DNA of 64,000 bases from NCBI RefSeq assembly GCF_028009165.1, contig NC_079242.1, forward strand, positions 2,604,001 to 2,668,000. The letters run 5' to 3'. Below the pieces are notes generated by a model. The model did not search any database. It saw only the letters and a list, made by a program, of their open reading frames with translations, and was not told the DNA's origin. Made by a program: the position numbers and the translations under genes. Of the stretch, positions 1-64,000 are shown one piece after another (position 1 is the first letter of the stretch; each line of letters starts with the position of its first letter). The DNA is from Akanthomyces muscarius. Its lineage: Eukaryota; Ascomycota; Sordariomycetes; Hypocreales; Cordycipitaceae.

Positions 1-1278
1 CGGGGATTCTTCGAGGTGCTCATTCCGACGTATAACGCGCAGCCGGAAAACTCGCCTCTTTCACTTGCCCTGCGCGCGACGGCGACAAAAGTGCTGTCCT
101 TGTGGCGCCATGGCCCCAAGGGCCTCGCTTTGCCACAGACGGCGTACGCGGAAGCCGTAAGCCGCGTCCGCCAGGCTGTGCAAGACGATGTCGAGAGGCA
201 GAATCCGGCCACGATCATGGCAATTGTTGCTCTGCAGCTATGCGAAAGCATCGCCGCCGTGTTCAATCTCCGCCCGGCGTCAAAGGTCCACCAGAGCGGT
301 GCCGTGTCGTTGCTGCCATACCTAACAACGGGCAGTAACGCAAGCGCTGGAGAATATATTAGGCGATTCGTGGTTCATACGGAGATTGCCTCTGCGATAC
401 GGGAGAAGAAGCCGCTGCCTGGCATGTTCATCACTTCCACCGCCCGTGGCAGCAACCCTAGTTCCGTCTTGGACGCCATCGGGGCAGAGGTGGCTCTCTT
501 GCAAGCCAGCCATGCGCAGCTAGAGCAGCAAATTAAGGCCCCGGTCGAGCTTCAGTATATTCTCACAAACCAAATACAAGAAGCAAAGCGAATCGAGAAT
601 AAACTCTTAACTTGGGAGCAGCTTGTGCCGGAGCATTGGAGGCCACTGAGGCTGCCCAGAAAAGAGTTTGATTCATCTATTTCAGCGTATCAGGATGTGT
701 GCGAAGTTTACACGTCTTGCCAAATTGCAACAATTTGGAACCTCTGGCGCGTCCAAAGACTGATACTGGCGGCCGTTATTGCAGACTCGCATACCAGACT
801 CCGAAATTACGACCTCAAGACTCCGAGTCAACAGGCCAACGAGACGGCAGCAGCCCAAGAGCTAGTCGACGGCATATGCTACAGTGTGCCATTCTATCTC
901 GGCAATCGATGCAGGCCCATGTCCTTACGAGACTTCACGGATGCCTCTATACTTTACCCCAGTGGTACCGTGCTGCATCTCGACACGAGCCACATTATAG
1001 CCCAGGGCCCATGGAATATCCTGAGCCCGCTGAGCCGACTGCTGGCGCTCTTTTCCGACGGATCAGGACAGTCGATTGCGGTACTTCTCAGGACGGGCCA
1101 GATTACATGGATCAGAGAACAGTTTCTGCGAGTCACTATACTGCTCCACGTCGCGTTCGCGCACGGCAAGGGGTATTCGCCGGATAGCGGCTCATTGATT
1201 GCTCAATACACGGAAGAAGAGACGGAGAAGTTGATGAAACTGGTGAGGAGCGGACTAAGATTCACGAGTGGCTCCTAG
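1..1278 (+). CDS. Fungal-specific transcription factor, C-terminal part (5' end outside window)
   Basis: The frame is open from base 1, so the N-terminus, and any Zn2Cys6 finger, lies outside the window. About 425 residues are visible. The helical, Trp/Leu-rich sequence with an FFEVL...TYN start and repeated amphipathic helices resembles the PF11951-type (Fungal_trans_2) regulatory region of fungal transcription factors. No DNA-binding motif is visible in this part. It lies upstream of the hydrolase and TRI5 and ends 160 bp from the convergent hydrolase gene, so it is a candidate pathway regulator. Fusarium TRI10 also lies near TRI5 and, as I recall, has this kind of domain. A TRI10-like role is therefore possible, but I cannot assign it without the N-terminus or an alignment. 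Confidence 0.7.
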   Translation, partial: RGFFEVLIPTYNAQPENSPLSLALRATATKVLSLWRHGPKGLALPQTAYAEAVSRVRQAVQDDVERQNPATIMAIVALQLCESIAAVFNLRPASKVHQSGAVSLLPYLTTGSNASAGEYIRRFVVHTEIASAIREKKPLPGMFITSTARGSNPSSVLDAIGAEVALLQASHAQLEQQIKAPVELQYILTNQIQEAKRIENKLLTWEQLVPEHWRPLRLPRKEFDSSISAYQDVCEVYTSCQIATIWNLWRVQRLILAAVIADSHTRLRNYDLKTPSQQANETAAAQELVDGICYSVPFYLGNRCRPMSLRDFTDASILYPSGTVLHLDTSHIIAQGPWNILSPLSRLLALFSDGSGQSIAVLLRTGQITWIREQFLRVTILLHVAFAHGKGYSPDSGSLIAQYTEEETEKLMKLVRSGLRFTSGS

Positions 1279-1438
1279 CTTGTGTTGGCCGTATCTGCGA
1301 GCAGCGACTTTGACTTGGGCCCCGGGGAGAGGCTTCGAAGAAGCGAGCCAAAGCAGCGTGCCAAGACGCGCCTCAGCAGCGAAGCTTTTTCGCCTTTTGG
1401 AGAGCAGCAATGCTGGATTTTGTTCATCTCACCCAAGT

Positions 1439-3310
1439 TCACCGGCCGTGACTGTTGCTGTCTTCCGTGCTGTACTCGGTTCTCGTAAACGTGATCACAC
1501 CATCGCCAGCGTCGCCGGGCCCCTGCGCCGTGTCTAAATCCATCGTTACCGGCTCGCCGCCGACTGCGGCAACAAAACGCGCGGTGAAGAACCGAGTCGC
1601 CAATGGGCTCTCGCCATCAGTAGTGACCTTTACGAGCCAGTAGTCGCCTGTGATACGCTCCAGCACAAAAGTGTGTCTGAATACCGCATGCGGCCGAGGT
1701 CCGACCAGAATCGGCTTGCCAGTGACCAGGTCGTATTCCTCTGTAAATGTAACGTCGCCCCAACCCTTATTTGTGTAGCTACCAACAAGCTGGCTCATGC
1801 TGAATGTCGATGGAAGCGGCGGCTCGGGGCGGTCCGAGAAAAACGTCTCGATGGCCTTTTCTCTCGTCATCACACTATCCCAGCTTTTCATCGATCTGTA
1901 TCTCTGACATTAGCAAGGCAATGAGTACTGGCGTATAATTTGTCGGTGTCAAAAGAACTGACGAGGGGAGGGAGGAAACCTGCATTTCTCTAATATTAAT
2001 TCTCTCATCAGCTGCGATCCCAAGCTTGTCCTCGATCAAGCGATAGACAACATCAAGCTGCTGCCAATTGGATGACACGACCGTGTTCCCAAATGTTACG
2101 ACACCAAATTTGACATCCGGCAACCAGAAGACTTCTGCGCCATAGGCATGCATGCCCCCAGGGTGAAAGTATACCGTTTTGCCATGTATAGTGGTGCGCA
2201 GCCAGCCCAACCCATATAGTGTCGCCGCCATCTTGTCCCCTGTAGCACCCCCATCTTCGTCGAGAAACATCCTCGGCTTCTGCAGATCGAGGTGTGTCTT
2301 TTGCGACAGCGGCGCGCTCTTATTGATCAGACAGCTAATCCATTTCGCATAGTCCTTGACAGTGGAGATGACTGCGCCAGCGGCACTGAAATCTGTAAGT
2401 GCCATGTAGTCCACAAGCGTGTAATTCCCGGCCGCTTCATTCCACACATAACCGGCTGCCAGGTGCTGCTGCGGCGCCGCTGCTAGCGCATCGTCGACAT
2501 TGAAATATGTCGAGCTCATCCCTAGCGGCGCCCAGAGATTCTCACGCAGAGCATGGCCGAGCCACTGGCCAGTCACAGTCTCGACTACGTGGCCGAGCGC
2601 AATATATATGTAGTTACAGTACGACCACTGAACACGGGGCTCGGTTTTCATGGCTAGATTCCGTAGATTGCGAGTCACGTCTCGTGGTCGCAGCTGCTTG
2701 CCGTCGCGGATGCGTTGCAGCCCGTAGTCATGACGGCCGAGGCCGCTGCGATGGCTCACGACGTCGTTGAGAGTGATGTGCGCAGTCGCCCACTCGTCCT
2801 GCATGACGAAATCGTCGCGAATTATGTACGCCATGGGTGTCTCCCAGTCTTGAGGAAAGGCGCTGCTGTAGTTTTCGGAGTTGATGAGGTGAGAAAGCAG
2901 CGCCGCGGCCTGCGCTTTGGTGGTCGAGCATCCGTACCAGAGTGTGTCGGCAGTAGCAGGCACATCTGGTATTATCGCATATCCATAGCCCTATGTATGT
3001 CAAATAGTTAGCTCAGATCAGTGGCCAATATCTGCATCGGTTGCCTGGGCGATCTCGAACTTGCCTCAGTATAGACGTCATCACCGTCAATCACGCCAAC
3101 CGACATACCCGGCACGTGCCAGATGTCCAGAGACTCTCGCACAAACTCGCCAAAGTCTTCATTGAATGGGCTTGATGAAATGCTGTGCGCCCCTGTTACT
3201 GGCTTCTGTGCGTTGCACCCGCTCGCTTCCAAAGCGTGCGCCGTGGCGATGGCGACCGCAATAAATACATGCTGAAGCTGAATCCGCGCCATAGTCACCA
3301 ATATTGCCAA
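1439..3310 (-). CDS. Secreted serine beta-lactamase-like hydrolase/esterase
   Basis: Three exons: 3310 (or 3292)-3065, 2990-1980 and 1903-1439, about 570 residues. The start after the second ATG gives a hydrophobic signal-peptide-like N-terminus. The catalytic set of the class C beta-lactamase/DD-peptidase fold is visible: SxxK (STTK, exon 2), Tyr-x-Asn (YCN) and HPGG in place of KTG. The C-terminal 150 residues look like the small beta-barrel domain often found in eukaryotic members. Fungal relatives in metabolite clusters act as esterases, acyltransferases or lactone hydrolases. In this cluster a deacylating role, the job of TRI8 in Fusarium, is a plausible inference. The first intron appears to use a GC-AG splice pair (GCAAGT donor at 3064); the reading frame is continuous only with that donor. 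Confidence 0.85.
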
Positions 3311-4363
3311 CAGTGTTACTCTTGGAAACCGATGTCCCTGCTGGTCTTGTCACAAAGTATCGGCCACTGTTTTTCTTCTTTTTTTATTTTTAATCTCGAC
3401 TTAGATTGGGGTTGCCAAAAGCAACAGAGTGTGTGTTGGGACAATCCAGCTGAGCAAGGCCGCCGTGATCGCTCGCAGAATAATCATGTGACGTTGTGTT
3501 CAATGAGTGTCTCACTTTCAAGTCAGATGCTAGATTGGTTCTAATGATGAGATACTTTTGTCCCTTTTTGTTGATCACTCTTATCGTGACAGCAGTCCGC
3601 ATCGGCGCACGCCAGCTTAGACCAGTGATTGCAGCTGTTTAATTAGTGATTGCAGCTGTTTAACTAGTGATTGCTGCCCGAATGCTGAAATCTAGACTCT
3701 CTGAAACGGCGCAGATGTTCCCGCTCCGCATTTGCATCATGCAGCCGGTACGAGGGTAAAGCCCAATTGGTATATACCGAGAAGGCATTCATTTTGCGGG
3801 CAGTTGCAATTTATCGCAGAGTGCCAAAAAGTGATAACAGGCGATCGACCCCCGACTCGGAACACAGAATGAGACATGGACGATTCATTGAACTGAGTGT
3901 GACATGGACCCCTCACTAACACTGGCTCTACATCTGCTAATTATGCAGACATTCAAGAAGTGGACATAGTTTTGTTCTATGTCTCCAGCGGGTAGGATGG
4001 GTTGTGGCTAAAAAGAATCCGATGAACAGAGATATTTTAAATGCATTGATATTCACAGCGTGAAAGTGCGATTGAAGGCAACGGAAGCACGAAAAGCGGA
4101 TTCTTTTTTTTTTTTTAAACAAGAAAGACAAGGTTCCAAAAAATCCAAGAGTAGTTTTATGTGCAAAGGTACTTATATTGAACAGCTATGAGAATTGTAA
4201 GAGAGGCAAGAGCTGCTCAAAATGGTGTGGGGTTGGAGTCTCGTTGCCAGCCAAAGGTAATAGACAACTGCAACGAAGATAAAAAAAAAAAAATAGCTCT
4301 AGAACTACTCATCAGAGTGCAGCCATCTGCTTGATTCAATGATAATAGAAAGGGGGATTGTAA
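3311..4363. other. Intergenic region between hydrolase and TRI5
   Basis: No supported gene. The region holds the hydrolase promoter, a 21-bp tandem repeat (3624-3679) and several A/T homopolymer runs (for example near 4096 and 4280) in the TRI5 3' flank. Confidence 0.6.
3624..3679. repeat. 21-bp tandem repeat, about 2.6 copies
   Basis: The unit AGTGATTGCAGCTGTTTAAYT begins at 3624, 3645 and 3666; the third copy diverges after ten bases. Each full unit contains the palindrome CAGCTG and an AGTGA element. It lies about 310 bp upstream of the hydrolase start and 680 bp beyond the TRI5 stop. It could be a regulatory array or a replication-slippage product. Confidence 0.85.
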
Positions 4364-5742
4364 TCAGGGATTAGCGGTAATTCGAAGGCTTGACAGTGTG
4401 TTCGAGATGTTGTTCGAGATGTCGTGCCAGTGGCCGCGCGACGCGGAGGTACCAAATAGTAGGGGCAGGGGTAGGTGCATGTTCGTGAGAAGAAGTATGA
4501 TAACACATAAAACTAGTCCGTTTTGCCACCAGGATAGAGCAAAGCGCGAAAATAGACCCTGCGGAGCAACTTTATCGCCAGAGTGCTTCTTGGCTGCTTT
4601 CTGGGCTTCAACAGCATCGACGACCGTGAACTTCACCCACTCGGAGGCCGCGACAGCGCCAACTTCGGCTGCTTGCTCGCGAAACCTGGTGAAAGCGCGA
4701 GCATCCTCTGTATCCATCGTCTTCGCCCGAAGATAGATCTCCTTCAACCTGTAGCGATTGTCACACAGGTGCCAGGTAACATAGCCGTGCATGAAGCGGG
4801 TGATTGTTTCTTTGAGCTGCGGATCCTTGTCGGCGAAGACGGCCATCATCTGCTTGGAGGACAGAAGCGTATCCTCGATCAGCTTCTCCAGCGCTTCGCC
4901 CAGGGTGATGCCGTATGTGGTGACATAGTTTTTGACAAGACTGGTCTGGTCGCGGGGGTCGTCGTACTCCTTGTAAAAAGAGAGCAGGTCATTGACCCAA
5001 ACCATCCAGTTTTCCATCTGAGCGACGGCGGAGGTTATTTCACGAAAGAGCACTTGCTCATTAAACTGGTCTTTGGGCCACAGGGAGGCTCCTACGCAGT
5101 GACCAAGGCCGTTGATGCGGCGGAGGAAGCCGGGATAATCGTACGAGCCGTGATATCCATGAAAGTTGTACTGCTCAATCCAGCAGCCTTCGAAAACTTT
5201 AGAAATTCATGTGTGTTAGTTTTTCCAACTTTTCGGAGTTCTGTATAGTGGCTTAAGTAAAGAATGGACCTACAGTCAAGTGTACTGCGGATGAGGTTGA
5301 GGGAGCAAAACGGCCCAAAGTGTCGAAGGACATTGGGAAAGTGTTCGTTCACAAGTATCCACCAAGGGTGTTTCTGCTCACGGCCACTTTGCAAGTCGTC
5401 AAAGTAGGTCAGCATCTGAGGATGAGGGTCGTCTCGGCTGTCATCTAGCACGAGCGTGTATGTGTAGTGGATGCTGAGGTCTGCCATGAGTTCTTTGGAG
5501 ACCTTGGTCCAGCTGTAGACAACCATGCCAACAATGGTCTGAAGAGAGGCTTGAAGTCTCTTTGGGTCGGCCTTTAACAGGGTCTGCTGGCGTTCTTGAG
5601 CAAAGTGGTGGACTGCTTTTTCGTAGGCATAACGAAGGTTCTCAATGCGTTCTTCGCGGGAATAGTTGCTGTCCTGGTACTCGATGTACTCGAGAAGGCG
5701 CACAGCGGCACCAAGGAAATTGTCCACCGGGAACTCTTGCAT
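4364..5742 (-). CDS. TRI5: Trichodiene synthase (terpene cyclase) with C-terminal membrane extension
   Basis: The enzyme cyclises farnesyl diphosphate to trichodiene, the committed trichothecene step. Exons are 5742-5274 and 5196-4364 (433 residues), with one intron of 77 bp after about residue 156. The Mg-binding Asp-rich motif DDSRD is at residues 100-104, and the NSE motif (Asn225, Ser229, Glu233 in NDLLSFYKE) is intact. The start at 5742 is chosen because the family match begins MQEFP; an in-frame upstream ATG would add 18 unrelated residues. Fusarium-type enzymes end near residue 375-390. Here about 55 extra residues follow, including a strongly hydrophobic stretch at about 383-404 (WWQNGLVLCVIILLL), then a polar tail. 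TATA-like DNA (5842-5850) lies about 100 bp upstream. Divergent from TRI101. The identity is very secure; the extension is the odd feature. Confidence 0.97.
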
Positions 5743-6323
5743 GTCGAAGGAGTTCAATGATGAATGTGAGGGCTTCTTGCGAACCAGGGATGCCAATTGG
5801 TTTGCGAATCAGTTGACTTAATGCAGTCAGAGAAGTACACATTTATATACAAAAAACAGTACTCGAGCAGTTATATACGGTATACTAAGCAATTTTTGTT
5901 TACATCACATATTCTGCGCGTAAACAGCTGTCGAGCTGGCCGGCCAAATAGGTCCGACTGCATAGGGACATTTCCTTGATGCGGCCATCACCACATCACT
6001 CAGCTCATGCGGCTGGGTGGGTGCCATGAAACAAGAAATATGCGTCCCGAACAGTAAATGGAAGACTGGGACTAGGGAAAGTGGACTCTGAGCAGGATCT
6101 TGCAGGAATGACGCTCACTTGGTACTCACTTGACGAAGGAACATATTTGTCGCCTCAGCCACTGCAGTAGCGTTACACCGAGATCCCGTGACTGTGCATG
6201 ATATCATATCAGCAACAGTGTTTGCCACACATAAAACCGTCTTTGACCCCGCGAAAGGGTACTTTTGGGCCCAAGGAGAAGGAGAATTAAGTCTGTCTTC
6301 TCAATCAACAATTCCAGTTTACA
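5743..6323. promoter_or_regulatory. Bidirectional TRI5/TRI101 promoter
   Basis: A 581-bp divergent region. TATA-like elements are at 5842-5850 (toward TRI5) and 6230-6236 (ATAAAAC, toward TRI101). Two identical CTCACTTG octamers at 6114-6121 and 6125-6132 are spaced 11 bp apart and carry TCAC/GTGA cores. By eye I found no YNAGGCC element, the classical TRI6 site, on either strand. Confidence 0.6.
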
Positions 6324-7694
6324 ATGCCAGCCGAACCGGCCCAAGCGGGACTAGACATGGAGGTAGAAATCCTCGGTCAGCAACCAGCCCTCCAAGTTTA
6401 CACGCAACTGAGCTCTGTGTTCCGACTTCAGCACGATGCCCAAGTCGAAGAGATATTGAACACGCTACGCAATGGCCTCAGCCAGATTGCCAAAGATTTC
6501 CCTTGGCTCGCAGGTCAAGTTGTTCATGAGCGCACCGGCCACGACGGTTCTGGTGTCTTCAAAATCAAGCCCTTTGAGGAAACTCCACGCCTCGTTGTCA
6601 AAGACGCTCGACAAGATGGCTCTATGCCTTCCATCGACGACATGACAGCCGCTGGCTACCCGATGTCCATGTTTGACGAGACCAAAATCGCACCGCGAAT
6701 GACCATCCCCGGTGGCCCTGGCGAAACCGCAAATGATCCCGAACCTGTCTTGCTGTTCCAGGTAACACTGGCTACTGGCGCGCTGATACTCACCTCTGCC
6801 ACTGCTCATCGTGCCATCGACGCCATCGGCCAGGCGCAAATTCTACACTGGCTGTCCCAAGCATGTCACGGTATTCCATCCACAGAGGAAGACAAGATGG
6901 TAGGCAACATGGACCGAAGAGCCCTCATTCCCCTGCTCGATAGCTCATACGATGTCGAAACCGAGTTCCGCACCTTGTGGATCAGGCCTACCGCTACTCC
7001 AGGCAAGAACACCGACCCGTCGCCACCATGCAGCTGGGCCACCATCCGTATTAGCTGGGATGCGTTGACCAGGCTCAAAGCCGACGCAACCAAGACGATC
7101 AGCACCAGCTTTATATCGACAGATGACGCACTCACGGCATTGGTTTGGCAGGCGATCATGCGAGCGCGTCATCATCGCATCGACCTAAACAGAGAGGTCA
7201 GAATGACGCGTGCAATCGACGTGAGATCTCATTGCAACCTCTCCCCGAAATATCCGGGCTTGATGCAAAGTCAAAAACTGAATCGCTACCGCTTGAATGA
7301 GCTACTGGACGCGACAGTAGGTGAAATCGCGTCGCGGCTTCGAGCTGAGCTTGATCCTGTCAAGACACTCCACGAGCTAAGCGGCCTGGCAACGCTGCTG
7401 GAACGAGATGCAGACAAGACACGGTATTCATTTGTTGCCTCGACGGACTCCACGATAGATATTAATCTCAGCTCATGGGCCAAGGTTGATTGCTACGATG
7501 ATGACTTTAACTTTGGCCTGGGCAAGCCTGTCACTGTCATCCGCCCGCACTTTTCCCCATACGAGGGCCTCATCTATGTGATGCCTCGGTCTGCAGAGAA
7601 CGGAATGACCGTCACGATCTGCTTGCGAGATGACGAGATGGAGGATCTGAAAAGGGATGCTAGATTGAACGAGTACGCGGAGTTTCTAGGTTGA
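6324..7694 (+). CDS. TRI101: Trichothecene 3-O-acetyltransferase-type BAHD acyltransferase
   Basis: Single exon, 456 residues. It transfers acetyl from acetyl-CoA to the C-3 hydroxyl of the trichothecene ring, a step that also gives self-protection in known producers. The BAHD catalytic HxxxD motif is HRAID (His162, Asp166). The C-terminal structural motif DFGWG appears as DFNFGLGKP near residue 393, and the sequence matches the TRI101 family along its length. An alternative start 33 bp downstream (MEVEIL) is possible. It is divergently paired with TRI5 and followed by convergent TRI4. In Fusarium TRI101 lies outside the core cluster, so its position inside this one is notable. A TRI101 paralogue with another acyl specificity is the main alternative. 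Confidence 0.9.
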   Translation: MPAEPAQAGLDMEVEILGQQPALQVYTQLSSVFRLQHDAQVEEILNTLRNGLSQIAKDFPWLAGQVVHERTGHDGSGVFKIKPFEETPRLVVKDARQDGSMPSIDDMTAAGYPMSMFDETKIAPRMTIPGGPGETANDPEPVLLFQVTLATGALILTSATAHRAIDAIGQAQILHWLSQACHGIPSTEEDKMVGNMDRRALIPLLDSSYDVETEFRTLWIRPTATPGKNTDPSPPCSWATIRISWDALTRLKADATKTISTSFISTDDALTALVWQAIMRARHHRIDLNREVRMTRAIDVRSHCNLSPKYPGLMQSQKLNRYRLNELLDATVGEIASRLRAELDPVKTLHELSGLATLLERDADKTRYSFVASTDSTIDINLSSWAKVDCYDDDFNFGLGKPVTVIRPHFSPYEGLIYVMPRSAENGMTVTICLRDDEMEDLKRDARLNEYAEFLG

Positions 7695-8087
7695 TGTTAA
7701 TAAATGCCATGTCAGCCGCCCAGAGCTATACTTGACTCTAGCTACATACTCAGATTATGTGAAGATCAATAGCGCTAGTAACATTGTGCATTAGTTGAAA
7801 CATATTTGCCTCTAGTTTTCAAGGCTCCACGCAGGTGGGACAAGATTGCAAAGAGGGACGGAAGCCGCCAAGTAGCTCGAGAAGGAAACAAAGGATGATG
7901 AACAAAATTACAGGCTTTGTTGGCCTCTATTCGCTACCTAAAAATTATACTAAGTCCTTTCATATTGGGATCCACACACTTCTGTCCTTCCAAGCCCCCT
8001 GGGGGACACAATCGGCCAAGGGCCCAGTGCGGCGGCTTCCGAATCCGGGTAGAAAGTGTGCAGTATCAGCCTCTGGCCAAGACCCAA
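7695..8087. other. Convergent intergenic region TRI101/TRI4
   Basis: 393 bp between two convergent stop codons. Nothing recognisable beyond the presumed 3' UTRs. Confidence 0.6.
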
Positions 8088-9896
8088 TCAAAACTCGGCT
8101 ACATTCTTTGCGCGAATTCTAACTCGGATCTCGCCTAGATATTCCTTCTTCCCAGGAATAGCCTTTGGATAGCCCACAATCCTGGCATGAGTAATGTCGA
8201 CGTCAGCCAGCGTGGTGTTGAATAACTCGAAGTCGTATTGGCGGACAATGCGTGAAAGAACCAGGTACATCTCAGCGAAGGACATGCTAAGGGAGTGGAT
8301 GTTTGTTAGACGACTGCATCTTATCAAAGAGCGCGGGAGAAAAGTGTGAGAGAAAAGAAGTGTACTTACTTGAAGCCAATGCACATTCTGCTGCCCCCAG
8401 AGAAGTTGGTCAGAAACTTTTTGAGATTCACACCCTCTTCAGCGGCCTTGACCCATCGTTCAGGGTCGAACTTCTTGTAGTCTGGGAAAATGCTTTCATG
8501 GGAGTGCATGAAATACGTCGACTGGCTGACAGGGGTCTATAAAGTGTGGTTAGCCGCAAGCCTGTACATTATTGAACAAAGAAAAAAAAATTAGGGACGA
8601 AAGTCATTTCTTACTCCGGCAGGAATGATGTGATCTCCGTAGGCGAGATCCTGTTCTGTAGCGACACGAGCGGAACGACTGATCGGCCCAAACGTAAGCC
8701 GTAGGCCTTCATGGATCACACCGGTCAGGTAGGGAAGGTTCTCGAGCGCAGTAAGAGAATGCTTGTAGTCCTGCGAGGGCGGCAGAGTCTCGAGCTCCTC
8801 GCGCAGCTTTTTGAGGCACTCGGGGTGCGAGAGGAGGTAGAACATGGTGACAGCCATGGTCCTCGAAGTCGTCTCAGTACCAGCAAACAAGATTACGAGG
8901 CCTTCATCCAGCAAGCGGTCCACGGTTCGCTCGTAACTCGGGATGTGCGGGTCAGCGAGGGCACCCACAAGCACCGATGCCTTGCTGTCGGATGTCTTGC
9001 TGGCGAGGAATTCGTCCGCGCCCTTGTCCTTGATCTCGTCGCGCAAGGCCAGTAGATCAGCCACGGCTGGGATAATCAAGCGAACGCAGGCATAAGGAAG
9101 TTTCTTCAAGCCAGTGACAATACTTGGCAGGAAGCGCGCCAGGTGGTAGACCTTGGTGAGACCAATGAACCCATCCCTGACAGTAAAGTGGAAGTCGGGG
9201 ACGCTGAGATAATCCTGATGGGTGCCGTAGAAACGAGAGCTAATGACATCGGCGGTCAGTGCGCAGAAAACGCCGTCTAGGCTGAGAATCTTGTCTTGCT
9301 CCATGTGCTCGTCGATGCGAGAGCAAGCCTTGGTGACACGATCGTGGACGGTCGGCTCCAACGCCGTAATGGTACGCTTGGAAAAATATGGGTTGAGGTA
9401 GCCGCGACGAGACCGGTGTTTGTCGTGCTCAACAGTTCCGGCTGTGGCGTTGGGGACATCAAAGGCGCCAACGGTGGCAGGATCTTTGTTTGTCTTTCGA
9501 CTGCCAGCCGTGTAGATGGTCTGGTAGAACTGAGGGTCACGAATGTGAATCTCACGAGCATTGACACGAATAATCGGGCCTTAATCGCAAGTAAGTCAAC
9601 GGCTTCACACACGAGGAGGGGGCAGGGGGTGAATTGGAGGGGGATTTTTCATTCGTACCGAACTTTTTGTGCATCTTCTCTAGTTCCCAGAGATATTGGC
9701 CATCTCGAATGACTTCATGGTAAAACTCCAGGTAGGGTCCGATGATGGCCCATTTTGAGCCCGGGATACGGCGTAGCGGGTGCAGGTAGATGTTGTAGAA
9801 GCAAGTCCAGAGAAAGTAGACAGCGAAACCACCGAAGATTACAGCAGCGGCTGTGCTTGGGGGGATATTCCGTATAGATTCGGCTAGTTGCAACAT
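8088..9896 (-). CDS. TRI4: Trichodiene oxygenase, multifunctional cytochrome P450 (CYP58 type)
   Basis: Four exons: 9896-9659, 9579-8615, 8536-8370 and 8286-8088 (522 residues). All splice phases agree. An N-terminal membrane anchor (about residues 15-35) is followed by a Pro-rich hinge (LHPLRRIPGSK). The I-helix oxygen motif is AGTETTS, the ExxR is EGLR, and the heme ligand Cys lies in FSGGSRMCIGF, with the last intron just after it. The sequence matches TRI4 throughout, including FDVP and ARIVGYPKAIPGK. Known TRI4 enzymes catalyse three or four oxygenations of trichodiene (C-2, C-12/13 epoxide, C-11 and often C-3) to isotrichodiol or isotrichotriol at the ER. It is the direct functional successor of TRI5. 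Length is normal for the family. Confidence 0.96.
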
Positions 9897-10560
9897 GATG
9901 TGATTACTGATCGAATGCCAACAATCGATCGTTCTGTAGAGGAAGAGGAATTTAAATAAAGACTCCGGCCAAAGCTCTCCTTAAAAGTTGCTGAGAACTA
10001 AGAAGTAGACGGTATTTGCGCGCAGTGCTCATACCTGCCAGGTGAATGATCTTCTCCCACCTGACCGTGATTGCGCAAGTCTCAACCACCGTCACAAGCA
10101 TATTCTGCAATGTTGCTTACCTTTCCTTGGCCCAAGATGGAATCTAAAGAGCTGAAAAAAACAGCCTGCCGGCAAAAGTAGACTGCATCTTGCCTCTCAT
10201 CGGCTCGAATACTGTTTCCGAGTGCATGGAGAATGCAGTGCCACGTCACCTTAAGGAGACGCAGCTACTTCGCGCCGTGCTATGAGCCACCGCAGTATCT
10301 AAATCTCGATTCTCATGTAGAAACAAGGGCCACCGGGCTACCTTGGCGTCAAAATCAGCTCGAATTTCTCCAGCCTGAGGATATCCAAATTGGCACGAGC
10401 AGCGTAGATCAGAAATGTGAATTTGGTCGCGTGCTCAGTGCTGTGAGCTACCTTTGACTATATTTATAAAGCTGAATCTCTCTATCAAGGAGAAATAGAA
10501 ATACATCGAAAGTAAACGGAAAGCAAAAAGAAGAAAACAGAGATAATACTGTCATCGGTC
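9897..10560. promoter_or_regulatory. Upstream region of TRI4 and of the small ORF at 10561
   Basis: 664 bp. A TATA-like TTTAAATAAA lies about 55 bp upstream of the TRI4 start, and TATATTTATAAA at about 10459 precedes the rightward small ORF. An inverted repeat CAGGTG (10039-10044)/CACCTG (10058-10063) with a 13-bp spacer is present. No gene seen. Confidence 0.5.
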
Positions 10561-10909
10561 ATGGAAACATCTTTCGTCAAGTTTATCGGCGCAGCCACAT
10601 GCGCTTGGGTGCTCTCATACCTCATCGATCTCTTGGATCTTCTCCCCAGCGAAGAGGGCGATATGCTCCGAGACGCAATGCCCACGTACCATTGTAAGCA
10701 CCGAAACTTTCAATATTTTTGCGATATTTGTCGGTTTCCCTCTGTTTTCTTCGGCATACTCAGGCCATTCATGCTATACAGGTTGCCCAAGAAGATCCGC
10801 TTCGAGGGCGGGCGCCGACAACAATACCCACGGCACTGGGCGGCCAAGAGACTTGGCATGGCTACTTTCAGGCATCAAATTTTTAATTGAAGGTCTTCGG
10901 TTTACTTGA
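10561..10909 (+). CDS. Possible small membrane-anchored protein (uncertain)
   Basis: An ATG at 10561 follows a good TATA-like element by about 90 bp. With an intron at 10694-10781 (GTAAGC...TACAG) the exons 10561-10693 and 10782-10909 give 86 residues. Without splicing the frame stops at 10890 (109 residues). The first 30 residues include a hydrophobic helix (FIGAATCAWVLSYLIDLLDLL). No family recognised. It could be a real small cluster gene, the 5' remnant of a lost gene, or chance. Confidence 0.3.
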
Positions 10910-10992
10910 TAATAGAAAGTAATATGGCAAATAATGCAAAAGGGTAAAATACTAGTCAGGTGCTACATTGAGCGCAGAGTGTCAAGTGCTAG

Positions 10993-13900
10993 CTAAATTG
11001 AGGCCGCCAGTAATTGCTCCCGAGACAGCGTCGAGCCAATATCACAAAGACTTCGGCGATTTATCTTGCCAGTTCCTGTCATGGGCAACTCATCAATTGG
11101 AACATACGAGCCTGGAATCATGTAGCTAGGCAGCACTTTGGCAAGCTCGTCATTGAGTCCTGCCGTTAGCTCCGCAACAGCCGCCTCCGAGCTGCGGTCG
11201 CTTTCCGTCCGCGGCACCGCAAAAAACACGACAAGCATGGCATTTTGCGATCCACGAGGCGTAATAAGCTCTGCGGCGAAGGGTGGGTTCGCCGCCGCTG
11301 TGATGCCGAGGTATCTTTGCACATGGTGCTCGACCTCACCGAGCTCTACACGCTGCCCGCGAATCTTGACCTGCGCATCCTTGCGCCCGATGAACTGCAG
11401 CGTTCCATCGACGTTGTGCCGCATCAGGTCGCCTGTTTTGTACAGTCGTCCGTGGCGGCCAAGCACACCCGGGGCTCCCCGCAGCAGCCAGGGCGGGTCT
11501 TGGATGAATGCAGCCGACGTTTTTTCCGCTTCGTCTAGGTATCCTTGGCCAACGAGGGGCCCTTCAATGAGAAGCTCACCAACTTGGCCGATTGGGGCGA
11601 GGAGATGTTCTCGCCCCGGGAGGACAATCCAGCCACAAACACCAAGAGGTCTTCCAATGTCGGGGTTTTGCAGGTTTTTGGATGAGATGGTGGCAAAAGC
11701 ACTCTTGAATGTGCATTCCGCAGGACCATATGTGTTTTTGATGCAAACTTTGTCCAGCCACTGGGACACCACATTGCTATTTGGTCGTTCGCCGCTAAGG
11801 AGAATAGTTTCAAGCGGAGAATGGTCCGGCGTGAGGGCCCGGAGTGCACTCGGCGTAATATTGATCAAGTTGACGCGAAGCTTGGAAAGAGTCTCATCAA
11901 TGTCATCCATCATTTCTTCCGTGGATGCAACACAAAGGCAACCGCCGGAGCAGAGGGTGTGAAGGACGTTGGACCAAGCGACGTCAAAGCTGTAGGGTGC
12001 AAAATCCAGCACGCGAGATGTGGTGCGAAAGCCGAGGCGAAACCCTTGGTAGTGTGAAGCGGCGCATACATTGGCGTGGGAGATGCATGCGCCCTTTGGA
12101 CTGCCGGTACTTCCCGAGGTGTATGTGATGAAGACCGTCTGTGAAGGGGACACCTGCGGCAGCTCCGTGGCGACGGCCATTTTCTGAGCCATGTGACCAG
12201 TGTCAACGATGAACACGGCGCCGAAATCCAGAGACCTTGCCAGGGACTCGTGCTTTTGCGAGCAGAGAATAAGTTTTCGGTCGTATTTGTCGACAATTGT
12301 TCGTAATCGAAGAAGCGGATGTGTAATGTCCAGAGCAACACAGGCGCAGCCGGCCTTCATTACTGCCAACATGGCCACTGGTGTCCACATGGACTTTCCA
12401 AAGCACAATGGTATAATAGATCCCGGCTTAACCCCAAGTTCAATTATACAATAGGCTAGTTGTGTCGAAAGTTCTCCCAGCTCGGCGTACGTCAGATCGC
12501 CGTCCCACGCGCGGACGGCCGGTGAGTCCGGTTGCCGGGAAGTTGTCTCTGAAATGACACTATGCACAGTGCGGTAAATTGGTGCAGGAACAGCTGCGTT
12601 CCAGCTCCAAATTTCCTGCAAGTCTTGCGGGCTTGCCAAGTCCAGCTCACAGACCCTGGTGGTGGCGTTGGTTGGTGAGCTTAACAACTGCACGATGTGG
12701 CCAAATTGCTCCAGCATCCTCTGTGCCTCTTTCTCATGGAAAATGGAAGAATTGAAGCCCATCTGACACTGGAGCCCTTGCGGCTTAATCCGGCAATCGA
12801 TTACCATGGCATAATTGTCGCAAGGAAAGCCAGTTGCACGGATGCTGTCGGAATTGGCTGCGAAGATTGCGTTCGGGTGCTTTCCGGGATCTTGTGTTGA
12901 GTGAACCACAATCAGAGACTGGAAACGCGACGTCTGATCTGCTTCGTCGCTTATTTTGCGCATTTTTTGCAGTCCAAAGTGGACAAACGGTATCATGTCG
13001 ACGGCCTGGCGCTGCATTTGGTGGCGCAGCTCGGCGACCGTCGATTGCCAGTTTATGGTTGCCCGAACGGGGATCGTGGATGTAGTTGGGCCGGCTATTC
13101 GTTCAATGCCGGTCAATGATGCCTGTCGACCAGTGACTGTCGTGCCAAACATTACCTCGTCTGAATCTGTATAGCGTGCAGCCAAAATTGTCCACGCCAT
13201 CGAAATCGTTGCGGCCGCGGTGCTGTCACACTCGCCCAGTTCTAGCGGACCGGCGATGGAGTTTTGCAGAGACTTTTTCGCGCGAGAGCAGGGACTAGTG
13301 CCCGGCACACTTGGAAATGCAACAGCCTTGGATCCGCGCAATTGCGCTTCCCAGAATTCCTTGGCTCGACACTCATCGACAGTTTGGACAAAGTCCTCGT
13401 ACAGCCGAAACGGCAAAAGACGAGCATGTTCCAAACCAGAGTATCTTTGTTCTATTTCGCTAAGATATAGAGTCAATGAGTAATCGTCATGTATGGCGGG
13501 ATGCAGCGCCCAGACGAAGTAGCCAACGCCATCTCCGCCTTGTTCCACGAGACCACATCGGCTCAACGGCACCCCCGTATGCTCCGCAGCAACGACAAGC
13601 TCGTCAGCGATGAGACACTCTTCAAGAGATCTCTTCGTTTCCCACGGAACCGTCTGTCGGATTACAACATTCACGAGGCCGCAGCCAGGGAGTTGTACGA
13701 CTCGCGTCCGCAGCATTGGTGTCGACTCAATTACTGCCTCGACGGCGTCTTGAAATCGTAATTTGTCGACCTTTCTCTGAAGTTCCCACTCATATCGGCA
13801 CAGGCAACTGTCGTTCGAATTGTCCACGGATGATAGACATTCTTGTTGCCATGGCGTGCACGGGAAGATGTCCTCCACGCGACTCGAGTCGACCTCGCAG

Positions 13901-14016
13901 AGCAGAGCCGCTGCTTCGGCAATCATGTCATCTCTGCTAAGCCCACACTGTAACAATGGATATCTTGAAGTCATATTCAAGAAGGTACTTGTGTTCTCCT
14001 TTTTTCTTTCTCCCAA
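10993..14016 (-). CDS. NRPS fragment: condensation-adenylation (C-A) protein without carrier domain
   Basis: Single exon, 1007 residues (993 if the second ATG at 13974 is used). Residues about 20-440 form a C domain: DIFPCTPWQQE is its first motif, but the HHxxxDG motif reads HPAIHDD, so the catalytic second His is replaced by Pro (residue 173). Residues about 470-990 form an intact A domain: A3 TSGSTGSPKG, A4/A5 FDVAWS...NTYGPAE, A7 YKTGDL, A8 KIRGQRVELGEVE and the A10 lysine in TGTGKINRR. The Asp that normally holds the alpha-amino group is present (FDVAW), so an alpha-amino acid substrate is expected; the exact residue is not predictable by eye. The protein ends about 20 residues after A10 with no T or TE domain. 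It must load a carrier in trans, and the only other NRPS gene visible is the T-C protein at 34353-35984. Confidence 0.93.
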   Translation of the reverse strand: MGERKKENTSTFLNMTSRYPLLQCGLSRDDMIAEAAALLCEVDSSRVEDIFPCTPWQQECLSSVDNSNDSCLCRYEWELQRKVDKLRFQDAVEAVIESTPMLRTRVVQLPGCGLVNVVIRQTVPWETKRSLEECLIADELVVAAEHTGVPLSRCGLVEQGGDGVGYFVWALHPAIHDDYSLTLYLSEIEQRYSGLEHARLLPFRLYEDFVQTVDECRAKEFWEAQLRGSKAVAFPSVPGTSPCSRAKKSLQNSIAGPLELGECDSTAAATISMAWTILAARYTDSDEVMFGTTVTGRQASLTGIERIAGPTTSTIPVRATINWQSTVAELRHQMQRQAVDMIPFVHFGLQKMRKISDEADQTSRFQSLIVVHSTQDPGKHPNAIFAANSDSIRATGFPCDNYAMVIDCRIKPQGLQCQMGFNSSIFHEKEAQRMLEQFGHIVQLLSSPTNATTRVCELDLASPQDLQEIWSWNAAVPAPIYRTVHSVISETTSRQPDSPAVRAWDGDLTYAELGELSTQLAYCIIELGVKPGSIIPLCFGKSMWTPVAMLAVMKAGCACVALDITHPLLRLRTIVDKYDRKLILCSQKHESLARSLDFGAVFIVDTGHMAQKMAVATELPQVSPSQTVFITYTSGSTGSPKGACISHANVCAASHYQGFRLGFRTTSRVLDFAPYSFDVAWSNVLHTLCSGGCLCVASTEEMMDDIDETLSKLRVNLINITPSALRALTPDHSPLETILLSGERPNSNVVSQWLDKVCIKNTYGPAECTFKSAFATISSKNLQNPDIGRPLGVCGWIVLPGREHLLAPIGQVGELLIEGPLVGQGYLDEAEKTSAAFIQDPPWLLRGAPGVLGRHGRLYKTGDLMRHNVDGTLQFIGRKDAQVKIRGQRVELGEVEHHVQRYLGITAAANPPFAAELITPRGSQNAMLVVFFAVPRTESDRSSEAAVAELTAGLNDELAKVLPSYMIPGSYVPIDELPMTGTGKINRRSLCDIGSTLSREQLLAASI

Positions 14017-14065
14017 TGTATTTGGCGCTGCTTTTGAGCGCAGTGTATGGCGAGATCTGAGAGCT

Positions 14066-14446
14066 TCAAATACACGAATGTGAAATCTGTTGTGAAGGAA
14101 GAATGCACGAAACTCTTATAGCTTGAGAAAGTAGGTTCCGGTCTGTTACCATCGTACTTGCCAGTCGGGATGAAAACATCCACACAACAATTAGGACCAT
14201 CTCGCCCTGCGCTTGCGTTGCTATAGTTGGCCCTCCTAATACATTATCCACCCAAACAGTTGCGAGCGTTTTCTCTTTCACTATTTCTGAAAACTCGGAT
14301 AGTATAACAAAAGCTGCAATCGAATGCAACATGATTGAAGTACCCACCAAGGGCGCACCAAGGGCGCTCATATTTGGGACGGCAAAGAAAACGATCAGAT
14401 AACCAAGAAGAGTAGTCACCGAGCGGGTTTTGCATGAGCTGTCCAT
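14066..14446 (-). CDS. Possible small integral membrane protein
   Basis: An open frame of about 126 residues (ATG at 14446) with two or three hydrophobic segments (LLGYLIVFFAVPNM, LHSIAAFVIL, MVLIVVWMF). It lies just upstream of the C-A gene on the same strand, so it overlaps that gene's likely promoter. No family recognised. It may be a remnant or chance. Confidence 0.25.
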   Translation of the reverse strand: MDSSCKTRSVTTLLGYLIVFFAVPNMSALGAPLVGTSIMLHSIAAFVILSEFSEIVKEKTLATVWVDNVLGGPTIATQAQGEMVLIVVWMFSSRLASTMVTDRNLLSQAIRVSCILPSQQISHSCI

Positions 14447-15194
14447 CTTTCTTCTCCGTCCTTCTTCGCAATATTCGAACTGCATTTACTTCTGCATCGC
14501 GATGTTGTAAAAACCAAATGCGCATGTCTCGTCCCGTTTTGGTTGATTAAAATCTACGAAATCCGGGGAAATAACCAGTGGGCGTTTGATACGGCCTCAA
14601 GTACAAGTATTCCGAGTCTTTTCAGGGGGGCGCACTGGAGAGCTTCCACGGGTTGTGATATGCTATTGTATATACTTCTCTTTTAATTGTCTTCCAGCTT
14701 TAGTTTGTATTCAATTTTTCCCTCTGCTCAGGTTAATTGCGATAAATCGTCACGGCTGTTGTAAACACAGGCCAACCCGGTCGCGCAGACGCCACAAAGC
14801 CGGGTGCGGACAAGCACTCCATTATCAGCTGCGGGTAAACTCTTACAAGGTTGAGTTAGCTTCTCAGTAAGTTGACCTATTTCTAGACTATGGAAAGATG
14901 TAAAAGCAGGGGGGCATTTTCAGCGTGATGGCTATAGGGTAGTGAGCTGTAGCATTTTTTTGACGGTTAAATCTTTTTTTTCCATGTCCAATGCCTAGAG
15001 AAAAGGTGAATGCATCGTGATTGACTGTGCGAAAAAGCTTTCTCTGTGTAGTTGGGTATGAGGCAGGCTGAGCGTATATACTTCCTCGACTCTTCCGTCT
15101 GCAGCAAGCGTGTCCAGCCACGGCTATTTGACGAATCTCCCAGTGTGTGATAGCTACAGTTCTGTCGACCAATTTTGTATGTATCCGTCCCCGT
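14447..15194. other. Intergenic region, no gene seen
   Basis: About 750 bp between the TRI3 stop and the C-A upstream region. AT-rich patches only. No conserved coding sequence recognised. Confidence 0.5.
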
Positions 15195-17009
15195 TCACGC
15201 CATAAAGACCAGTATAAAGTCGGTGATTGACTTGAGAAAAGCTTGTACCACTGCTTTGGTGTAGTTGGCCTCGTTGTAGATGATGCTTACCGTGGAGGCA
15301 TCTTTCCAGCTGTCAAGTCGGATTGCCCTGCGTTATCGTCAGCGCCATGTCAAGTCATTGAGTGGGTTGTTCTGGGAAGCACTAACAGATAGGGAAGCAT
15401 CTGGTTCACGAGGAAGCTAAACCTCTCCACGGTAAAAATGGTCTCTGCCGTCGCACTCGAGACTATGTCGCGCGGAAGGAAGCGTTCGTTAATTCCGTCA
15501 CTGATAAACAACTGTTTAAAAAGGTCAGTTTGTTAGCTTGCGTATCACTCTAGGTCACAAATGAGACATACCGGGTTGGCCTCTTTTTTCTGAAACGGTA
15601 TCGGGTTTCTGTTGCGGGCTCCAGTCAGCTTTATTCAGTCTCCATTGGCAAATTGCGAAGGTTCGGGTCCTAACGCACGCTTGCAAGTAGCTTGCTTCAA
15701 AGTTATGTACCCTCAGTCCAAGCGCTTGCTGGTACGGATTTTTGAGCCACTGGTCATATGAAGCCTTGACGTCCCGACAAGCACGCTCCAGGGCCTTGAC
15801 CTGTGTCTCCGACGAATCTTCATGGCTGACGTGAATGGACTTGAGATTCTCGACCCGCACGACGGCGGCGGTCTGGCACATGGAGTAAAAGCTGTTTGCT
15901 ACTTCTGGCCGCATCCATCGGCGGCCATCCACCGACGTTGGTGTTACAAAGACCTCGTCGTCGGTCAAATCCGTGGGCTTGAGGGTGTCCAACAGAGCGA
16001 GCAAAATTGCGGCCTGTGTAAGGTGCGTGATGGTAAACTCGGGACCAAGACGGGTCTTGATATTCTTGATGACAGATTTGGAGTTTTCGGCGCTAAGCGT
16101 CAGAAGCTCGCAGCGTGGTAATCCAAGCCCTGGTGTAAACGGAAGGCCTCGGCTGCTCTGAAAAGGCTTTTGTTAGCTAAAGCGTACTTGCGACGGAAAA
16201 GGGAAGAACTTTACATAATTGCCAACAAGCGCGGATGTATATTCTTTGCACTTGTTATCGAACTCTGCGCCCAAGGTTTCGACGTCGATAGACAATGAAT
16301 CGAGAATAGGCGGACAGAGATTCTTTACCTCTTGTCCCCAATTGAACTTTGGCGCGCTCTGTCCAACTGGGAGACTAAGAAAGTCGCTCAAAATGCGAAA
16401 TAAATCCCCGACAAACATACGACAGCTGATACCGTCCCAGAAAAGGTGGTTTGTATGGATCAAAACATCTACAGCAGCGCCCGCAGGGATACGGGCGTCC
16501 TGATGGAGAACATTCGCGAGTAGGAACACCTCAAATGACTTTGATGGTATGATGACATTATTCGCAGACCTTTCCATCTCCAGCTCGCCCCAAACATCGT
16601 ATGCGCTTCTCGTGGTAGGCTGGATATGGATGCAGTCTTTTGCCCAGGCGAGAGCTGCTTCATTGTCTTTGGGCGGCTGATACGAGATGATGGCGGACAC
16701 GTGCTCATCCCACGACACTGTGGCCGCGCATTCAGGGTGTTGAAAGCGAGCGGCCAGCAGAGCCAGTTCAAACTTCTCTTTCAGGTGTGCAAGGGTCAGG
16801 ACTGTGGCGGAAGTGACCGGAACTACCGTTTCGAGAGTGGCAACCATGTAAAGATCATACTGGCCCTTTCTGTTCTGCCCCTCCAGCCCAACAATTGCCT
16901 CGGCGCCGACGCTACGACGCTGAATGCTGTGCTCATTGGTGTTGGATTTCTCCCATCTATGTGCCTTCGGTGCCAAGGCTGGGAGCTCGGTAGCGGATGG
17001 GACAGTCAT
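15195..17009 (-). CDS. TRI3: Trichothecene 15-O-acetyltransferase family protein
   Basis: Five exons: 17009-16215, 16157-15679, 15608-15572, 15511-15387 and 15327-15195 (522 residues). All phases agree and the stop is TGA at 15197-15195. The start at 17009 is chosen because upstream codons in the same frame are unlike the family. The acyltransferase motif is NHLFWDG (HxxxD), with strong TRI3-family blocks such as FWDGISCRMFVGDLFR, SPTSVDGRRW-like VTPTSVDGRRW and LGLRVHNFEASYL. In Fusarium TRI3 acetylates the C-15 hydroxyl of the trichothecene; in other genera its substrate varies. The third exon is only 37 nt. TRI3 is divergent from the MFS transporter gene. Its presence implies a C-15 (or equivalent) hydroxyl, which one of the CYP65 enzymes could supply. 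Confidence 0.95.
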
Positions 17010-17855
17010 TGCTTGCGATGCCGAATGACGATGGGCGCGCACTGCTTCGCAGAAGAAGAAGAAGACCCAAGAGAGTCGGTGGAAAATGAAGTCTTTTGAA
17101 AATCCCAATAGATTGCGCAACGGCATTGACATGCGTTGTGTACTATCGAAAACCTTGGAGTGGTTCTACGCTTTGCCAGGGCTGGGACTAATGACTGACA
17201 TACCTCTAGCTCACGGCTCTATTTATATCTTTGGCATGTCATTTATACGGCCGGGCAGGACTCTGCAGCTGTGGATCTCAAATATGCATCATTGTGTGGC
17301 CGGCACTTAGGTTGTTAGCAATGAAGAAGAAGCCACAGGCTGATGGACACATTGGGGGGCAGGTGCATGGTTAGGGCGTCGTCACCACAGTCGGGTGCAG
17401 CTCCCTGGCGGACGGGATTATCAGGTCTACAGGCTTCATTAGTGACTGGCAACTCAAAATATCTGTTTCTTGACTGGTGTAGTGCAGCTCTAACGTGGGT
17501 GGCTTGCCCGCTGTCTCAGCCGAGATTGAGCCCGTGCCTTGGAATATGTGAGCATCAAGTCAATATTTCTCAGTGTGACATAGAACTCGTTTGCATCACG
17601 TCACGTGCCGCTCAAGAGCTTTACCGAAATCAAAGAAGACACTCAGTGCCAAATTTTGACGCACACTCGCTGCTTTGTGCCATCTCTTTGTCGTCCTCGA
17701 CACTGGCTACACCAAACGCTCCCATCGCACCAGACGCACGACGTTGAACAACAGCGCTTGAAACGCTACTACTCCCACGACATCGACTCCGTGCCACGAC
17801 AGGTCAATTTCTGACGAGCCATCTCGGTAGCGAAGTTTCCACTACTTTGGCGACC
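17010..17855. promoter_or_regulatory. Divergent TRI3/MFS promoter
   Basis: 846 bp. CTATTTATAT at about 17218-17227 is a TATA-like element toward TRI3. Open frames in the region look like chance. No shared motif identified by eye. Confidence 0.45.
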
Positions 17856-19487
17856 ATGGTCATTGGCGAGGAGCGGCCTCTGCTCTCCGCGAGAGAGGTC
17901 CCTGAGGACGGCAGCCCTCGCGACAGCACCGACGCAACAGCCGCACAAGACGTCGAAGCATACAACATCGCCGACGACCCAATTGAGTGGCCGAAGTCTT
18001 TCAAATGGGTAGTCATAGCGCTTCTCTCGTTCATGGCCTTTACTGTGTATTTACTACCCCTCCCTCCCCCTGCCGCAACCGCCACAACCTGCTAATCGCC
18101 GAATTCCAACATGCAGTACATTTGCTTGCCTATCAATTATGCCCTCAGCAAACCACATCGTACGCGACCTCGGCCACGGCAAGTCTAACAAAGCCGCCAG
18201 TGTCTTGCTCATCACCGTGTGGGAGCTGGGCGAGGCAGCAGGACCTCTTTTCATCGCTCCCTTGTCGGAAACATTTGGTCGATATGCTGTTCTCAATGCA
18301 TCAAACATTCTGTTTCTAATCGCGAATGTGATGACGGCGTTGTCTACCAATGTTTCTCTGCTCATCACCATGCGCGCTGTCACCGGTTTCGCTGTCGCCT
18401 CCAACGTGCTTAACCCAGCCATCATTGGCGACATGTTGGTACCTGAGCAGCGCGGCAAAGCAATGACCGTCATCATCATCGTGCCAATGATTGCAAGTGC
18501 CATGGGGCCAGCCATCGGCGGTGCTGTTGCTGATGGACTGGGCTGGCGCCAGGTCGTCTGGATCAATGTGGCCCTTGCTTGTGTGTGTCAGATCCCCCTC
18601 TTTGCCTTTCTGAAGGAGACGTATAGAGCCCCATCCAAACAAGACGCTCTATCAGTTCAGCGCAGTGATGCCGACGATGGAAATGCTACGGGCGCAACTC
18701 CGCAAACACCAGACGGCAAAACAGCCATGCGCAGCTTCTGGGATTTGGCGATAAGACCGGCGAGTATCTTGTGCAGTTCTAGGGTCCTTGTCATGCTCTG
18801 CCTCTGTCACAGCCTCGACTTTGTCTTTTATTACGTCATGGTCACCACGTTGCCAGATATTCTGCAGGACGTATACGGCCAATCTTTGAGCAGCACGGGC
18901 TTTACCTTCATCTATTTCAGTGAGAACCCGTTCCTTTTCTTCTCTACTGAGGCTGAAGCTAATTCTTTCATTTTTGTGTTTTAGCCCTAGGCTCAGGGTG
19001 TGGCCTGTTGTTCTGCAACGTGACACTCGACAAACTCTACAAGAAGCTTCGAGACGGTAACCATGGCCAAGAAAAACCCGAGTTTCGCCTGCCATTGGCT
19101 ATTGTAGGCGCCATTGGAGTACCAGCTGCGGTTCTGCTTTACGGCTGGACAGCGTCTTTGCACTTGCCGTTAATATATCTCCGGCTCTCACTCCTGCTAC
19201 TGGGAATGTCGACTTGCTTTTCTGGCATGTCTGTGTATACATATGTTGTCGATGCCTTTGGTGCCTATTCCGCATCCGCCATGGCCGGCGTCATTGTCAT
19301 GAGATCTGTCATGGGGGCATTTGTACCATTGATCACTGTACCTCTTATTAACGCTCTCGGATATGGACGGGGCTTTACGACCCTGAGCTTGGCAAGTCTT
19401 TCTCTGGCCCCTATACCAGTACTGGTCATGAGGTATGGGGCAGTGTGGCGGCAGTCATCCAAATTCACGAGGCAGCCCACGGATTGA
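17856..19487 (+). CDS. MFS exporter, DHA1 (12-TM drug:H+ antiporter) type
   Basis: Exons 17856-18046, 18117-18919 and 18985-19487 (498 residues) with consistent phases. An acidic N-terminal tail ends in DDPIEWPKSFKW, typical of fungal DHA1 pumps. The family motif region reads WELGEAAGPLFIAPLSETFGR and motif C-like glycines lie in IASAMGPAIGG. About 12 hydrophobic helices are seen, with the long central loop at QDALSVQRSD. It likely exports the cluster product at the plasma membrane, giving self-protection. The Fusarium trichothecene pump TRI12 belongs to the longer 14-TM (DHA2) group, so this is a different transporter recruited to the cluster rather than TRI12. Confidence 0.9.
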
Positions 19488-19642
19488 ACATCGAACATGG
19501 CATTCACCCTGGTATTGTTCCTGTATGATAGTGAATTCGAATTATCCCTCCTGAGATTCTCTCGTTCCACTGCTTTTTCCCACTATCGTTCCGAGGATCG
19601 CAATTGCGCATGCTACATGGCCGACTCATGTCACAGTACTTC

Positions 19643-21130
19643 TCATGGCTCGGATTCAACGCCTTGAAAATCGAACCATTCTCTCACATCTGGGTCCTGA
19701 AGGAGGCCGCTCATGGCTGCATTTTCCACAGGCACGAGATACTCAAAAACATCCTCGAGAGTGCCTGCCACACGCTTTTTTGGCAAGACAACCAGCACCG
19801 GCATGACGCCAAAAAGGTGCCTCAAGCCCGTGGGTCTTCCGAAGCCAAAATCAGCGTCATGGACATTGTGCGCGCGCCAGTCGTTGACAGTAAATGCAAG
19901 CGGGCTGCCGGCTCCGTGGGCTTGATTTACGTCGGCGGCCTGGTGCCGATCTCGTTCTATTTGGTCGAACTGCTCCTCAATGAAAGCTGCATCCACAGAG
20001 TTGGTAATGCTGCGAATATATGTAGCTATAGTGCCGAGCGAAGCCGACTCCATGACATCCGCGAGTGTGAGCTTGTGCTGCTGGGTCGCAGAGGTAGCGA
20101 ATAAGACGGCGTTCCCAAGGTAGCGGTCGGGCAATGGCGGCACCAATTTGCGGCGTAGATTAACGGCTTCCGTAAAATCGGCCACTGCGTCTAGCGAATG
20201 CAGCCTCTGAAACTTGGCTCGAGTCCTGGTCAAGACACGCCACCAGAGCGCGACAAAGGCGTCGTACGAGGAGATGCGGCAGGAGTCTAGGCCTGCCTGG
20301 GACGTGACAAGCACCTTGAGAGCTTCCGCCTTGCTCTTGCTCAGGTGGAATAAACACACCGAGATGGACAGATTCTCAGTTGGATCGACGGCAGAGTCCA
20401 CAAGGGCGGAGTCCGCAACCGCCACTTCCGCCTGCACCGGGGCTTTCTCATCATTGGTGACTTGCGCATCTGTGGCAATGTGGGACTTGCACAGGAGACG
20501 ACTCCGATCCAGACAAGCAGGGGACAGTTCCGGACCTGGGACATGACACGTGAGAGCATACGTATCGCCGGCCCATTGGTGGACAAATCCAGCCAAGGCG
20601 CAGTAGTCCATGGCCCAATGGTGGAAGTGGATGGCAAGGGCGATGCCACCCGGAATCAGATTCGCCTGAACACCAATAACGGGCGGACTATGGCCCGGGT
20701 CTGCGCTCCCTTGGCCGTACGGCAGAGTCTGTACGCGCAAGTGTGCTTTGTCACTGCAGTTTGGAATGAGGAAGTGATTGGCTTCGAGGCTGTCGTAAGA
20801 TGCAAATGCGAGTTGGCCGGTCTCGTCGTGATCGAGTCGATTATGGATGAAGTCAACAGTACCCTCTTGTCTGGACAAGATGTAATAGTCTCCTGCCTTG
20901 TCTCGCTCAATCGTACCGGCCAAGAAGCGACACTGGCGCAATGTCCTCTCCAGTCCGGCTACGAGTAGCTGGGTTGTATCATGTTTGCTTTCATCGGGAG
21001 CGCGAAAGAACAAGCAAACTGGTACGTACACGGGTTTCCGATTCAGTAAGTCATTAGTAGAGAGCTTGAACCTCTGCTGGCTAATGTTTGGATAACCTGA
21101 AGGGTGGACGCGATACACTTGCACGTCCAT
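19643..21130 (-). CDS. BAHD-type acyltransferase
   Basis: Single exon, 495 residues. HxxxD catalytic motif HHWAMD (near residue 168) and the C-terminal DFGFGRP version of DFGWG. Short N-terminal motif LSTNDLLNRKPVYVP. It is distinct from both TRI3 and TRI101, so it probably acylates a further hydroxyl of the trichothecene. TRI18, the acyltransferase that adds polyketide-derived side chains in Trichoderma, is the closest functional idea. There is no PKS gene in this window to supply such a chain, so the donor is unknown. The 3' end lies 155 bp from the convergent MFS gene. Confidence 0.85.
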   Translation of the reverse strand: MDVQVYRVHPSGYPNISQQRFKLSTNDLLNRKPVYVPVCLFFRAPDESKHDTTQLLVAGLERTLRQCRFLAGTIERDKAGDYYILSRQEGTVDFIHNRLDHDETGQLAFASYDSLEANHFLIPNCSDKAHLRVQTLPYGQGSADPGHSPPVIGVQANLIPGGIALAIHFHHWAMDYCALAGFVHQWAGDTYALTCHVPGPELSPACLDRSRLLCKSHIATDAQVTNDEKAPVQAEVAVADSALVDSAVDPTENLSISVCLFHLSKSKAEALKVLVTSQAGLDSCRISSYDAFVALWWRVLTRTRAKFQRLHSLDAVADFTEAVNLRRKLVPPLPDRYLGNAVLFATSATQQHKLTLADVMESASLGTIATYIRSITNSVDAAFIEEQFDQIERDRHQAADVNQAHGAGSPLAFTVNDWRAHNVHDADFGFGRPTGLRHLFGVMPVLVVLPKKRVAGTLEDVFEYLVPVENAAMSGLLQDPDVREWFDFQGVESEP

Positions 21131-22938
21131 GATTTTAATTTTTGAAGGGATTGGAGCCGGTCTGTATTACAGTACCCATGCACAAGTCAAGATTGAGGTG
21201 TTCATTTATACAATTGCCAAGCTGGATGCCGAAACTGGACGGTACTGATTGGTCGTATTACATAATTTTTGCTTCTTGTTCAAGGCGCGAATTTGCTCTT
21301 TTCCCTCTCAGCGCCTTGGTTTCGCAACCAGTCAATCATGCAGTGACAAAGCCTCTCCGTCTGAGCTGGCTCCCTCTGTGCTAGCGAGAGGTCGACTGTA
21401 GCAATTATTGAAGGAATCCCGCGCTATCCATTAGCAGGTCAGAAACATAAATATTGTCAAACAAGCGTCGGGTATTGTGTTGGCAGTTGAACAAGGACAC
21501 AAGATAATCCGGTTTACAATGTGTTATCACTGTTCTCCGTGTCAATGTCAGTCGTGCTCCTGTGGGGGACTTTCGCTCGCCAGCATACAGCATATGCAAG
21601 CAGACTTGATAGTGTAAGTCAAGACACAGGACTGGACGACGAATCATGAGAAGCCGATAATACCTGCATTAGTTATCGTTAGTGAGCTATTTGTTAGTCG
21701 CTGTCCATGCAGATTCTAGCGGGCCATTGATTGGTGGCGTAATGCCACTAATTAGGAGCGGCCGTCCTCAACGATGCCGAGTTACTGGTTGTTGAGGGAA
21801 CGGTACATTCTGATTAATAGGAAACGCACTCCATAATACCAAAGTACAAGCTATAACATATGTTCCTTCACCTTGCATAATTTTGTACGGGGGATTCCAT
21901 GGGCAGACCCCCGAAGAAAATACCGACCAAAGAAATTTCGTAACACCGAGTCCTACGTTCTACGACAGGACATTAGGCCTGGGCGCCTCATTTCTTCCCA
22001 CACCTACGGCACATTTCCTGTGCAGTCCATTGAATAGCAACATTGAAACCTTGTAACTAGAAAGCATCGAGTCATTTTATAAAGACAGTCTCGAACTTGA
22101 TTCCTATCGTTATGGCGTCTTGCGCCTGGCGAAGAGAGCTCGCGGTGATGGTTTAGGGGCAAGATTTGGTTGATTTTCATCTATGAAACGGCCCTCCACC
22201 ACTGAAACTCTGGGTCAGTGTAGGCGAAAGACAAGAACCAGCCACCAGCGCCTCTAGCCCGCCTGTGTTGAGGCCGTGTCGCTGAGCAAGTAAGTCATTG
22301 ATGAAAGAAGCAAAAACTGCAGGATGAATGGCGAAAGAATATGTGGACAAGTTATGCATAGATGATGCGTAAATAATGCACAAGTATATAACACGCGATT
22401 GGCCAGCTAGGCTGAGGCAATCTTGGTTCCGCTTTGGCGACATCGGAATGAGCCGCCGCCGTCTAATTCATGAAACGAGATCATCTGGATAAATGCTCCG
22501 TTTGAGGACAGCTCCGCTTTTGTGATGAGCATTCATGGCCATTCCACAGAGAGTCTGTCCGGTTGATGCGTGGCATGTCTAAGCAAGAGTCGGACAAAGT
22601 TGTCCACAACTGTACGCATGGCGAACAAGCTACTTGTTGCTTTCCTACGCTCCTTATTGGCCATGAGCCCTGAAGCTGTACTTGTAACAAAGTAACTGCG
22701 CCCGCAATCTACACAAAATCCACTCTATGCCCTGCCTCCCGCATTCTGGCTGGGGTAAAATGCACAGCAACTCGTCGCTGGTCAGCCTGCATTTCGTGGG
22801 ACAAGCTCCTTCTGCTCTTTCGACTCAGCTATAATTGGGCGCTTTTCTTTCTTCAAGCTTCGCGCAGCTGACGTTCAGCAGTTCCGGTAGCTCGCGCGAA
22901 CTGAATCACTACACTCTCAATCGAGAAAAAGCCCAAGC
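21131..22938. other. 1.8-kb divergent intergenic region
   Basis: Lies between the acyltransferase (leftward) and the first CYP65 gene (rightward). Open frames here are short and show no family signal. CT-rich DNA at about 22795-22860 fits a fungal promoter/5' leader. The decamer AGTTCCGGTA occurs at about 22882. Confidence 0.5.
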
Positions 22939-24514
22939 ATGGCCGCCGATCTCATTAACATAGTCAAGGTGCTAGTGTCCATTTACCTAGTATCATCTGT
23001 TGGCCGGATCCTGTATAGCCTCTATCTCCATCCACTCAGCAAATTCCCTGGTCCCAAGATATGGATCGCTTTCCCGCTTCTGCGGCAGATTGCCCACATC
23101 CGTGGCCTTCTCGATGCGCGCCTGTGTGATTTCCATCGCGCCTATGGTCCAGTGGTCCGCTTTGGACCAGGCGAAGTTTCATTCATTACGGAAGATGCCT
23201 GGCGCGACATCTACGATCACAAGCCCAACCAGTTGCAGCGATTCATCCTCCCGACCGCGCGGCGACCGGACATTTTTGACTCTAATGAGGCTGATCACGA
23301 TCGCTACCGCAAGGCCATGTCTCATTCATTTTCGCCTAGGGGTCTCATGCAGCAGGAGCCCGTCGTCAAGGGCTACATTGACATGCTAATGGGCCGACTC
23401 CACGAGCAAGCCGCGCGCGGGGCCAGCGTTGACATGACCATGTGGTACACCTTGACGCTCTTCGACGTGATTGGCGACCTTGCGTTTGGCCAGTCGTTTG
23501 GCGGCCTGCGCGACCAGGTCATCCACAGCACCATTTCCTTCACTTTTGAGGCATTCAAGCTGCTAACCTACCTCGAGGCTGGCGCGAGCTTTCCCCTTCT
23601 GTTCAAGCTCCTACAGCTATGGACGCCCAAGCGGCTGATTGAGGCGCGTGATCGCAAAGAGGCCCATGCCGAGGAGACGGTGCGCCGCAGGATGGCCGAC
23701 AAATCGCTCCACGGTCGCGGCGACTTCCTCGACTCCATGATGCGGTATGAAGGCACGCCGCAGGGCCTCAACGAAAAAGAGCTCATTGCCAACGCAAGCA
23801 CTCTCATTGTAGCTGGAAGCGAAACAACGTCCACAATCCTGAGCGGCCTGACCTTTTATCTTCTGCGCAACCCCGACGCGTACAAGAAAGTGGCCGACGA
23901 GGTGCGCTCAGCTTACGCCGCCGAAGCCGAAATTGTCATGAGCACCACAGCCCAACGCCTACCGTACATGTCAGCCTGTTTCCAGGAGGCGTTCAGACTA
24001 TATCCGCCTGTGCCCAGCGGGTTGCAGCGAGTTGCGCCCCCGGACGGAAAGACGATAGTCGCGGGCCATGAGATTCCTCCAAATGTAAGAAGTCCCTGAA
24101 CTGCGCCAGAAAGAAGCAGCCCAATGGCTTGACAATAACTGCATTTTAACACTGGTTCTCTAGACGAAAGTATTTGTCCATCCTTTGGCAGCCTATACGG
24201 ACCCGAGCAACTGGCACAAACCAGACTCATTTTCACCTGAAAGATGGCTCCCAGACGCCAAGTCGGACCCGTCGTCACCCTTCTACAAGGACTGCCGCAA
24301 TGTCTGCCAGCCCTTCTCCGTCGGGCCCCGGTCATGCCCCGGCCGCAATATGGCAGAGCAAGAATACCGTTTGACCATGGCCCGCATTCTCTGGAACTTT
24401 GATCTGCAGCTTTGCTTGGAGAGCAAAGACTGGACCCAGCAAAGGACACATTACCTCTGGGAGAAAAGGCCGTTGATGTGTAGACTGAGGAGTCGATCCG
24501 CAGAGGCGCAGTAA
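22939..24514 (+). CDS. Cytochrome P450, CYP65 type (TRI11 class)
   Basis: Exons 22939-24084 and 24164-24514 (498 residues), intron 79 bp. N-terminal membrane anchor, hinge LHPLSKFPGPK, I-helix AGSETTS, ExxR as EAFR, PERW motif SPERW, and heme loop FSVGPRSCPGRN. CYP65 hallmark block MWYTLTLFDVIGDLAFGQSF. TRI11 (CYP65A1) hydroxylates C-15 in Fusarium and C-4 in Trichoderma, so this enzyme probably hydroxylates the trichothecene ring, but the position cannot be read from sequence. It is followed in the same direction by a second CYP65 gene. Either one could be the TRI11 counterpart. Confidence 0.9.
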
Positions 24515-25256
24515 CGGAATCCTGGAGTAGATATCATTTGACTTATGAGGGAGTGTTATATTTCGAGATATTGGCCAATAAGTACAACGATCCCCTTCCC
24601 TGCTTCGGACCACCCAGATTAGGAGCACAATGTGGCGAACCTCATAAATCGTAGACTAGGTGGTCCATTTTGAGCAAATGAGACTAATAGATAAAAAGAG
24701 TGTGAGTCGTGGGAAATACTCCCACATTGCTCCAGACCTTGCATACTACAAGTGCAGTATAACGTGAATTGTGCAAGATTGTGCTAGCTACGCTATTCGC
24801 GGCTTCTCGGTGTACCAGGCATTAAGTAGGGCACATGTACAGCACTCGAAGTCAATTCCAAAACATTAGTACACCTGAGAGACATTGATTGGCCTCTGAT
24901 GGTGGGGTGTCGGTATGCATGCAGGCTGAGTTGGAGAAGGTCGCCGCTGTAGCTTCGTCGTACAGCGTCCACCGGTGTCAGCCACCGCGCAGCCTGGCTC
25001 TGTTTTCTAGCAGGGTCGGCTGGCTGATTCCCAGGGTTTGAATTAGTCGTCGGCAACAGCATTTTCCAAATTGCCCCGCAATGAACCGAGATTGTATTCC
25101 TCCCAGCAAGAAAAAATGGCGAGCGCGGGGGGGGAGCACTTAAAAGTTCCGGTACCCCGGTACCATGTCTCGCCCTTACACACTTGAGCAGATGAGATAA
25201 ATTTCTTCTATAATCACTCGTACAATCTCTTGTGGCCTTTATTATATTAAGTTATC
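24515..25256. promoter_or_regulatory. Spacer between the two P450 genes
   Basis: 742 bp; no gene. A G-run near 25130 is followed by the tandem octamer CCGGTACC twice at about 25152-25167, overlapping a second copy of AGTTCCGGTA (compare about 22882). About 90 bp of TATA-less leader then precedes the ATG at 25257. Confidence 0.5.
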
Positions 25257-27076
25257 ATGGCAGCATACTCCTCTCACGTCCGTGGCGCTGTAGACGCGCT
25301 ACCGCGATTGTCTGCATGGAGTGCTGTCTCGCTCATGGTCACGGTGGTACGCATCAATGCTGGCCGGCGCGAGCAATCGTAACAAACTAGACACTGACCA
25401 TCAATACTCTCAGGCTCTTGTCCATGTCGCGTATATTCTCTTATACAACACTTTCTTTCATTCCCTGCGAAAGTTTCCAGGACCATGGCTACATTCATTT
25501 ACCAGCATCCCCCACACTCGCCTCACACTCTCTGGATCATCGCACAGAAAACATCTTGCGCTTCACCTCAAATATGGACCGGTAGTCCGAATAGCGCCCA
25601 ACATTCTTTCATTCAATCATCCCGATGCTCTGAAGGACCTCCGAGGGCATCGTAAGGCGGGCGAGCCGGAGCATAGCAAAGACCCCGTCTCGATCCGCTT
25701 CAACCCTGATAACATAGTAGGAAGCAATCGAGAGCATCACACCCGCTTTCGTCGAGCCCTGGCTCATGGATTCTCGTCGCAAGCCATGCTGGAGCAAGAA
25801 CCTACCTTCAGATTATATGTCGACCAACTGTTCGCACGACTCCAAGAAAATTGTTCTAATGGCGCAGTAGCCGTGGACCTTGCCAAGTGGTATACATTCA
25901 CGGCTTTCGACATGATTGGGGATCTAGCATTCGGGGAATCCTTTGGTTGCCTAGAGAGTTCTACCTATCATCCATGGGTAGCTCTCGCTTTTGAGAGCCT
26001 GAAGAGCCTTGCCTTTCTGATTGAAATCGGTCGGTATCCGAATATGGATGTCCTTCTGAAGCGGCTGCTGCCTGGGGGACTTTTATCGAAGTTCGCTAAG
26101 AACAAAGAGCTCTCAACTGCGAAAGTTCAGAAACGGCTCGACTCTGGAAGCAATCGACCAGATTTTATTGGCAAGATTACTGAGGGATCGCGTTCCAAGC
26201 GTACCGTGAGTGCTTACTTTCATGATGGGTCGCTCTGTTATCTGACGGCGCTCCATAGGAAATGACATTTGAGGAGCTTGCATCCAACGCGTCGGTCTTG
26301 ATCGTCGCTGGTTCGGAAACATCAGCGACTCTGCTCTCCGCCGCCATTTTTTTCCTCACCAGGAGTCCGAAAGCATTGGCCCTACTGACCGACGAAGTCC
26401 GGCATGCCTTCAGTAGAAAGGATGACATCGGACTCATCAATACTCAAGGCCTTTCGTACATGCAAGCTGTTCTTGAAGAGGCCTTGCGAATGTACCCTCC
26501 CGTAGCCGGCGGGGGATCGGCGCGCCTGGTAGCCAAGGGAGGTGTCCAGATCGCCGACTACTTTATTCCGGAAAATGTATGTTTTACGTCCCGTTTTCCC
26601 AGCCAAATCAAGAGGGCGCAACCAAAGAGACACGCGCATACTAATCTTGTTGTTTTGGAGGATAGGCACTGGTCGAGAATGATATGTGGGCGCTGCACCA
26701 TAACCCGAAGTACTTTACCCGGCCAGATGATTTCGTACCGGAGCGATGGCTGGGTGACAAAGCTTTCAAAGATGATAGACTTGATTCTGTCAAGCCATTT
26801 TCTATAGGCCCCCGCAACTGCATTGGCATGAAGTATGTCTCTCCCAAACTGTGCAAATGTTTCGCATATCATGAGCGCAGCACACGGCTAACAACAGGAA
26901 GTTTGGCATATTCGGAAATGCGAATGATTTTGGCTAGAACTATCTGGGAGTTTGACATTCGTCTCGCTGAGAGCAGCCAGAACTGGTACGACCAGAGTAG
27001 GGTGTATCTTGCATGGCAAAGACCACCACTGAACGTCTACCTGACACCAAGGAGAGACGTCACAGCATCAGTTTAA
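25257..27076 (+). CDS. Cytochrome P450, CYP65 type (second TRI11-class gene)
   Basis: Five exons: 25257-25346, 25414-26205, 26259-26576, 26666-26832 and 26902-27076 (513 residues); every junction keeps the frame. The start at 25257 supplies the missing N-terminal membrane anchor (AVSLMVTV plus HVAYILLYN). Hinge HSLRKFPGPW, I-helix AGSETSA, ExxR EALR, PERW, and heme loop FSIGPRNCIGMN followed by LAYSEMR, the typical CYP65/TRI11 arrangement. CYP65 block KWYTFTAFDMIGDLAFGESF. Substrate by context: a trichothecene intermediate. It has a denser intron set than its neighbour, so the pair is not a recent simple duplication. The predicted last acceptor (GGAAG|TTTGG) is non-consensus, but the alternative CAG four bases upstream would lead to a stop. 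Confidence 0.9.
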
Positions 27077-27194
27077 TAGTACCGAATCGAAGAAGAGAAA
27101 CTGCAAGACACCAAGGTATGTTGTTGCTACTACTGATAACAGCGTGTAGGTCGTTTCGAAGGATACGAAACGCCGTGGGTCGCTTGAAACGAAT

Positions 27195-27227
27195 ATTTCC
27201 GGGGGGCCAGACATGGCCCCCGGAAAT
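27195..27227. repeat. GC-rich hairpin downstream of second P450
   Basis: ATTTCCGGGGGGCC (27195-27208) pairs with GGCCCCCGGAAAT (27215-27227) across a 6-nt loop with one bulged G. It lies 118 bp past the P450 stop. Nearby CGTTTCG/CGAAACG inverted repeats (about 27151 and 27164) add structure. It could be a 3' UTR element or the scar of a small mobile element. Confidence 0.7.
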
Positions 27228-27523
27228 GTCAATATATAGAAGTATTTTTTCTTGAATGAAGAGAGGGACGAAACACGTTTTCGATGACCAGGCCGCTGCG
27301 GGGCTTCAGGCGTTGCGCGTTGTACACCGAAGAGAACACGTTCCCGGAATGCGTGAGCATGAGATTGCCAGAGAAATCCCGGAGGTCTTTTTATATTGAA
27401 TATGCCGCTGCATTGGTCCACCATAATTACTTTCATTTATAGCTTTGGCGCGTCTTCTCGTAGACATTTTGCACACCAGAATTTCTTCAAGGATCCTTGC
27501 TATCAGTATACGTATCGGGTCAC

Positions 27524-28006
27524 ATGTCGATCCAGTCGACAGCGCCGGCATCTCCCAGGGTCTCAAATAAGAAGGTTAATTTGGCTATAAGTACCGTCAC
27601 CGCTGCCTCTCCCAGTGCTCAAAGAATTGAGTACCTGCGCCCTCGAGCAAAGCTACCACTGACCAGGGGGCCGGCTTTGCATCTGGTCAGCATCGGAAGG
27701 AGCCCTCTGCGCAGCCGGTAGCCACCGATGTCTACGACCTTCTATCAGAGCTCCGGTACGCAGCAATTCCCCTCCAGTCTCGAGAGGATGCTTGAGCGGA
27801 GTCACAGCAAGGTGGGCGCCAAAGGGCGCCCGAAAAAAAGGGTCAACCGCGTCGCATACAACATTGCAAAGCTAGAAGTTGAGGTCATCGATATGAGGCG
27901 TGAAAGGGATAAGCTGCGGGATCAGCTGGCGAGAAAGAAAGCCGAGGCGGCCACTTTGAGAGAAATGCTGAAATTGCCAAATTCTGGCAGAATAAATGCA
28001 ACTTAA
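27524..28006 (+). CDS. Small basic coiled-coil protein, possible bZIP-like regulator fragment
   Basis: The supported part is 27728-28006 (92 residues, ATG preceded by an in-frame stop). A basic patch KGRPKKR, resembling an AT-hook or the lead-in of fungal bZIP basic regions, is followed by about 45 residues with heptad spacing of hydrophobics (AKLEVEVIDMRRERDKLRDQ and on), a good coiled coil. The canonical bZIP N-x7-R core is not seen. A Ser/Pro-rich frame (27524-27721) ends seven bases upstream in another frame and might be an upstream exon or an unrelated leader. Candidate small regulator. Function unknown. Confidence 0.4.
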
Positions 28007-30082
28007 TTTAATTCCTTCTTCTTGGCTTCTTTTGACAGAGGGGATATCTTCGCAATGATTTATGATTTTACTATCAAAACTTCTTCATGTTTCTTTTCTT
28101 TTCTTAGTCTGTAATAAACTGCATTGATCGGCAAATGCCGATGACGACTAGGGTTCGTGAAGGTTTGAAGACATGGACCCCTGCCGTGCTAGTTGTACTA
28201 CAGTAGCAAGCAATTCACTTTCTGTATTTCTTAAATTTGCGACCGAAGAAATAAACAACATCCCCTCGAAAGCTGCAAACTGCGGCCATTGGGCTGGTAG
28301 TGACAGGTTCTCCGACGGGATCTTCAGCGACCTGCGACAGGCTGGTATTGCCTGGGGGGACGATTCCTTGGCCTTTTTGATAAATCTTTGATCAGCAATG
28401 GGCTCGGCATCGGAGCGACATGCATAGTTGCTCTCGATTTCTAAAGTTGACTCATCCTCTGGGCAGCTCACGTACGGCGCTGACTACATGATAAAATCCT
28501 GCCATGCGGTGGACAAGACCGGCCACCAATACTCGTTCAGCTGGCTATCCACGTTGACAGGTAAGTTCAGCATGCACTTTCTTTTGGTGTCGCGTGTAGA
28601 GGGTCTCAAGCGGGCCATTTTGTCCGTAGACTTTAGTAACGGCAGTCATTGGCTAGAATTCTCAGACTTCTTGCGTAGAGATGCACCATTTCCGCATCTG
28701 CCAGCCTAGTAATATGCGTGCAACTTTGTGCTGGATTCTCCGCTACCGTACATTTTCAAACCTGCGAGCTGGTGCTTGGCCTGTTCAACCTTGCGGGGTA
28801 TCTTCGTCCCGGGATTCGGGACCACAGTGTTTTTCAGCTGGCCATCTTCCGAGACAGTTTGTCCTAACCTTGCATAATAACTAAAGAGTAAGAAGCTCAG
28901 CCAGCCACTTGTGCGGCTCAGGGATTCGGAGCCGCATCGCTCGTGTTGCACTGAGTAGATCGTCGAGCCCATACTGTTGTATCGAGACAAATCTGCAGCA
29001 TTCCGAGCTGTCGTGCATCGATCGTGTTGTTTGTCTGCCCACTCGTCGATCGTGGTACGCAAATCACGCCACAAGCTGCCCCGTCTAATCTATTCTGTGG
29101 AAACATGAGCATTACCAGTACCCAGGATTCGGGGTCCCGTCGGGGCCAAATGTCAGCCCCAAGTCGAGCTGACCAATGCCATCTCGTAGAAACAAGATTG
29201 GGCTGCTTAATCGCAGATGTTTTGATGCAGCCGGGCGGAAGCGAGCTCCCCGCACAGTCTCCCCTGCCCTTATACAATCGCGGTCACTCCCGCGAGACAG
29301 TCGCGAACTGCACCTTTCAGCACATCGATAGCGCCATATGTTGCAGTATCGACCGCAGCAGATGCAGCTTTGAGCATTGCATATTTCTAAGCCATCCAGA
29401 TACTAAGTGCTCTGCACCGAGGAATCGCGTTATGTTTTCTACTCCACCAACTTTGCATAAGAACCACCGCGCTTACTGGTGTACATTATCGATGACGATG
29501 CATTTTGTGCTTCAAGATGTACAGAGACGGTGAAGCAGGTCGCGCTGGCGTTACGCCAAAACACGTATACTCAGTAATCTTTGCTTTCAGCAACATATCG
29601 CACACCTGCAGGTCGAGGATCCTCATTCGACTTGTTCTACCTGTACAGTCTGCGCTGCGTAGGCAACGTGACTCGAGATGCGTATCAAGTGATCTTCGTT
29701 CGGAAAGCTATGCAGCAACATGCAGTGCAAGCTCGAGCCCCTTGTTCGAAGCTGCCTTATGTGCTCGGTCTGCACAGCACAGACAGAGATAATTCGGGAA
29801 GGCAATCAAATACTGGGCAGCTGCCAACACCCCCTTCCTCTACTCTACTCGCTTGTGGATGGTCGTCATATGATCAGACATATTTATTGATTCGATTTGT
29901 ATGGTCGACTTGAGCAAAGCGGCTCAGACTCGAGGTCTGTTGGTGCCACACACCTAAGCAAATTATTGATCTCTCAGTAACACCAATCACTCCTTTATTG
30001 CACATTACTGAGGCACGCCCTGGGACACTTTTGGTTTCGTTGATTGGATTTTGCTTTGTTCCCAAGGGGGCATCTCTCCATT
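28007..30082. other. 2-kb gene-poor stretch inside the cluster
   Basis: Many short frames on both strands, none with a recognisable family, good splice logic or codon pattern. It may be the eroded remains of one or more former cluster genes, or long regulatory DNA. I can support no gene here. Confidence 0.5.
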
Positions 30083-32270
30083 ATGGTCTGGCCGGATCAA
30101 TCACGGCAGTCCTTCCATGGCATGACAACAGAAGGCTATGCTGCTCGGTTTATCAAAGCCATGCAGTCGCTGCTTGATGAGAGGGATGCCTCCAAAATTG
30201 ATACCTTGGCCCAGCGACTGAGCCCTTTCAGAATTGACCTGCAACACAAACATGTTCTGGACACTCTGACGATTGAGCCCACGCTCGTGTTCGAGGAAAA
30301 CCAACAACCGGCACAGTATGTTTCTGCTTTTGTATTTGTGAACCCTTTGGCATGCTGGCACAAACTCTGGGTTCTGCAGATTTCTGAGGTTTGTCTAGGA
30401 TTGACACTCTGGATCCAAGTTGCCTGTCGTACATGACTCCAAACAGAAGCGTCTGTTCGCGAGGCAATCAGGATGATACGACCGGACCGACACAGGAAGA
30501 GAGTATTTTCGTACCCGCGGTAGAGGCCACGACAACCCACCGTTTTTTGCCCATTCTAGGCTCCCTTGTTCACAGCGAAAGCACAACTGAAGATGAAAGC
30601 ATGGACACGACCGTGGACTGCTCGGCGACGACCCAGGTTTGACTGCCTCCCCTCGACACCTTTTCTTTCCGTTTGTGTCCATTCACTTGTCATTGGCTCA
30701 TTTGCTTCGTCCCTTCATCCTCTACCTTTTTTACTTTTATTTTCCCCGGGTTTCATCTCATCCATTGAATGATACATGTTTCAAAAGAGGAGTCTAACAC
30801 GGTCGTCAAAAGACCGACGAATGCAGCCAAGAGACCGCCCGCACTCCGGAATCCTTCTTTACCATTAGCGATGGTGCAATGCTGCGGCCTGTTTCCAGAC
30901 AAGGTAAGTCTACTGAGCTTACCACAGCAAGGTTTCCAAGCCGCACGCTGCGTCTGTTTCATGCATGCTTTACTGACACTTTTTTACAGAATCGCTTTCC
31001 GCGGGCGCATCTGGCCACCCGCTATCGCATTGGTGCCAGGATACCGTCGACGGGTATTACGCGTTTGATGAAGGTCTGCGGGTTGAAGCCGTCCCACATG
31101 CCCTCCAATATAATCAAGGGGCGGTGACGACACCCTATAGCCATCCAACTCATTCGTCTCCTCCCCCACTACACTCTGTATCCATTTCCTCTGAGCTGCA
31201 GCAGCAGGAGGAAGAGCCAGAACGATCGCAAGCCAAAGGCAGACTGACACGTCAGTCTGCAGTCATGGCGTCGTCGAGTGTGACTGCGACCTCGATTATG
31301 GCCAATGAAGCAGCCAATTTAACAAATGCACGCGTCGGCCATCCGTCTGCCATCTCCCAGCGCGCGAACTCGATGAGAGCTGCACCTTCTGCCGTCAGTT
31401 TGGACGACACGACTCGTCAGACGACGCCTGGCAGCAGTCGAGGCGCCCTGTCGAATGAGGCCGTGCAAAAGGTAGTATTCACTGCTCACACTTGCATTTC
31501 CATCCAAAGCATTCAATTCTTGGAAACGAATCTGGAGCGGTGGTGTCGGAATGGCCTGTGGCGCAACTCATCTCCGCTAAACATGACGACCAGCTTGAGC
31601 GGGTACGAAAAGCTGCAGAGGGCGTACTCTTTTGTCTGCAGGTTGGATACGCGCATGAGCGAAGATGCTATTCGCAGTCGAATGGCCATGGTGACGCTGC
31701 ATCTGGAGTACGAGAATACGTGGAAGACCAAGCCGAGCAAGCCGAATGGCGCCTCAACCAGTGTCGGCCGGGGCCACACAAGCTCCATCATCGACAGAAT
31801 CCTTGAAAGTGTTCACAAGAACTGGGCCGAGTGCGAGCCGCGGGAGAGGGCCGCGCTGCGCACCAAGTTTCACGAGTGGAAGCGCTTCGGAAAGCGCTGG
31901 TGGCAGCTGGCTAGTATCTTGGGTCCTAGCATAATGCTTCTCTCCTCGGCACGATTTGCTGGCATGATGTATGCGCGCCCTCGCCCCTCCCTTCATGCAA
32001 GACTTTTTATGAATTCTTTCCTGTGATGTGCTGCTAACGAATTCGTCCCTACGAAGTAAAAATACCACGATTACGACGGCCATGCTCAGCGCCTTGGGAC
32101 GCAGAATCGAGGCTACCGAGCCGCACATCATGTCAGCTCTACGGCTAGCGGATCCTGTCACCAAAAGTCTTTTTTGCAATAAGGGCTATGAGAATCATGA
32201 CATTAAACTACTTTTGGCACAGCTGCGCGAGACTGGTGCCCATTTGAGAGAAGCTGGGGTTGTTCACTAG
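30083..32270 (+). CDS. Unrecognised multi-exon protein of the cluster
   Basis: A five-exon model with consistent phases: 30083-30315, 30447-30636, 30813-30903, 30990-31968 and 32057-32270 (568 residues). The last intron has a textbook TGCTAAC branch site. The 30637 donor (GTTTGA) and 30812 acceptor (CAAAAG) are weak, so exons 1-2 and 3-5 could be two genes; the CT-rich DNA at 30650-30770 would then be the second promoter. The N-terminal half is Ser/Thr-rich and low complexity. The C-terminal 250 residues are helical, with a Trp-rich core (FLETNLERWCRNGLW, HEWKRFGKRWWQLA). No signal peptide, membrane segment or zinc finger is seen. A regulatory role would fit, but I do not recognise the family. 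Confidence 0.5.
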
Positions 32271-32501
32271 CGGCCAGGCTAGGATGCAGAACGAGAAGAA
32301 TAGTCAGTCCTTGAAATTCCAAGATAGTGCTCTGTCGAAAGCAACGAGTAGCGTTTTTTTTTTAATTAAACTTCAATTTTTTTTTGGTCTGTACATGGTT
32401 AGATTTGTCGTCAAGCACAAGTGTCCGTTCACACAACTTGCCAGAAGATGATTCCTTAACAGCGATTGACTGGAACAAAAGTCATCGCCAGAAGTTTTCT
32501 C

Positions 32502-33681
32502 TCAACTAAGCAAAGCCTCGATATCTTCCGTCAAGTCTTGAAATACAAAGTGGCTGCTGTGTCCGGCCACAGTGATGTTGGCGCCGTCGGTGGGTAGCGA
32601 GACCAGATAGATGCGGTTAGCCATTTGTCGAGCGCAAGTTGCTAGGCTATTGCCCCTGCGGCTGGGTAGAAAACCCAAAAACTCGATCTGACGAAATGAT
32701 TTGTTCTGTGAGCGATAAACGCCCACTCCGCCTGCCGGGTGCTCGGGCGTCATGTTCTCTGTCGCCAACAGGACAGTGCTGTTGTATTTTTCGGGGATGG
32801 CGAGCACATTGGAGGTGTTGAAGTTGTGATGGGGCGTCTGCTGAATAATGACTGGCGGCGTGCCGTCTGAGTTCTGCGTGTCGAACCGGACAAACTGCCC
32901 AATGGTATTGTCGTTGCTGATTATGGCGTGGCCAGCATGGGTGATGCCCGTGAAGCCGTACGGGCGAGGCAAACCCAACGGCTCCTCGACGAACAGTGTA
33001 GAAATCTCCCTCTCTGGCGTGACTCGCAGGATATTGGACTTGTAAACGCCAAGCACATACGTGTTGCCATCACTACCCAACTCGGCGTCGGCGTACCCTG
33101 CATACAGCCCATTGTTGAGATGGAGTTTGTGCGTCACGGTCATTGTGTCAATGTCCATGGTGATCAGGTAGTCTGGTCCCGAAATGTTCACGCCGGCCGA
33201 ATAAAATGCATCGCCATTGTCAATGACCAGCTCCAAAGTCTCGGGCTCGTCGTTATTCGGTCTCAGGACGATGCCGCTGGCGTGGAGCGGGTTCACAGCC
33301 GTGTCCCCAGGATGGCTCAGTCCCGGAAACTGGATAGTCTCGAGGACTTTGGGTTGATACGGGTCAAAGACACTCAGACTAGCATTGTAGAGGTTGCTAA
33401 AGATTTGAGAACCGTCAAGTCAGTAGAGAAGCTTTTTTTCACTGGCGTGAGGGAAAGGCGTTATATCTTGATGGAAGAGGGGTTCTTTTCACGTACCTGA
33501 CATACGCGACGCAACGTTTCTTATCCCACTGAAAAATTTCGGGATAACCCATATACACGTCGTAAATGAGGTCTCCTTTGGGCAGAGGTGGGCATGCGTG
33601 CTGCAGCCGGTAGTTGAGCCAGGAATCGGGGAAAATGCTACCCACGGAGGAAAGACTGCTCAATACAATCTGTGGTAACAT
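32502..33681 (-). CDS. TRI14: Trichothecene cluster protein 14, beta-propeller-like
   Basis: Exons 33681-33497 and 33396-32502 (359 residues), intron 100 bp. The start at 33681 is chosen because the family-like sequence begins at MLPQIVLSS. Repeated strand-rich blocks with Asp/Gly turns suggest a six-bladed (SMP-30/TolB-like) propeller, and diagnostic TRI14 blocks include GYPEIFQWDKK, HASGIVLRP and NGLYAGYADAELGSDG. TRI14 lies in Fusarium and other TRI clusters. It is reported to affect virulence, and no enzymatic activity has been assigned. The N-terminus is only weakly hydrophobic, so secretion is uncertain. It is one of the best markers that this is a true TRI cluster. Confidence 0.92.
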
Positions 33682-34352
33682 TGTGGCAATGTGAGTACGC
33701 TCGTCCTGAATTTTATTGTAGATGCTAAAATCATACGGACTTAAAAGGCGTTGAGCCCCCTGTGATTCGTGTGAGCCTTCGCCTTTACTTATATGCACAG
33801 ACTGTGTCGGCTAGCTCTATGATGAGCTCAACGAAACAGCAAAATCGGAAACAACAGCCTCTCACTTATTTGTGGCGAAGACATGAAGCTACTTCACCGC
33901 TATCAGCCCAACCGACAAGCCGATGCTGAGACATTTGTGCGGCCTGACTACGGGGTCTTTCATATTTGATCCATGCCACGCTCACAGCCCTACTATCCGC
34001 ATGTGCTTCACACCCACTTCTCAGAACCACGAACGCGTTGGCGGTAGTGCCCATAAGTGCTTGTTGATATCCATACTTCTAAAAATGTTATAGGTCAATT
34101 TTCAATGCTTTATTGTACGAGATCATGTATGTCATATCCACCCTCGACTAACAGACTCAATTTCTAGATATGCCTTGCGTATTAGCACTTGTCCAGCGGC
34201 CAGGGAAGAACAACAGACGCCGGCCGAGGCCACTTAGCTCTCAAAGACGAGTGTGACTATCAATTTCTCTATATATTAATCTCAAACTTGGAATCCACTC
34301 GTATTTCCCATCATTGCGGCGGAAAGAATCGCACAATTCGCGTCAGTCCTGT
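33682..34352. other. Intergenic region TRI14 / T-C NRPS
   Basis: 671 bp holding the TRI14 promoter and the 3' flank of the T-C gene. No gene recognised. Confidence 0.5.
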
Positions 34353-35984
34353 CTATACATCTGCCGTGGCGACGACAAGAGCCAGTGTGTCCGAAATTTT
34401 GTCCAAATACCCGGATGTACAGTGTGACGCATTGCCACTTAATACGATTTGCCAAGTGCCATCTACAGGGCTAGCAACCATCCAAATCGCTTCAGAGTGC
34501 TCCCACACACCGCGAGGCTCGTGTGTCAGCAATGGCGTCTGCACCCCGTCGCCGAGCAAGTCAATCGATCGAGAGTCAAGATCATGAAAGTGGACATTGT
34601 ACATCATCTTTTGATGCTCCTCTGGCCAATTTGTACAGGTTCTGTAGATATCTTGCAGAGTCGCCATCTCTGCGGGCAGCATATCAAGCTGCGCCTGCCG
34701 CACGAGACCCACGGTCGTGATGAAACTCGGTTCTGGTGGCAATACCACTCGCAGAGGCACCTGATTGAGGCAAGGGCCGACTATGTTGTCCAGACTTCCA
34801 GGGAGAAGGGTCCGACCAGAAACTGTGAGGCTGAAGTGGACATCTCGGGTGTCGTGGAGGCGAGCCAGGGTCTCGGCACATGTGGCTAGAAAAACACTGG
34901 CTTCGGTAGAGTCAGACACCTTGGGAGGACATTGTATCACGCTTGTGCTTGTCAATATCCGGCTCTGATCTCCTGTGGGCTGGAGAGGCAAAGGTTTAGA
35001 GCCTAGGAGTGTCATCCTCCAATGCTGCAGCGTTTGTTCGTTCTTCTCGTAGACGTGGGCAACATAGTCGACAAACTTTGGAATGATAGGCCACGGCTTT
35101 TTTTGCAATGTAGCCGCAAGGCACTCCAAGAGTGGAGGGAGACTCATCCCGTCGTAATGTGCATGAGATAGGCGCAAGGCCAGGCGTGTGGGGATTCCCG
35201 AACGGTGAAGCACTATAAACTTTGTCCAGAGCGCTCCTGGCTCCAAGGTAGACTGAATGCTCTCCGCAAATATTCGTTCGGATTTCTCGTGGAGATTTTC
35301 CGTTTCGCTGACGGTATGGATTTGTAGAGGCGCGGGAGACTGCGCTGTGACGACTTGCAAAAGATCGCTCGAATCAGGCCGTTGGATAAAGACTGTCCTC
35401 AACATATCGATTTGATCCCACAGCTCCTGAGCAAAGGCAGCGATGGTCTCAAGCTGAGCTGATTCTGGTATGTCAATGTAAAAAATGTAGAAGCCTTGAG
35501 GCGGCGTGTACATGGCGGCCTCGGCACAGAGCGCTTGCGTGTGTGTCGTCGGCGCGATGTCGCGCACTTGGCTCGTCGGAGTGCACAGGGTCGGAGCAAT
35601 CTGCGCGAGAAGGTCGTCAAGCTCGCTCTTCGAAAGATGCAGGAGACTGAAAGGCTCCGTTTGGGGGCAAGCAGTAGTCACTCCAGTAGCCGCCTCTTCA
35701 AGCTCTTTGGACTGAGTGATAAACGAAGACGCCACAGCACTGGACGAAGAAACGTGTGCCGCCACATCGGCGAGTGACTTGTTCGTGAGAAGCGTGGCTA
35801 CCGGAACGACTACTTCAGCTGCCTTGCAGCGTGGGCTTACGCGCATGGCAGAAATGGAGTCGCCACCATTAGCCACAAAGGAACGCTCGAGGTTGATGTT
35901 GGAGGCTGGTACTTGGAGCACGAAGCTGCAGGCATCGCGGAGCACACGCTCCGTATCGGTGACTGGTTCTCGAAATTCAGGCAT
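34353..35984 (-). CDS. NRPS fragment: carrier-condensation (T-C) didomain protein
   Basis: Single exon, 543 residues. Residues about 8-80 form a peptidyl carrier domain with the phosphopantetheine serine in FVANGGDSISAM (Ser43). A linker leads to a condensation domain (about 115-540) whose HHxxxDG motif reads SHAHYDG: the catalytic His274 and Asp278 are kept. There is no A domain, so the T domain must be loaded by another protein. The C-A protein of this cluster lacks exactly this T domain. Fungal terminal C domains can release a thioester-bound acyl group onto an amine or alcohol, so this protein is the likely transfer partner that attaches an amino acid to a trichothecene hydroxyl. A small intermolecular dipeptide or ester is the alternative. 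It is on the same strand as the esterase upstream and as TRI14 downstream. Confidence 0.93.
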   Translation of the reverse strand: MPEFREPVTDTERVLRDACSFVLQVPASNINLERSFVANGGDSISAMRVSPRCKAAEVVVPVATLLTNKSLADVAAHVSSSSAVASSFITQSKELEEAATGVTTACPQTEPFSLLHLSKSELDDLLAQIAPTLCTPTSQVRDIAPTTHTQALCAEAAMYTPPQGFYIFYIDIPESAQLETIAAFAQELWDQIDMLRTVFIQRPDSSDLLQVVTAQSPAPLQIHTVSETENLHEKSERIFAESIQSTLEPGALWTKFIVLHRSGIPTRLALRLSHAHYDGMSLPPLLECLAATLQKKPWPIIPKFVDYVAHVYEKNEQTLQHWRMTLLGSKPLPLQPTGDQSRILTSTSVIQCPPKVSDSTEASVFLATCAETLARLHDTRDVHFSLTVSGRTLLPGSLDNIVGPCLNQVPLRVVLPPEPSFITTVGLVRQAQLDMLPAEMATLQDIYRTCTNWPEEHQKMMYNVHFHDLDSRSIDLLGDGVQTPLLTHEPRGVWEHSEAIWMVASPVDGTWQIVLSGNASHCTSGYLDKISDTLALVVATADV

Positions 35985-36725
35985 AGTTCCGTGGTGAGGA
36001 ACGTGGGTTTGCGTATCTGCGTCTACTCTCGAGTGCTGTTGTGGGTAGAGAATGGCTATGGCATGTGAGTTGGATAGCGAAGGCAGGCGAACGTCTGCGT
36101 GCGCGAAGGGAATGTCGCTACACTTTATAGGAAATGATTTATTTCCGTACAGCGAGGGGTCACCTGAGAGCCCTGTGTAAAGCCGCCCCGCGAATCATGT
36201 CTCGATGTGACAACATCGTTGGGCTGCATTCAATGGCTGAGGGCGTCGAGTAAGACATCGAACTCTTTGTCAAAAAGCCGCAAGGTAAAATGGTCCGAAT
36301 TCAGTACGCCGCGATATGAGTAAGTTCGCATCATCAAGCGCTACGTACTAGAGTCTTGTAAGTGATTGCGTCTCGATGCCTCCAGATGGAATGCATCTCC
36401 GCTAGTACTCCACGAACTCATTGCCAGACATTACGAAGTGGTGGATGTTGGAGTCTATTAAATACACATGCTGGCTATATACTAGAATATAACCATGACC
36501 TCATTCAATTTTCCTAAACTGAGGAGCGAGTAATCGCATTTTTGTTTTGTTTTCAGACAACACTATGCTGTAGTTTCTGCAAGTAAAGACACTCAAGTCT
36601 CGACCTTGGTAGATCTGTTAACAGCAAATGGTGGGGCGTTCTTGTTTCGTAGATTTTTATCTATTAATTGGCTTTTGCTTACCTTCAACTACTATCAGTA
36701 TGGATATTCTACATTGTCCACGGCC
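35985..36725. other. Upstream region of T-C NRPS gene
   Basis: 741 bp between the esterase stop and the T-C start. Nothing coding recognised. Confidence 0.5.
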
Positions 36726-37962
36726 CTATTTGGCGAACAACCACTGCAGCCCCTGTCGCGTCTTCTCGTGCCACTCCTTGCTATCCTCTAGCTCAGGCAA
36801 CACCATCCACCAGCCATGAGGCAAACCGGGAAAGATGGTGAGCTTTGTGAGAACGTCCGCTTCATGGAGTAGCTGTTCATAAATAATGCCGTCGTCGCGA
36901 AAGGGGTCGAGCCCGCATACGTCGATGTAGGTCTTGGGGAGGCCGGCGTGGCCTTGCGGGTGATGCGCCGGCGCAAAATAATGTGACTTAAAGTCAGGTT
37001 TATAGCACTCTGTATTTCGATATCATCGTGTCAGCCCACCGGAGTTAGTGTCTGTCTAGTAGCATTAGAGAAGAAAGAGTGCAAACACTTACCCATTAGA
37101 AAATCTATGAAAGGCTGATCAAGAATAGGTGCCGCCTTGTTCTGGTTGCGACTCAGCCACAGCGGCGCGTATTTGTCCGGTAGTTTTAGTTCCGGCGAGA
37201 CAAGCTCAGGGACATTGAGATAAGTGCCTGTCAAGGGCGGATTGAGGTTTTCATCTCGTGCGACAAGAGCCATAGAGGCAGCGATGTTGCCGCCCGCCGA
37301 ACAGCCGGCTACAATAAACCCCAAAGATGGGGACGCGCCTAGGTCTTTGTAGTTTTTGGAAACCTGTTTAAAGGGTTAGCGACGGTACATGTCTTGTAGA
37401 CTTTGTTTCCGGAGCTTGGGTTATTGAGAAAAACCTACCCACAGCAAGGCATCCCATGCATCATCTTTGCCGGCAGGGAAAGGATGCTCAGGTGCCAATC
37501 GATAATCAACATCAATCACGACGGCTCCATGGTCTAGCACAAGAGTGCGGCAAAAGGCTGTCGCACTGTTGAGATTACCGAGAATGTATCCTCCTCCGTG
37601 GTAGTGCACAACGAGAGGCGACTCTTGGACAAGCGGCGCGGCAGGACGATACCAGCGGAGTTTGATGGTAATGCCGTCGCGGCCGGGGCAGTCAATGTCG
37701 GTTTCCAGGATGGTCGGGTCCAGGGGGGCCCGGTCGATATTTATGTTTGCACGGATGTGCGCAAGTACATCGAGGTCAAAAACCTTGGGCTGATTTTGGA
37801 GGGTTGGGCAAGATTCTATGGCCTGCACATGGCTGGTTAGCATTGGTCAAGGCCGCCTGGGACCAGCGACGGTGCTGTTGTCGGAGGCTTCGGACTGACG
37901 GCAGCGAGCTGAGGGGCCGGCTTGCCCAAAGCGAGGAGTTTTTCTGGCGTCCAGACTGTCAT
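36726..37962 (-). CDS. Alpha/beta-hydrolase, hormone-sensitive-lipase (HSL) type esterase
   Basis: Four exons: 37962-37900, 37822-37439, 37363-37093 and 37009-36726 (333 residues), with good branch sites (TGCTAAC, CTGAC). Oxyanion motif YHGGGYI, nucleophile elbow GCSAGG, then the catalytic Asp in GLDPFRDDG and His in GLPHGWW complete the triad. No signal peptide, so probably intracellular. TRI8, the Fusarium C-3 deacetylase, is a secretory-lipase-type protein and not this family. By position this enzyme could remove the protective acyl group added by TRI101 or TRI3, or hydrolyse the aminoacyl ester. It marks the right end of the cluster. A non-cluster role is possible. Confidence 0.88.
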
Positions 37963-38447
37963 GATTGTATTTGATGGCAGTTGCACTTCTCGTAATTAAT
38001 ACTGGGCATGTCGACCGAGTGGCTACGATGAGTTATAGCGGGAGCAGTGGGTGTTTATATATTTTACCAAGCACAAAGATTCTTGTACAACTTGACAGGT
38101 CGCCAACTCCTCAAGGTCGAGCCAAAAGAACTACCTTATGATTGAACGCCCCCAGAGCGGGGGATGTCTTGACCATGGCGATGCTGGCGCCTCCCAGTCG
38201 TGCAGGATGCATGATGCATGATGCATGATGCAATACACATTTCAGCGGTGGCCACCAGTAGCAACCATAGTGCGACGCGTACTGGTAAAGCATCCCCCGC
38301 CAGCGAACTTGAAGACCCCGCTAAGCCGAGACCCCGCGGCGACGGACCAGGCCGTCTGAAAACCCCGCCGCCGAACTTTGGATTTGTCACCTCCCTTTAA
38401 TTATCAACTCATCTACACAAATTCTTCCCTTGCTCAACTCTCTCAAA
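37963..38447. other. Cluster/core boundary intergenic region
   Basis: 485 bp of divergent promoter DNA. It contains about 3.7 copies of ATGATGC (38206-38232). Confidence 0.6.
38206..38232. repeat. ATGATGC heptamer microrepeat
   Basis: GATGC is followed by three perfect ATGATGC units at the border between the cluster and core genes. Confidence 0.85.
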
Positions 38448-39010
38448 ATGGCTCCCATTACGCATGTTGTCCTGTTCGAATTCAAGCCCGAGGTCGACAA
38501 GACCGAGCGCGACGAGGTGCGCGACAAAATCGCCCACAGTACAAGTACCCAGTAGCTGACAAACAACCCAAAACAGCTCAGCGCTGAGATGCTTGGCCTC
38601 AAAGACAAGTGTCTACACGCTACGACGCAGAAGCCGTACATCATTCGCTCGTCTGGCGGCACCGACAATAGCATCGAGGGCATGCAGGTACGTTGGAAAG
38701 TGGGAGCACTGTCTGACTGTCTCTGTAGCCTGGCTCTTGCCCATGGCAAAAGCCGGCCGCCCCGGCTAGTCGGCCAAACGGACCGCTCGCCTTCATTGAG
38801 GGCTCTCAGAAAAGGGAATGCGAAAGTCTGAAAAACTAACATGATTGCCAGCACGGAGTCACTCACGCCTTTGTCGTTGAATTTGCCTCCGCCGAGGACC
38901 GTCAGTACTATGTCAAAGAGGACCCAGTGCACATTGCCTTTGTCAAAAAGGTCTTTCCCAGGCTCGCCAAGCCCTACATTATTGATTTCACCCCTGGCGA
39001 ATTCAACTAG
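38448..39010 (+). CDS. Stress-responsive A/B-barrel (Dabb) domain protein
   Basis: Exons 38448-38516, 38577-38687 and 38852-39010 (112 residues), all junctions in phase 0 with CTGAC/CTAAC branch sites. MAPITHVVLFEFKP at the start, HAFVVEF in the middle and the YVKEDPVH...FVKKVFP block identify the dimeric Dabb fold (ferredoxin-like). Family members range from plant stress proteins to small fungal enzymes. The exact role here is unknown. Probably the first core-genome gene after the cluster. Confidence 0.88.
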
Positions 39011-39454
39011 GACAAAGTAAAACGTCTTGAAAAAGATTCGGGACATGCAGTGTGGCCCAATGGGCTCGTCGGGTTGGAGGCTGTCGCGTATCAGCCTTGT
39101 TCCTTCCCACGGAGTCAAGGCCGCACCATCAGGCATCACCAAACAGCAATCAAAATACCTAAACTCCAAGTCCTTGTTTCTGCCTCACTTTTGTGATTCT
39201 GAGCGTTATTTCTGTTAAGAAGCATGGAAAGGTCGCACCAGGCCCAGACCACCATTCCCTGTCACAGTACGGCCTTGTACTCGGCTGACGACTTGAGCAA
39301 CCTTACTATGTATCGCAGCAGGCAACATACATAACCAGCAGCCTTACCGAAACGTGAGCACGAGAGAGGCTCTCCGTAGCGCCGACATTGTTTATTTATC
39401 CATGCCAGCCGCCCCCCGATTGATGCCGACTAAGAAGACCACTCGCCGCAGGCC
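39011..39454. other. Intergenic region, no gene seen
   Basis: 444 bp; no coding signal recognised. Confidence 0.5.
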
Positions 39455-39934
39455 ATGAGAGCGTACAAAGTCTTTCTCATCGTCAGAGTCGGCAGGAATG
39501 CCAGCCACACCGGTCTCTTCTTCGAAACGGCCATTGACCACAGAGGCACGATCGTGCATGTGTCGGGCAATGGCCGTGACGGCATGCGCCTGCACTGGTA
39601 CACCGAAAGCGCTCTTGACTCGACGTGGGACGACAACCGCAAAGACCACATTGGCTGGGTGATGGAAGTCAAGCTTGAAAAGGTCTGGAACGTGGTGCGG
39701 ACCATATCGCCGCCAGGCAAGCCCGGCGCCAGGAGCAGGACACCGCGCGAGTGGACGGATCTGGTTATGCGGGCACTGCAGAGGCAGGGTGTGATGGAGA
39801 ATACCAGGGAGAACGAGGCGACGGTGCATGAGGAGATGCCCCATAGGATCGCCGAGGAAGAGTTGAGCCCGCTGCCGACGCGGCCGCCATTGTCTCCTTG
39901 GCAGTCCGATAACGAGATATCAGAGGAGGAATAA
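39455..39934 (+). CDS. Hypothetical protein, 159 aa
   Basis: Single exon from a clean ATG. The first 100 residues have alternating strand-like and Trp-containing segments (VFLIVRVGRN, RLHWYTESALDSTWDDN). The acidic, proline-rich tail is probably disordered. A fungal-restricted small protein seems likely. Family and function not recognised. Confidence 0.65.
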   Translation: MRAYKVFLIVRVGRNASHTGLFFETAIDHRGTIVHVSGNGRDGMRLHWYTESALDSTWDDNRKDHIGWVMEVKLEKVWNVVRTISPPGKPGARSRTPREWTDLVMRALQRQGVMENTRENEATVHEEMPHRIAEEELSPLPTRPPLSPWQSDNEISEEE

Positions 39935-40792
39935 ATGGCTACGCTGGCGCGTAATGGCATCTGGGGAAGACTGCTATTTTAAAGCGATGACGATTCATGG
40001 ATGCAATGCAGATGCTCTAGGTACGGCTTGTTTACGGAAATGCTCAGTGTCGTCCTGTTGATCATCTACCGGGGTTTTGGTGGCGTCGTCAAGGCAGCGA
40101 TACTTTTTGTTTCACCTTGACACAATGGCATGATTTCAGTCACATCCCGAACTCTGCATCACGCAGAGCAGGAGGGCACCAGTTTTCTTCTATCGAGTAT
40201 AACTTGATTTCTGGTCTCGCTGTCAGGGTAGAGAATTGAGCCTGCCCAATACCTAATTGTACCTAGTTATGTCGACATTTCCTCAGGGCGCATCCAAGCC
40301 CCGCGGACCGCCGTAGAATTCCCGCAAGCGCTGAAGCCTTTTAGCAGATTGATCCTTATAACCAGTTTCGCGACCACTGTTACGTAGATTGATTAGCGAC
40401 TGTTGCAGTGGCTCAACCCCGCGCTCCAGTGGCTTCTAGCGCACTTCGCCCGCTGTCGCCCCCAAGTCCGCTAGTCCCAAGGCAACCATCGCGGCTTTCA
40501 ACTTGTACGACATTTTCCTATTCGCTACATCTTGCACTTCTCGCAAACTGTGTCCTACCTCTTTGTCGATCTTGCCTTGTTTGCCTCGGGCTACTTGGAA
40601 AATACTCTGATCCTTCGTTGCGCTCCTTACTCTTGCCCTGATCTTCCGACCTGACTCTACCCAGCGCCATCTACGTAAACGCTGCGCGCAGTTGCGTCAT
40701 CCCAGCACGCGTCTCAACGACTTCTGTTTGACCAACAACCCCTTTCGCTCTTCCTTTCCTCTCCGTTTTACATCAACACAAATATACTCAAA
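39935..40792. promoter_or_regulatory. Leader/promoter of the 40793 gene
   Basis: 858 bp. The last 300 bp are CT-rich (for example 40740-40775), a common fungal transcription-start feature. No gene supported. Confidence 0.5.
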
Positions 40793-42070
40793 ATGGCGCA
40801 GGCGCCGCCTGCTTATATCAACATTCCCCAGCCGGGCTCGAATCCAGATACCCCGTCTGAAATGCCGTATGTTCCTGCGATGTGAATCCGTTTGCGCCGC
40901 CTCTGTTGCTCACATACTTCTCCCAGCGGCACGCCAACCAGCACCACGACTTCCCTCTCCGCGCTCTCGACAACCGCCATCAAGGATGGCCATCGTGGCC
41001 ATCTACCCGGTGGCCCGCTCGGCCGCGGCCACCAGCACACACCCTCCACCACCAGCCTCGAAGCCGAACGAGCCGATCGCATCTCCCGCCTCGCCGGCCT
41101 CGAGCGCGTGTCGACACTACGCGCGCCGCCCTCTCAGCATATACCAATCAGCGGAGCAGGAGGCGGCGTTGCGGGCGGCGGAGACTCGTCACTGTCGCCT
41201 CAGACGACGCCGACTTCGACCACGGGCTTCCCTGCCAACTTTCCGGCGTCGCAGAACCTCACGGCATCGTATTTCGACGCCAACGGCCAGCCCGTCGCTG
41301 TGACCAAGATGAGCACTGTCGGCACGGCCAGTGCCACGGAGAGCAGCCGCCATGGCGAAGAAGGCATGAGTGGCTCCCGACAAACGGCCGGTGACCGCGA
41401 CGAGGACATGTTCAGCAACGCAGACACCAACTACCGCGAGACGGCCGACTCTGTCGCGAGCATGGCGGCGGAGCCCGAGGACATGGACGAGGACATGGAA
41501 GATGAAGGAGCCGCCACCCGCTCTGTCGGCGGCTACGAGGACCGGATGAGCGACGATGGCTCGGCTTCGCTGGTCGGCTTCGGCGAAGGCGCCAACAGTA
41601 CAGTGTCGGGTCCCATTTACCACCGAAGGCCGGCGCCGGGTCCGTCTGCCCAAGCCCAGCAGCAGGCGCCCTGGTCCGTGGAGCGTACCGTATCAGGCCT
41701 GAGCGACATTCGCCGTGACCGCGATCTCTCGTTGACCCCTGGCGCAGGCAGCGATGTGCCTGCGAGCGCCGCCGCGCTGCAGGAGCGCCGCGAAGCGCGC
41801 ATGATTGACGGTGTCGCCGCCGATGCAGGCTATCCCGGTCCCGAGTACGAGCCCTACGTAGATACCACGTTTCGAGGCCCCGTGCCCGTCAACCTCACAG
41901 GCTCCAGACAACAGCAGCAGCAGCCGCGCGAGGTTGCAGAGCAGATCGTGCAACGTCTCAGCGGCAGCGATGCCCGCTCCGGGGTGCCATCGTTGAGCCA
42001 GCCTGGACAAGGAGGCGAGCCGCTGGGACAGTTCTCGTTCGAGGTCGATAGAGATGGAAGGCGCGATTGA
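40793..42070 (+). CDS. Conserved-looking low-complexity protein, 405 aa
   Basis: Exons 40793-40866 and 40927-42070, intron 60 bp (GTATGT...CCCAG), phase 2. Mostly Ser/Gly/Pro/Gln/Thr-rich with acidic patches (EPEDMDEDMEDE) and a QQQQQ run. The ordered candidate segments are the N-terminus (QAPPAYINIPQPGSN), a middle block around SRLAGLERVSTLR and the C-terminal EIVQRL-like helix. No known domain, signal peptide or membrane helix. Probably a fungal nuclear or cytoplasmic scaffold-type protein. Function not inferred. Confidence 0.75.
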
Positions 42071-42701
42071 GAAAACTTTGAAAAAATAAGCCAAATGCCC
42101 TGATGAATATGGTTGCGGAATTGCTTTGTTATGAAACACAGTCGGAATAGTCCCTGTCTTCTCTGTTACCACACCCTTTTACTGCTCGAGCGCTGGCATG
42201 TTTTTTTTTTAACTTTGCGCAAGGACACATATGGAAGGAAATATTGTAAATAGCTGAAACGAATCGAGGTTTTGCTTTCCAGTCCTTCCATGTCTGATAG
42301 CTATCTCGTCGAATGACGGAGAAATAAGAAATGAGGCGGCACGAAAGCCTCGTGTTCAAACTGTAGAAACGTCATATATGAAGAAAACTTATAGCATGAT
42401 GCAACGCTATATCAGAGTTGTTGAAAAACTGTCGAGTTGAACAGCTTACAGTAGTCGCTTTCTTGGTTCGCACTGGTTGGTGCCTTGGTGGAGGCTGTTT
42501 TAGCTGGTGACAACGCAGGAGCCGAGTTGCCTCACTGTCCTGGCAACTCAGTTCTTCCGTCAGGAAAACTGACAAATGACCGTCGGTATCTCCACTTAAT
42601 CCCGAATACTCCATAACCGCGACGGAGGTCTTCGTTTTAGCAAAAGACATTATGGCAAATGTTCGCATATTGCCCATGCCGGAGGGACTGTCTCCCCGCA
42701 G
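42071..42701. other. Intergenic region
   Basis: About 630 bp. It may hide a first exon of the next gene; a short ATG frame starts near 42652. Nothing firm. Confidence 0.4.
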
Positions 42702-44312
42702 CTTCTAGACCCAGTGCACTATGAATCATTCCAAACGGCACTCTCGCGCCTCTTGTCAAAAGAGATTGCGAGAGAAACCATAGCCCAGCTGATGAATGGC
42801 CTTCCGCTCTATTCTATACTCCGTGGCACTGCTGGTGTGAACAATCTCTCTGGCGCCCCTATACAGCAACACACAGCACTGTGTGAGGGCTCTGTGGAAC
42901 GCGCCGATGAGCTTATCTCTTCATTCGACATCAACTTGCTTCAGTTTAATGCATCCGTGAGTGCCTTGGGAACGACTAGTGAAGCACAAGCCCGTGTATA
43001 GTCTCACTAACAATACGCAGCTTTTGCAGACATTTCAAAGTTCAAAGCCCGGCACAAACGCGTTTTTATTTCGATTGCTGGAACTGCTTTCCCGCTCCGT
43101 ACACTGCATTGCAGTAAGTATCGAACTGACTGCAACAAAGTGTCATGTGGGCGACATTGAAACGGCCACAACATACCACCAACCGCCGATGATGATTCCG
43201 GTCGGGAGAAACATGAGGGCATACCCGTCGCCACCACCACATGGGTCGCTATTCTTTCATAGGGGATACAAGGACCACGAGCAATATCCTTTTAGAAAGG
43301 CAGATATGGCGGGATATTGGGCTGAAGATAGAATATTTGGCGGCGTTGTCCTCTTTGACAGAGGTGCATCAGGAACAGAGGTATACCATTAGACGTGTTC
43401 GCCAAAGCTAATGTGCTGCTAACAAAGGGTAACAGGCACACAGTGTTTGGCTGCACTCGGGACGTAAAGGCTGGACCAAACGAATATGGAAACCTCTCGA
43501 CTGGCAGCTACGAGCCATGGCAAAAATTTTCTCGGGCAGTAGCTCAGAGGCGGTCATCGTGGAGACCGTAAATCGAGGACAGGAACTCCCACCAAGACTG
43601 CTTGAGGAAATGAATGAATATTGGAAATTGACATTCCCTTTCTTTTGCGACGTGGACAACCCTGAGCGGCATGACGATTACGATGCCATGGCATACTACA
43701 ACATTTTACAGAGATCCATGGGAGCGCCAACTGCCGCCGACAAAACCAGAAATGTGCACGCAGAATACGTTCGACTACCCTGAGCTTCAATCTGTGATGG
43801 AAGCTATCATGTTTTATGCCGTTCCCGATACGATCCCGACAGAAGAGGACATGAACTACCCGCGGGATCTCAGTCTCGACGGGAGAAACGGGACGACGGA
43901 ATCCAGCGATACCATACAGAGCTCGGGCCGGACGGCGTCTATCAGCAGCCAGGCAGACAGTGGAGCGCACACCGGCAGCGACGCGTTTGACAGTCAACAC
44001 TCTAGCAGCAATAGCGACAGCCCTCTGACATCTTCTGTCTTCGACAATCCGAGTCGCAAGGCAGCGTCTCAGCCTCCCCACCGACGGACCGGTGACAGTT
44101 TGCAAAGTTCACGGTATTCGGAAAACGTCATTGGCCGCGTTGAAGGTGGCAAGTTTATCTATGCGAACCCAACCTTTGATATATATCAAAAAATAGACGA
44201 GCTGGTTCAGGGACGACGGCGAAAGGATCAACGAAAGAGTAGAGAGAAAGAGCAACAAAGCAATGATCGGGGGCGTAATGAAGAAAGCAATATGCGCAGC
44301 GAAGGGCAATAA
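42702..44312 (+). pseudogene. Hypothetical gene with an apparent frame break near 43.7 kb
   Basis: Exons 42702-42956, 43021-43380 and from 43436 read well (introns 64 and 55 bp, phase 0). The third exon's frame stops at 43783. The frame that overlaps it and runs to 44312 continues with equally protein-like sequence (TFDYPELQSVMEAI, then a Ser-rich linker and a KIDELVQGRRR helix). No GT-AG intron of matching phase was found to connect the two. So either the gene carries a one-base indel or a splice was missed. No upstream ATG is obvious; the CCGCAG at 42696-42701 looks like an acceptor, so an earlier exon is expected. No family recognised. I list it as a possible pseudogene, but an intact gene with a cryptic intron is nearly as likely. 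Confidence 0.45.
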
Positions 44313-44736
44313 ATGATGTTGACCACGCGACATATAGATTAGTAACGAAGTTGACCACCACAAGAAAAGCAAATATTGGAAAGGGCTGCAAAAGCGCACT
44401 TGACTCATTTTACGAAGGAAACCGCCTTCTAAAAAGGGCGTATATACCTGTAAAAGCCCTTTCAAGTGCTAAAACGCCGAATGCATGACCAAAATCCACG
44501 AATCCATAAACGCCAAGTACGAATGCTGCCACCACGATATCGTTCCGCCAAACCAAAATGTAAGATCTAATAAAAGGAGAAAGCCGCCTCGAAATGCCGA
44601 ACAACAATACTACTGCTCTCGCATCTGTTCCGCGAATTGATGCGTACTGTTAAGTGATAAAGCAAGACAAAGTTCTGCCAGAGAACAAAAAAAAAAAAAA
44701 AAAAAAGAACAACCAGCGCGGCGTTTCTTTCAACAC
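44313..44736. other. Convergent intergenic region with poly-A run
   Basis: Includes an A19-type homopolymer at about 44687-44705. No gene. Confidence 0.6.
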
Positions 44737-47032
44737 TCATGTACAAAGGACATCGATCCCCTTTCGCATGGCGATGGTTTGCCAATCCCATGCCGCGATC
44801 CAGTCACCACTATCCATGAGAGCCCACGTCTCGTTGAGAATTTCTTGCACCCGGTCTGCGTTGCGCAAGCCCGTGTAGTCGCGAACAGTCTGCACAGCTG
44901 CTCGAATCCGGGGACGCAAAGCTGCATCGAAGGAGCATGCCCCGATGAGCAGACAAGGAAGCAATAGCATTGTTTGGCACCGGTCTGTGGGCTCAAACGA
45001 CTCAAGACGGTTTAGCGCATCTATTATCGACACCGTTACCCGCGCATTGTCCTGAGAAGGCCTGCGAGAGGGCGGAGGCGAAGGGGGGCGGCTTGAGCTT
45101 GCCCCAGTTGTCGCAGCTGGGGTAGGTAGCCCGTCTTCCTCGTGAACAGAGCTGGTCCTGGACGGAGCGTATGAAAACGGTTGCTCAAAAGGCCGCTTTT
45201 CCTCGCAATAGCCACCAGATAATTGACCAGCCGAGGATGCAATGGATGACCGTCTCTCCTGCACATACGATGACAAAGAGGAGCCCCCAAAAAAGAAATC
45301 AGGGTTGCCGACAGCTGGAAGATAGACTGTACGAAAAGTGTATATCCACAGCGCCAACTTGTACAGTTCGCCAACATTGGCTCTGCTATCGCCATTTGAC
45401 CAGTCTGGAGACCAGGATTCGAGTGTCTGGCCTATGTCATGAGCCTCATAAACTTCGGCATAGAACACAACACGTTCTTCTTTTGCTGCTGCGAGTTTCC
45501 TGCGAATTTTGTTCCGCAATGTTGTGATGCTGCGCAAGTGATGGAAGAGCCCGTCAGTGACACCAGGAAGACGTGGCATGTCACCATCCGGAGTGCTGCC
45601 GCTCTCATCTGGAGACAGACGCGCCGAATCACTCTCTGGATGCCGGAGGAGGTCATCCGCGTAAATACGATGTTGGAAGAAATCTGTGATGAACGTACGA
45701 AGCTGCATGTTCTGAGGTGGAGACTCGCGTATCAATGCTTGGTAGGCCTTCAGATGCAAGCGATGTTCACCTGTTGGGTTGCCTTCGATCAAAGTCCGCA
45801 ACACCAAGCATAAGATCTGGCAATAGATGGCTGCCAAGATGGGAGGATAATCTGGGTCATCTCTCCCCAGGAGCTTAGACTTATTAAGCGCTGCCTGCAA
45901 ACATGCCGCTGCCTGCGCGGTGTGATAATCGGAACGCTTCAGAAGCGACACTTTCGTAACAGCAGGGGTTTTCCGCAGGAGAGCATCACCATATGCTGTC
46001 TCGAGATCAATGTGTATACTGCTGATGGACAAAATGGAGTGCATAAGTCCTTGACGAGTTGTCGCAGGAAGACCTTGATCACTCGTCGCGAGAGTAAAAA
46101 GGATGTTTTTGAATGGGTTTTGAGAGTCCGGTTCAACTGTCAGTACATTGCTGAGACAGTCGGCGTAGTGCTTCAGAAATATCCTATCTTCGGCAGTATC
46201 AACGCCTAGAATGAATGACGGATATTTAACCGCTGGAATCGATTCTCGTTTTGAGCGTCCTGCCAAGATGATGTTAGAGAATGATAAGTATTGGGCATGG
46301 TCGTCGTTGGGGTGCTCACCTTCCTCGGCACGCTCCTTGCCATTTTTCCATATCTGCTTCTCATTATATCCCTCGCATACTACAGAATTCTTCTCACAGT
46401 TCATACCTAGACAAATGGTCAGCTACAAAGCAAGCGGCAGTGAAGCGGGCTGAATACGTACACGCAGGTTTACCTTCGTCGCACTTCTTCTTTCTCCTGC
46501 GGCATGTAATGCAGCCAGTCTTGGAGCGCCCCTTTGTAACCTTTGCGTCACTCGTTGGTCCTGTGACAGGGTTCTTCCTAGGCCTTCCTCGCCCTCTCTT
46601 TGGGCCTGAAGTAGTGGTACTGGTTTCGGTCGAAGCGAGAGCAGTGCTTTTGAACTGGGACATGGATATGTCGTCTTCGTCTGTGGGCTCATTCTTTGGC
46701 ATAATGTGTGCCGAATCGGACCCTTGCTCCCACTCGTCCCAGTTTACCTCTCTCTCGGCCTCGTCGTTGTCTGTGGTACTGCTTGCCCACGAACCTTCGC
46801 AAGACGAGGCCGTCGAGTATGAGGCTCGAGCATTGTTGATGCTGCCCGATGCCTGCCCACTGAAGAGCGATGCCCGGCCGCTGTAAGATGAGTTGGATGC
46901 AGCCGGGGGCGTCCAAGTACTGTCGCGTGGGAATGATGGTGGTAGTGCCATGTTGCCCCAGGCCGGTTCAGGCCCTTGCTGCGGCGTTTGGTGGTTGTCG
47001 ATGTATGGTTCCTCGGCGGGTATGCGATTCAT
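44737..47032 (-). CDS. Zn2Cys6 transcription factor with AT-hook
   Basis: Exons 47032-46462 and 46406-44737 (746 residues). The 55-bp intron falls within the zinc cluster. A Ser-rich, disordered N-terminus leads to an AT-hook (KRGRGRPRKNP), then the binuclear cluster GCITCRRRKKKCDEGKPAC...C.....C. The middle homology region of fungal regulators follows (about residues 250-520), a disordered Ser/Pro linker, and a C-terminal helical end. Nuclear DNA-binding activator or repressor. It is separated from the toxin cluster by four genes, so more likely a general regulator than the pathway one. Its nearly 8-kb upstream DNA suggests complex control. Confidence 0.93.
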
Positions 47033-47709
47033 TGCACCCCGTCTCTGCTAGCGGGAACATGCCAGGGATCAGGGAGGCAACATGCGGCTTCGGCCAAGCG
47101 CCAGATTGCAGGAAGGACGGGGAAGCAGAACAGCAGTGCTCGAACACGTGGTTGTGGTATGCGGGGTTGAAAGGAGAAACAAAAGCTGCGTTGAAAGGCA
47201 GACCGGTGACAGTAGCGAGTTATGTAGTGACGATGTGGATCAGGAAAACGTTTGATGGGCGGAATGCGACCAGAGGAGTGCCCGGTGATGGCTGCATATA
47301 TATCTTGGAGGAGCACTTGGGGCTCACCTTGCCTGGGGTACGCCTAAAGAGCTGCCAGATCGTCGTGGAACCAGAGGTGTATGTATAGACCAGGGAAGCA
47401 GGATGACCAGGGCTTTCCGGGTCCAGCGGGCTTTATCTTGCAATGCGGCTGGTGTCTGGGGTCCAAAGTTGGCTGTTGAGGCGGTCCTAACGAGAACAAG
47501 CTCTCTTGTTCCGTACTAGTCAAGCATGCCACTCCAAATCAGCCCAGGGCAGCATCAAGAATGAGCTATTCAAACCCCAGCTGACAAGGCTTCCCTGCTT
47601 GTGCGCACTCGCATCCTTCGTCCTGGCTCCTGGGGGCTCGCGAGGGTAGAGAGGCGTGAGATGAGCACGGCCGATGGCCGCTAAGGCGAAGGCGGGCCCC
47701 AGACTGGGA

Positions 47710-47736
47710 GGCTTGGCTTGGCTTGGCTTGGCTTGG
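47710..47736. repeat. GGCTT pentamer repeat (about 5 copies)
   Basis: Five consecutive GCTTG units at 47711-47735, about 680 bp upstream of the Zn2Cys6 gene. Confidence 0.9.
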
Positions 47737-50726
47737 TCGGCGGGTGTGCAAGGAACACCTCTTGCAGCGACGGCCACGTCCAGGATGGACGGGGGGGAGA
47801 TGCTCATCGTGCTTTGGGAGCATCTGCATGTACACACTTGTACCGCAGGGGTCCAAAGACGGGCGTACGATGGCGTCTTGCCCCACTGCGGCGCTCGTTG
47901 GCATCTGGTAGTGCGTGCGCCGGCAATCCATGTCTTGTTACTTGGCGGTACTGGGTGACAAGGTGCAAGTGACGCTATCCTCGTAGGCCTGTGGACACTT
48001 GACCGGCAACTAGTCCATTATGGGACTGCGTAGAGATGCCTGCACAATGTTGGGTCTTGGTTGGAATTGCCCAACGCACAAACGTTGAGCTAGCTGGGGG
48101 CGGCCGTGGGGAGCCAAGACGGAAGATTTGCTGGGAGGATGGAGCTAAGACGCCACCGAGTCCAGCTCGGAGACAGAATCGAGGCTTCTCGCTAATAAGC
48201 AAACCCGCGGTACAATAGGGATTGGCACGGATTGTGAGGCCCTGCGGGGAAGCCAGTCGACACGTTGGTGCCGTTGAAGGCGTGGGCTTGTTGAATCCGT
48301 CGAGCTTAATAGGTCTCATCACGGTCTTAGGTAATGGTAACAGCATCGGCTGGTTCGGCCCCGTCAGCTGTAAAATGAGGGTACCGCAACGCCTTGCCCG
48401 GATTGAAGTGTACTGGAACTTCATTCTCTACATGACCGCTCTGCCCAGCGACGAAACGGCGGCTAGAATGGCAATCTTTGGTGGGCTGTGGTGCGTGGTC
48501 AAAGCCGTCGCAAGCATGCCTGAAATGCTGTTTCGAGCCTGGCTGATCATCCACTGAAGCACGGCCAAGCCTAATGACTAAGTTTCAGAGCCCGTTCGTA
48601 AAAGCTTTGGCCCTTGCCCACCCTTCTGAGTACATCACTCGCTTGACCCTGAGACCTTGAAAATTAGCTCCCGGAAGCCAGTCTTGAAAACGTTATGGTG
48701 ACTTCGCGCTCGTTGGTGGCGTTACTAGCGGCTGAGTTGACAAGTTTGCAGAGTCGCAGTACCCAAAAAGTCGATGCCGTGTATCCTTGGTGTCCCGGCC
48801 GAGTGTCCCAGGTATCCTGTAGATGAAGGCTTGGGCGAGCTGGAATCCCTGATTATAGCGTGGCGTCTGTTGGGGGCAGCAGCGGGGACAGAGAGACATT
48901 GACCGCCGTTGTCTCGTAGCCAGACTGAACTGTTGCTGTTGACTGGCTACTAGTACGCTGCAATCTGTAATCTGTACTCGGCAGCTGCTCGCAGGCTTGC
49001 TGCCATGAAGCCAGTGCTTGATCTCGTGGTTGTGTTCTCGTTGTCATCTGCTGCTTGTTTGCGTTCTGATGCATGCCCGGGCACATGCCGTCGTACCAGC
49101 AGCCAGGTCCGGTGTACCTGGGATGCAGCTCTCTGGCAGCGGCTCCTCTTCCGAAGCAGAGCACAGTGCATGCTTGCCCCGCCGCTTGGGGAGCGCACAG
49201 TCTAGCGCTACGCTAAAGAACGCTAACAGCTCGGGCCAATGCCACCCGACGGGGCTTGTGGAAGTCCTCTCGCTCTTCCCAGGCCGCTGAATGGAGCGCT
49301 GCAGGACACAGTGCAAGGGCAACTGTACGGCCCGCTCAGGCGCGGGCCGCCCTCGTCCAGTCAGTCTCCCTCTGTGCCTGTCCTGCCACCTGCCTGTCAA
49401 AGCACCATCTAGCAGCCTTGCTGCAGCACTACCAGCCAGCCCCAGCCTGGCACAGATCGAGTCTACGTACCAGTACGACGCAACTGCTTCGTGTGCACCC
49501 ATCCTTTTTTGTCCTTCGAGGATTACCTAGTACTTGGCTTGTTCTTCGGATGTATCGGTGCATCTGCCACAGTCCCCTGTTTGCTCTCACCTGCAAAGCT
49601 GCAGCTAGCGCAGCCCCCGGCTGCTGCAGCACGCACACCTCCACCATCTCTACCACCTCTACCACCGCAGCAAGCAAACTGTCGACGGCATAATCGGAGA
49701 TACTGCGGCAGTCAACGGTTTAGATTACCCTTCACGTTACCAGTCGCTCGGTCTCTCTCCGTGATCGTCTTTGGCCGGCTGCAAGCGCCTGGGGAGCTTG
49801 GCTTCTCTTCCCGCCGGCCTCTGTCCCTCTCCGTCGCAAAGCCGCTCAGCCGTGGCGTTTTTCTTTTCTACACACGTCGTACACCCACCGCCAATTCATA
49901 CTCCTTTGCGTTGCAGTGGACGAGTGCAATGAGTCGCACGGAGCTGCATTGTCAGTCGAGGCTACGCCGACTCGGATTAGCGTCCTCATCGCCATGTTAC
50001 TCCCACTGACGGCTGGCGGACAGCCTACCAGGTGGCCTTGGAATGCTATCAAACACCTGGCCAGGGCAGCGAACCACTAAGATACGCTAGCCTGCTGGGG
50101 TGTAGTTAGCTGATGGTAAACGGTAGGTTAGCCTCAGTCTAGATGGGCAGCCCGAGAGCCGTGCTGAGTTGGACCGGCGACCAGTCGCCAACTTGGGGAT
50201 AATACGAAGAAGATCAACGCAAATGGAAGAGACGATGACAGCTCGATCTATTTTAGCCTCGTTGACGGAAAAATTGAGCAGCAGCGGAGTCTCTCGTCGC
50301 ATGATCCTGCCACCCTGCCGCAGCACTCACCAATTCCCCAAACATTCAGTCACTCGACAATCGTTGCCAGTCGAGGGTTCGATCGATCCTATCACACATT
50401 CGGCCAAGGTGGAGCACTCAGCAGAACACTCTTCATGATTGAGGCCTCAGAATTTGGGACAAGACCTCGAGCCTTTCTCCAATCTTATCATCACTGACCA
50501 AATATTCATGGTTTGGTTTACGTCTGCAGCTTTGGCCTCAGAAATCGATGGCAGGCTTGCGCCCTTGAAGTTATTCCATCATTGGCCAGTAGAGTACATG
50601 GTTTGGGCTGTGAGTCCAGCAAAATGCTGAGCATTGCACAGTTCTGAATATCTGCTGAGTAGTGCACAAGACGAGGGAGGGGGAGCTCAACATAGCAAAG
50701 CTGCAAACTCTATTTCGTGTCGAGAT

Positions 50727-50784
50727 TTTCTTCTTCTTCTTCTTCTTCTTCTTCTTCTTCTTCTTCTTCTTCTTCTTCTTCTTC
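50727..50784. repeat. TTC trinucleotide microsatellite
   Basis: About 18 perfect TTC/CTT units without interruption; (GAA)n on the other strand. Confidence 0.95.
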
Positions 50785-51459
50785 ATGGACGTCATCACGC
50801 GCAGCCACGGTGGCCGGCCACACGACCACATTCTAGGTCGCGCGGAAGCTGGGCTCGCTAGCGTCCGTTCGGCAATGGCTAGCAGCGGGATAAAGACGCC
50901 GCCTGCAAGAGAGCAAAACAGAAAGAGAAAGAAGCCCTTCCTCAAACCCTGTCGCCGCGTTACCAGCGCCGCCCGAATTCAGCCTCATGGCACAACGCAC
51001 GCCGTTGCTCTGCATGATGTGGTTTCACTGTGGGGATGCTCAAGGACGGGCAAGGTCCGCAAGTCCGGTCCGTGTTCCGCTGCGTTGGGATGGTGTGCAG
51101 TAAATCTGACCTGTCACGAAGTTGCGACGGGCTCTTTTTGGGGCTTCAGCCCATGCCTATCTGATGGGGTCGCTTGGCTATCGCCAGCGAGTGCCAGTTC
51201 TCGCAGGTTTGTACTACCGTCCGCCACCGGGCGGTTGCGCACATTCATCCTCAGAAGCGAGGGATAAACGGCAGCTACCTAAAGTCAGCTGGCAAGCTGA
51301 CTGCAATAATCCAGCAATGGCCCTGGAAAGACTGTCTGCCTCTGCACGTCTCACTTCCGGGAGCGATCGGCGGTGCTACCTTTTCGTCCGACTGACCTGG
51401 CCTTCTCCAAAAATTGTGGCTGGTCTGGCGAGGCCCCCAGGTTGCCAGTCTGTCAACTG

Positions 51460-51530
51460 CCCCCCCCCCCCCCCCCCCCCCGGCTTTGATGGGTGGAAGC
51501 AGGAGAAAGAAAGAAAGAAAGAAAAAAAAT
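51460..51530. repeat. Poly-C run and GAAA repeat
   Basis: A run of about 22 C (51460-51481) is followed about 20 bp later by GAAA repeats (51503-51530). Copy number at such runs is often unreliable in assemblies. Confidence 0.9.
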
Positions 51531-54500
51531 GATGAAAGTCATTCTCGGTAAGTCAGCATAGATGCGATTGGATAGTTGCGTGCATTGTGCGTTACACAGC
51601 AGTGGGCCAGTCTTATTCGTGTTTGTGTCTCTCTCGTCCCCTGATTCCTCGAAGAGCAAGGGGAGCAATCTCCAGCAATCTTTTCATCCACGCTGCCCAC
51701 GCCTGCCTCTGTCTCATATCGGGACCATTCCCAATTCTCTGGGAACTCCAAATGGGGCGGACGCGCCTAAGAAAGCGATCCAGGCCAGGGCCAGTCTGCG
51801 AAGCACATCACACCGCCCATAGCAACGATGCGATATAGTGCTTTGCTGCAGTGTGTCATGCAGAAGTCGGCGGGCCAGATCGATTGTCACCGTCTTACCT
51901 CTGGCCAAAGAGACCTTCTTTCACTTTCTTTGAAACGGGGATTGACAGGCTTGGATGGATCATGTAGCAATTGTCTTTCGTGGTCATGCACCGTTGATGC
52001 AGCCAACTTTGCAACAATTACCCCCAAACTAGCAGAAGACGCCGCCAACGGGGCAGAGCCTCGCTTTAGGAAACACTCCAGCACTGTCAACTGCCTTCAA
52101 CTGGGCAGACCCCAAAGGCTAGTTCAGAATTACTGGCCTGTGCATTTCAACGGTCCTGGCTGGAACATGGGCTAATTGGCTAGCGAAGGCACCGCCCAAC
52201 AAGCTTGCTTGGTATGTCTTAGCCTCTTGAGTAGCAGTACGGAGTACATGCATACTACATGTCTGGTAAGAAGTGGGCGCCCGTATTATTGATTTTTCAC
52301 GGGCAAGGGATCATCATCATCGACTGTCCGCGCCGCGCACACACATCTCGGGCTTGATATGTTCTGTTCAATTTGAGATGGATAAATGCCGATCGCTGCG
52401 CTATTTGCACCGCAGAAAGGAGAATACCGTCCCGCTCGTCCAGAGGGTCAGCAAATCTGGCTGATATACTGCGTACAAGCGACGGGAGTGGCCCCTTCCC
52501 GCCCGGCCCCCAAATTCTCCAGAGGCTCCATCGCTTCGGGTTTCCCTGCCAGAGTGTGCTCAATCAAAATCAATCAATGGACATGGGCTTGCCAACGGGG
52601 CGCCGCCTTCTCCCCGCCAGTTGATCACACACACCCAAGCTGCCCTGTGCTGCTCTGGGTCGACGTGGTGGGCTCGGTTCTTTCCTTCGGGTTTTGCCTC
52701 TGGGGAAAAGCAAATCAGGAAACCTACTCTTGCATTAGTGTCCTGCAAGGTGCTGTTGAATGGGTTGGCACGGAACCAAGCTGTCGGCGCGAGGCGTGCT
52801 TTTTGCACGACATTCTGCTTCGTTGACGTGGGCTGCATGCAGTCCGCCATATGCCGGCCTGCCTCTCACAGACCCCTCAGACAGTGTTGCAGAAGGAAAT
52901 GCTCGCAGCTATTGTTTAGAATTTCTTTTTCTTGCCTTCTTGCCGCACTTTCGCATCACCTCAGTGACCCCCAAACTGCAGATTCCAGCCCCTCGGAATG
53001 AACGACAACGGCTGGGACAGCCACCGCCAGCACACGCGGCGCCGCCATGTGCCGCTGCGAATGGGGGTCTCACTTGCACGCGCACTGAATGAGAAACATG
53101 CTATTCCGTCTGAGGGTTTTTTCTTTCCTTTTCCCTCGTCGCCTTATCAAAGTACATTGCCTCGTGCACGTACAGAAACAAAACGGTTGACCAGCGCCCG
53201 GCTGATCTCCGCGCCACCCCTTCGCTCTTAGCCCAATATTAAGACCGAGTCATTATTGTCCCTTTGCCATTCTCCTATTACTATCCACATTCTCTTTCAT
53301 TTCACGCCCTTTGAGACTAGTTATCACATTCAGAAACCCCCGCTGACGCTCCCCCTTCCGCGCACGATTTACGAATCTTACTTCTCGATTCGACATGGCG
53401 GCCACGTAATATGCTAAGATAGCGCCGCCCCCGTTGGCGTCGCGCTGCTCATTCCCAGAGAAAGAGAAAAAAGACCCAACGGGGCGGGCCATCCACCACC
53501 ACGCGATGTAACTCGCAAGGCTGTCAGCTGCGGCGGGGAGCCCGGCACTGAGAGATGAGCTGGGCTGCCTCCGCTGATGCCGATAAACTTTTCCTTGGTC
53601 ATTGGTGGTGCCTTGGTGTGCGCATGCGGTTCCAGCTGCCGTCGCCCGCAACCAGGTAGCTGGATTCTCCCAGGGACGAGGCTCGCTCAAAATTCCAAAA
53701 CACGATCCCTTGTCCGCCCATCTCACCCTGTCATGTCCTAGGATCCTAGGCACTGGTACCGGCCGGTGCCCCCTTTCGCTCCTCTCTCGTGCTGGGCCCT
53801 GCATGGCGTCTGCATACAGGAGGGTCGTGGCTCTACGAGCGTGCGCCGCGCGCCACTTGCAGGCCTCAACCACCCTCTCGGGATCCTGGCTCCCCTTGCT
53901 GGATGCAAGCCAGCCCATCTGCATGTCCCGCCTGGCCGGGGCGAGGTGTGAGCTGTTTTTCTGAAGGGGTGGGGGAATTTGTCATTGTCTAATTTTAGCC
54001 AACTAGGTCGCTGAGGCGCACCTTTGGTTGCGTCTACTCCGTTACGCCGTAGCTCTCCAGCTTCAGCTCCTCGCTTAGGAAAAACGCCAGGATGATGAAA
54101 ATGGCGGGAGGCACGACGATCTTACAAGCGGACGGGCGCACCGGGGATGGTTGTGATGGGATGGATGACGGTGTATCGAGTGCTGCGCGAGGGCTTGCCA
54201 TTCTTGCTCGGAGCAATCTTCCGGAGGCCATGGCCCCCAGATGCGTGATGTGGGGATTTATTTGGAATCTATGCAATGCTAGGCCTTTCATTGACAATCG
54301 AAATACTCTGGTACGGTGCAATCTGCCTTGCATGGGGCTTCAGCGTAGGTAGCAATCGAGGCTGGCGACGCTGTGCTGCGTGCTTTACCGGTTATGCCTA
54401 CTTGAATGGGTTGAGATTTGGGGGCCGTAGAAGAAGAAGAGAATATGTAATTGATCTGACTTCACTTTTTACAAAACTTGCAATGTTGTGAGTTGCCTGT

Positions 54501-54981
54501 AGGGGCCTCTACCTTGTCGAGAAATGGAAGTCTACCATCAACTCGGCTCTTCCGAGTCTGGGCCATCACCCCTCGCAAGCAACTGGCAACTCTATCCCCT
54601 TCTCCTGTATTCCATTCTTTTTCTGGACTCTGTCCGCTGTCTGCCTGCCCCAACAAGCCCACACAGCCCGCCATGTGTAGGTCAGCTTCTGAAACTGAGT
54701 GGCAACAGCGAGCATGCTCTCGATGTATATGTGGCAAGTCGACAATGTCTCTATAACTGCAGTCACAAAATGGGCAGAACATTATATAAGGACAACGTTC
54801 GAAAAAGGGGCGGCAAGAATCGATGCTGGCGTTGTAGTTCTCCGCAAGCCTTGAAGCGTTTTGGTCACGTTGACTCGCAGGTTGAGTAGCTAGTTTCCTC
54901 CCAAGCGTTGTACTTGATTCTCTATTCTGATTTGTTTCGATAAAAGATACATGTCGGTATTCTCTAGATACATCTAGTACA

Positions 54982-57900
54982 TCATATCGAACCGTGCGAT
55001 GCACGCCGCGAAAACCTCCTGATCCTGAACTGCGGTCCAACAATCGGCAGCGTGGGCGAGTCCGGCAACGGCTGATATGTCGACGCAACTTTTCTCTGTC
55101 GCGGGCTCAAGCCTGAACGTTCCTCCTCTGCCTGCGCACGCTGCGACAACCGCGGCGAGCCCGTTGATTCCAGCGCCGTTGGTGTCATCGACAGGTTGCT
55201 CAGCACCGAGCTCTGACGGCGCGTCGACGGTGTCTCGGGCTGGCTGCCCGCATACAGAGGCGACCACGGCGCCGGCCGCTGCCGCTCCTCATTTTCCAGC
55301 GCTGCCGCCGCCGCCGAGGAGGAGGCCGAGGCAACATCGCCTAGATGGCGCAGGAGCCCGTGCCAGTCGTCCTCGCCATCGTCGTTGCTGCTGCGAAACA
55401 GGTTCCGCCGCGTCGTGTCCCTCTCCCGCAGCCCACCGGCGGTCGACGTCCGCTGTCGGACCACGTGGAGGGGCGGCGGCCGCAGCTCGCGCTCCTCGTC
55501 CGAGGCGTCGGGCAGGGCAAAGTCCTCGGACTGGGCGTGCAGACTCATGACGGAGCCGGCGCCTCCGACGCCCGCTGCCCCCGCCACCACCAATTTCCCA
55601 ACCTTGCGCGCCCCGACGGGGGTCACGGTCACGGTCTGTTGGTGGTGGCCCCCGACCGCACGCGCGCGGCGGTGCAGCCGCTGGGCGATTGCCGAGCTGC
55701 TGGGGAACAGGCCGACATTTCTCGGGGCGCCAGCGACAGGGGGGTTGCGTTCGACGCTGTGGCATCGTTCCGTTCGCGCACGGCCGCTACGCTCCTCCCA
55801 CGAACTTGCAGAAGGATTCGCTTCTGTAGTTTGAACTCCATTGTAGACGGCGGTGTCTCGGAAGGGGTTGTCGGCAATCTGCAGAGCCGGGTGGCTGCTG
55901 CTGCCATCCTGGAAATTGTGCCGATCGATGCTGTGGAGAGCAGGGAAAGGAAAAGAAAAGTCTAACGATGTGTTAGTTGATGCAACTCAAATGGCTGCAC
56001 AGCGTTGAGCATATGTACCTTGGTCTATTGTTTGGTTTTGCGAGCCGCGGCCCAGGGGAAATAGAATACGCGTAGTCTCTGTCTGTTCCGCGTATATGCT
56101 TGACCTTTTTGTCACACGACTGCTCTCACCTGAATCTGGGGGAGATCCTGATTTTGTAGAGCTAGATAGCGATTTGAAAGGATGGATAGCATCCAATGCC
56201 ATTAGATTCAACATGGAGGGAAATTGGACCGCAAGGTTGCCAAGATTCAAGGACAGCCGGGGGCAGGACAAGAAGCTCCTTCGATCAGTCTCTACTTGCG
56301 CTTGCCCATTGCTCTCAGGTAGCATAATCAAATCTTCATTCGTCTCTAGACTCAGTGTTTCCGCACTGCTGTGTACCTCACTTGGGGCCACCGGATCGGA
56401 GGCGATGGGTTTGCGCGGCAGCATGAGGAAGCTTTCCCAACGCGGCGTCCAGAACCAAAGCTTGGTCAGACCAGTCGACATGGAGTTGCCTTCGCGTCTT
56501 CCCAGAGCAGCTTGTATCAGACGAGATCGCGCAAACTCCATTGGCGATAGACGCGGCGGTGCGACCTTCCAGAGCACGGGCCCATCTTCCGGGTCATCAA
56601 CTCTCGGGTAGGCGCTCTCACAGGGACTGGTGATGCTCTGTCTTCGGCTAGCAGGTGCGCTCTGGGAGAGGACGAAGTTTGTGTCACTATAGGTCAAGTC
56701 GAATGGTGACGGAACGTCGTGCCTGGGCTGGAGCTCAGGGCTGGATATGGCAGATTTAGTGCTTCGTCTAAAAGGCATCTTGAGTTTGCGAGGAGTTTTG
56801 GTGACTTCGGCCACGGCGGGAGTTGAAGCCGTCGCATTGTCCAAATTTGTGGCTTCTCGCGTCCCTAAACTTGACTTGGATCTTATACGTTTCACCATTT
56901 TCCCAAAATTGCTCTGTGTCAAATTTGAATGCAGAGCCTCGGGGATTGGGGGCAGAGGCGGCACTGGCGGGGCCTGCGTGTCCGAGCCTTTTCGGCCTAA
57001 CCGACGTCCCTTTCTCTTCTCTTTGGCAAGTCTTGGGGTTTCAGCTGTCTCATCTCCAATTTCGTCGTCAGAGTCAAAATTGTACTAGAAGTTGCGACTC
57101 GAGAGCTGCTTGGGGATGATGAGACCGAGCTGCATCTTTTCGCGCGGTGACATGTCCAGGTGCTTGGCAAGCGGGTGCTGCTCAAACTCGACACGCGATA
57201 GATCGTTTGGATACGTGAGGATTGGAGCAACATCAATATCGCCAGCAAAAGCTGCGCCGTCTGTTTTGGCCGCGGAGATTTCTCGCCCCGGCATGCCTCT
57301 GAGGAGCGGCGACTGTTGCAAATTGTGCCGTGCAGATGAAGACAGCGAGCGGGCGGAAGCAAAGGAGTAATGTGAGTCTTGGACGCTTGATTCACGATCC
57401 GCCTTTTCGCAACCAAAGAATGAAGAGCTTGGGGACGGGGTGGCGTTGGATCGGGACGAGGTTGTGAGGAATGAGCTCTCTACCGGAGACTCTGGGATAC
57501 AGATACTCCTTCTGCGACGTTCGAGCAAGTTCAGTGTAGATAAACAAAGCTCTTCGATTTTCTTGAATTCTTCAGTGTAGCGAAGGAGAGTATCCCGGGC
57601 TTCATCGTAGCCAGGGATATTGCACCAGGAAAACAGTCGGGTCTGCAGCGCATGCCACTTGGTCATGTCAGCTGTATTGCCGCGCATCAGATGTTCGTAA
57701 ACAGAGAATCTGATATTATCACGCAAACCATCGGAGTAGGGAGCCAATGGGAGAACCGAGTCTAGATTGGCAGCGGCAATGGGTGGGAAGAGGGCGTTGA
57801 GCTTGGCCATGATGTGTTCTTTTGGCGTTTGCAGTCTTGGGTCAAGGCAATGGATTAAAATCTGAGAGAAAGTGTTAGCCAATAATATACTTGTAGCTCA

Positions 57901-58649
57901 TTGGACTCTTACAGCTGCGCGAAAGCCCATGTGGAAAAGGCCATAGTGTAGAGTGGCAGCATTGTGTAGCTCAAGGAGCAGCGCTAGTTGCATCATATCC
58001 ATCATGGCTGCCGTCATTTCACGCTTGACGGTACTGAAGAGAACGAGACGGTGCTTTTCCAGCTGGTCCAGGGACACAATTCCGTGCATGGCGAATTCGT
58101 AGTCAATGCCGCCGTGGCGATGCATATCTCTGAAGACGACGCGCGTCGCCGCGAAGATAGCTTTGCGGGGATTGATGCTAAAAAGACCAGCGCTGTTTGT
58201 CCATTTCAGGGGAAGGCCTTGGGTCAATGCCGTCTGAATAGATTCATCATGGTCAAAAGCGCGTAGCCGGCTTTGAATGGCCTTTGTAAATTCGCAGTGA
58301 TGTTTAGAGCAAGTAAGATTGTCTACTCTGAGCAATTCGTGCAGCTGACCAACCTCTTGGCGTAGCCAGCGTTCTTCGATTTCGAGAGCACAGAGAAGCA
58401 TATTGATTGCGTTGAGGGTGTAGAAAAAGCAAATGGTTACACGGGATCCGTATCGGGGAGCAACTGTCGAAAGCTTATGTTGTCTTGTGCACTACTCGGG
58501 TAGTAGTTGAGTCGTCGCTTCAAGTCTCTTATGCGCAGCGTGGATAAATCAAGAGCATTGTTGACGACTCTATCTAATAAAAAGTGGCTACCAGGATATA
58601 GGTGGAATATATATCGGATGATTGGAGACTGTGAATCGCGGCGCTGCAT
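54982..58649 (-). CDS. Large hypothetical protein gene interrupted by an in-frame TAG
   Basis: Best model: exons 58401-57913, 57861-56019 and 55961-54982, with phases agreeing and CTAAC branch sites. Another 5' exon (58649 to about 58440, RYIFHLYPGSHFLLD) is likely but its splice was not resolved. The helical N-terminal half (MHGIVSLDQLEKHRL, MRGNTADMTKWHALQTRL) precedes long Ser-rich disordered segments. A block RLSPMEFARSRLIQAA...WFWTPRWESFL and another disordered tail follow. The second exon is open for about 614 codons except for one TAG at 57087-57085. Alternatives: two adjacent genes, a 54-nt intron (GTCGCA...ACAG) removing the stop, readthrough, or a sequencing error. No family recognised. 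Confidence 0.6.
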
Positions 58650-59328
58650 GGCACTACGATCGTTCGGCAAGGTGAGGCGCAAGTGAGAGGTGAGTGATTC
58701 ACGGCCTAGCTAGATAAGAAGACCAGTAAGACGGCGGTGTTGGCGCCCAAACTACACACAATGGGTGCTTTGATCTCCGGTAGAAGATCATTTGATGGAT
58801 TCAGCAAGCCGCTTCCCCTTGCTGAGCCGGCTTGGTGATGATGATGCTAATGATGGTGAAATAGCCAAGATAAAGTTGGGCGCTAGCCGGGAGCGGCAGT
58901 TGGTCCCTGCAGACGAGACTGACAGAGGGGAGAGGCTCCAGCTCCAGGGGCTTACAGTAGATTGCTACCACTTTTAGCGCACATTTTTAGTCGTAACAAG
59001 CACCAAAATCCGCTAAAAGCCCCCCAACACCCCCTGAAAGGAGCCAACCCAGCCTGCATACCTACCTAGGTAGGTACCTTAGGTAAGGTACTGGATACCT
59101 AGGTACCTTACAGCTGCAGCCAGTCGCAGCCATCCCGTCTCCTGGGCTGGGGCATCCCGTCGTCGCACAGACCTTGGTAATGTCCACGTTGTTTGCATCT
59201 TTGGCAGCGGTTAAGAACAAAGGCCTCTTCTTGTACACGCTTTCAATTCCGGTCAATTACAAACTTGGCAGTTCAATCACGGCATGCGACCTGTGGCCGT
59301 TGAGTGAGGCACCAGCTGCATCATCAAA
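58650..59328. promoter_or_regulatory. Divergent promoter region
   Basis: Lies between the hypothetical gene and the mitochondrial ATPase gene. It contains the TACCTAGG array (59059-59110). Confidence 0.5.
59059..59110. repeat. TACCTAGG/GGTACC palindromic array
   Basis: Overlapping CCTAGG, TAGGTA and GGTACC palindromes (CTACCTAGGTAGGTACC, then AGGTAAGGTACTGG and a further CCTAGGTACC). Such arrays are common in hypocrealean intergenic DNA; function unknown. Confidence 0.8.
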
Positions 59329-61136
59329 ATGATTACACGGAGGCTCGTGTCCGGAGCCGCAACGCGTTCGGTGGCCCGGCGCCTGGCGAGGCCTCCGGCT
59401 CGGCCCCCGAGAGTCTGCGCGTTCTCAACGCAGAGCTCAAGGCGAAATGGTACGTCTTGACGCGGCGAGGCAATTGACAAAACCCAATTGCGAGAGCCTT
59501 GCTCAATTGGCAACGACCTCGGACGTAATTAAGCTAATGCGCCGATTGCCGCAGAGAACAAGACTGAGACAGCTTCGGATGCCAGCACCAAAGCCAGCAG
59601 TGACAAGGGTCAAGGGGAGCCGTCGGTAGTATTCAAGATGGCCGAGTCGGCGGCGACGACCTTTGCCTCTATCCTTGTACTGGGGCTGGGATTCGCTGCG
59701 GCGGGCTACATTTACCACAGAAGTTATAAAATGCTCGTGGTTAACAAAATGGTCCGCGCTTTTGAACCTGGTGACCCGGTCCTTGATCTTGCCGCCGTGG
59801 GCAAAGACATGCCGTCTCATCCCGAGGCCAAGGACGAGCGATGGGTGCATCGCTCAGAGCAAAGCATTGTAGATGCCATCGTCGATGGCCGCGATGTTGG
59901 GCACTACTTTCTCATGATTGGCGAAAAGGGCACGGGAAAGAGCAGCATGCTGCTTGAGGCGATGCGCAAGATCGATGGCGATGGCGTTTCCATGTTTGAG
60001 GCGCACGCCGACCTGGAAGTCGTTCGCCTTCGCCTCGGCAAAGCTCTCAACTACGAGTTCCACGAAGATTACATTGGTGGCTACTTTAGCGAGCGCGGCC
60101 CGCGCGAGTCGACCGCGCTGCTCGACATTGAGCGCGCCTTGAACAAGCTCGAAAAGGTGGCAATGAAGCTGCTCAAGACGCGCAAGAAGCCGCTGATCCT
60201 TATTGTGAACCAAATGCACCTCCTGCGCGACGACGACGATGGTCGCGATCTCATTGAGCTGCTGCAGCAACGGGCAGAGCAGTGGGCTGCTACTAATCTC
60301 GTCACCATGATCTTCAACTCGGACGACTATTGGGTGTATGAGCGCCTGAAACAGCTTGCCACGCGAATGGAAGTCCTACCCATTGCTGATTTGCCCAAGA
60401 AGCAAGCCGTGAATGCCCTGAAAAAATATCGCCAACGCTACTGGGGAGAGTCTCTCGAGTTGGAGCAGCTGGAGCAGGTTTATGACCGAGTCGGCGGACG
60501 CCTGAATTTCCTAAACAAAGTGGCTAAAAGCAAGAACATGCTGGCAACATGCGAAAGCATCAAGGATATTGAGAAGAGGTGGTTCCTGAACCAGTGCTGG
60601 ATCCTGGGCATGGAAATGGACGACGATGTTATGGACCAGCAGAAGTGGGCGGTAAGTGCATATATTGCAAACGGAAATTCGAAAGAAAAAGAAGTGGAAT
60701 TTTGACTGAGATATAGGCTGCCGCAATGGTTCTTGCTCAAGCATTGGTGGCCAAAGAAAAGGACATGGATCTTACCTATGACCCCGTCATCGGCCACATG
60801 TTGCCATCCTTCCCATTCCACATTGCCCAGGAGCTCATGACACGATGCGACTTTATCCGCAAGCTGGACAGCCTCAACCTGTTTAGCATCACGAGCAAAG
60901 CAGACGTGCGAGCCAGCAGCGTCCCAATGCACCGGGCCTTCCAGGAGATTTGCAGCCAGCCCGGCTTTGACAAGCACCTTGAGCTGACGATTCAGCGCAT
61001 TGCCGACATTGAGAGCTTGGGCAGAACGCGCGAGCTGGTGGCCAAGGATCTTGTGCTCGGTGGGCATTACGAGATTGAGGCTGGCCGCAAGGGAATCACG
61101 GTAAGAATAAAGGAAGCCGAAAATAAGGACGATTAA
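59329..61136 (+). CDS. Mitochondrial membrane P-loop (AAA-type) ATPase
   Basis: Exons 59329-59449, 59555-60651 and 60717-61136 (545 residues), phases agree. An Arg-rich, acid-poor N-terminus (MITRRLVSGAATRSVARRLA) is a classic mitochondrial presequence. A membrane helix (ASILVLGLGFAAAGYIYH) follows at about residue 75. Walker A is GEKGTGKSS. The Walker B-like strand reads LILIVNQMHLL, with Asn where Asp is usual. A sensor-like IFNSDDYWVYERL and a C-terminal winged-helix-like part complete an AAA+/Orc-like layout. Probably an inner-membrane ATPase of unknown substrate; RNA12/Yme2-like proteins are a comparison I cannot verify. Typical core gene. Confidence 0.85.
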
Positions 61137-62043
61137 GCAGGGTCGCCGGCGTGGGATTGTACCTGTACATTGAGGGGGCGGCTGGTTCTAGCAAGTGTAT
61201 TTTATATTTGTTTTTTTTTTGTTTTTTTTTTTCAAATATGGGCTCGGGTATAGAGTCATTATTAGACGTCGCGACAGAGGGACTTGGCAATCGCAATCTC
61301 GCTTTATTCTGTCACTAGTAGTACGGTGAAGTGCCGAGTGGTTCCAAAGACAGGCGCAGCTAAAATGACTACTTTGACCAAGTGACTTGTTCACTGGAAT
61401 ATCTTGTGTAAGAACCTCAAGTCCTGCCGTTTTTCTCATTGTTCCTCCTCTTATTTTTACCAGCCAGCGAAAATAATTCGCTGTCCTCGTGACTGCCTTG
61501 GTATCAGTGAATATAGCTTGCGTGGGCCGTGAAGAGTGCAACTGCAAAGTGGGCTATATTGAATGCAGGAGGCTGGCTTCACTTGGTGCCACGCAACTTG
61601 TTGAGGAGAGGTGTTCATGGCCATATCCTGTGTTACACAGGGCGTTGCAAAACCAATTCCGTCGAAACAATTTATATTGCTGAAATCTCCCGTTTTTTCC
61701 GACCTCCAAATCAGCCAAGCTTTTTGTTTATACCCCTCAAACATCGCAGGGAGCTTTTCCTCCCTCATCCTTCCTTCGCGCCTCACTTGCCAGGCAGAAA
61801 CTTTGGCGCCCACTTGGTGCTCAGCCTACCCTGCACTCTAGCCAACCAGCGTTCAGCCTACCCTGCACCTTCCCAGCTTCCCAGCCAACCAGTCCACCAG
61901 GAATCCGGCCTCGAGCGGCGCGCCTCCAATTTTCAGCGCCACGACCTCCCCAGCGCGCCCCGACCGGCCTGCTTGCCTGCAGCAACGCTATCCACCTGGG
62001 ATCCTTGCAAAACCGAGTCGCTCTCGCTTCTTTTTTTGCTCCC
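61137..62043. promoter_or_regulatory. Promoter/leader of the Reb1-like gene
   Basis: 907 bp with CT-rich DNA at about 61800-62040. The short frames here look noncoding. Confidence 0.5.
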
Positions 62044-64000
62044 ATGTCTTCCTCCAGCAGATGGGGTGATTCGCGCGGTCTCGCCTCTACCTTGCTCTCC
62101 CTTGTGCGACCGCAATCGTCTCCCACCAGAGACGATCCCCCAGCTTCATCTGAGGCGCCACGATCTAGTGCCAAGAAGCACAAGCACCGCAAACGCCGCG
62201 ACCGCGAACACCAGCAGCAGGACCAAGACGACGACGCCATGACGAGCGCATCACAAGAACTTCCGCCCCTTCACAACGACCACGAGGCCAGCGAGGGGGA
62301 GGCCGACTTTGGCGCATTGGAGGTGTTTGACAGCAACGCCGCAGCATCGTCCCAAGCAGTCGAGCCCGCGTCCTCCAAAAAGAGCCGACGCGATAAGAAA
62401 AAGGACAGCAGCGCGACCAAGGCGCAGAAGCGCGCGAACAGACACTCGAGCTCTGCCAATGGCCATGACTACGAGGAGCCTGCAGTGACCCCCTCTTCGC
62501 CGTCTAAGAAGAAGCGCAAGAATTCCGACTCCTCAGACGGCAAGGAACGAAAGAAGCGCAAATCGCATGCCGCCATTGACAGCATTCCTGAGGAGCAGAC
62601 CGAGCCTGCTCTACCGAGCTCGCCTTCCGCAGCTCGTGCGCACAAGCGTGGCCCGTCTGGCGATGGTGCTGACCTGAACGGCGCCGACGTTGACGAAATC
62701 GAGCGCGACGTGGAAGCTGTGGCCCGAGAGGCATGGCAAGAACACATCAGCAAACAGGCATCACAGCTTCAGGACACCGAAATGACAGATACTGCCCCTG
62801 TCGCCGCAATGGCACCGGTAGAGATACCAGTAGAGGCGCAGGAAGAGGCACCGGCTGATGACGCTACAACGACGCCAAGACGCGCACGCTCCACGCGCAA
62901 GAAGTCAAAGCCAACCTACTTTGATCAGCCAGTCACAGACGCTTCACTAGACGCTTTCGGACAGCTCCCTTCGCCCTCGGCCGTGACACCCAAGCCTCGG
63001 CGCGCAAAGAAGGCGGCCTCTAAGAAGGGCCCCAGGCGGCAGCGCAAAGCCGACAGGGAACAGGAACTCTACGGTGGTGAAGCTTCTCGAGGGAACTATA
63101 CCCAAGGCAAATTCAGCGACGAAGAACTGTCTCGTCTTGCTCACGCTATCGAAAGTTTTAGAGCCGAGTACGACATGGAGCAGCGCGATGTCAACGAGGT
63201 ATGAAGCCCCCCACCAGTGCCTCGGTTGCTTGATGCTAACACTCATTCTGTAGATGATCCAAGCCCCTGGCGGAACCCAGGCTGGCGAAGCACATGCGCA
63301 GCTCTGGCTTCGCATCTTTGCTGAATGCCCCGATCGCCACCGACAAAAAGTGATCAACGTTGCCCGGAAAAAGTTTCACAACTTTGTTGCGCGAGGTACT
63401 TGGAATGAGGAGCAGGACAATGAACTTTCCAGCCTCATCAATATACACGGTTCGAAATGGTCCTACATTGCCGGCATCATCAACCGCCATCCTGAGGACA
63501 TCCGCGACCGCTATCGGAATTATCTTGTCTGCGGCGGCGCGCAGAAGAAGGAAGCCTGGGATGACGACGAGGAAGCACGTCTTACGCGCTTTGTCCAAGA
63601 TGCCATGGAGGCCATTGACGAACTTCGCAGAAACGACCCTAGCAAGGAATTGCTGCAAAAATCGTACGAGGAACTCATCGACTGGCAGAACATCAGTGAG
63701 CGCATGGAGCGCACGAGAAGCCGCCTGCAGTGCATCACTAAGTGGAAGTCCATGAACTTGCGAATTCATAGCAAGGACAAGCTCGCTTCTGCTGACCCCG
63801 ACTCCAATATTTCCTTCAGACTTGACAAGGCCCGCCATCAGCTCGAGGATATGCCTGACACCGAGAAGTATCGTCTCGTGCTCGCCATCAACTCTACGTC
63901 GGCCCCGACTGCTGCCAAGATTCCGTGGCAGAAGCTGTGTGATAAGCAGTTCCGTAGCTCGTGGCATCGTTCCACGCAGGAGCTCGTATGGAGTCGCTTG
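62044..64000 (+). CDS. Myb/SANT DNA-binding factor, Reb1/TTF1-like (3' end outside window)
   Basis: Exons 62044-63198 and 63254 to beyond 64000, intron 55 bp. The first 385 residues are charged, Lys/Ser-rich and disordered, with nuclear-localisation clusters (KKHKHRKRRDR, KKKRKNSD, KERKKRK). The second exon carries tandem Myb-type domains with spaced tryptophans (GTWNEEQDNELSSLI...GSKWSYIAG, then KEAWDDDEEARL...IDWQNISERM...CITKWKSM). This layout matches the fungal Reb1/RNA polymerase I termination-factor family, which binds rDNA terminator sites and some promoters. The next downstream ATG (62239) would also give a plausible start. Confidence 0.85.

What the first reader, a model, noticed from the sequence alone, without database searches (positions are those of the whole stretch)
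10993..35984. A nonribosomal peptide synthetase split into C-A and T-C proteins within a trichothecene cluster
Seen: a C-A protein ends just after the A10 motif with no carrier domain, and 20 kb away on the same strand a T-C didomain protein has a carrier but no A domain. Together they equal one C-A-T-C module. Both lie between TRI genes (TRI4/TRI3 and TRI14). Known: A-T-C-type modules in fungi can esterify terpenes with amino acids. Inference: this cluster makes an aminoacylated, alkaloid-like trichothecene through an in-trans module. I know of no TRI cluster described with an NRPS.
Basis: partly seen in the sequence, partly recalled or inferred. Interest (0 to 1): 0.95.

Follow-up and report, generated by a model that had tools for sequence, protein, structure and literature searches.

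The report
Two-protein NRPS inside trichothecene cluster
A fungal trichothecene gene cluster carries two intact peptide-synthetase pieces, an activating protein and a carrier-plus-ester-forming protein, which probably work together to attach an amino acid to the terpene; a second such cluster in the same genome has the equivalent parts joined in one protein.

Summary
The window has a C-A protein (1040-aa frame, 10993-14115, -) and a T-C protein (613-aa frame, 34353-36194, -) in a TRI cluster (TRI5, TRI101, TRI3 by profile and PDB match). New here: the same genome has a second TRI-type locus (contig C6) with trichodiene synthase, TRI3 and P450 homologues and one 2461-aa NRPS ending C-A-T-C. The C domain of T-C is sister to that NRPS's terminal C domain (100/100), far from the other C domains compared. 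Best reading: the A domain of C-A loads an alpha-amino acid onto T-C in trans, and T-C esterifies a trichothecene hydroxyl, as AneB does for aculene and Fum10/Fum14 for fumonisin. Limits: C-A is only weakly placed beside its C6 counterpart; the T domain of T-C groups with T domains that precede epimerase-type domains; the C domain of C-A has lost its catalytic His; loading and product are untested. So it is a rebuilt rather than simply cut module. A terpene+NRPS 'deoxynivalenol-like' cluster in Beauveria is already in print (PMC13313595), so an NRPS in such a cluster is not new; the two-protein anatomy is not in the text I could read.

The parts
10993..14115 (-). C-A NRPS protein (coding from about 13974): C domain with HPAIHDD in place of HHxxxDG, then a complete A domain (A3, A5, A7, A8, A10 motifs); no carrier
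34353..36194 (-). T-C didomain protein (coding from about 35984): T with GGDSI, then a CT-type C domain with SHAHYDGMS; no A domain
4364..5808 (-). TRI5, trichodiene synthase (two exons), DDSRD and NDLLSFYKE motifs present
6291..7694 (+). TRI101-like 3-O-acetyltransferase
   Evidence: PDB 2zba, E 9.9e-111
8091..9980 (-). cytochrome P450 in several exons; called TRI4 by position and recall (Pfam says p450 only, on the largest exon); C6 homologue 48% identical on that exon
15555..17165 (-). TRI3 acyltransferase (two exons)
18019..19484 (+). MFS transporter (first exon: MFS_1 101.6 bits, TRI12 only 36.8 bits)
19643..21166 (-). acyltransferase of the Transferase/TRI-like_N family
22891..24514 (+). 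cytochrome P450
25294..27076 (+). further cytochrome P450 in exons
32502..33810 (-). TRI14-like gene (name from recall only; no Pfam match over cut-off, no PDB match)
36726..37846 (-). alpha/beta hydrolase (Abhydrolase_3) next to T-C; homologue at the C6 locus

Best explanation
C-A and T-C form a two-protein esterifying module of the trichothecene pathway. The A domain of C-A adenylates one alpha-amino acid and loads it in trans onto the pantetheine arm of T-C (inferred). The C domain of T-C then uses the His and Asp of its SHAHYDG motif to let a hydroxyl of the trichothecene core attack the thioester, releasing an aminoacyl trichothecene ester (inferred from AneB and Fum14). The C domain of C-A has lost its catalytic His and probably serves only as a platform for the A domain, so one residue, not a peptide, is attached. 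The paralogous C6 cluster does the corresponding job with one bimodular NRPS, probably adding two residues (inferred). Shown: gene content, domain order, motif state, kinship of the two terminal C domains and their presence at both trichodiene synthase loci. Not shown: expression, loading, amino acid, acceptor hydroxyl.
For: Both proteins are intact, with complete A motifs and the T Ser. The genome search found two TRI5 loci and at both there is an NRPS with this terminal C domain: T-C matches C6 at 533.6 bits, 50%, while the best of the other matches is 118.7 bits (37 matches in all, self included); tree 100/100 (21 C domains). At C6 the corresponding parts are fused as C-A-T-C in a 2461-aa NRPS beside TRI5, TRI3, P450 and hydrolase homologues. 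C-A's A domain passes the amino-acid adenylation model TIGR01733 (335.7 against a cut-off of 317.4). T-C's motif keeps His and Asp at the spacing that AneB needs (H794, D798; the first residue of its motif is dispensable), and AneB's T-C didomain makes its ester from L-Pro-SNAC (PMC10720950, section 18 read). A separate A protein loading a T-C protein for esterification is described in fungi: Fum10 and Fum14 (PMC8902786, section 16 read). Nearest solved match is TqaA with its fungal CT domain. The C domain of C-A has lost the catalytic His that the other 12 of 13 internal C domains compared keep (clades, motifs).
Against: C-A is not closest to C6 by score: three C3 modules score higher (705.9, 700.5, 685.3 against 673.1 bits); its A domain has its highest identity with a C10 A domain (46%). 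Its sister relation to C6 module 2 is 92/88 (A) and 63/75 (C+A), neither starred, and its front C domain is unresolved. The T of T-C groups with pre-epimerase T domains of another NRPS locus (97/99), not with the C6 T domain. No shared promoter word beyond chance and no TRI6-type motif excess. No product is known; B. bassiana and Cordyceps confragosa cultures gave no detectable trichothecene (PMC5897003 section 10).
Confidence: 0.55

Rival explanations
1. T-C is the esterifying enzyme but is loaded by some other A domain (for example of the C10 NRPSs, whose T domains it resembles), and C-A serves another carrier or has another use.
For: The T domain of T-C groups with two C10 T domains at 97/99; C-A is only weakly tied to C6 module 2; the genome has many other A and T domains (37 and 47 matches).
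Against: C-A and T-C lie in one cluster and each lacks just what the other has; at the C6 locus an A domain of this kind stands directly before the T-C unit.
Confidence: 0.2
2. The NRPS proteins make a small peptide or diketopiperazine that is separate from the trichothecene, and merely share the locus.
For: The CT domain of TqaA cyclises a peptide (PMC10720950 section 18); no product is known; no co-regulation motif found.
Against: This terminal C domain is found at both trichodiene synthase loci, with no other match at comparable score in the genome; C-A's own C domain lacks the catalytic His, so peptide bond formation by it is unlikely.
Confidence: 0.13
3. Both genes are relics of a former NRPS on the way to loss; the C domain of C-A is the first part to decay.
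For: HPxxxDD in C-A; reversed gene order and mixed descent of T-C.
Against: Both frames are intact over 2982 and 1632 bp, with base composition by codon position like TRI101; the A motifs, the T Ser and the T-C His/Asp are kept.
Confidence: 0.1

Closest known systems
Fum10 + Fum14 (fumonisin tricarballylate esterification)
   Same: A separate A protein loads a T-C protein, whose C domain forms an ester with a non-peptide core (PMC8902786 section 16)
   Different: Fum10 is a standalone A domain acting on aconitic acid, and fumonisin is a polyketide-derived core (the last from recall); here the A partner carries a C domain and looks specific for an alpha-amino acid, and the core is a terpene. 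Fum10 and Fum14 sequences were not compared
AneB, ThmA, FlvI (single-module NRPSs of terpene-amino acid hybrids)
   Same: NRPS esterifies an amino acid in a sesquiterpene pathway; AneB has an xHxxxDxxS motif with needed His and Asp; an alpha/beta hydrolase gene sits in the aculene cluster too (PMC10720950 sections 4 and 18)
   Different: Those are one protein; here two proteins with a degenerate C domain in front. Their sequences were not at hand to compare
Beauveria 'deoxynivalenol-like' terpene+NRPS cluster (PMC13313595, 2026)
   Same: Deoxynivalenol-like cluster with NRPS and terpene synthase core genes; two alternative terpene synthase orthogroups
   Different: Reported at antiSMASH and orthogroup level; the main text does not hold the word 'adenylation' and section 25 speaks of one NRPS core gene, no split, no mechanism. 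Its Fig 5b and tables were not seen; it may be the same or a kindred cluster
TRI clusters of B. bassiana and Cordyceps confragosa (PMC5897003)
   Same: TRI3, TRI4, TRI5, TRI14 and TRI101 homologues; consecutive TRI5/TRI101 locus tags in B. bassiana and C. cicadae are given in PMC7354514
   Different: One TRI locus per genome there; the main text names peptide synthetases only in its introduction; its S2 Fig gene tables were not seen
TqaA terminal CT domain
   Same: Best solved match of T-C (C domain E 2.4e-19; T domain E 4.1e-4)
   Different: TqaA's CT domain cyclises a tripeptidyl thioester (PMC10720950 section 18)

Membership tests
Fungal terpene-amino acid esterifying NRPS (AneB type) | A, T and C domains present | tested here: met
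   present, but on two proteins
Fungal terpene-amino acid esterifying NRPS (AneB type) | A-T-C on a single polypeptide | tested here: not met
   C-A and T-C are separate genes 20.4 kb apart
Fungal terpene-amino acid esterifying NRPS (AneB type) | C domain with xHxxxDxxS, His and Asp kept | tested here: met
   SHAHYDGMS in T-C
Fungal terpene-amino acid esterifying NRPS (AneB type) | Terpene synthase and P450s in the same cluster | tested here: met
   TRI5 and three P450 genes
Fungal terpene-amino acid esterifying NRPS (AneB type) | Aminoacyl ester product | not testable with these tools
   needs metabolite data
Fum10/Fum14-type split A and T-C pair | T-C protein without A domain and an A protein without carrier in one cluster | tested here: met
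   the A protein has an added C domain
Fum10/Fum14-type split A and T-C pair | Sequence kinship with Fum10/Fum14 | not tested
   no sequences at hand; protein database off
Trichothecene (TRI) cluster | Trichodiene synthase, TRI3, TRI101 homologues clustered | tested here: met
Trichothecene (TRI) cluster | TRI14 homologue | tested here: inconclusive
   candidate 32502-33810 named from recall; no family match over cut-off
One split ancestral C-A-T-C module shared with C6 | All four domains sister to their C6 counterparts | tested here: not met
   terminal C yes, 100/100; A 92/88, not starred; front C unresolved; T no, 97/99 elsewhere

The most novel reading that the evidence does not exclude
One fungus runs two trichothecene-type pathways, each with its own NRPS of a C-domain clade dedicated to trichodiene-derived alcohols: one adds a dipeptide with a bimodular NRPS, the other adds a single amino acid with a module rebuilt as two proteins, its carrier domain borrowed from an epimerising NRPS. 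The products would be nitrogen-bearing trichothecenes, of which my one phrase search found no mention in the papers it listed.
Probability: 0.35. Interest if true: 0.8.

Novelty: new variant of a known kind. Interest (0 to 1): 0.62.

Why it matters
The trichothecene side chains in the review passages I read (acetyl, isovaleryl, polyketide-derived; PMC8902786) are put on by acyltransferases. An NRPS route would put nitrogen on the core by another chemistry and could explain why insect-associated fungi with working TRI genes gave no detectable trichothecene in culture (PMC5897003; the authors blame culture conditions): the expected compounds may have been the wrong ones (inference). Having a fused and a two-protein version in one genome also gives a natural pair for studying how a fungal NRPS module is taken apart and rebuilt.

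Tried and rejected
One gene broken by an insertion, a missed intron or an assembly fault: rejected, because T-C lies 5' of C-A on the coding strand and no remnants were found. Simple split of the C6-type module: weakened, because the T domain groups elsewhere and C-A is only weakly placed. Shared promoter word: the best 8-mers are in 5 of 13 promoters, while random flank segments reach 5 or more in 199 of 200 draws; YNAGGCC (recalled TRI6 site) has 7 hits in 13 promoters against about 10.5 expected (start codons were approximate, and two divergent gene pairs share their upstream DNA, which inflates shared words). Substrate code: by eye and with recalled GrsA numbering, the A domain of C-A has the Asp that binds the amino group; I could match the rest to no code, so no amino acid is named. 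Paper searches: the phrases 'nitrogen-containing trichothecene', 'trichothecene alkaloid' and 'aminoacyl trichothecene' had no occurrence in the 15 of 33 papers listed. Searches for TRI clusters with an NRPS gave listings in which I recognised none; PMC13313595 was already in the listing, unrecognised, and came to light through locus tags. A search for split fungal NRPSs listed one bacterial case.
Full report
Observation. The window is G000:C2:2604001-2668000 of a 36.2-Mb, 12-contig assembly. The frame 10993-14115 (-) holds Condensation and AMP-binding domains and no carrier; the frame 34353-36194 (-) holds a carrier and a Condensation domain and no A domain. Both are intact from a plausible start to the stop. 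Five T domains and three A domains used as tblastn queries gave these two genes and otherwise nothing better than E 0.13, so no remnants were found. On the coding strand T-C comes first, so the two cannot be one gene interrupted by 20 kb.

Setting. TRI5 (Pfam TRI5; PDB trichodiene synthase), a TRI101-like acetyltransferase and TRI3 are well supported. Three P450 genes, an MFS transporter, an acyltransferase and an alpha/beta hydrolase are named by family only. TRI4 and TRI14 are labels from position and recall. TRI5 and TRI101 stand side by side, as their consecutive locus tags do in B. bassiana and C. cicadae (PMC7354514, passages read), which suggests but does not show a Cordycipitaceae host.

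A second TRI-type locus. The genome has a second trichodiene synthase at C6:953590-954730, 52% and 60% identical to the window's on the two exons, with DDxxD- and NSE-type motifs and a strong PDB match to trichodiene synthase. Within 15 kb of it lie a P450 (48% to the window's TRI4-like gene on the largest exon), a TRI3 homologue (36% and 38%), a hydrolase homologue (31% and 43%) and a 2461-aa NRPS. Pfam gives that NRPS two A, two T and C domains; read with the alignment of its residues 60-824 to the second half of C plus A of C-A, the order is partial C - A - T - C - A - T - C. Its residues 968-1928 match C-A (37%) and 1952-2461 match T-C (47%).

Descent of the parts. Genome-wide, T-C matches the C6 NRPS at 533.6 bits and 50% identity; the best other match is 118.7 bits (37 matches, self included). 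Among 21 C domains with at least 70% coverage in the loci held (the genome has 62 Condensation matches, so this is a part), the two terminal C domains are sisters at 100/100. For C-A the picture is weaker: three modules of a C3 NRPS score above the C6 module (47 matches), its A domain is most identical to a C10 A domain (46%), and trees join it with C6 A2 at 92/88 (17 A domains) and 63/75 (12 C+A rows), neither starred. The T domain goes elsewhere: among 15 T domains it groups at 97/99 with two C10 T domains. Both of these are followed by a domain with HHLVIDLVSW and RTVGWF, which I take for epimerase signatures (recalled); none of the 21 C domains has either. The T-C protein is therefore of mixed descent.

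Catalytic state. In the 21 C domains, 12 of the 13 of the internal clade read HHxxxD; the exception is C-A with HPAIHDD. All 8 of the terminal clade keep the second His and the Asp; T-C reads SHAHYDGMS (clades, motifs). AneB, which esterifies proline onto aculene, reads QHxxxDxxS, needs H794 and D798, does not need the first residue, and its T-C didomain makes the ester from L-Pro-SNAC (PMC10720950, sections 4 and 18 and abstract read). The A domain of C-A has the A3, A5, A7, A8 and A10 motifs and passes TIGR01733.

Mechanism. The simplest working unit is A (on C-A) plus T-C, with the front C domain as a platform. Fungi already use such a pair: Fum10, a standalone A domain, loads Fum14, a T-C protein, which is held to form the fumonisin esters (PMC8902786, section 16 read). 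I put loading in trans and esterification of a trichothecene hydroxyl at 0.55. That this terminal C domain is found at both trichodiene synthase loci, with no other match of comparable score in the genome, is the main reason to link it to the terpene.

Literature. PMC13313595 (June 2026; section 25 read, passages of the abstract and section 31 seen) reports a 'deoxynivalenol-like' cluster with NRPS and terpene core genes in Beauveria and suggests a hybrid or novel product. So an NRPS in a TRI-type cluster is in print. The text I read gives no domain order, split or mechanism; its figure and tables were not seen. PMC5897003 (section 6 part 1 and section 10 read, other passages) found working TRI4, TRI101 and TRI22 from B. 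bassiana but no trichothecene in cultures; its main text mentions peptide synthetases once, in the introduction, and its S2 Fig was not seen. None of my 10 paper searches listed a paper that I recognised as describing a two-protein NRPS in a TRI cluster; that is a statement about titles and abstract starts in those listings.

Verdict. Real, intact and interesting: a new variant of the fungal terpene-amino acid esterifying NRPS, in two proteins, within a TRI cluster. The product and the partnership remain to be shown.

Noticed in passing
G000:C6:939225-965625 (L021-L023): Second TRI-type cluster with bimodular NRPS, trichodiene synthase, TRI3 and P450 homologues, ABC transporter and hydrolase; in the 80 kb compared, no homologue of the window's TRI101 or TRI14-like frames was found at E 1e-6.
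   Followed up: partly
G000:C6:903469-904393 (L013): Short C-domain frames with an in-frame TAA (or an intron), about 35 kb from the second TRI-type NRPS; no A or T match in the frames of 150 aa or more of L013. Perhaps a relic.
   Followed up: partly
G000:C10:1275000-1294900 (L029, L030, L038, L042, L046): Three neighbouring NRPS frames (1280, 2653 and 2605 aa); the two long ones have the same order of matches and both carry an epimerase-type domain after their last T domain, so they look like duplicates.
   Followed up: partly
window 1875-2990: Beta-lactamase-fold gene (PF00144, 133 bits) beside TRI5; such proteins can be esterases or acyltransferases (recalled).
   Followed up: no
window 27722-28006: Basic stretch followed by a coiled coil, bZIP-like by eye, no Pfam match over cut-off; a candidate local regulator.
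   Followed up: no
window 30977-32026: 349-aa frame with no Pfam match.
   Followed up: no
whole assembly G000: No 5.8S rRNA match in the assembly, so the species could not be named that way.
   Followed up: yes
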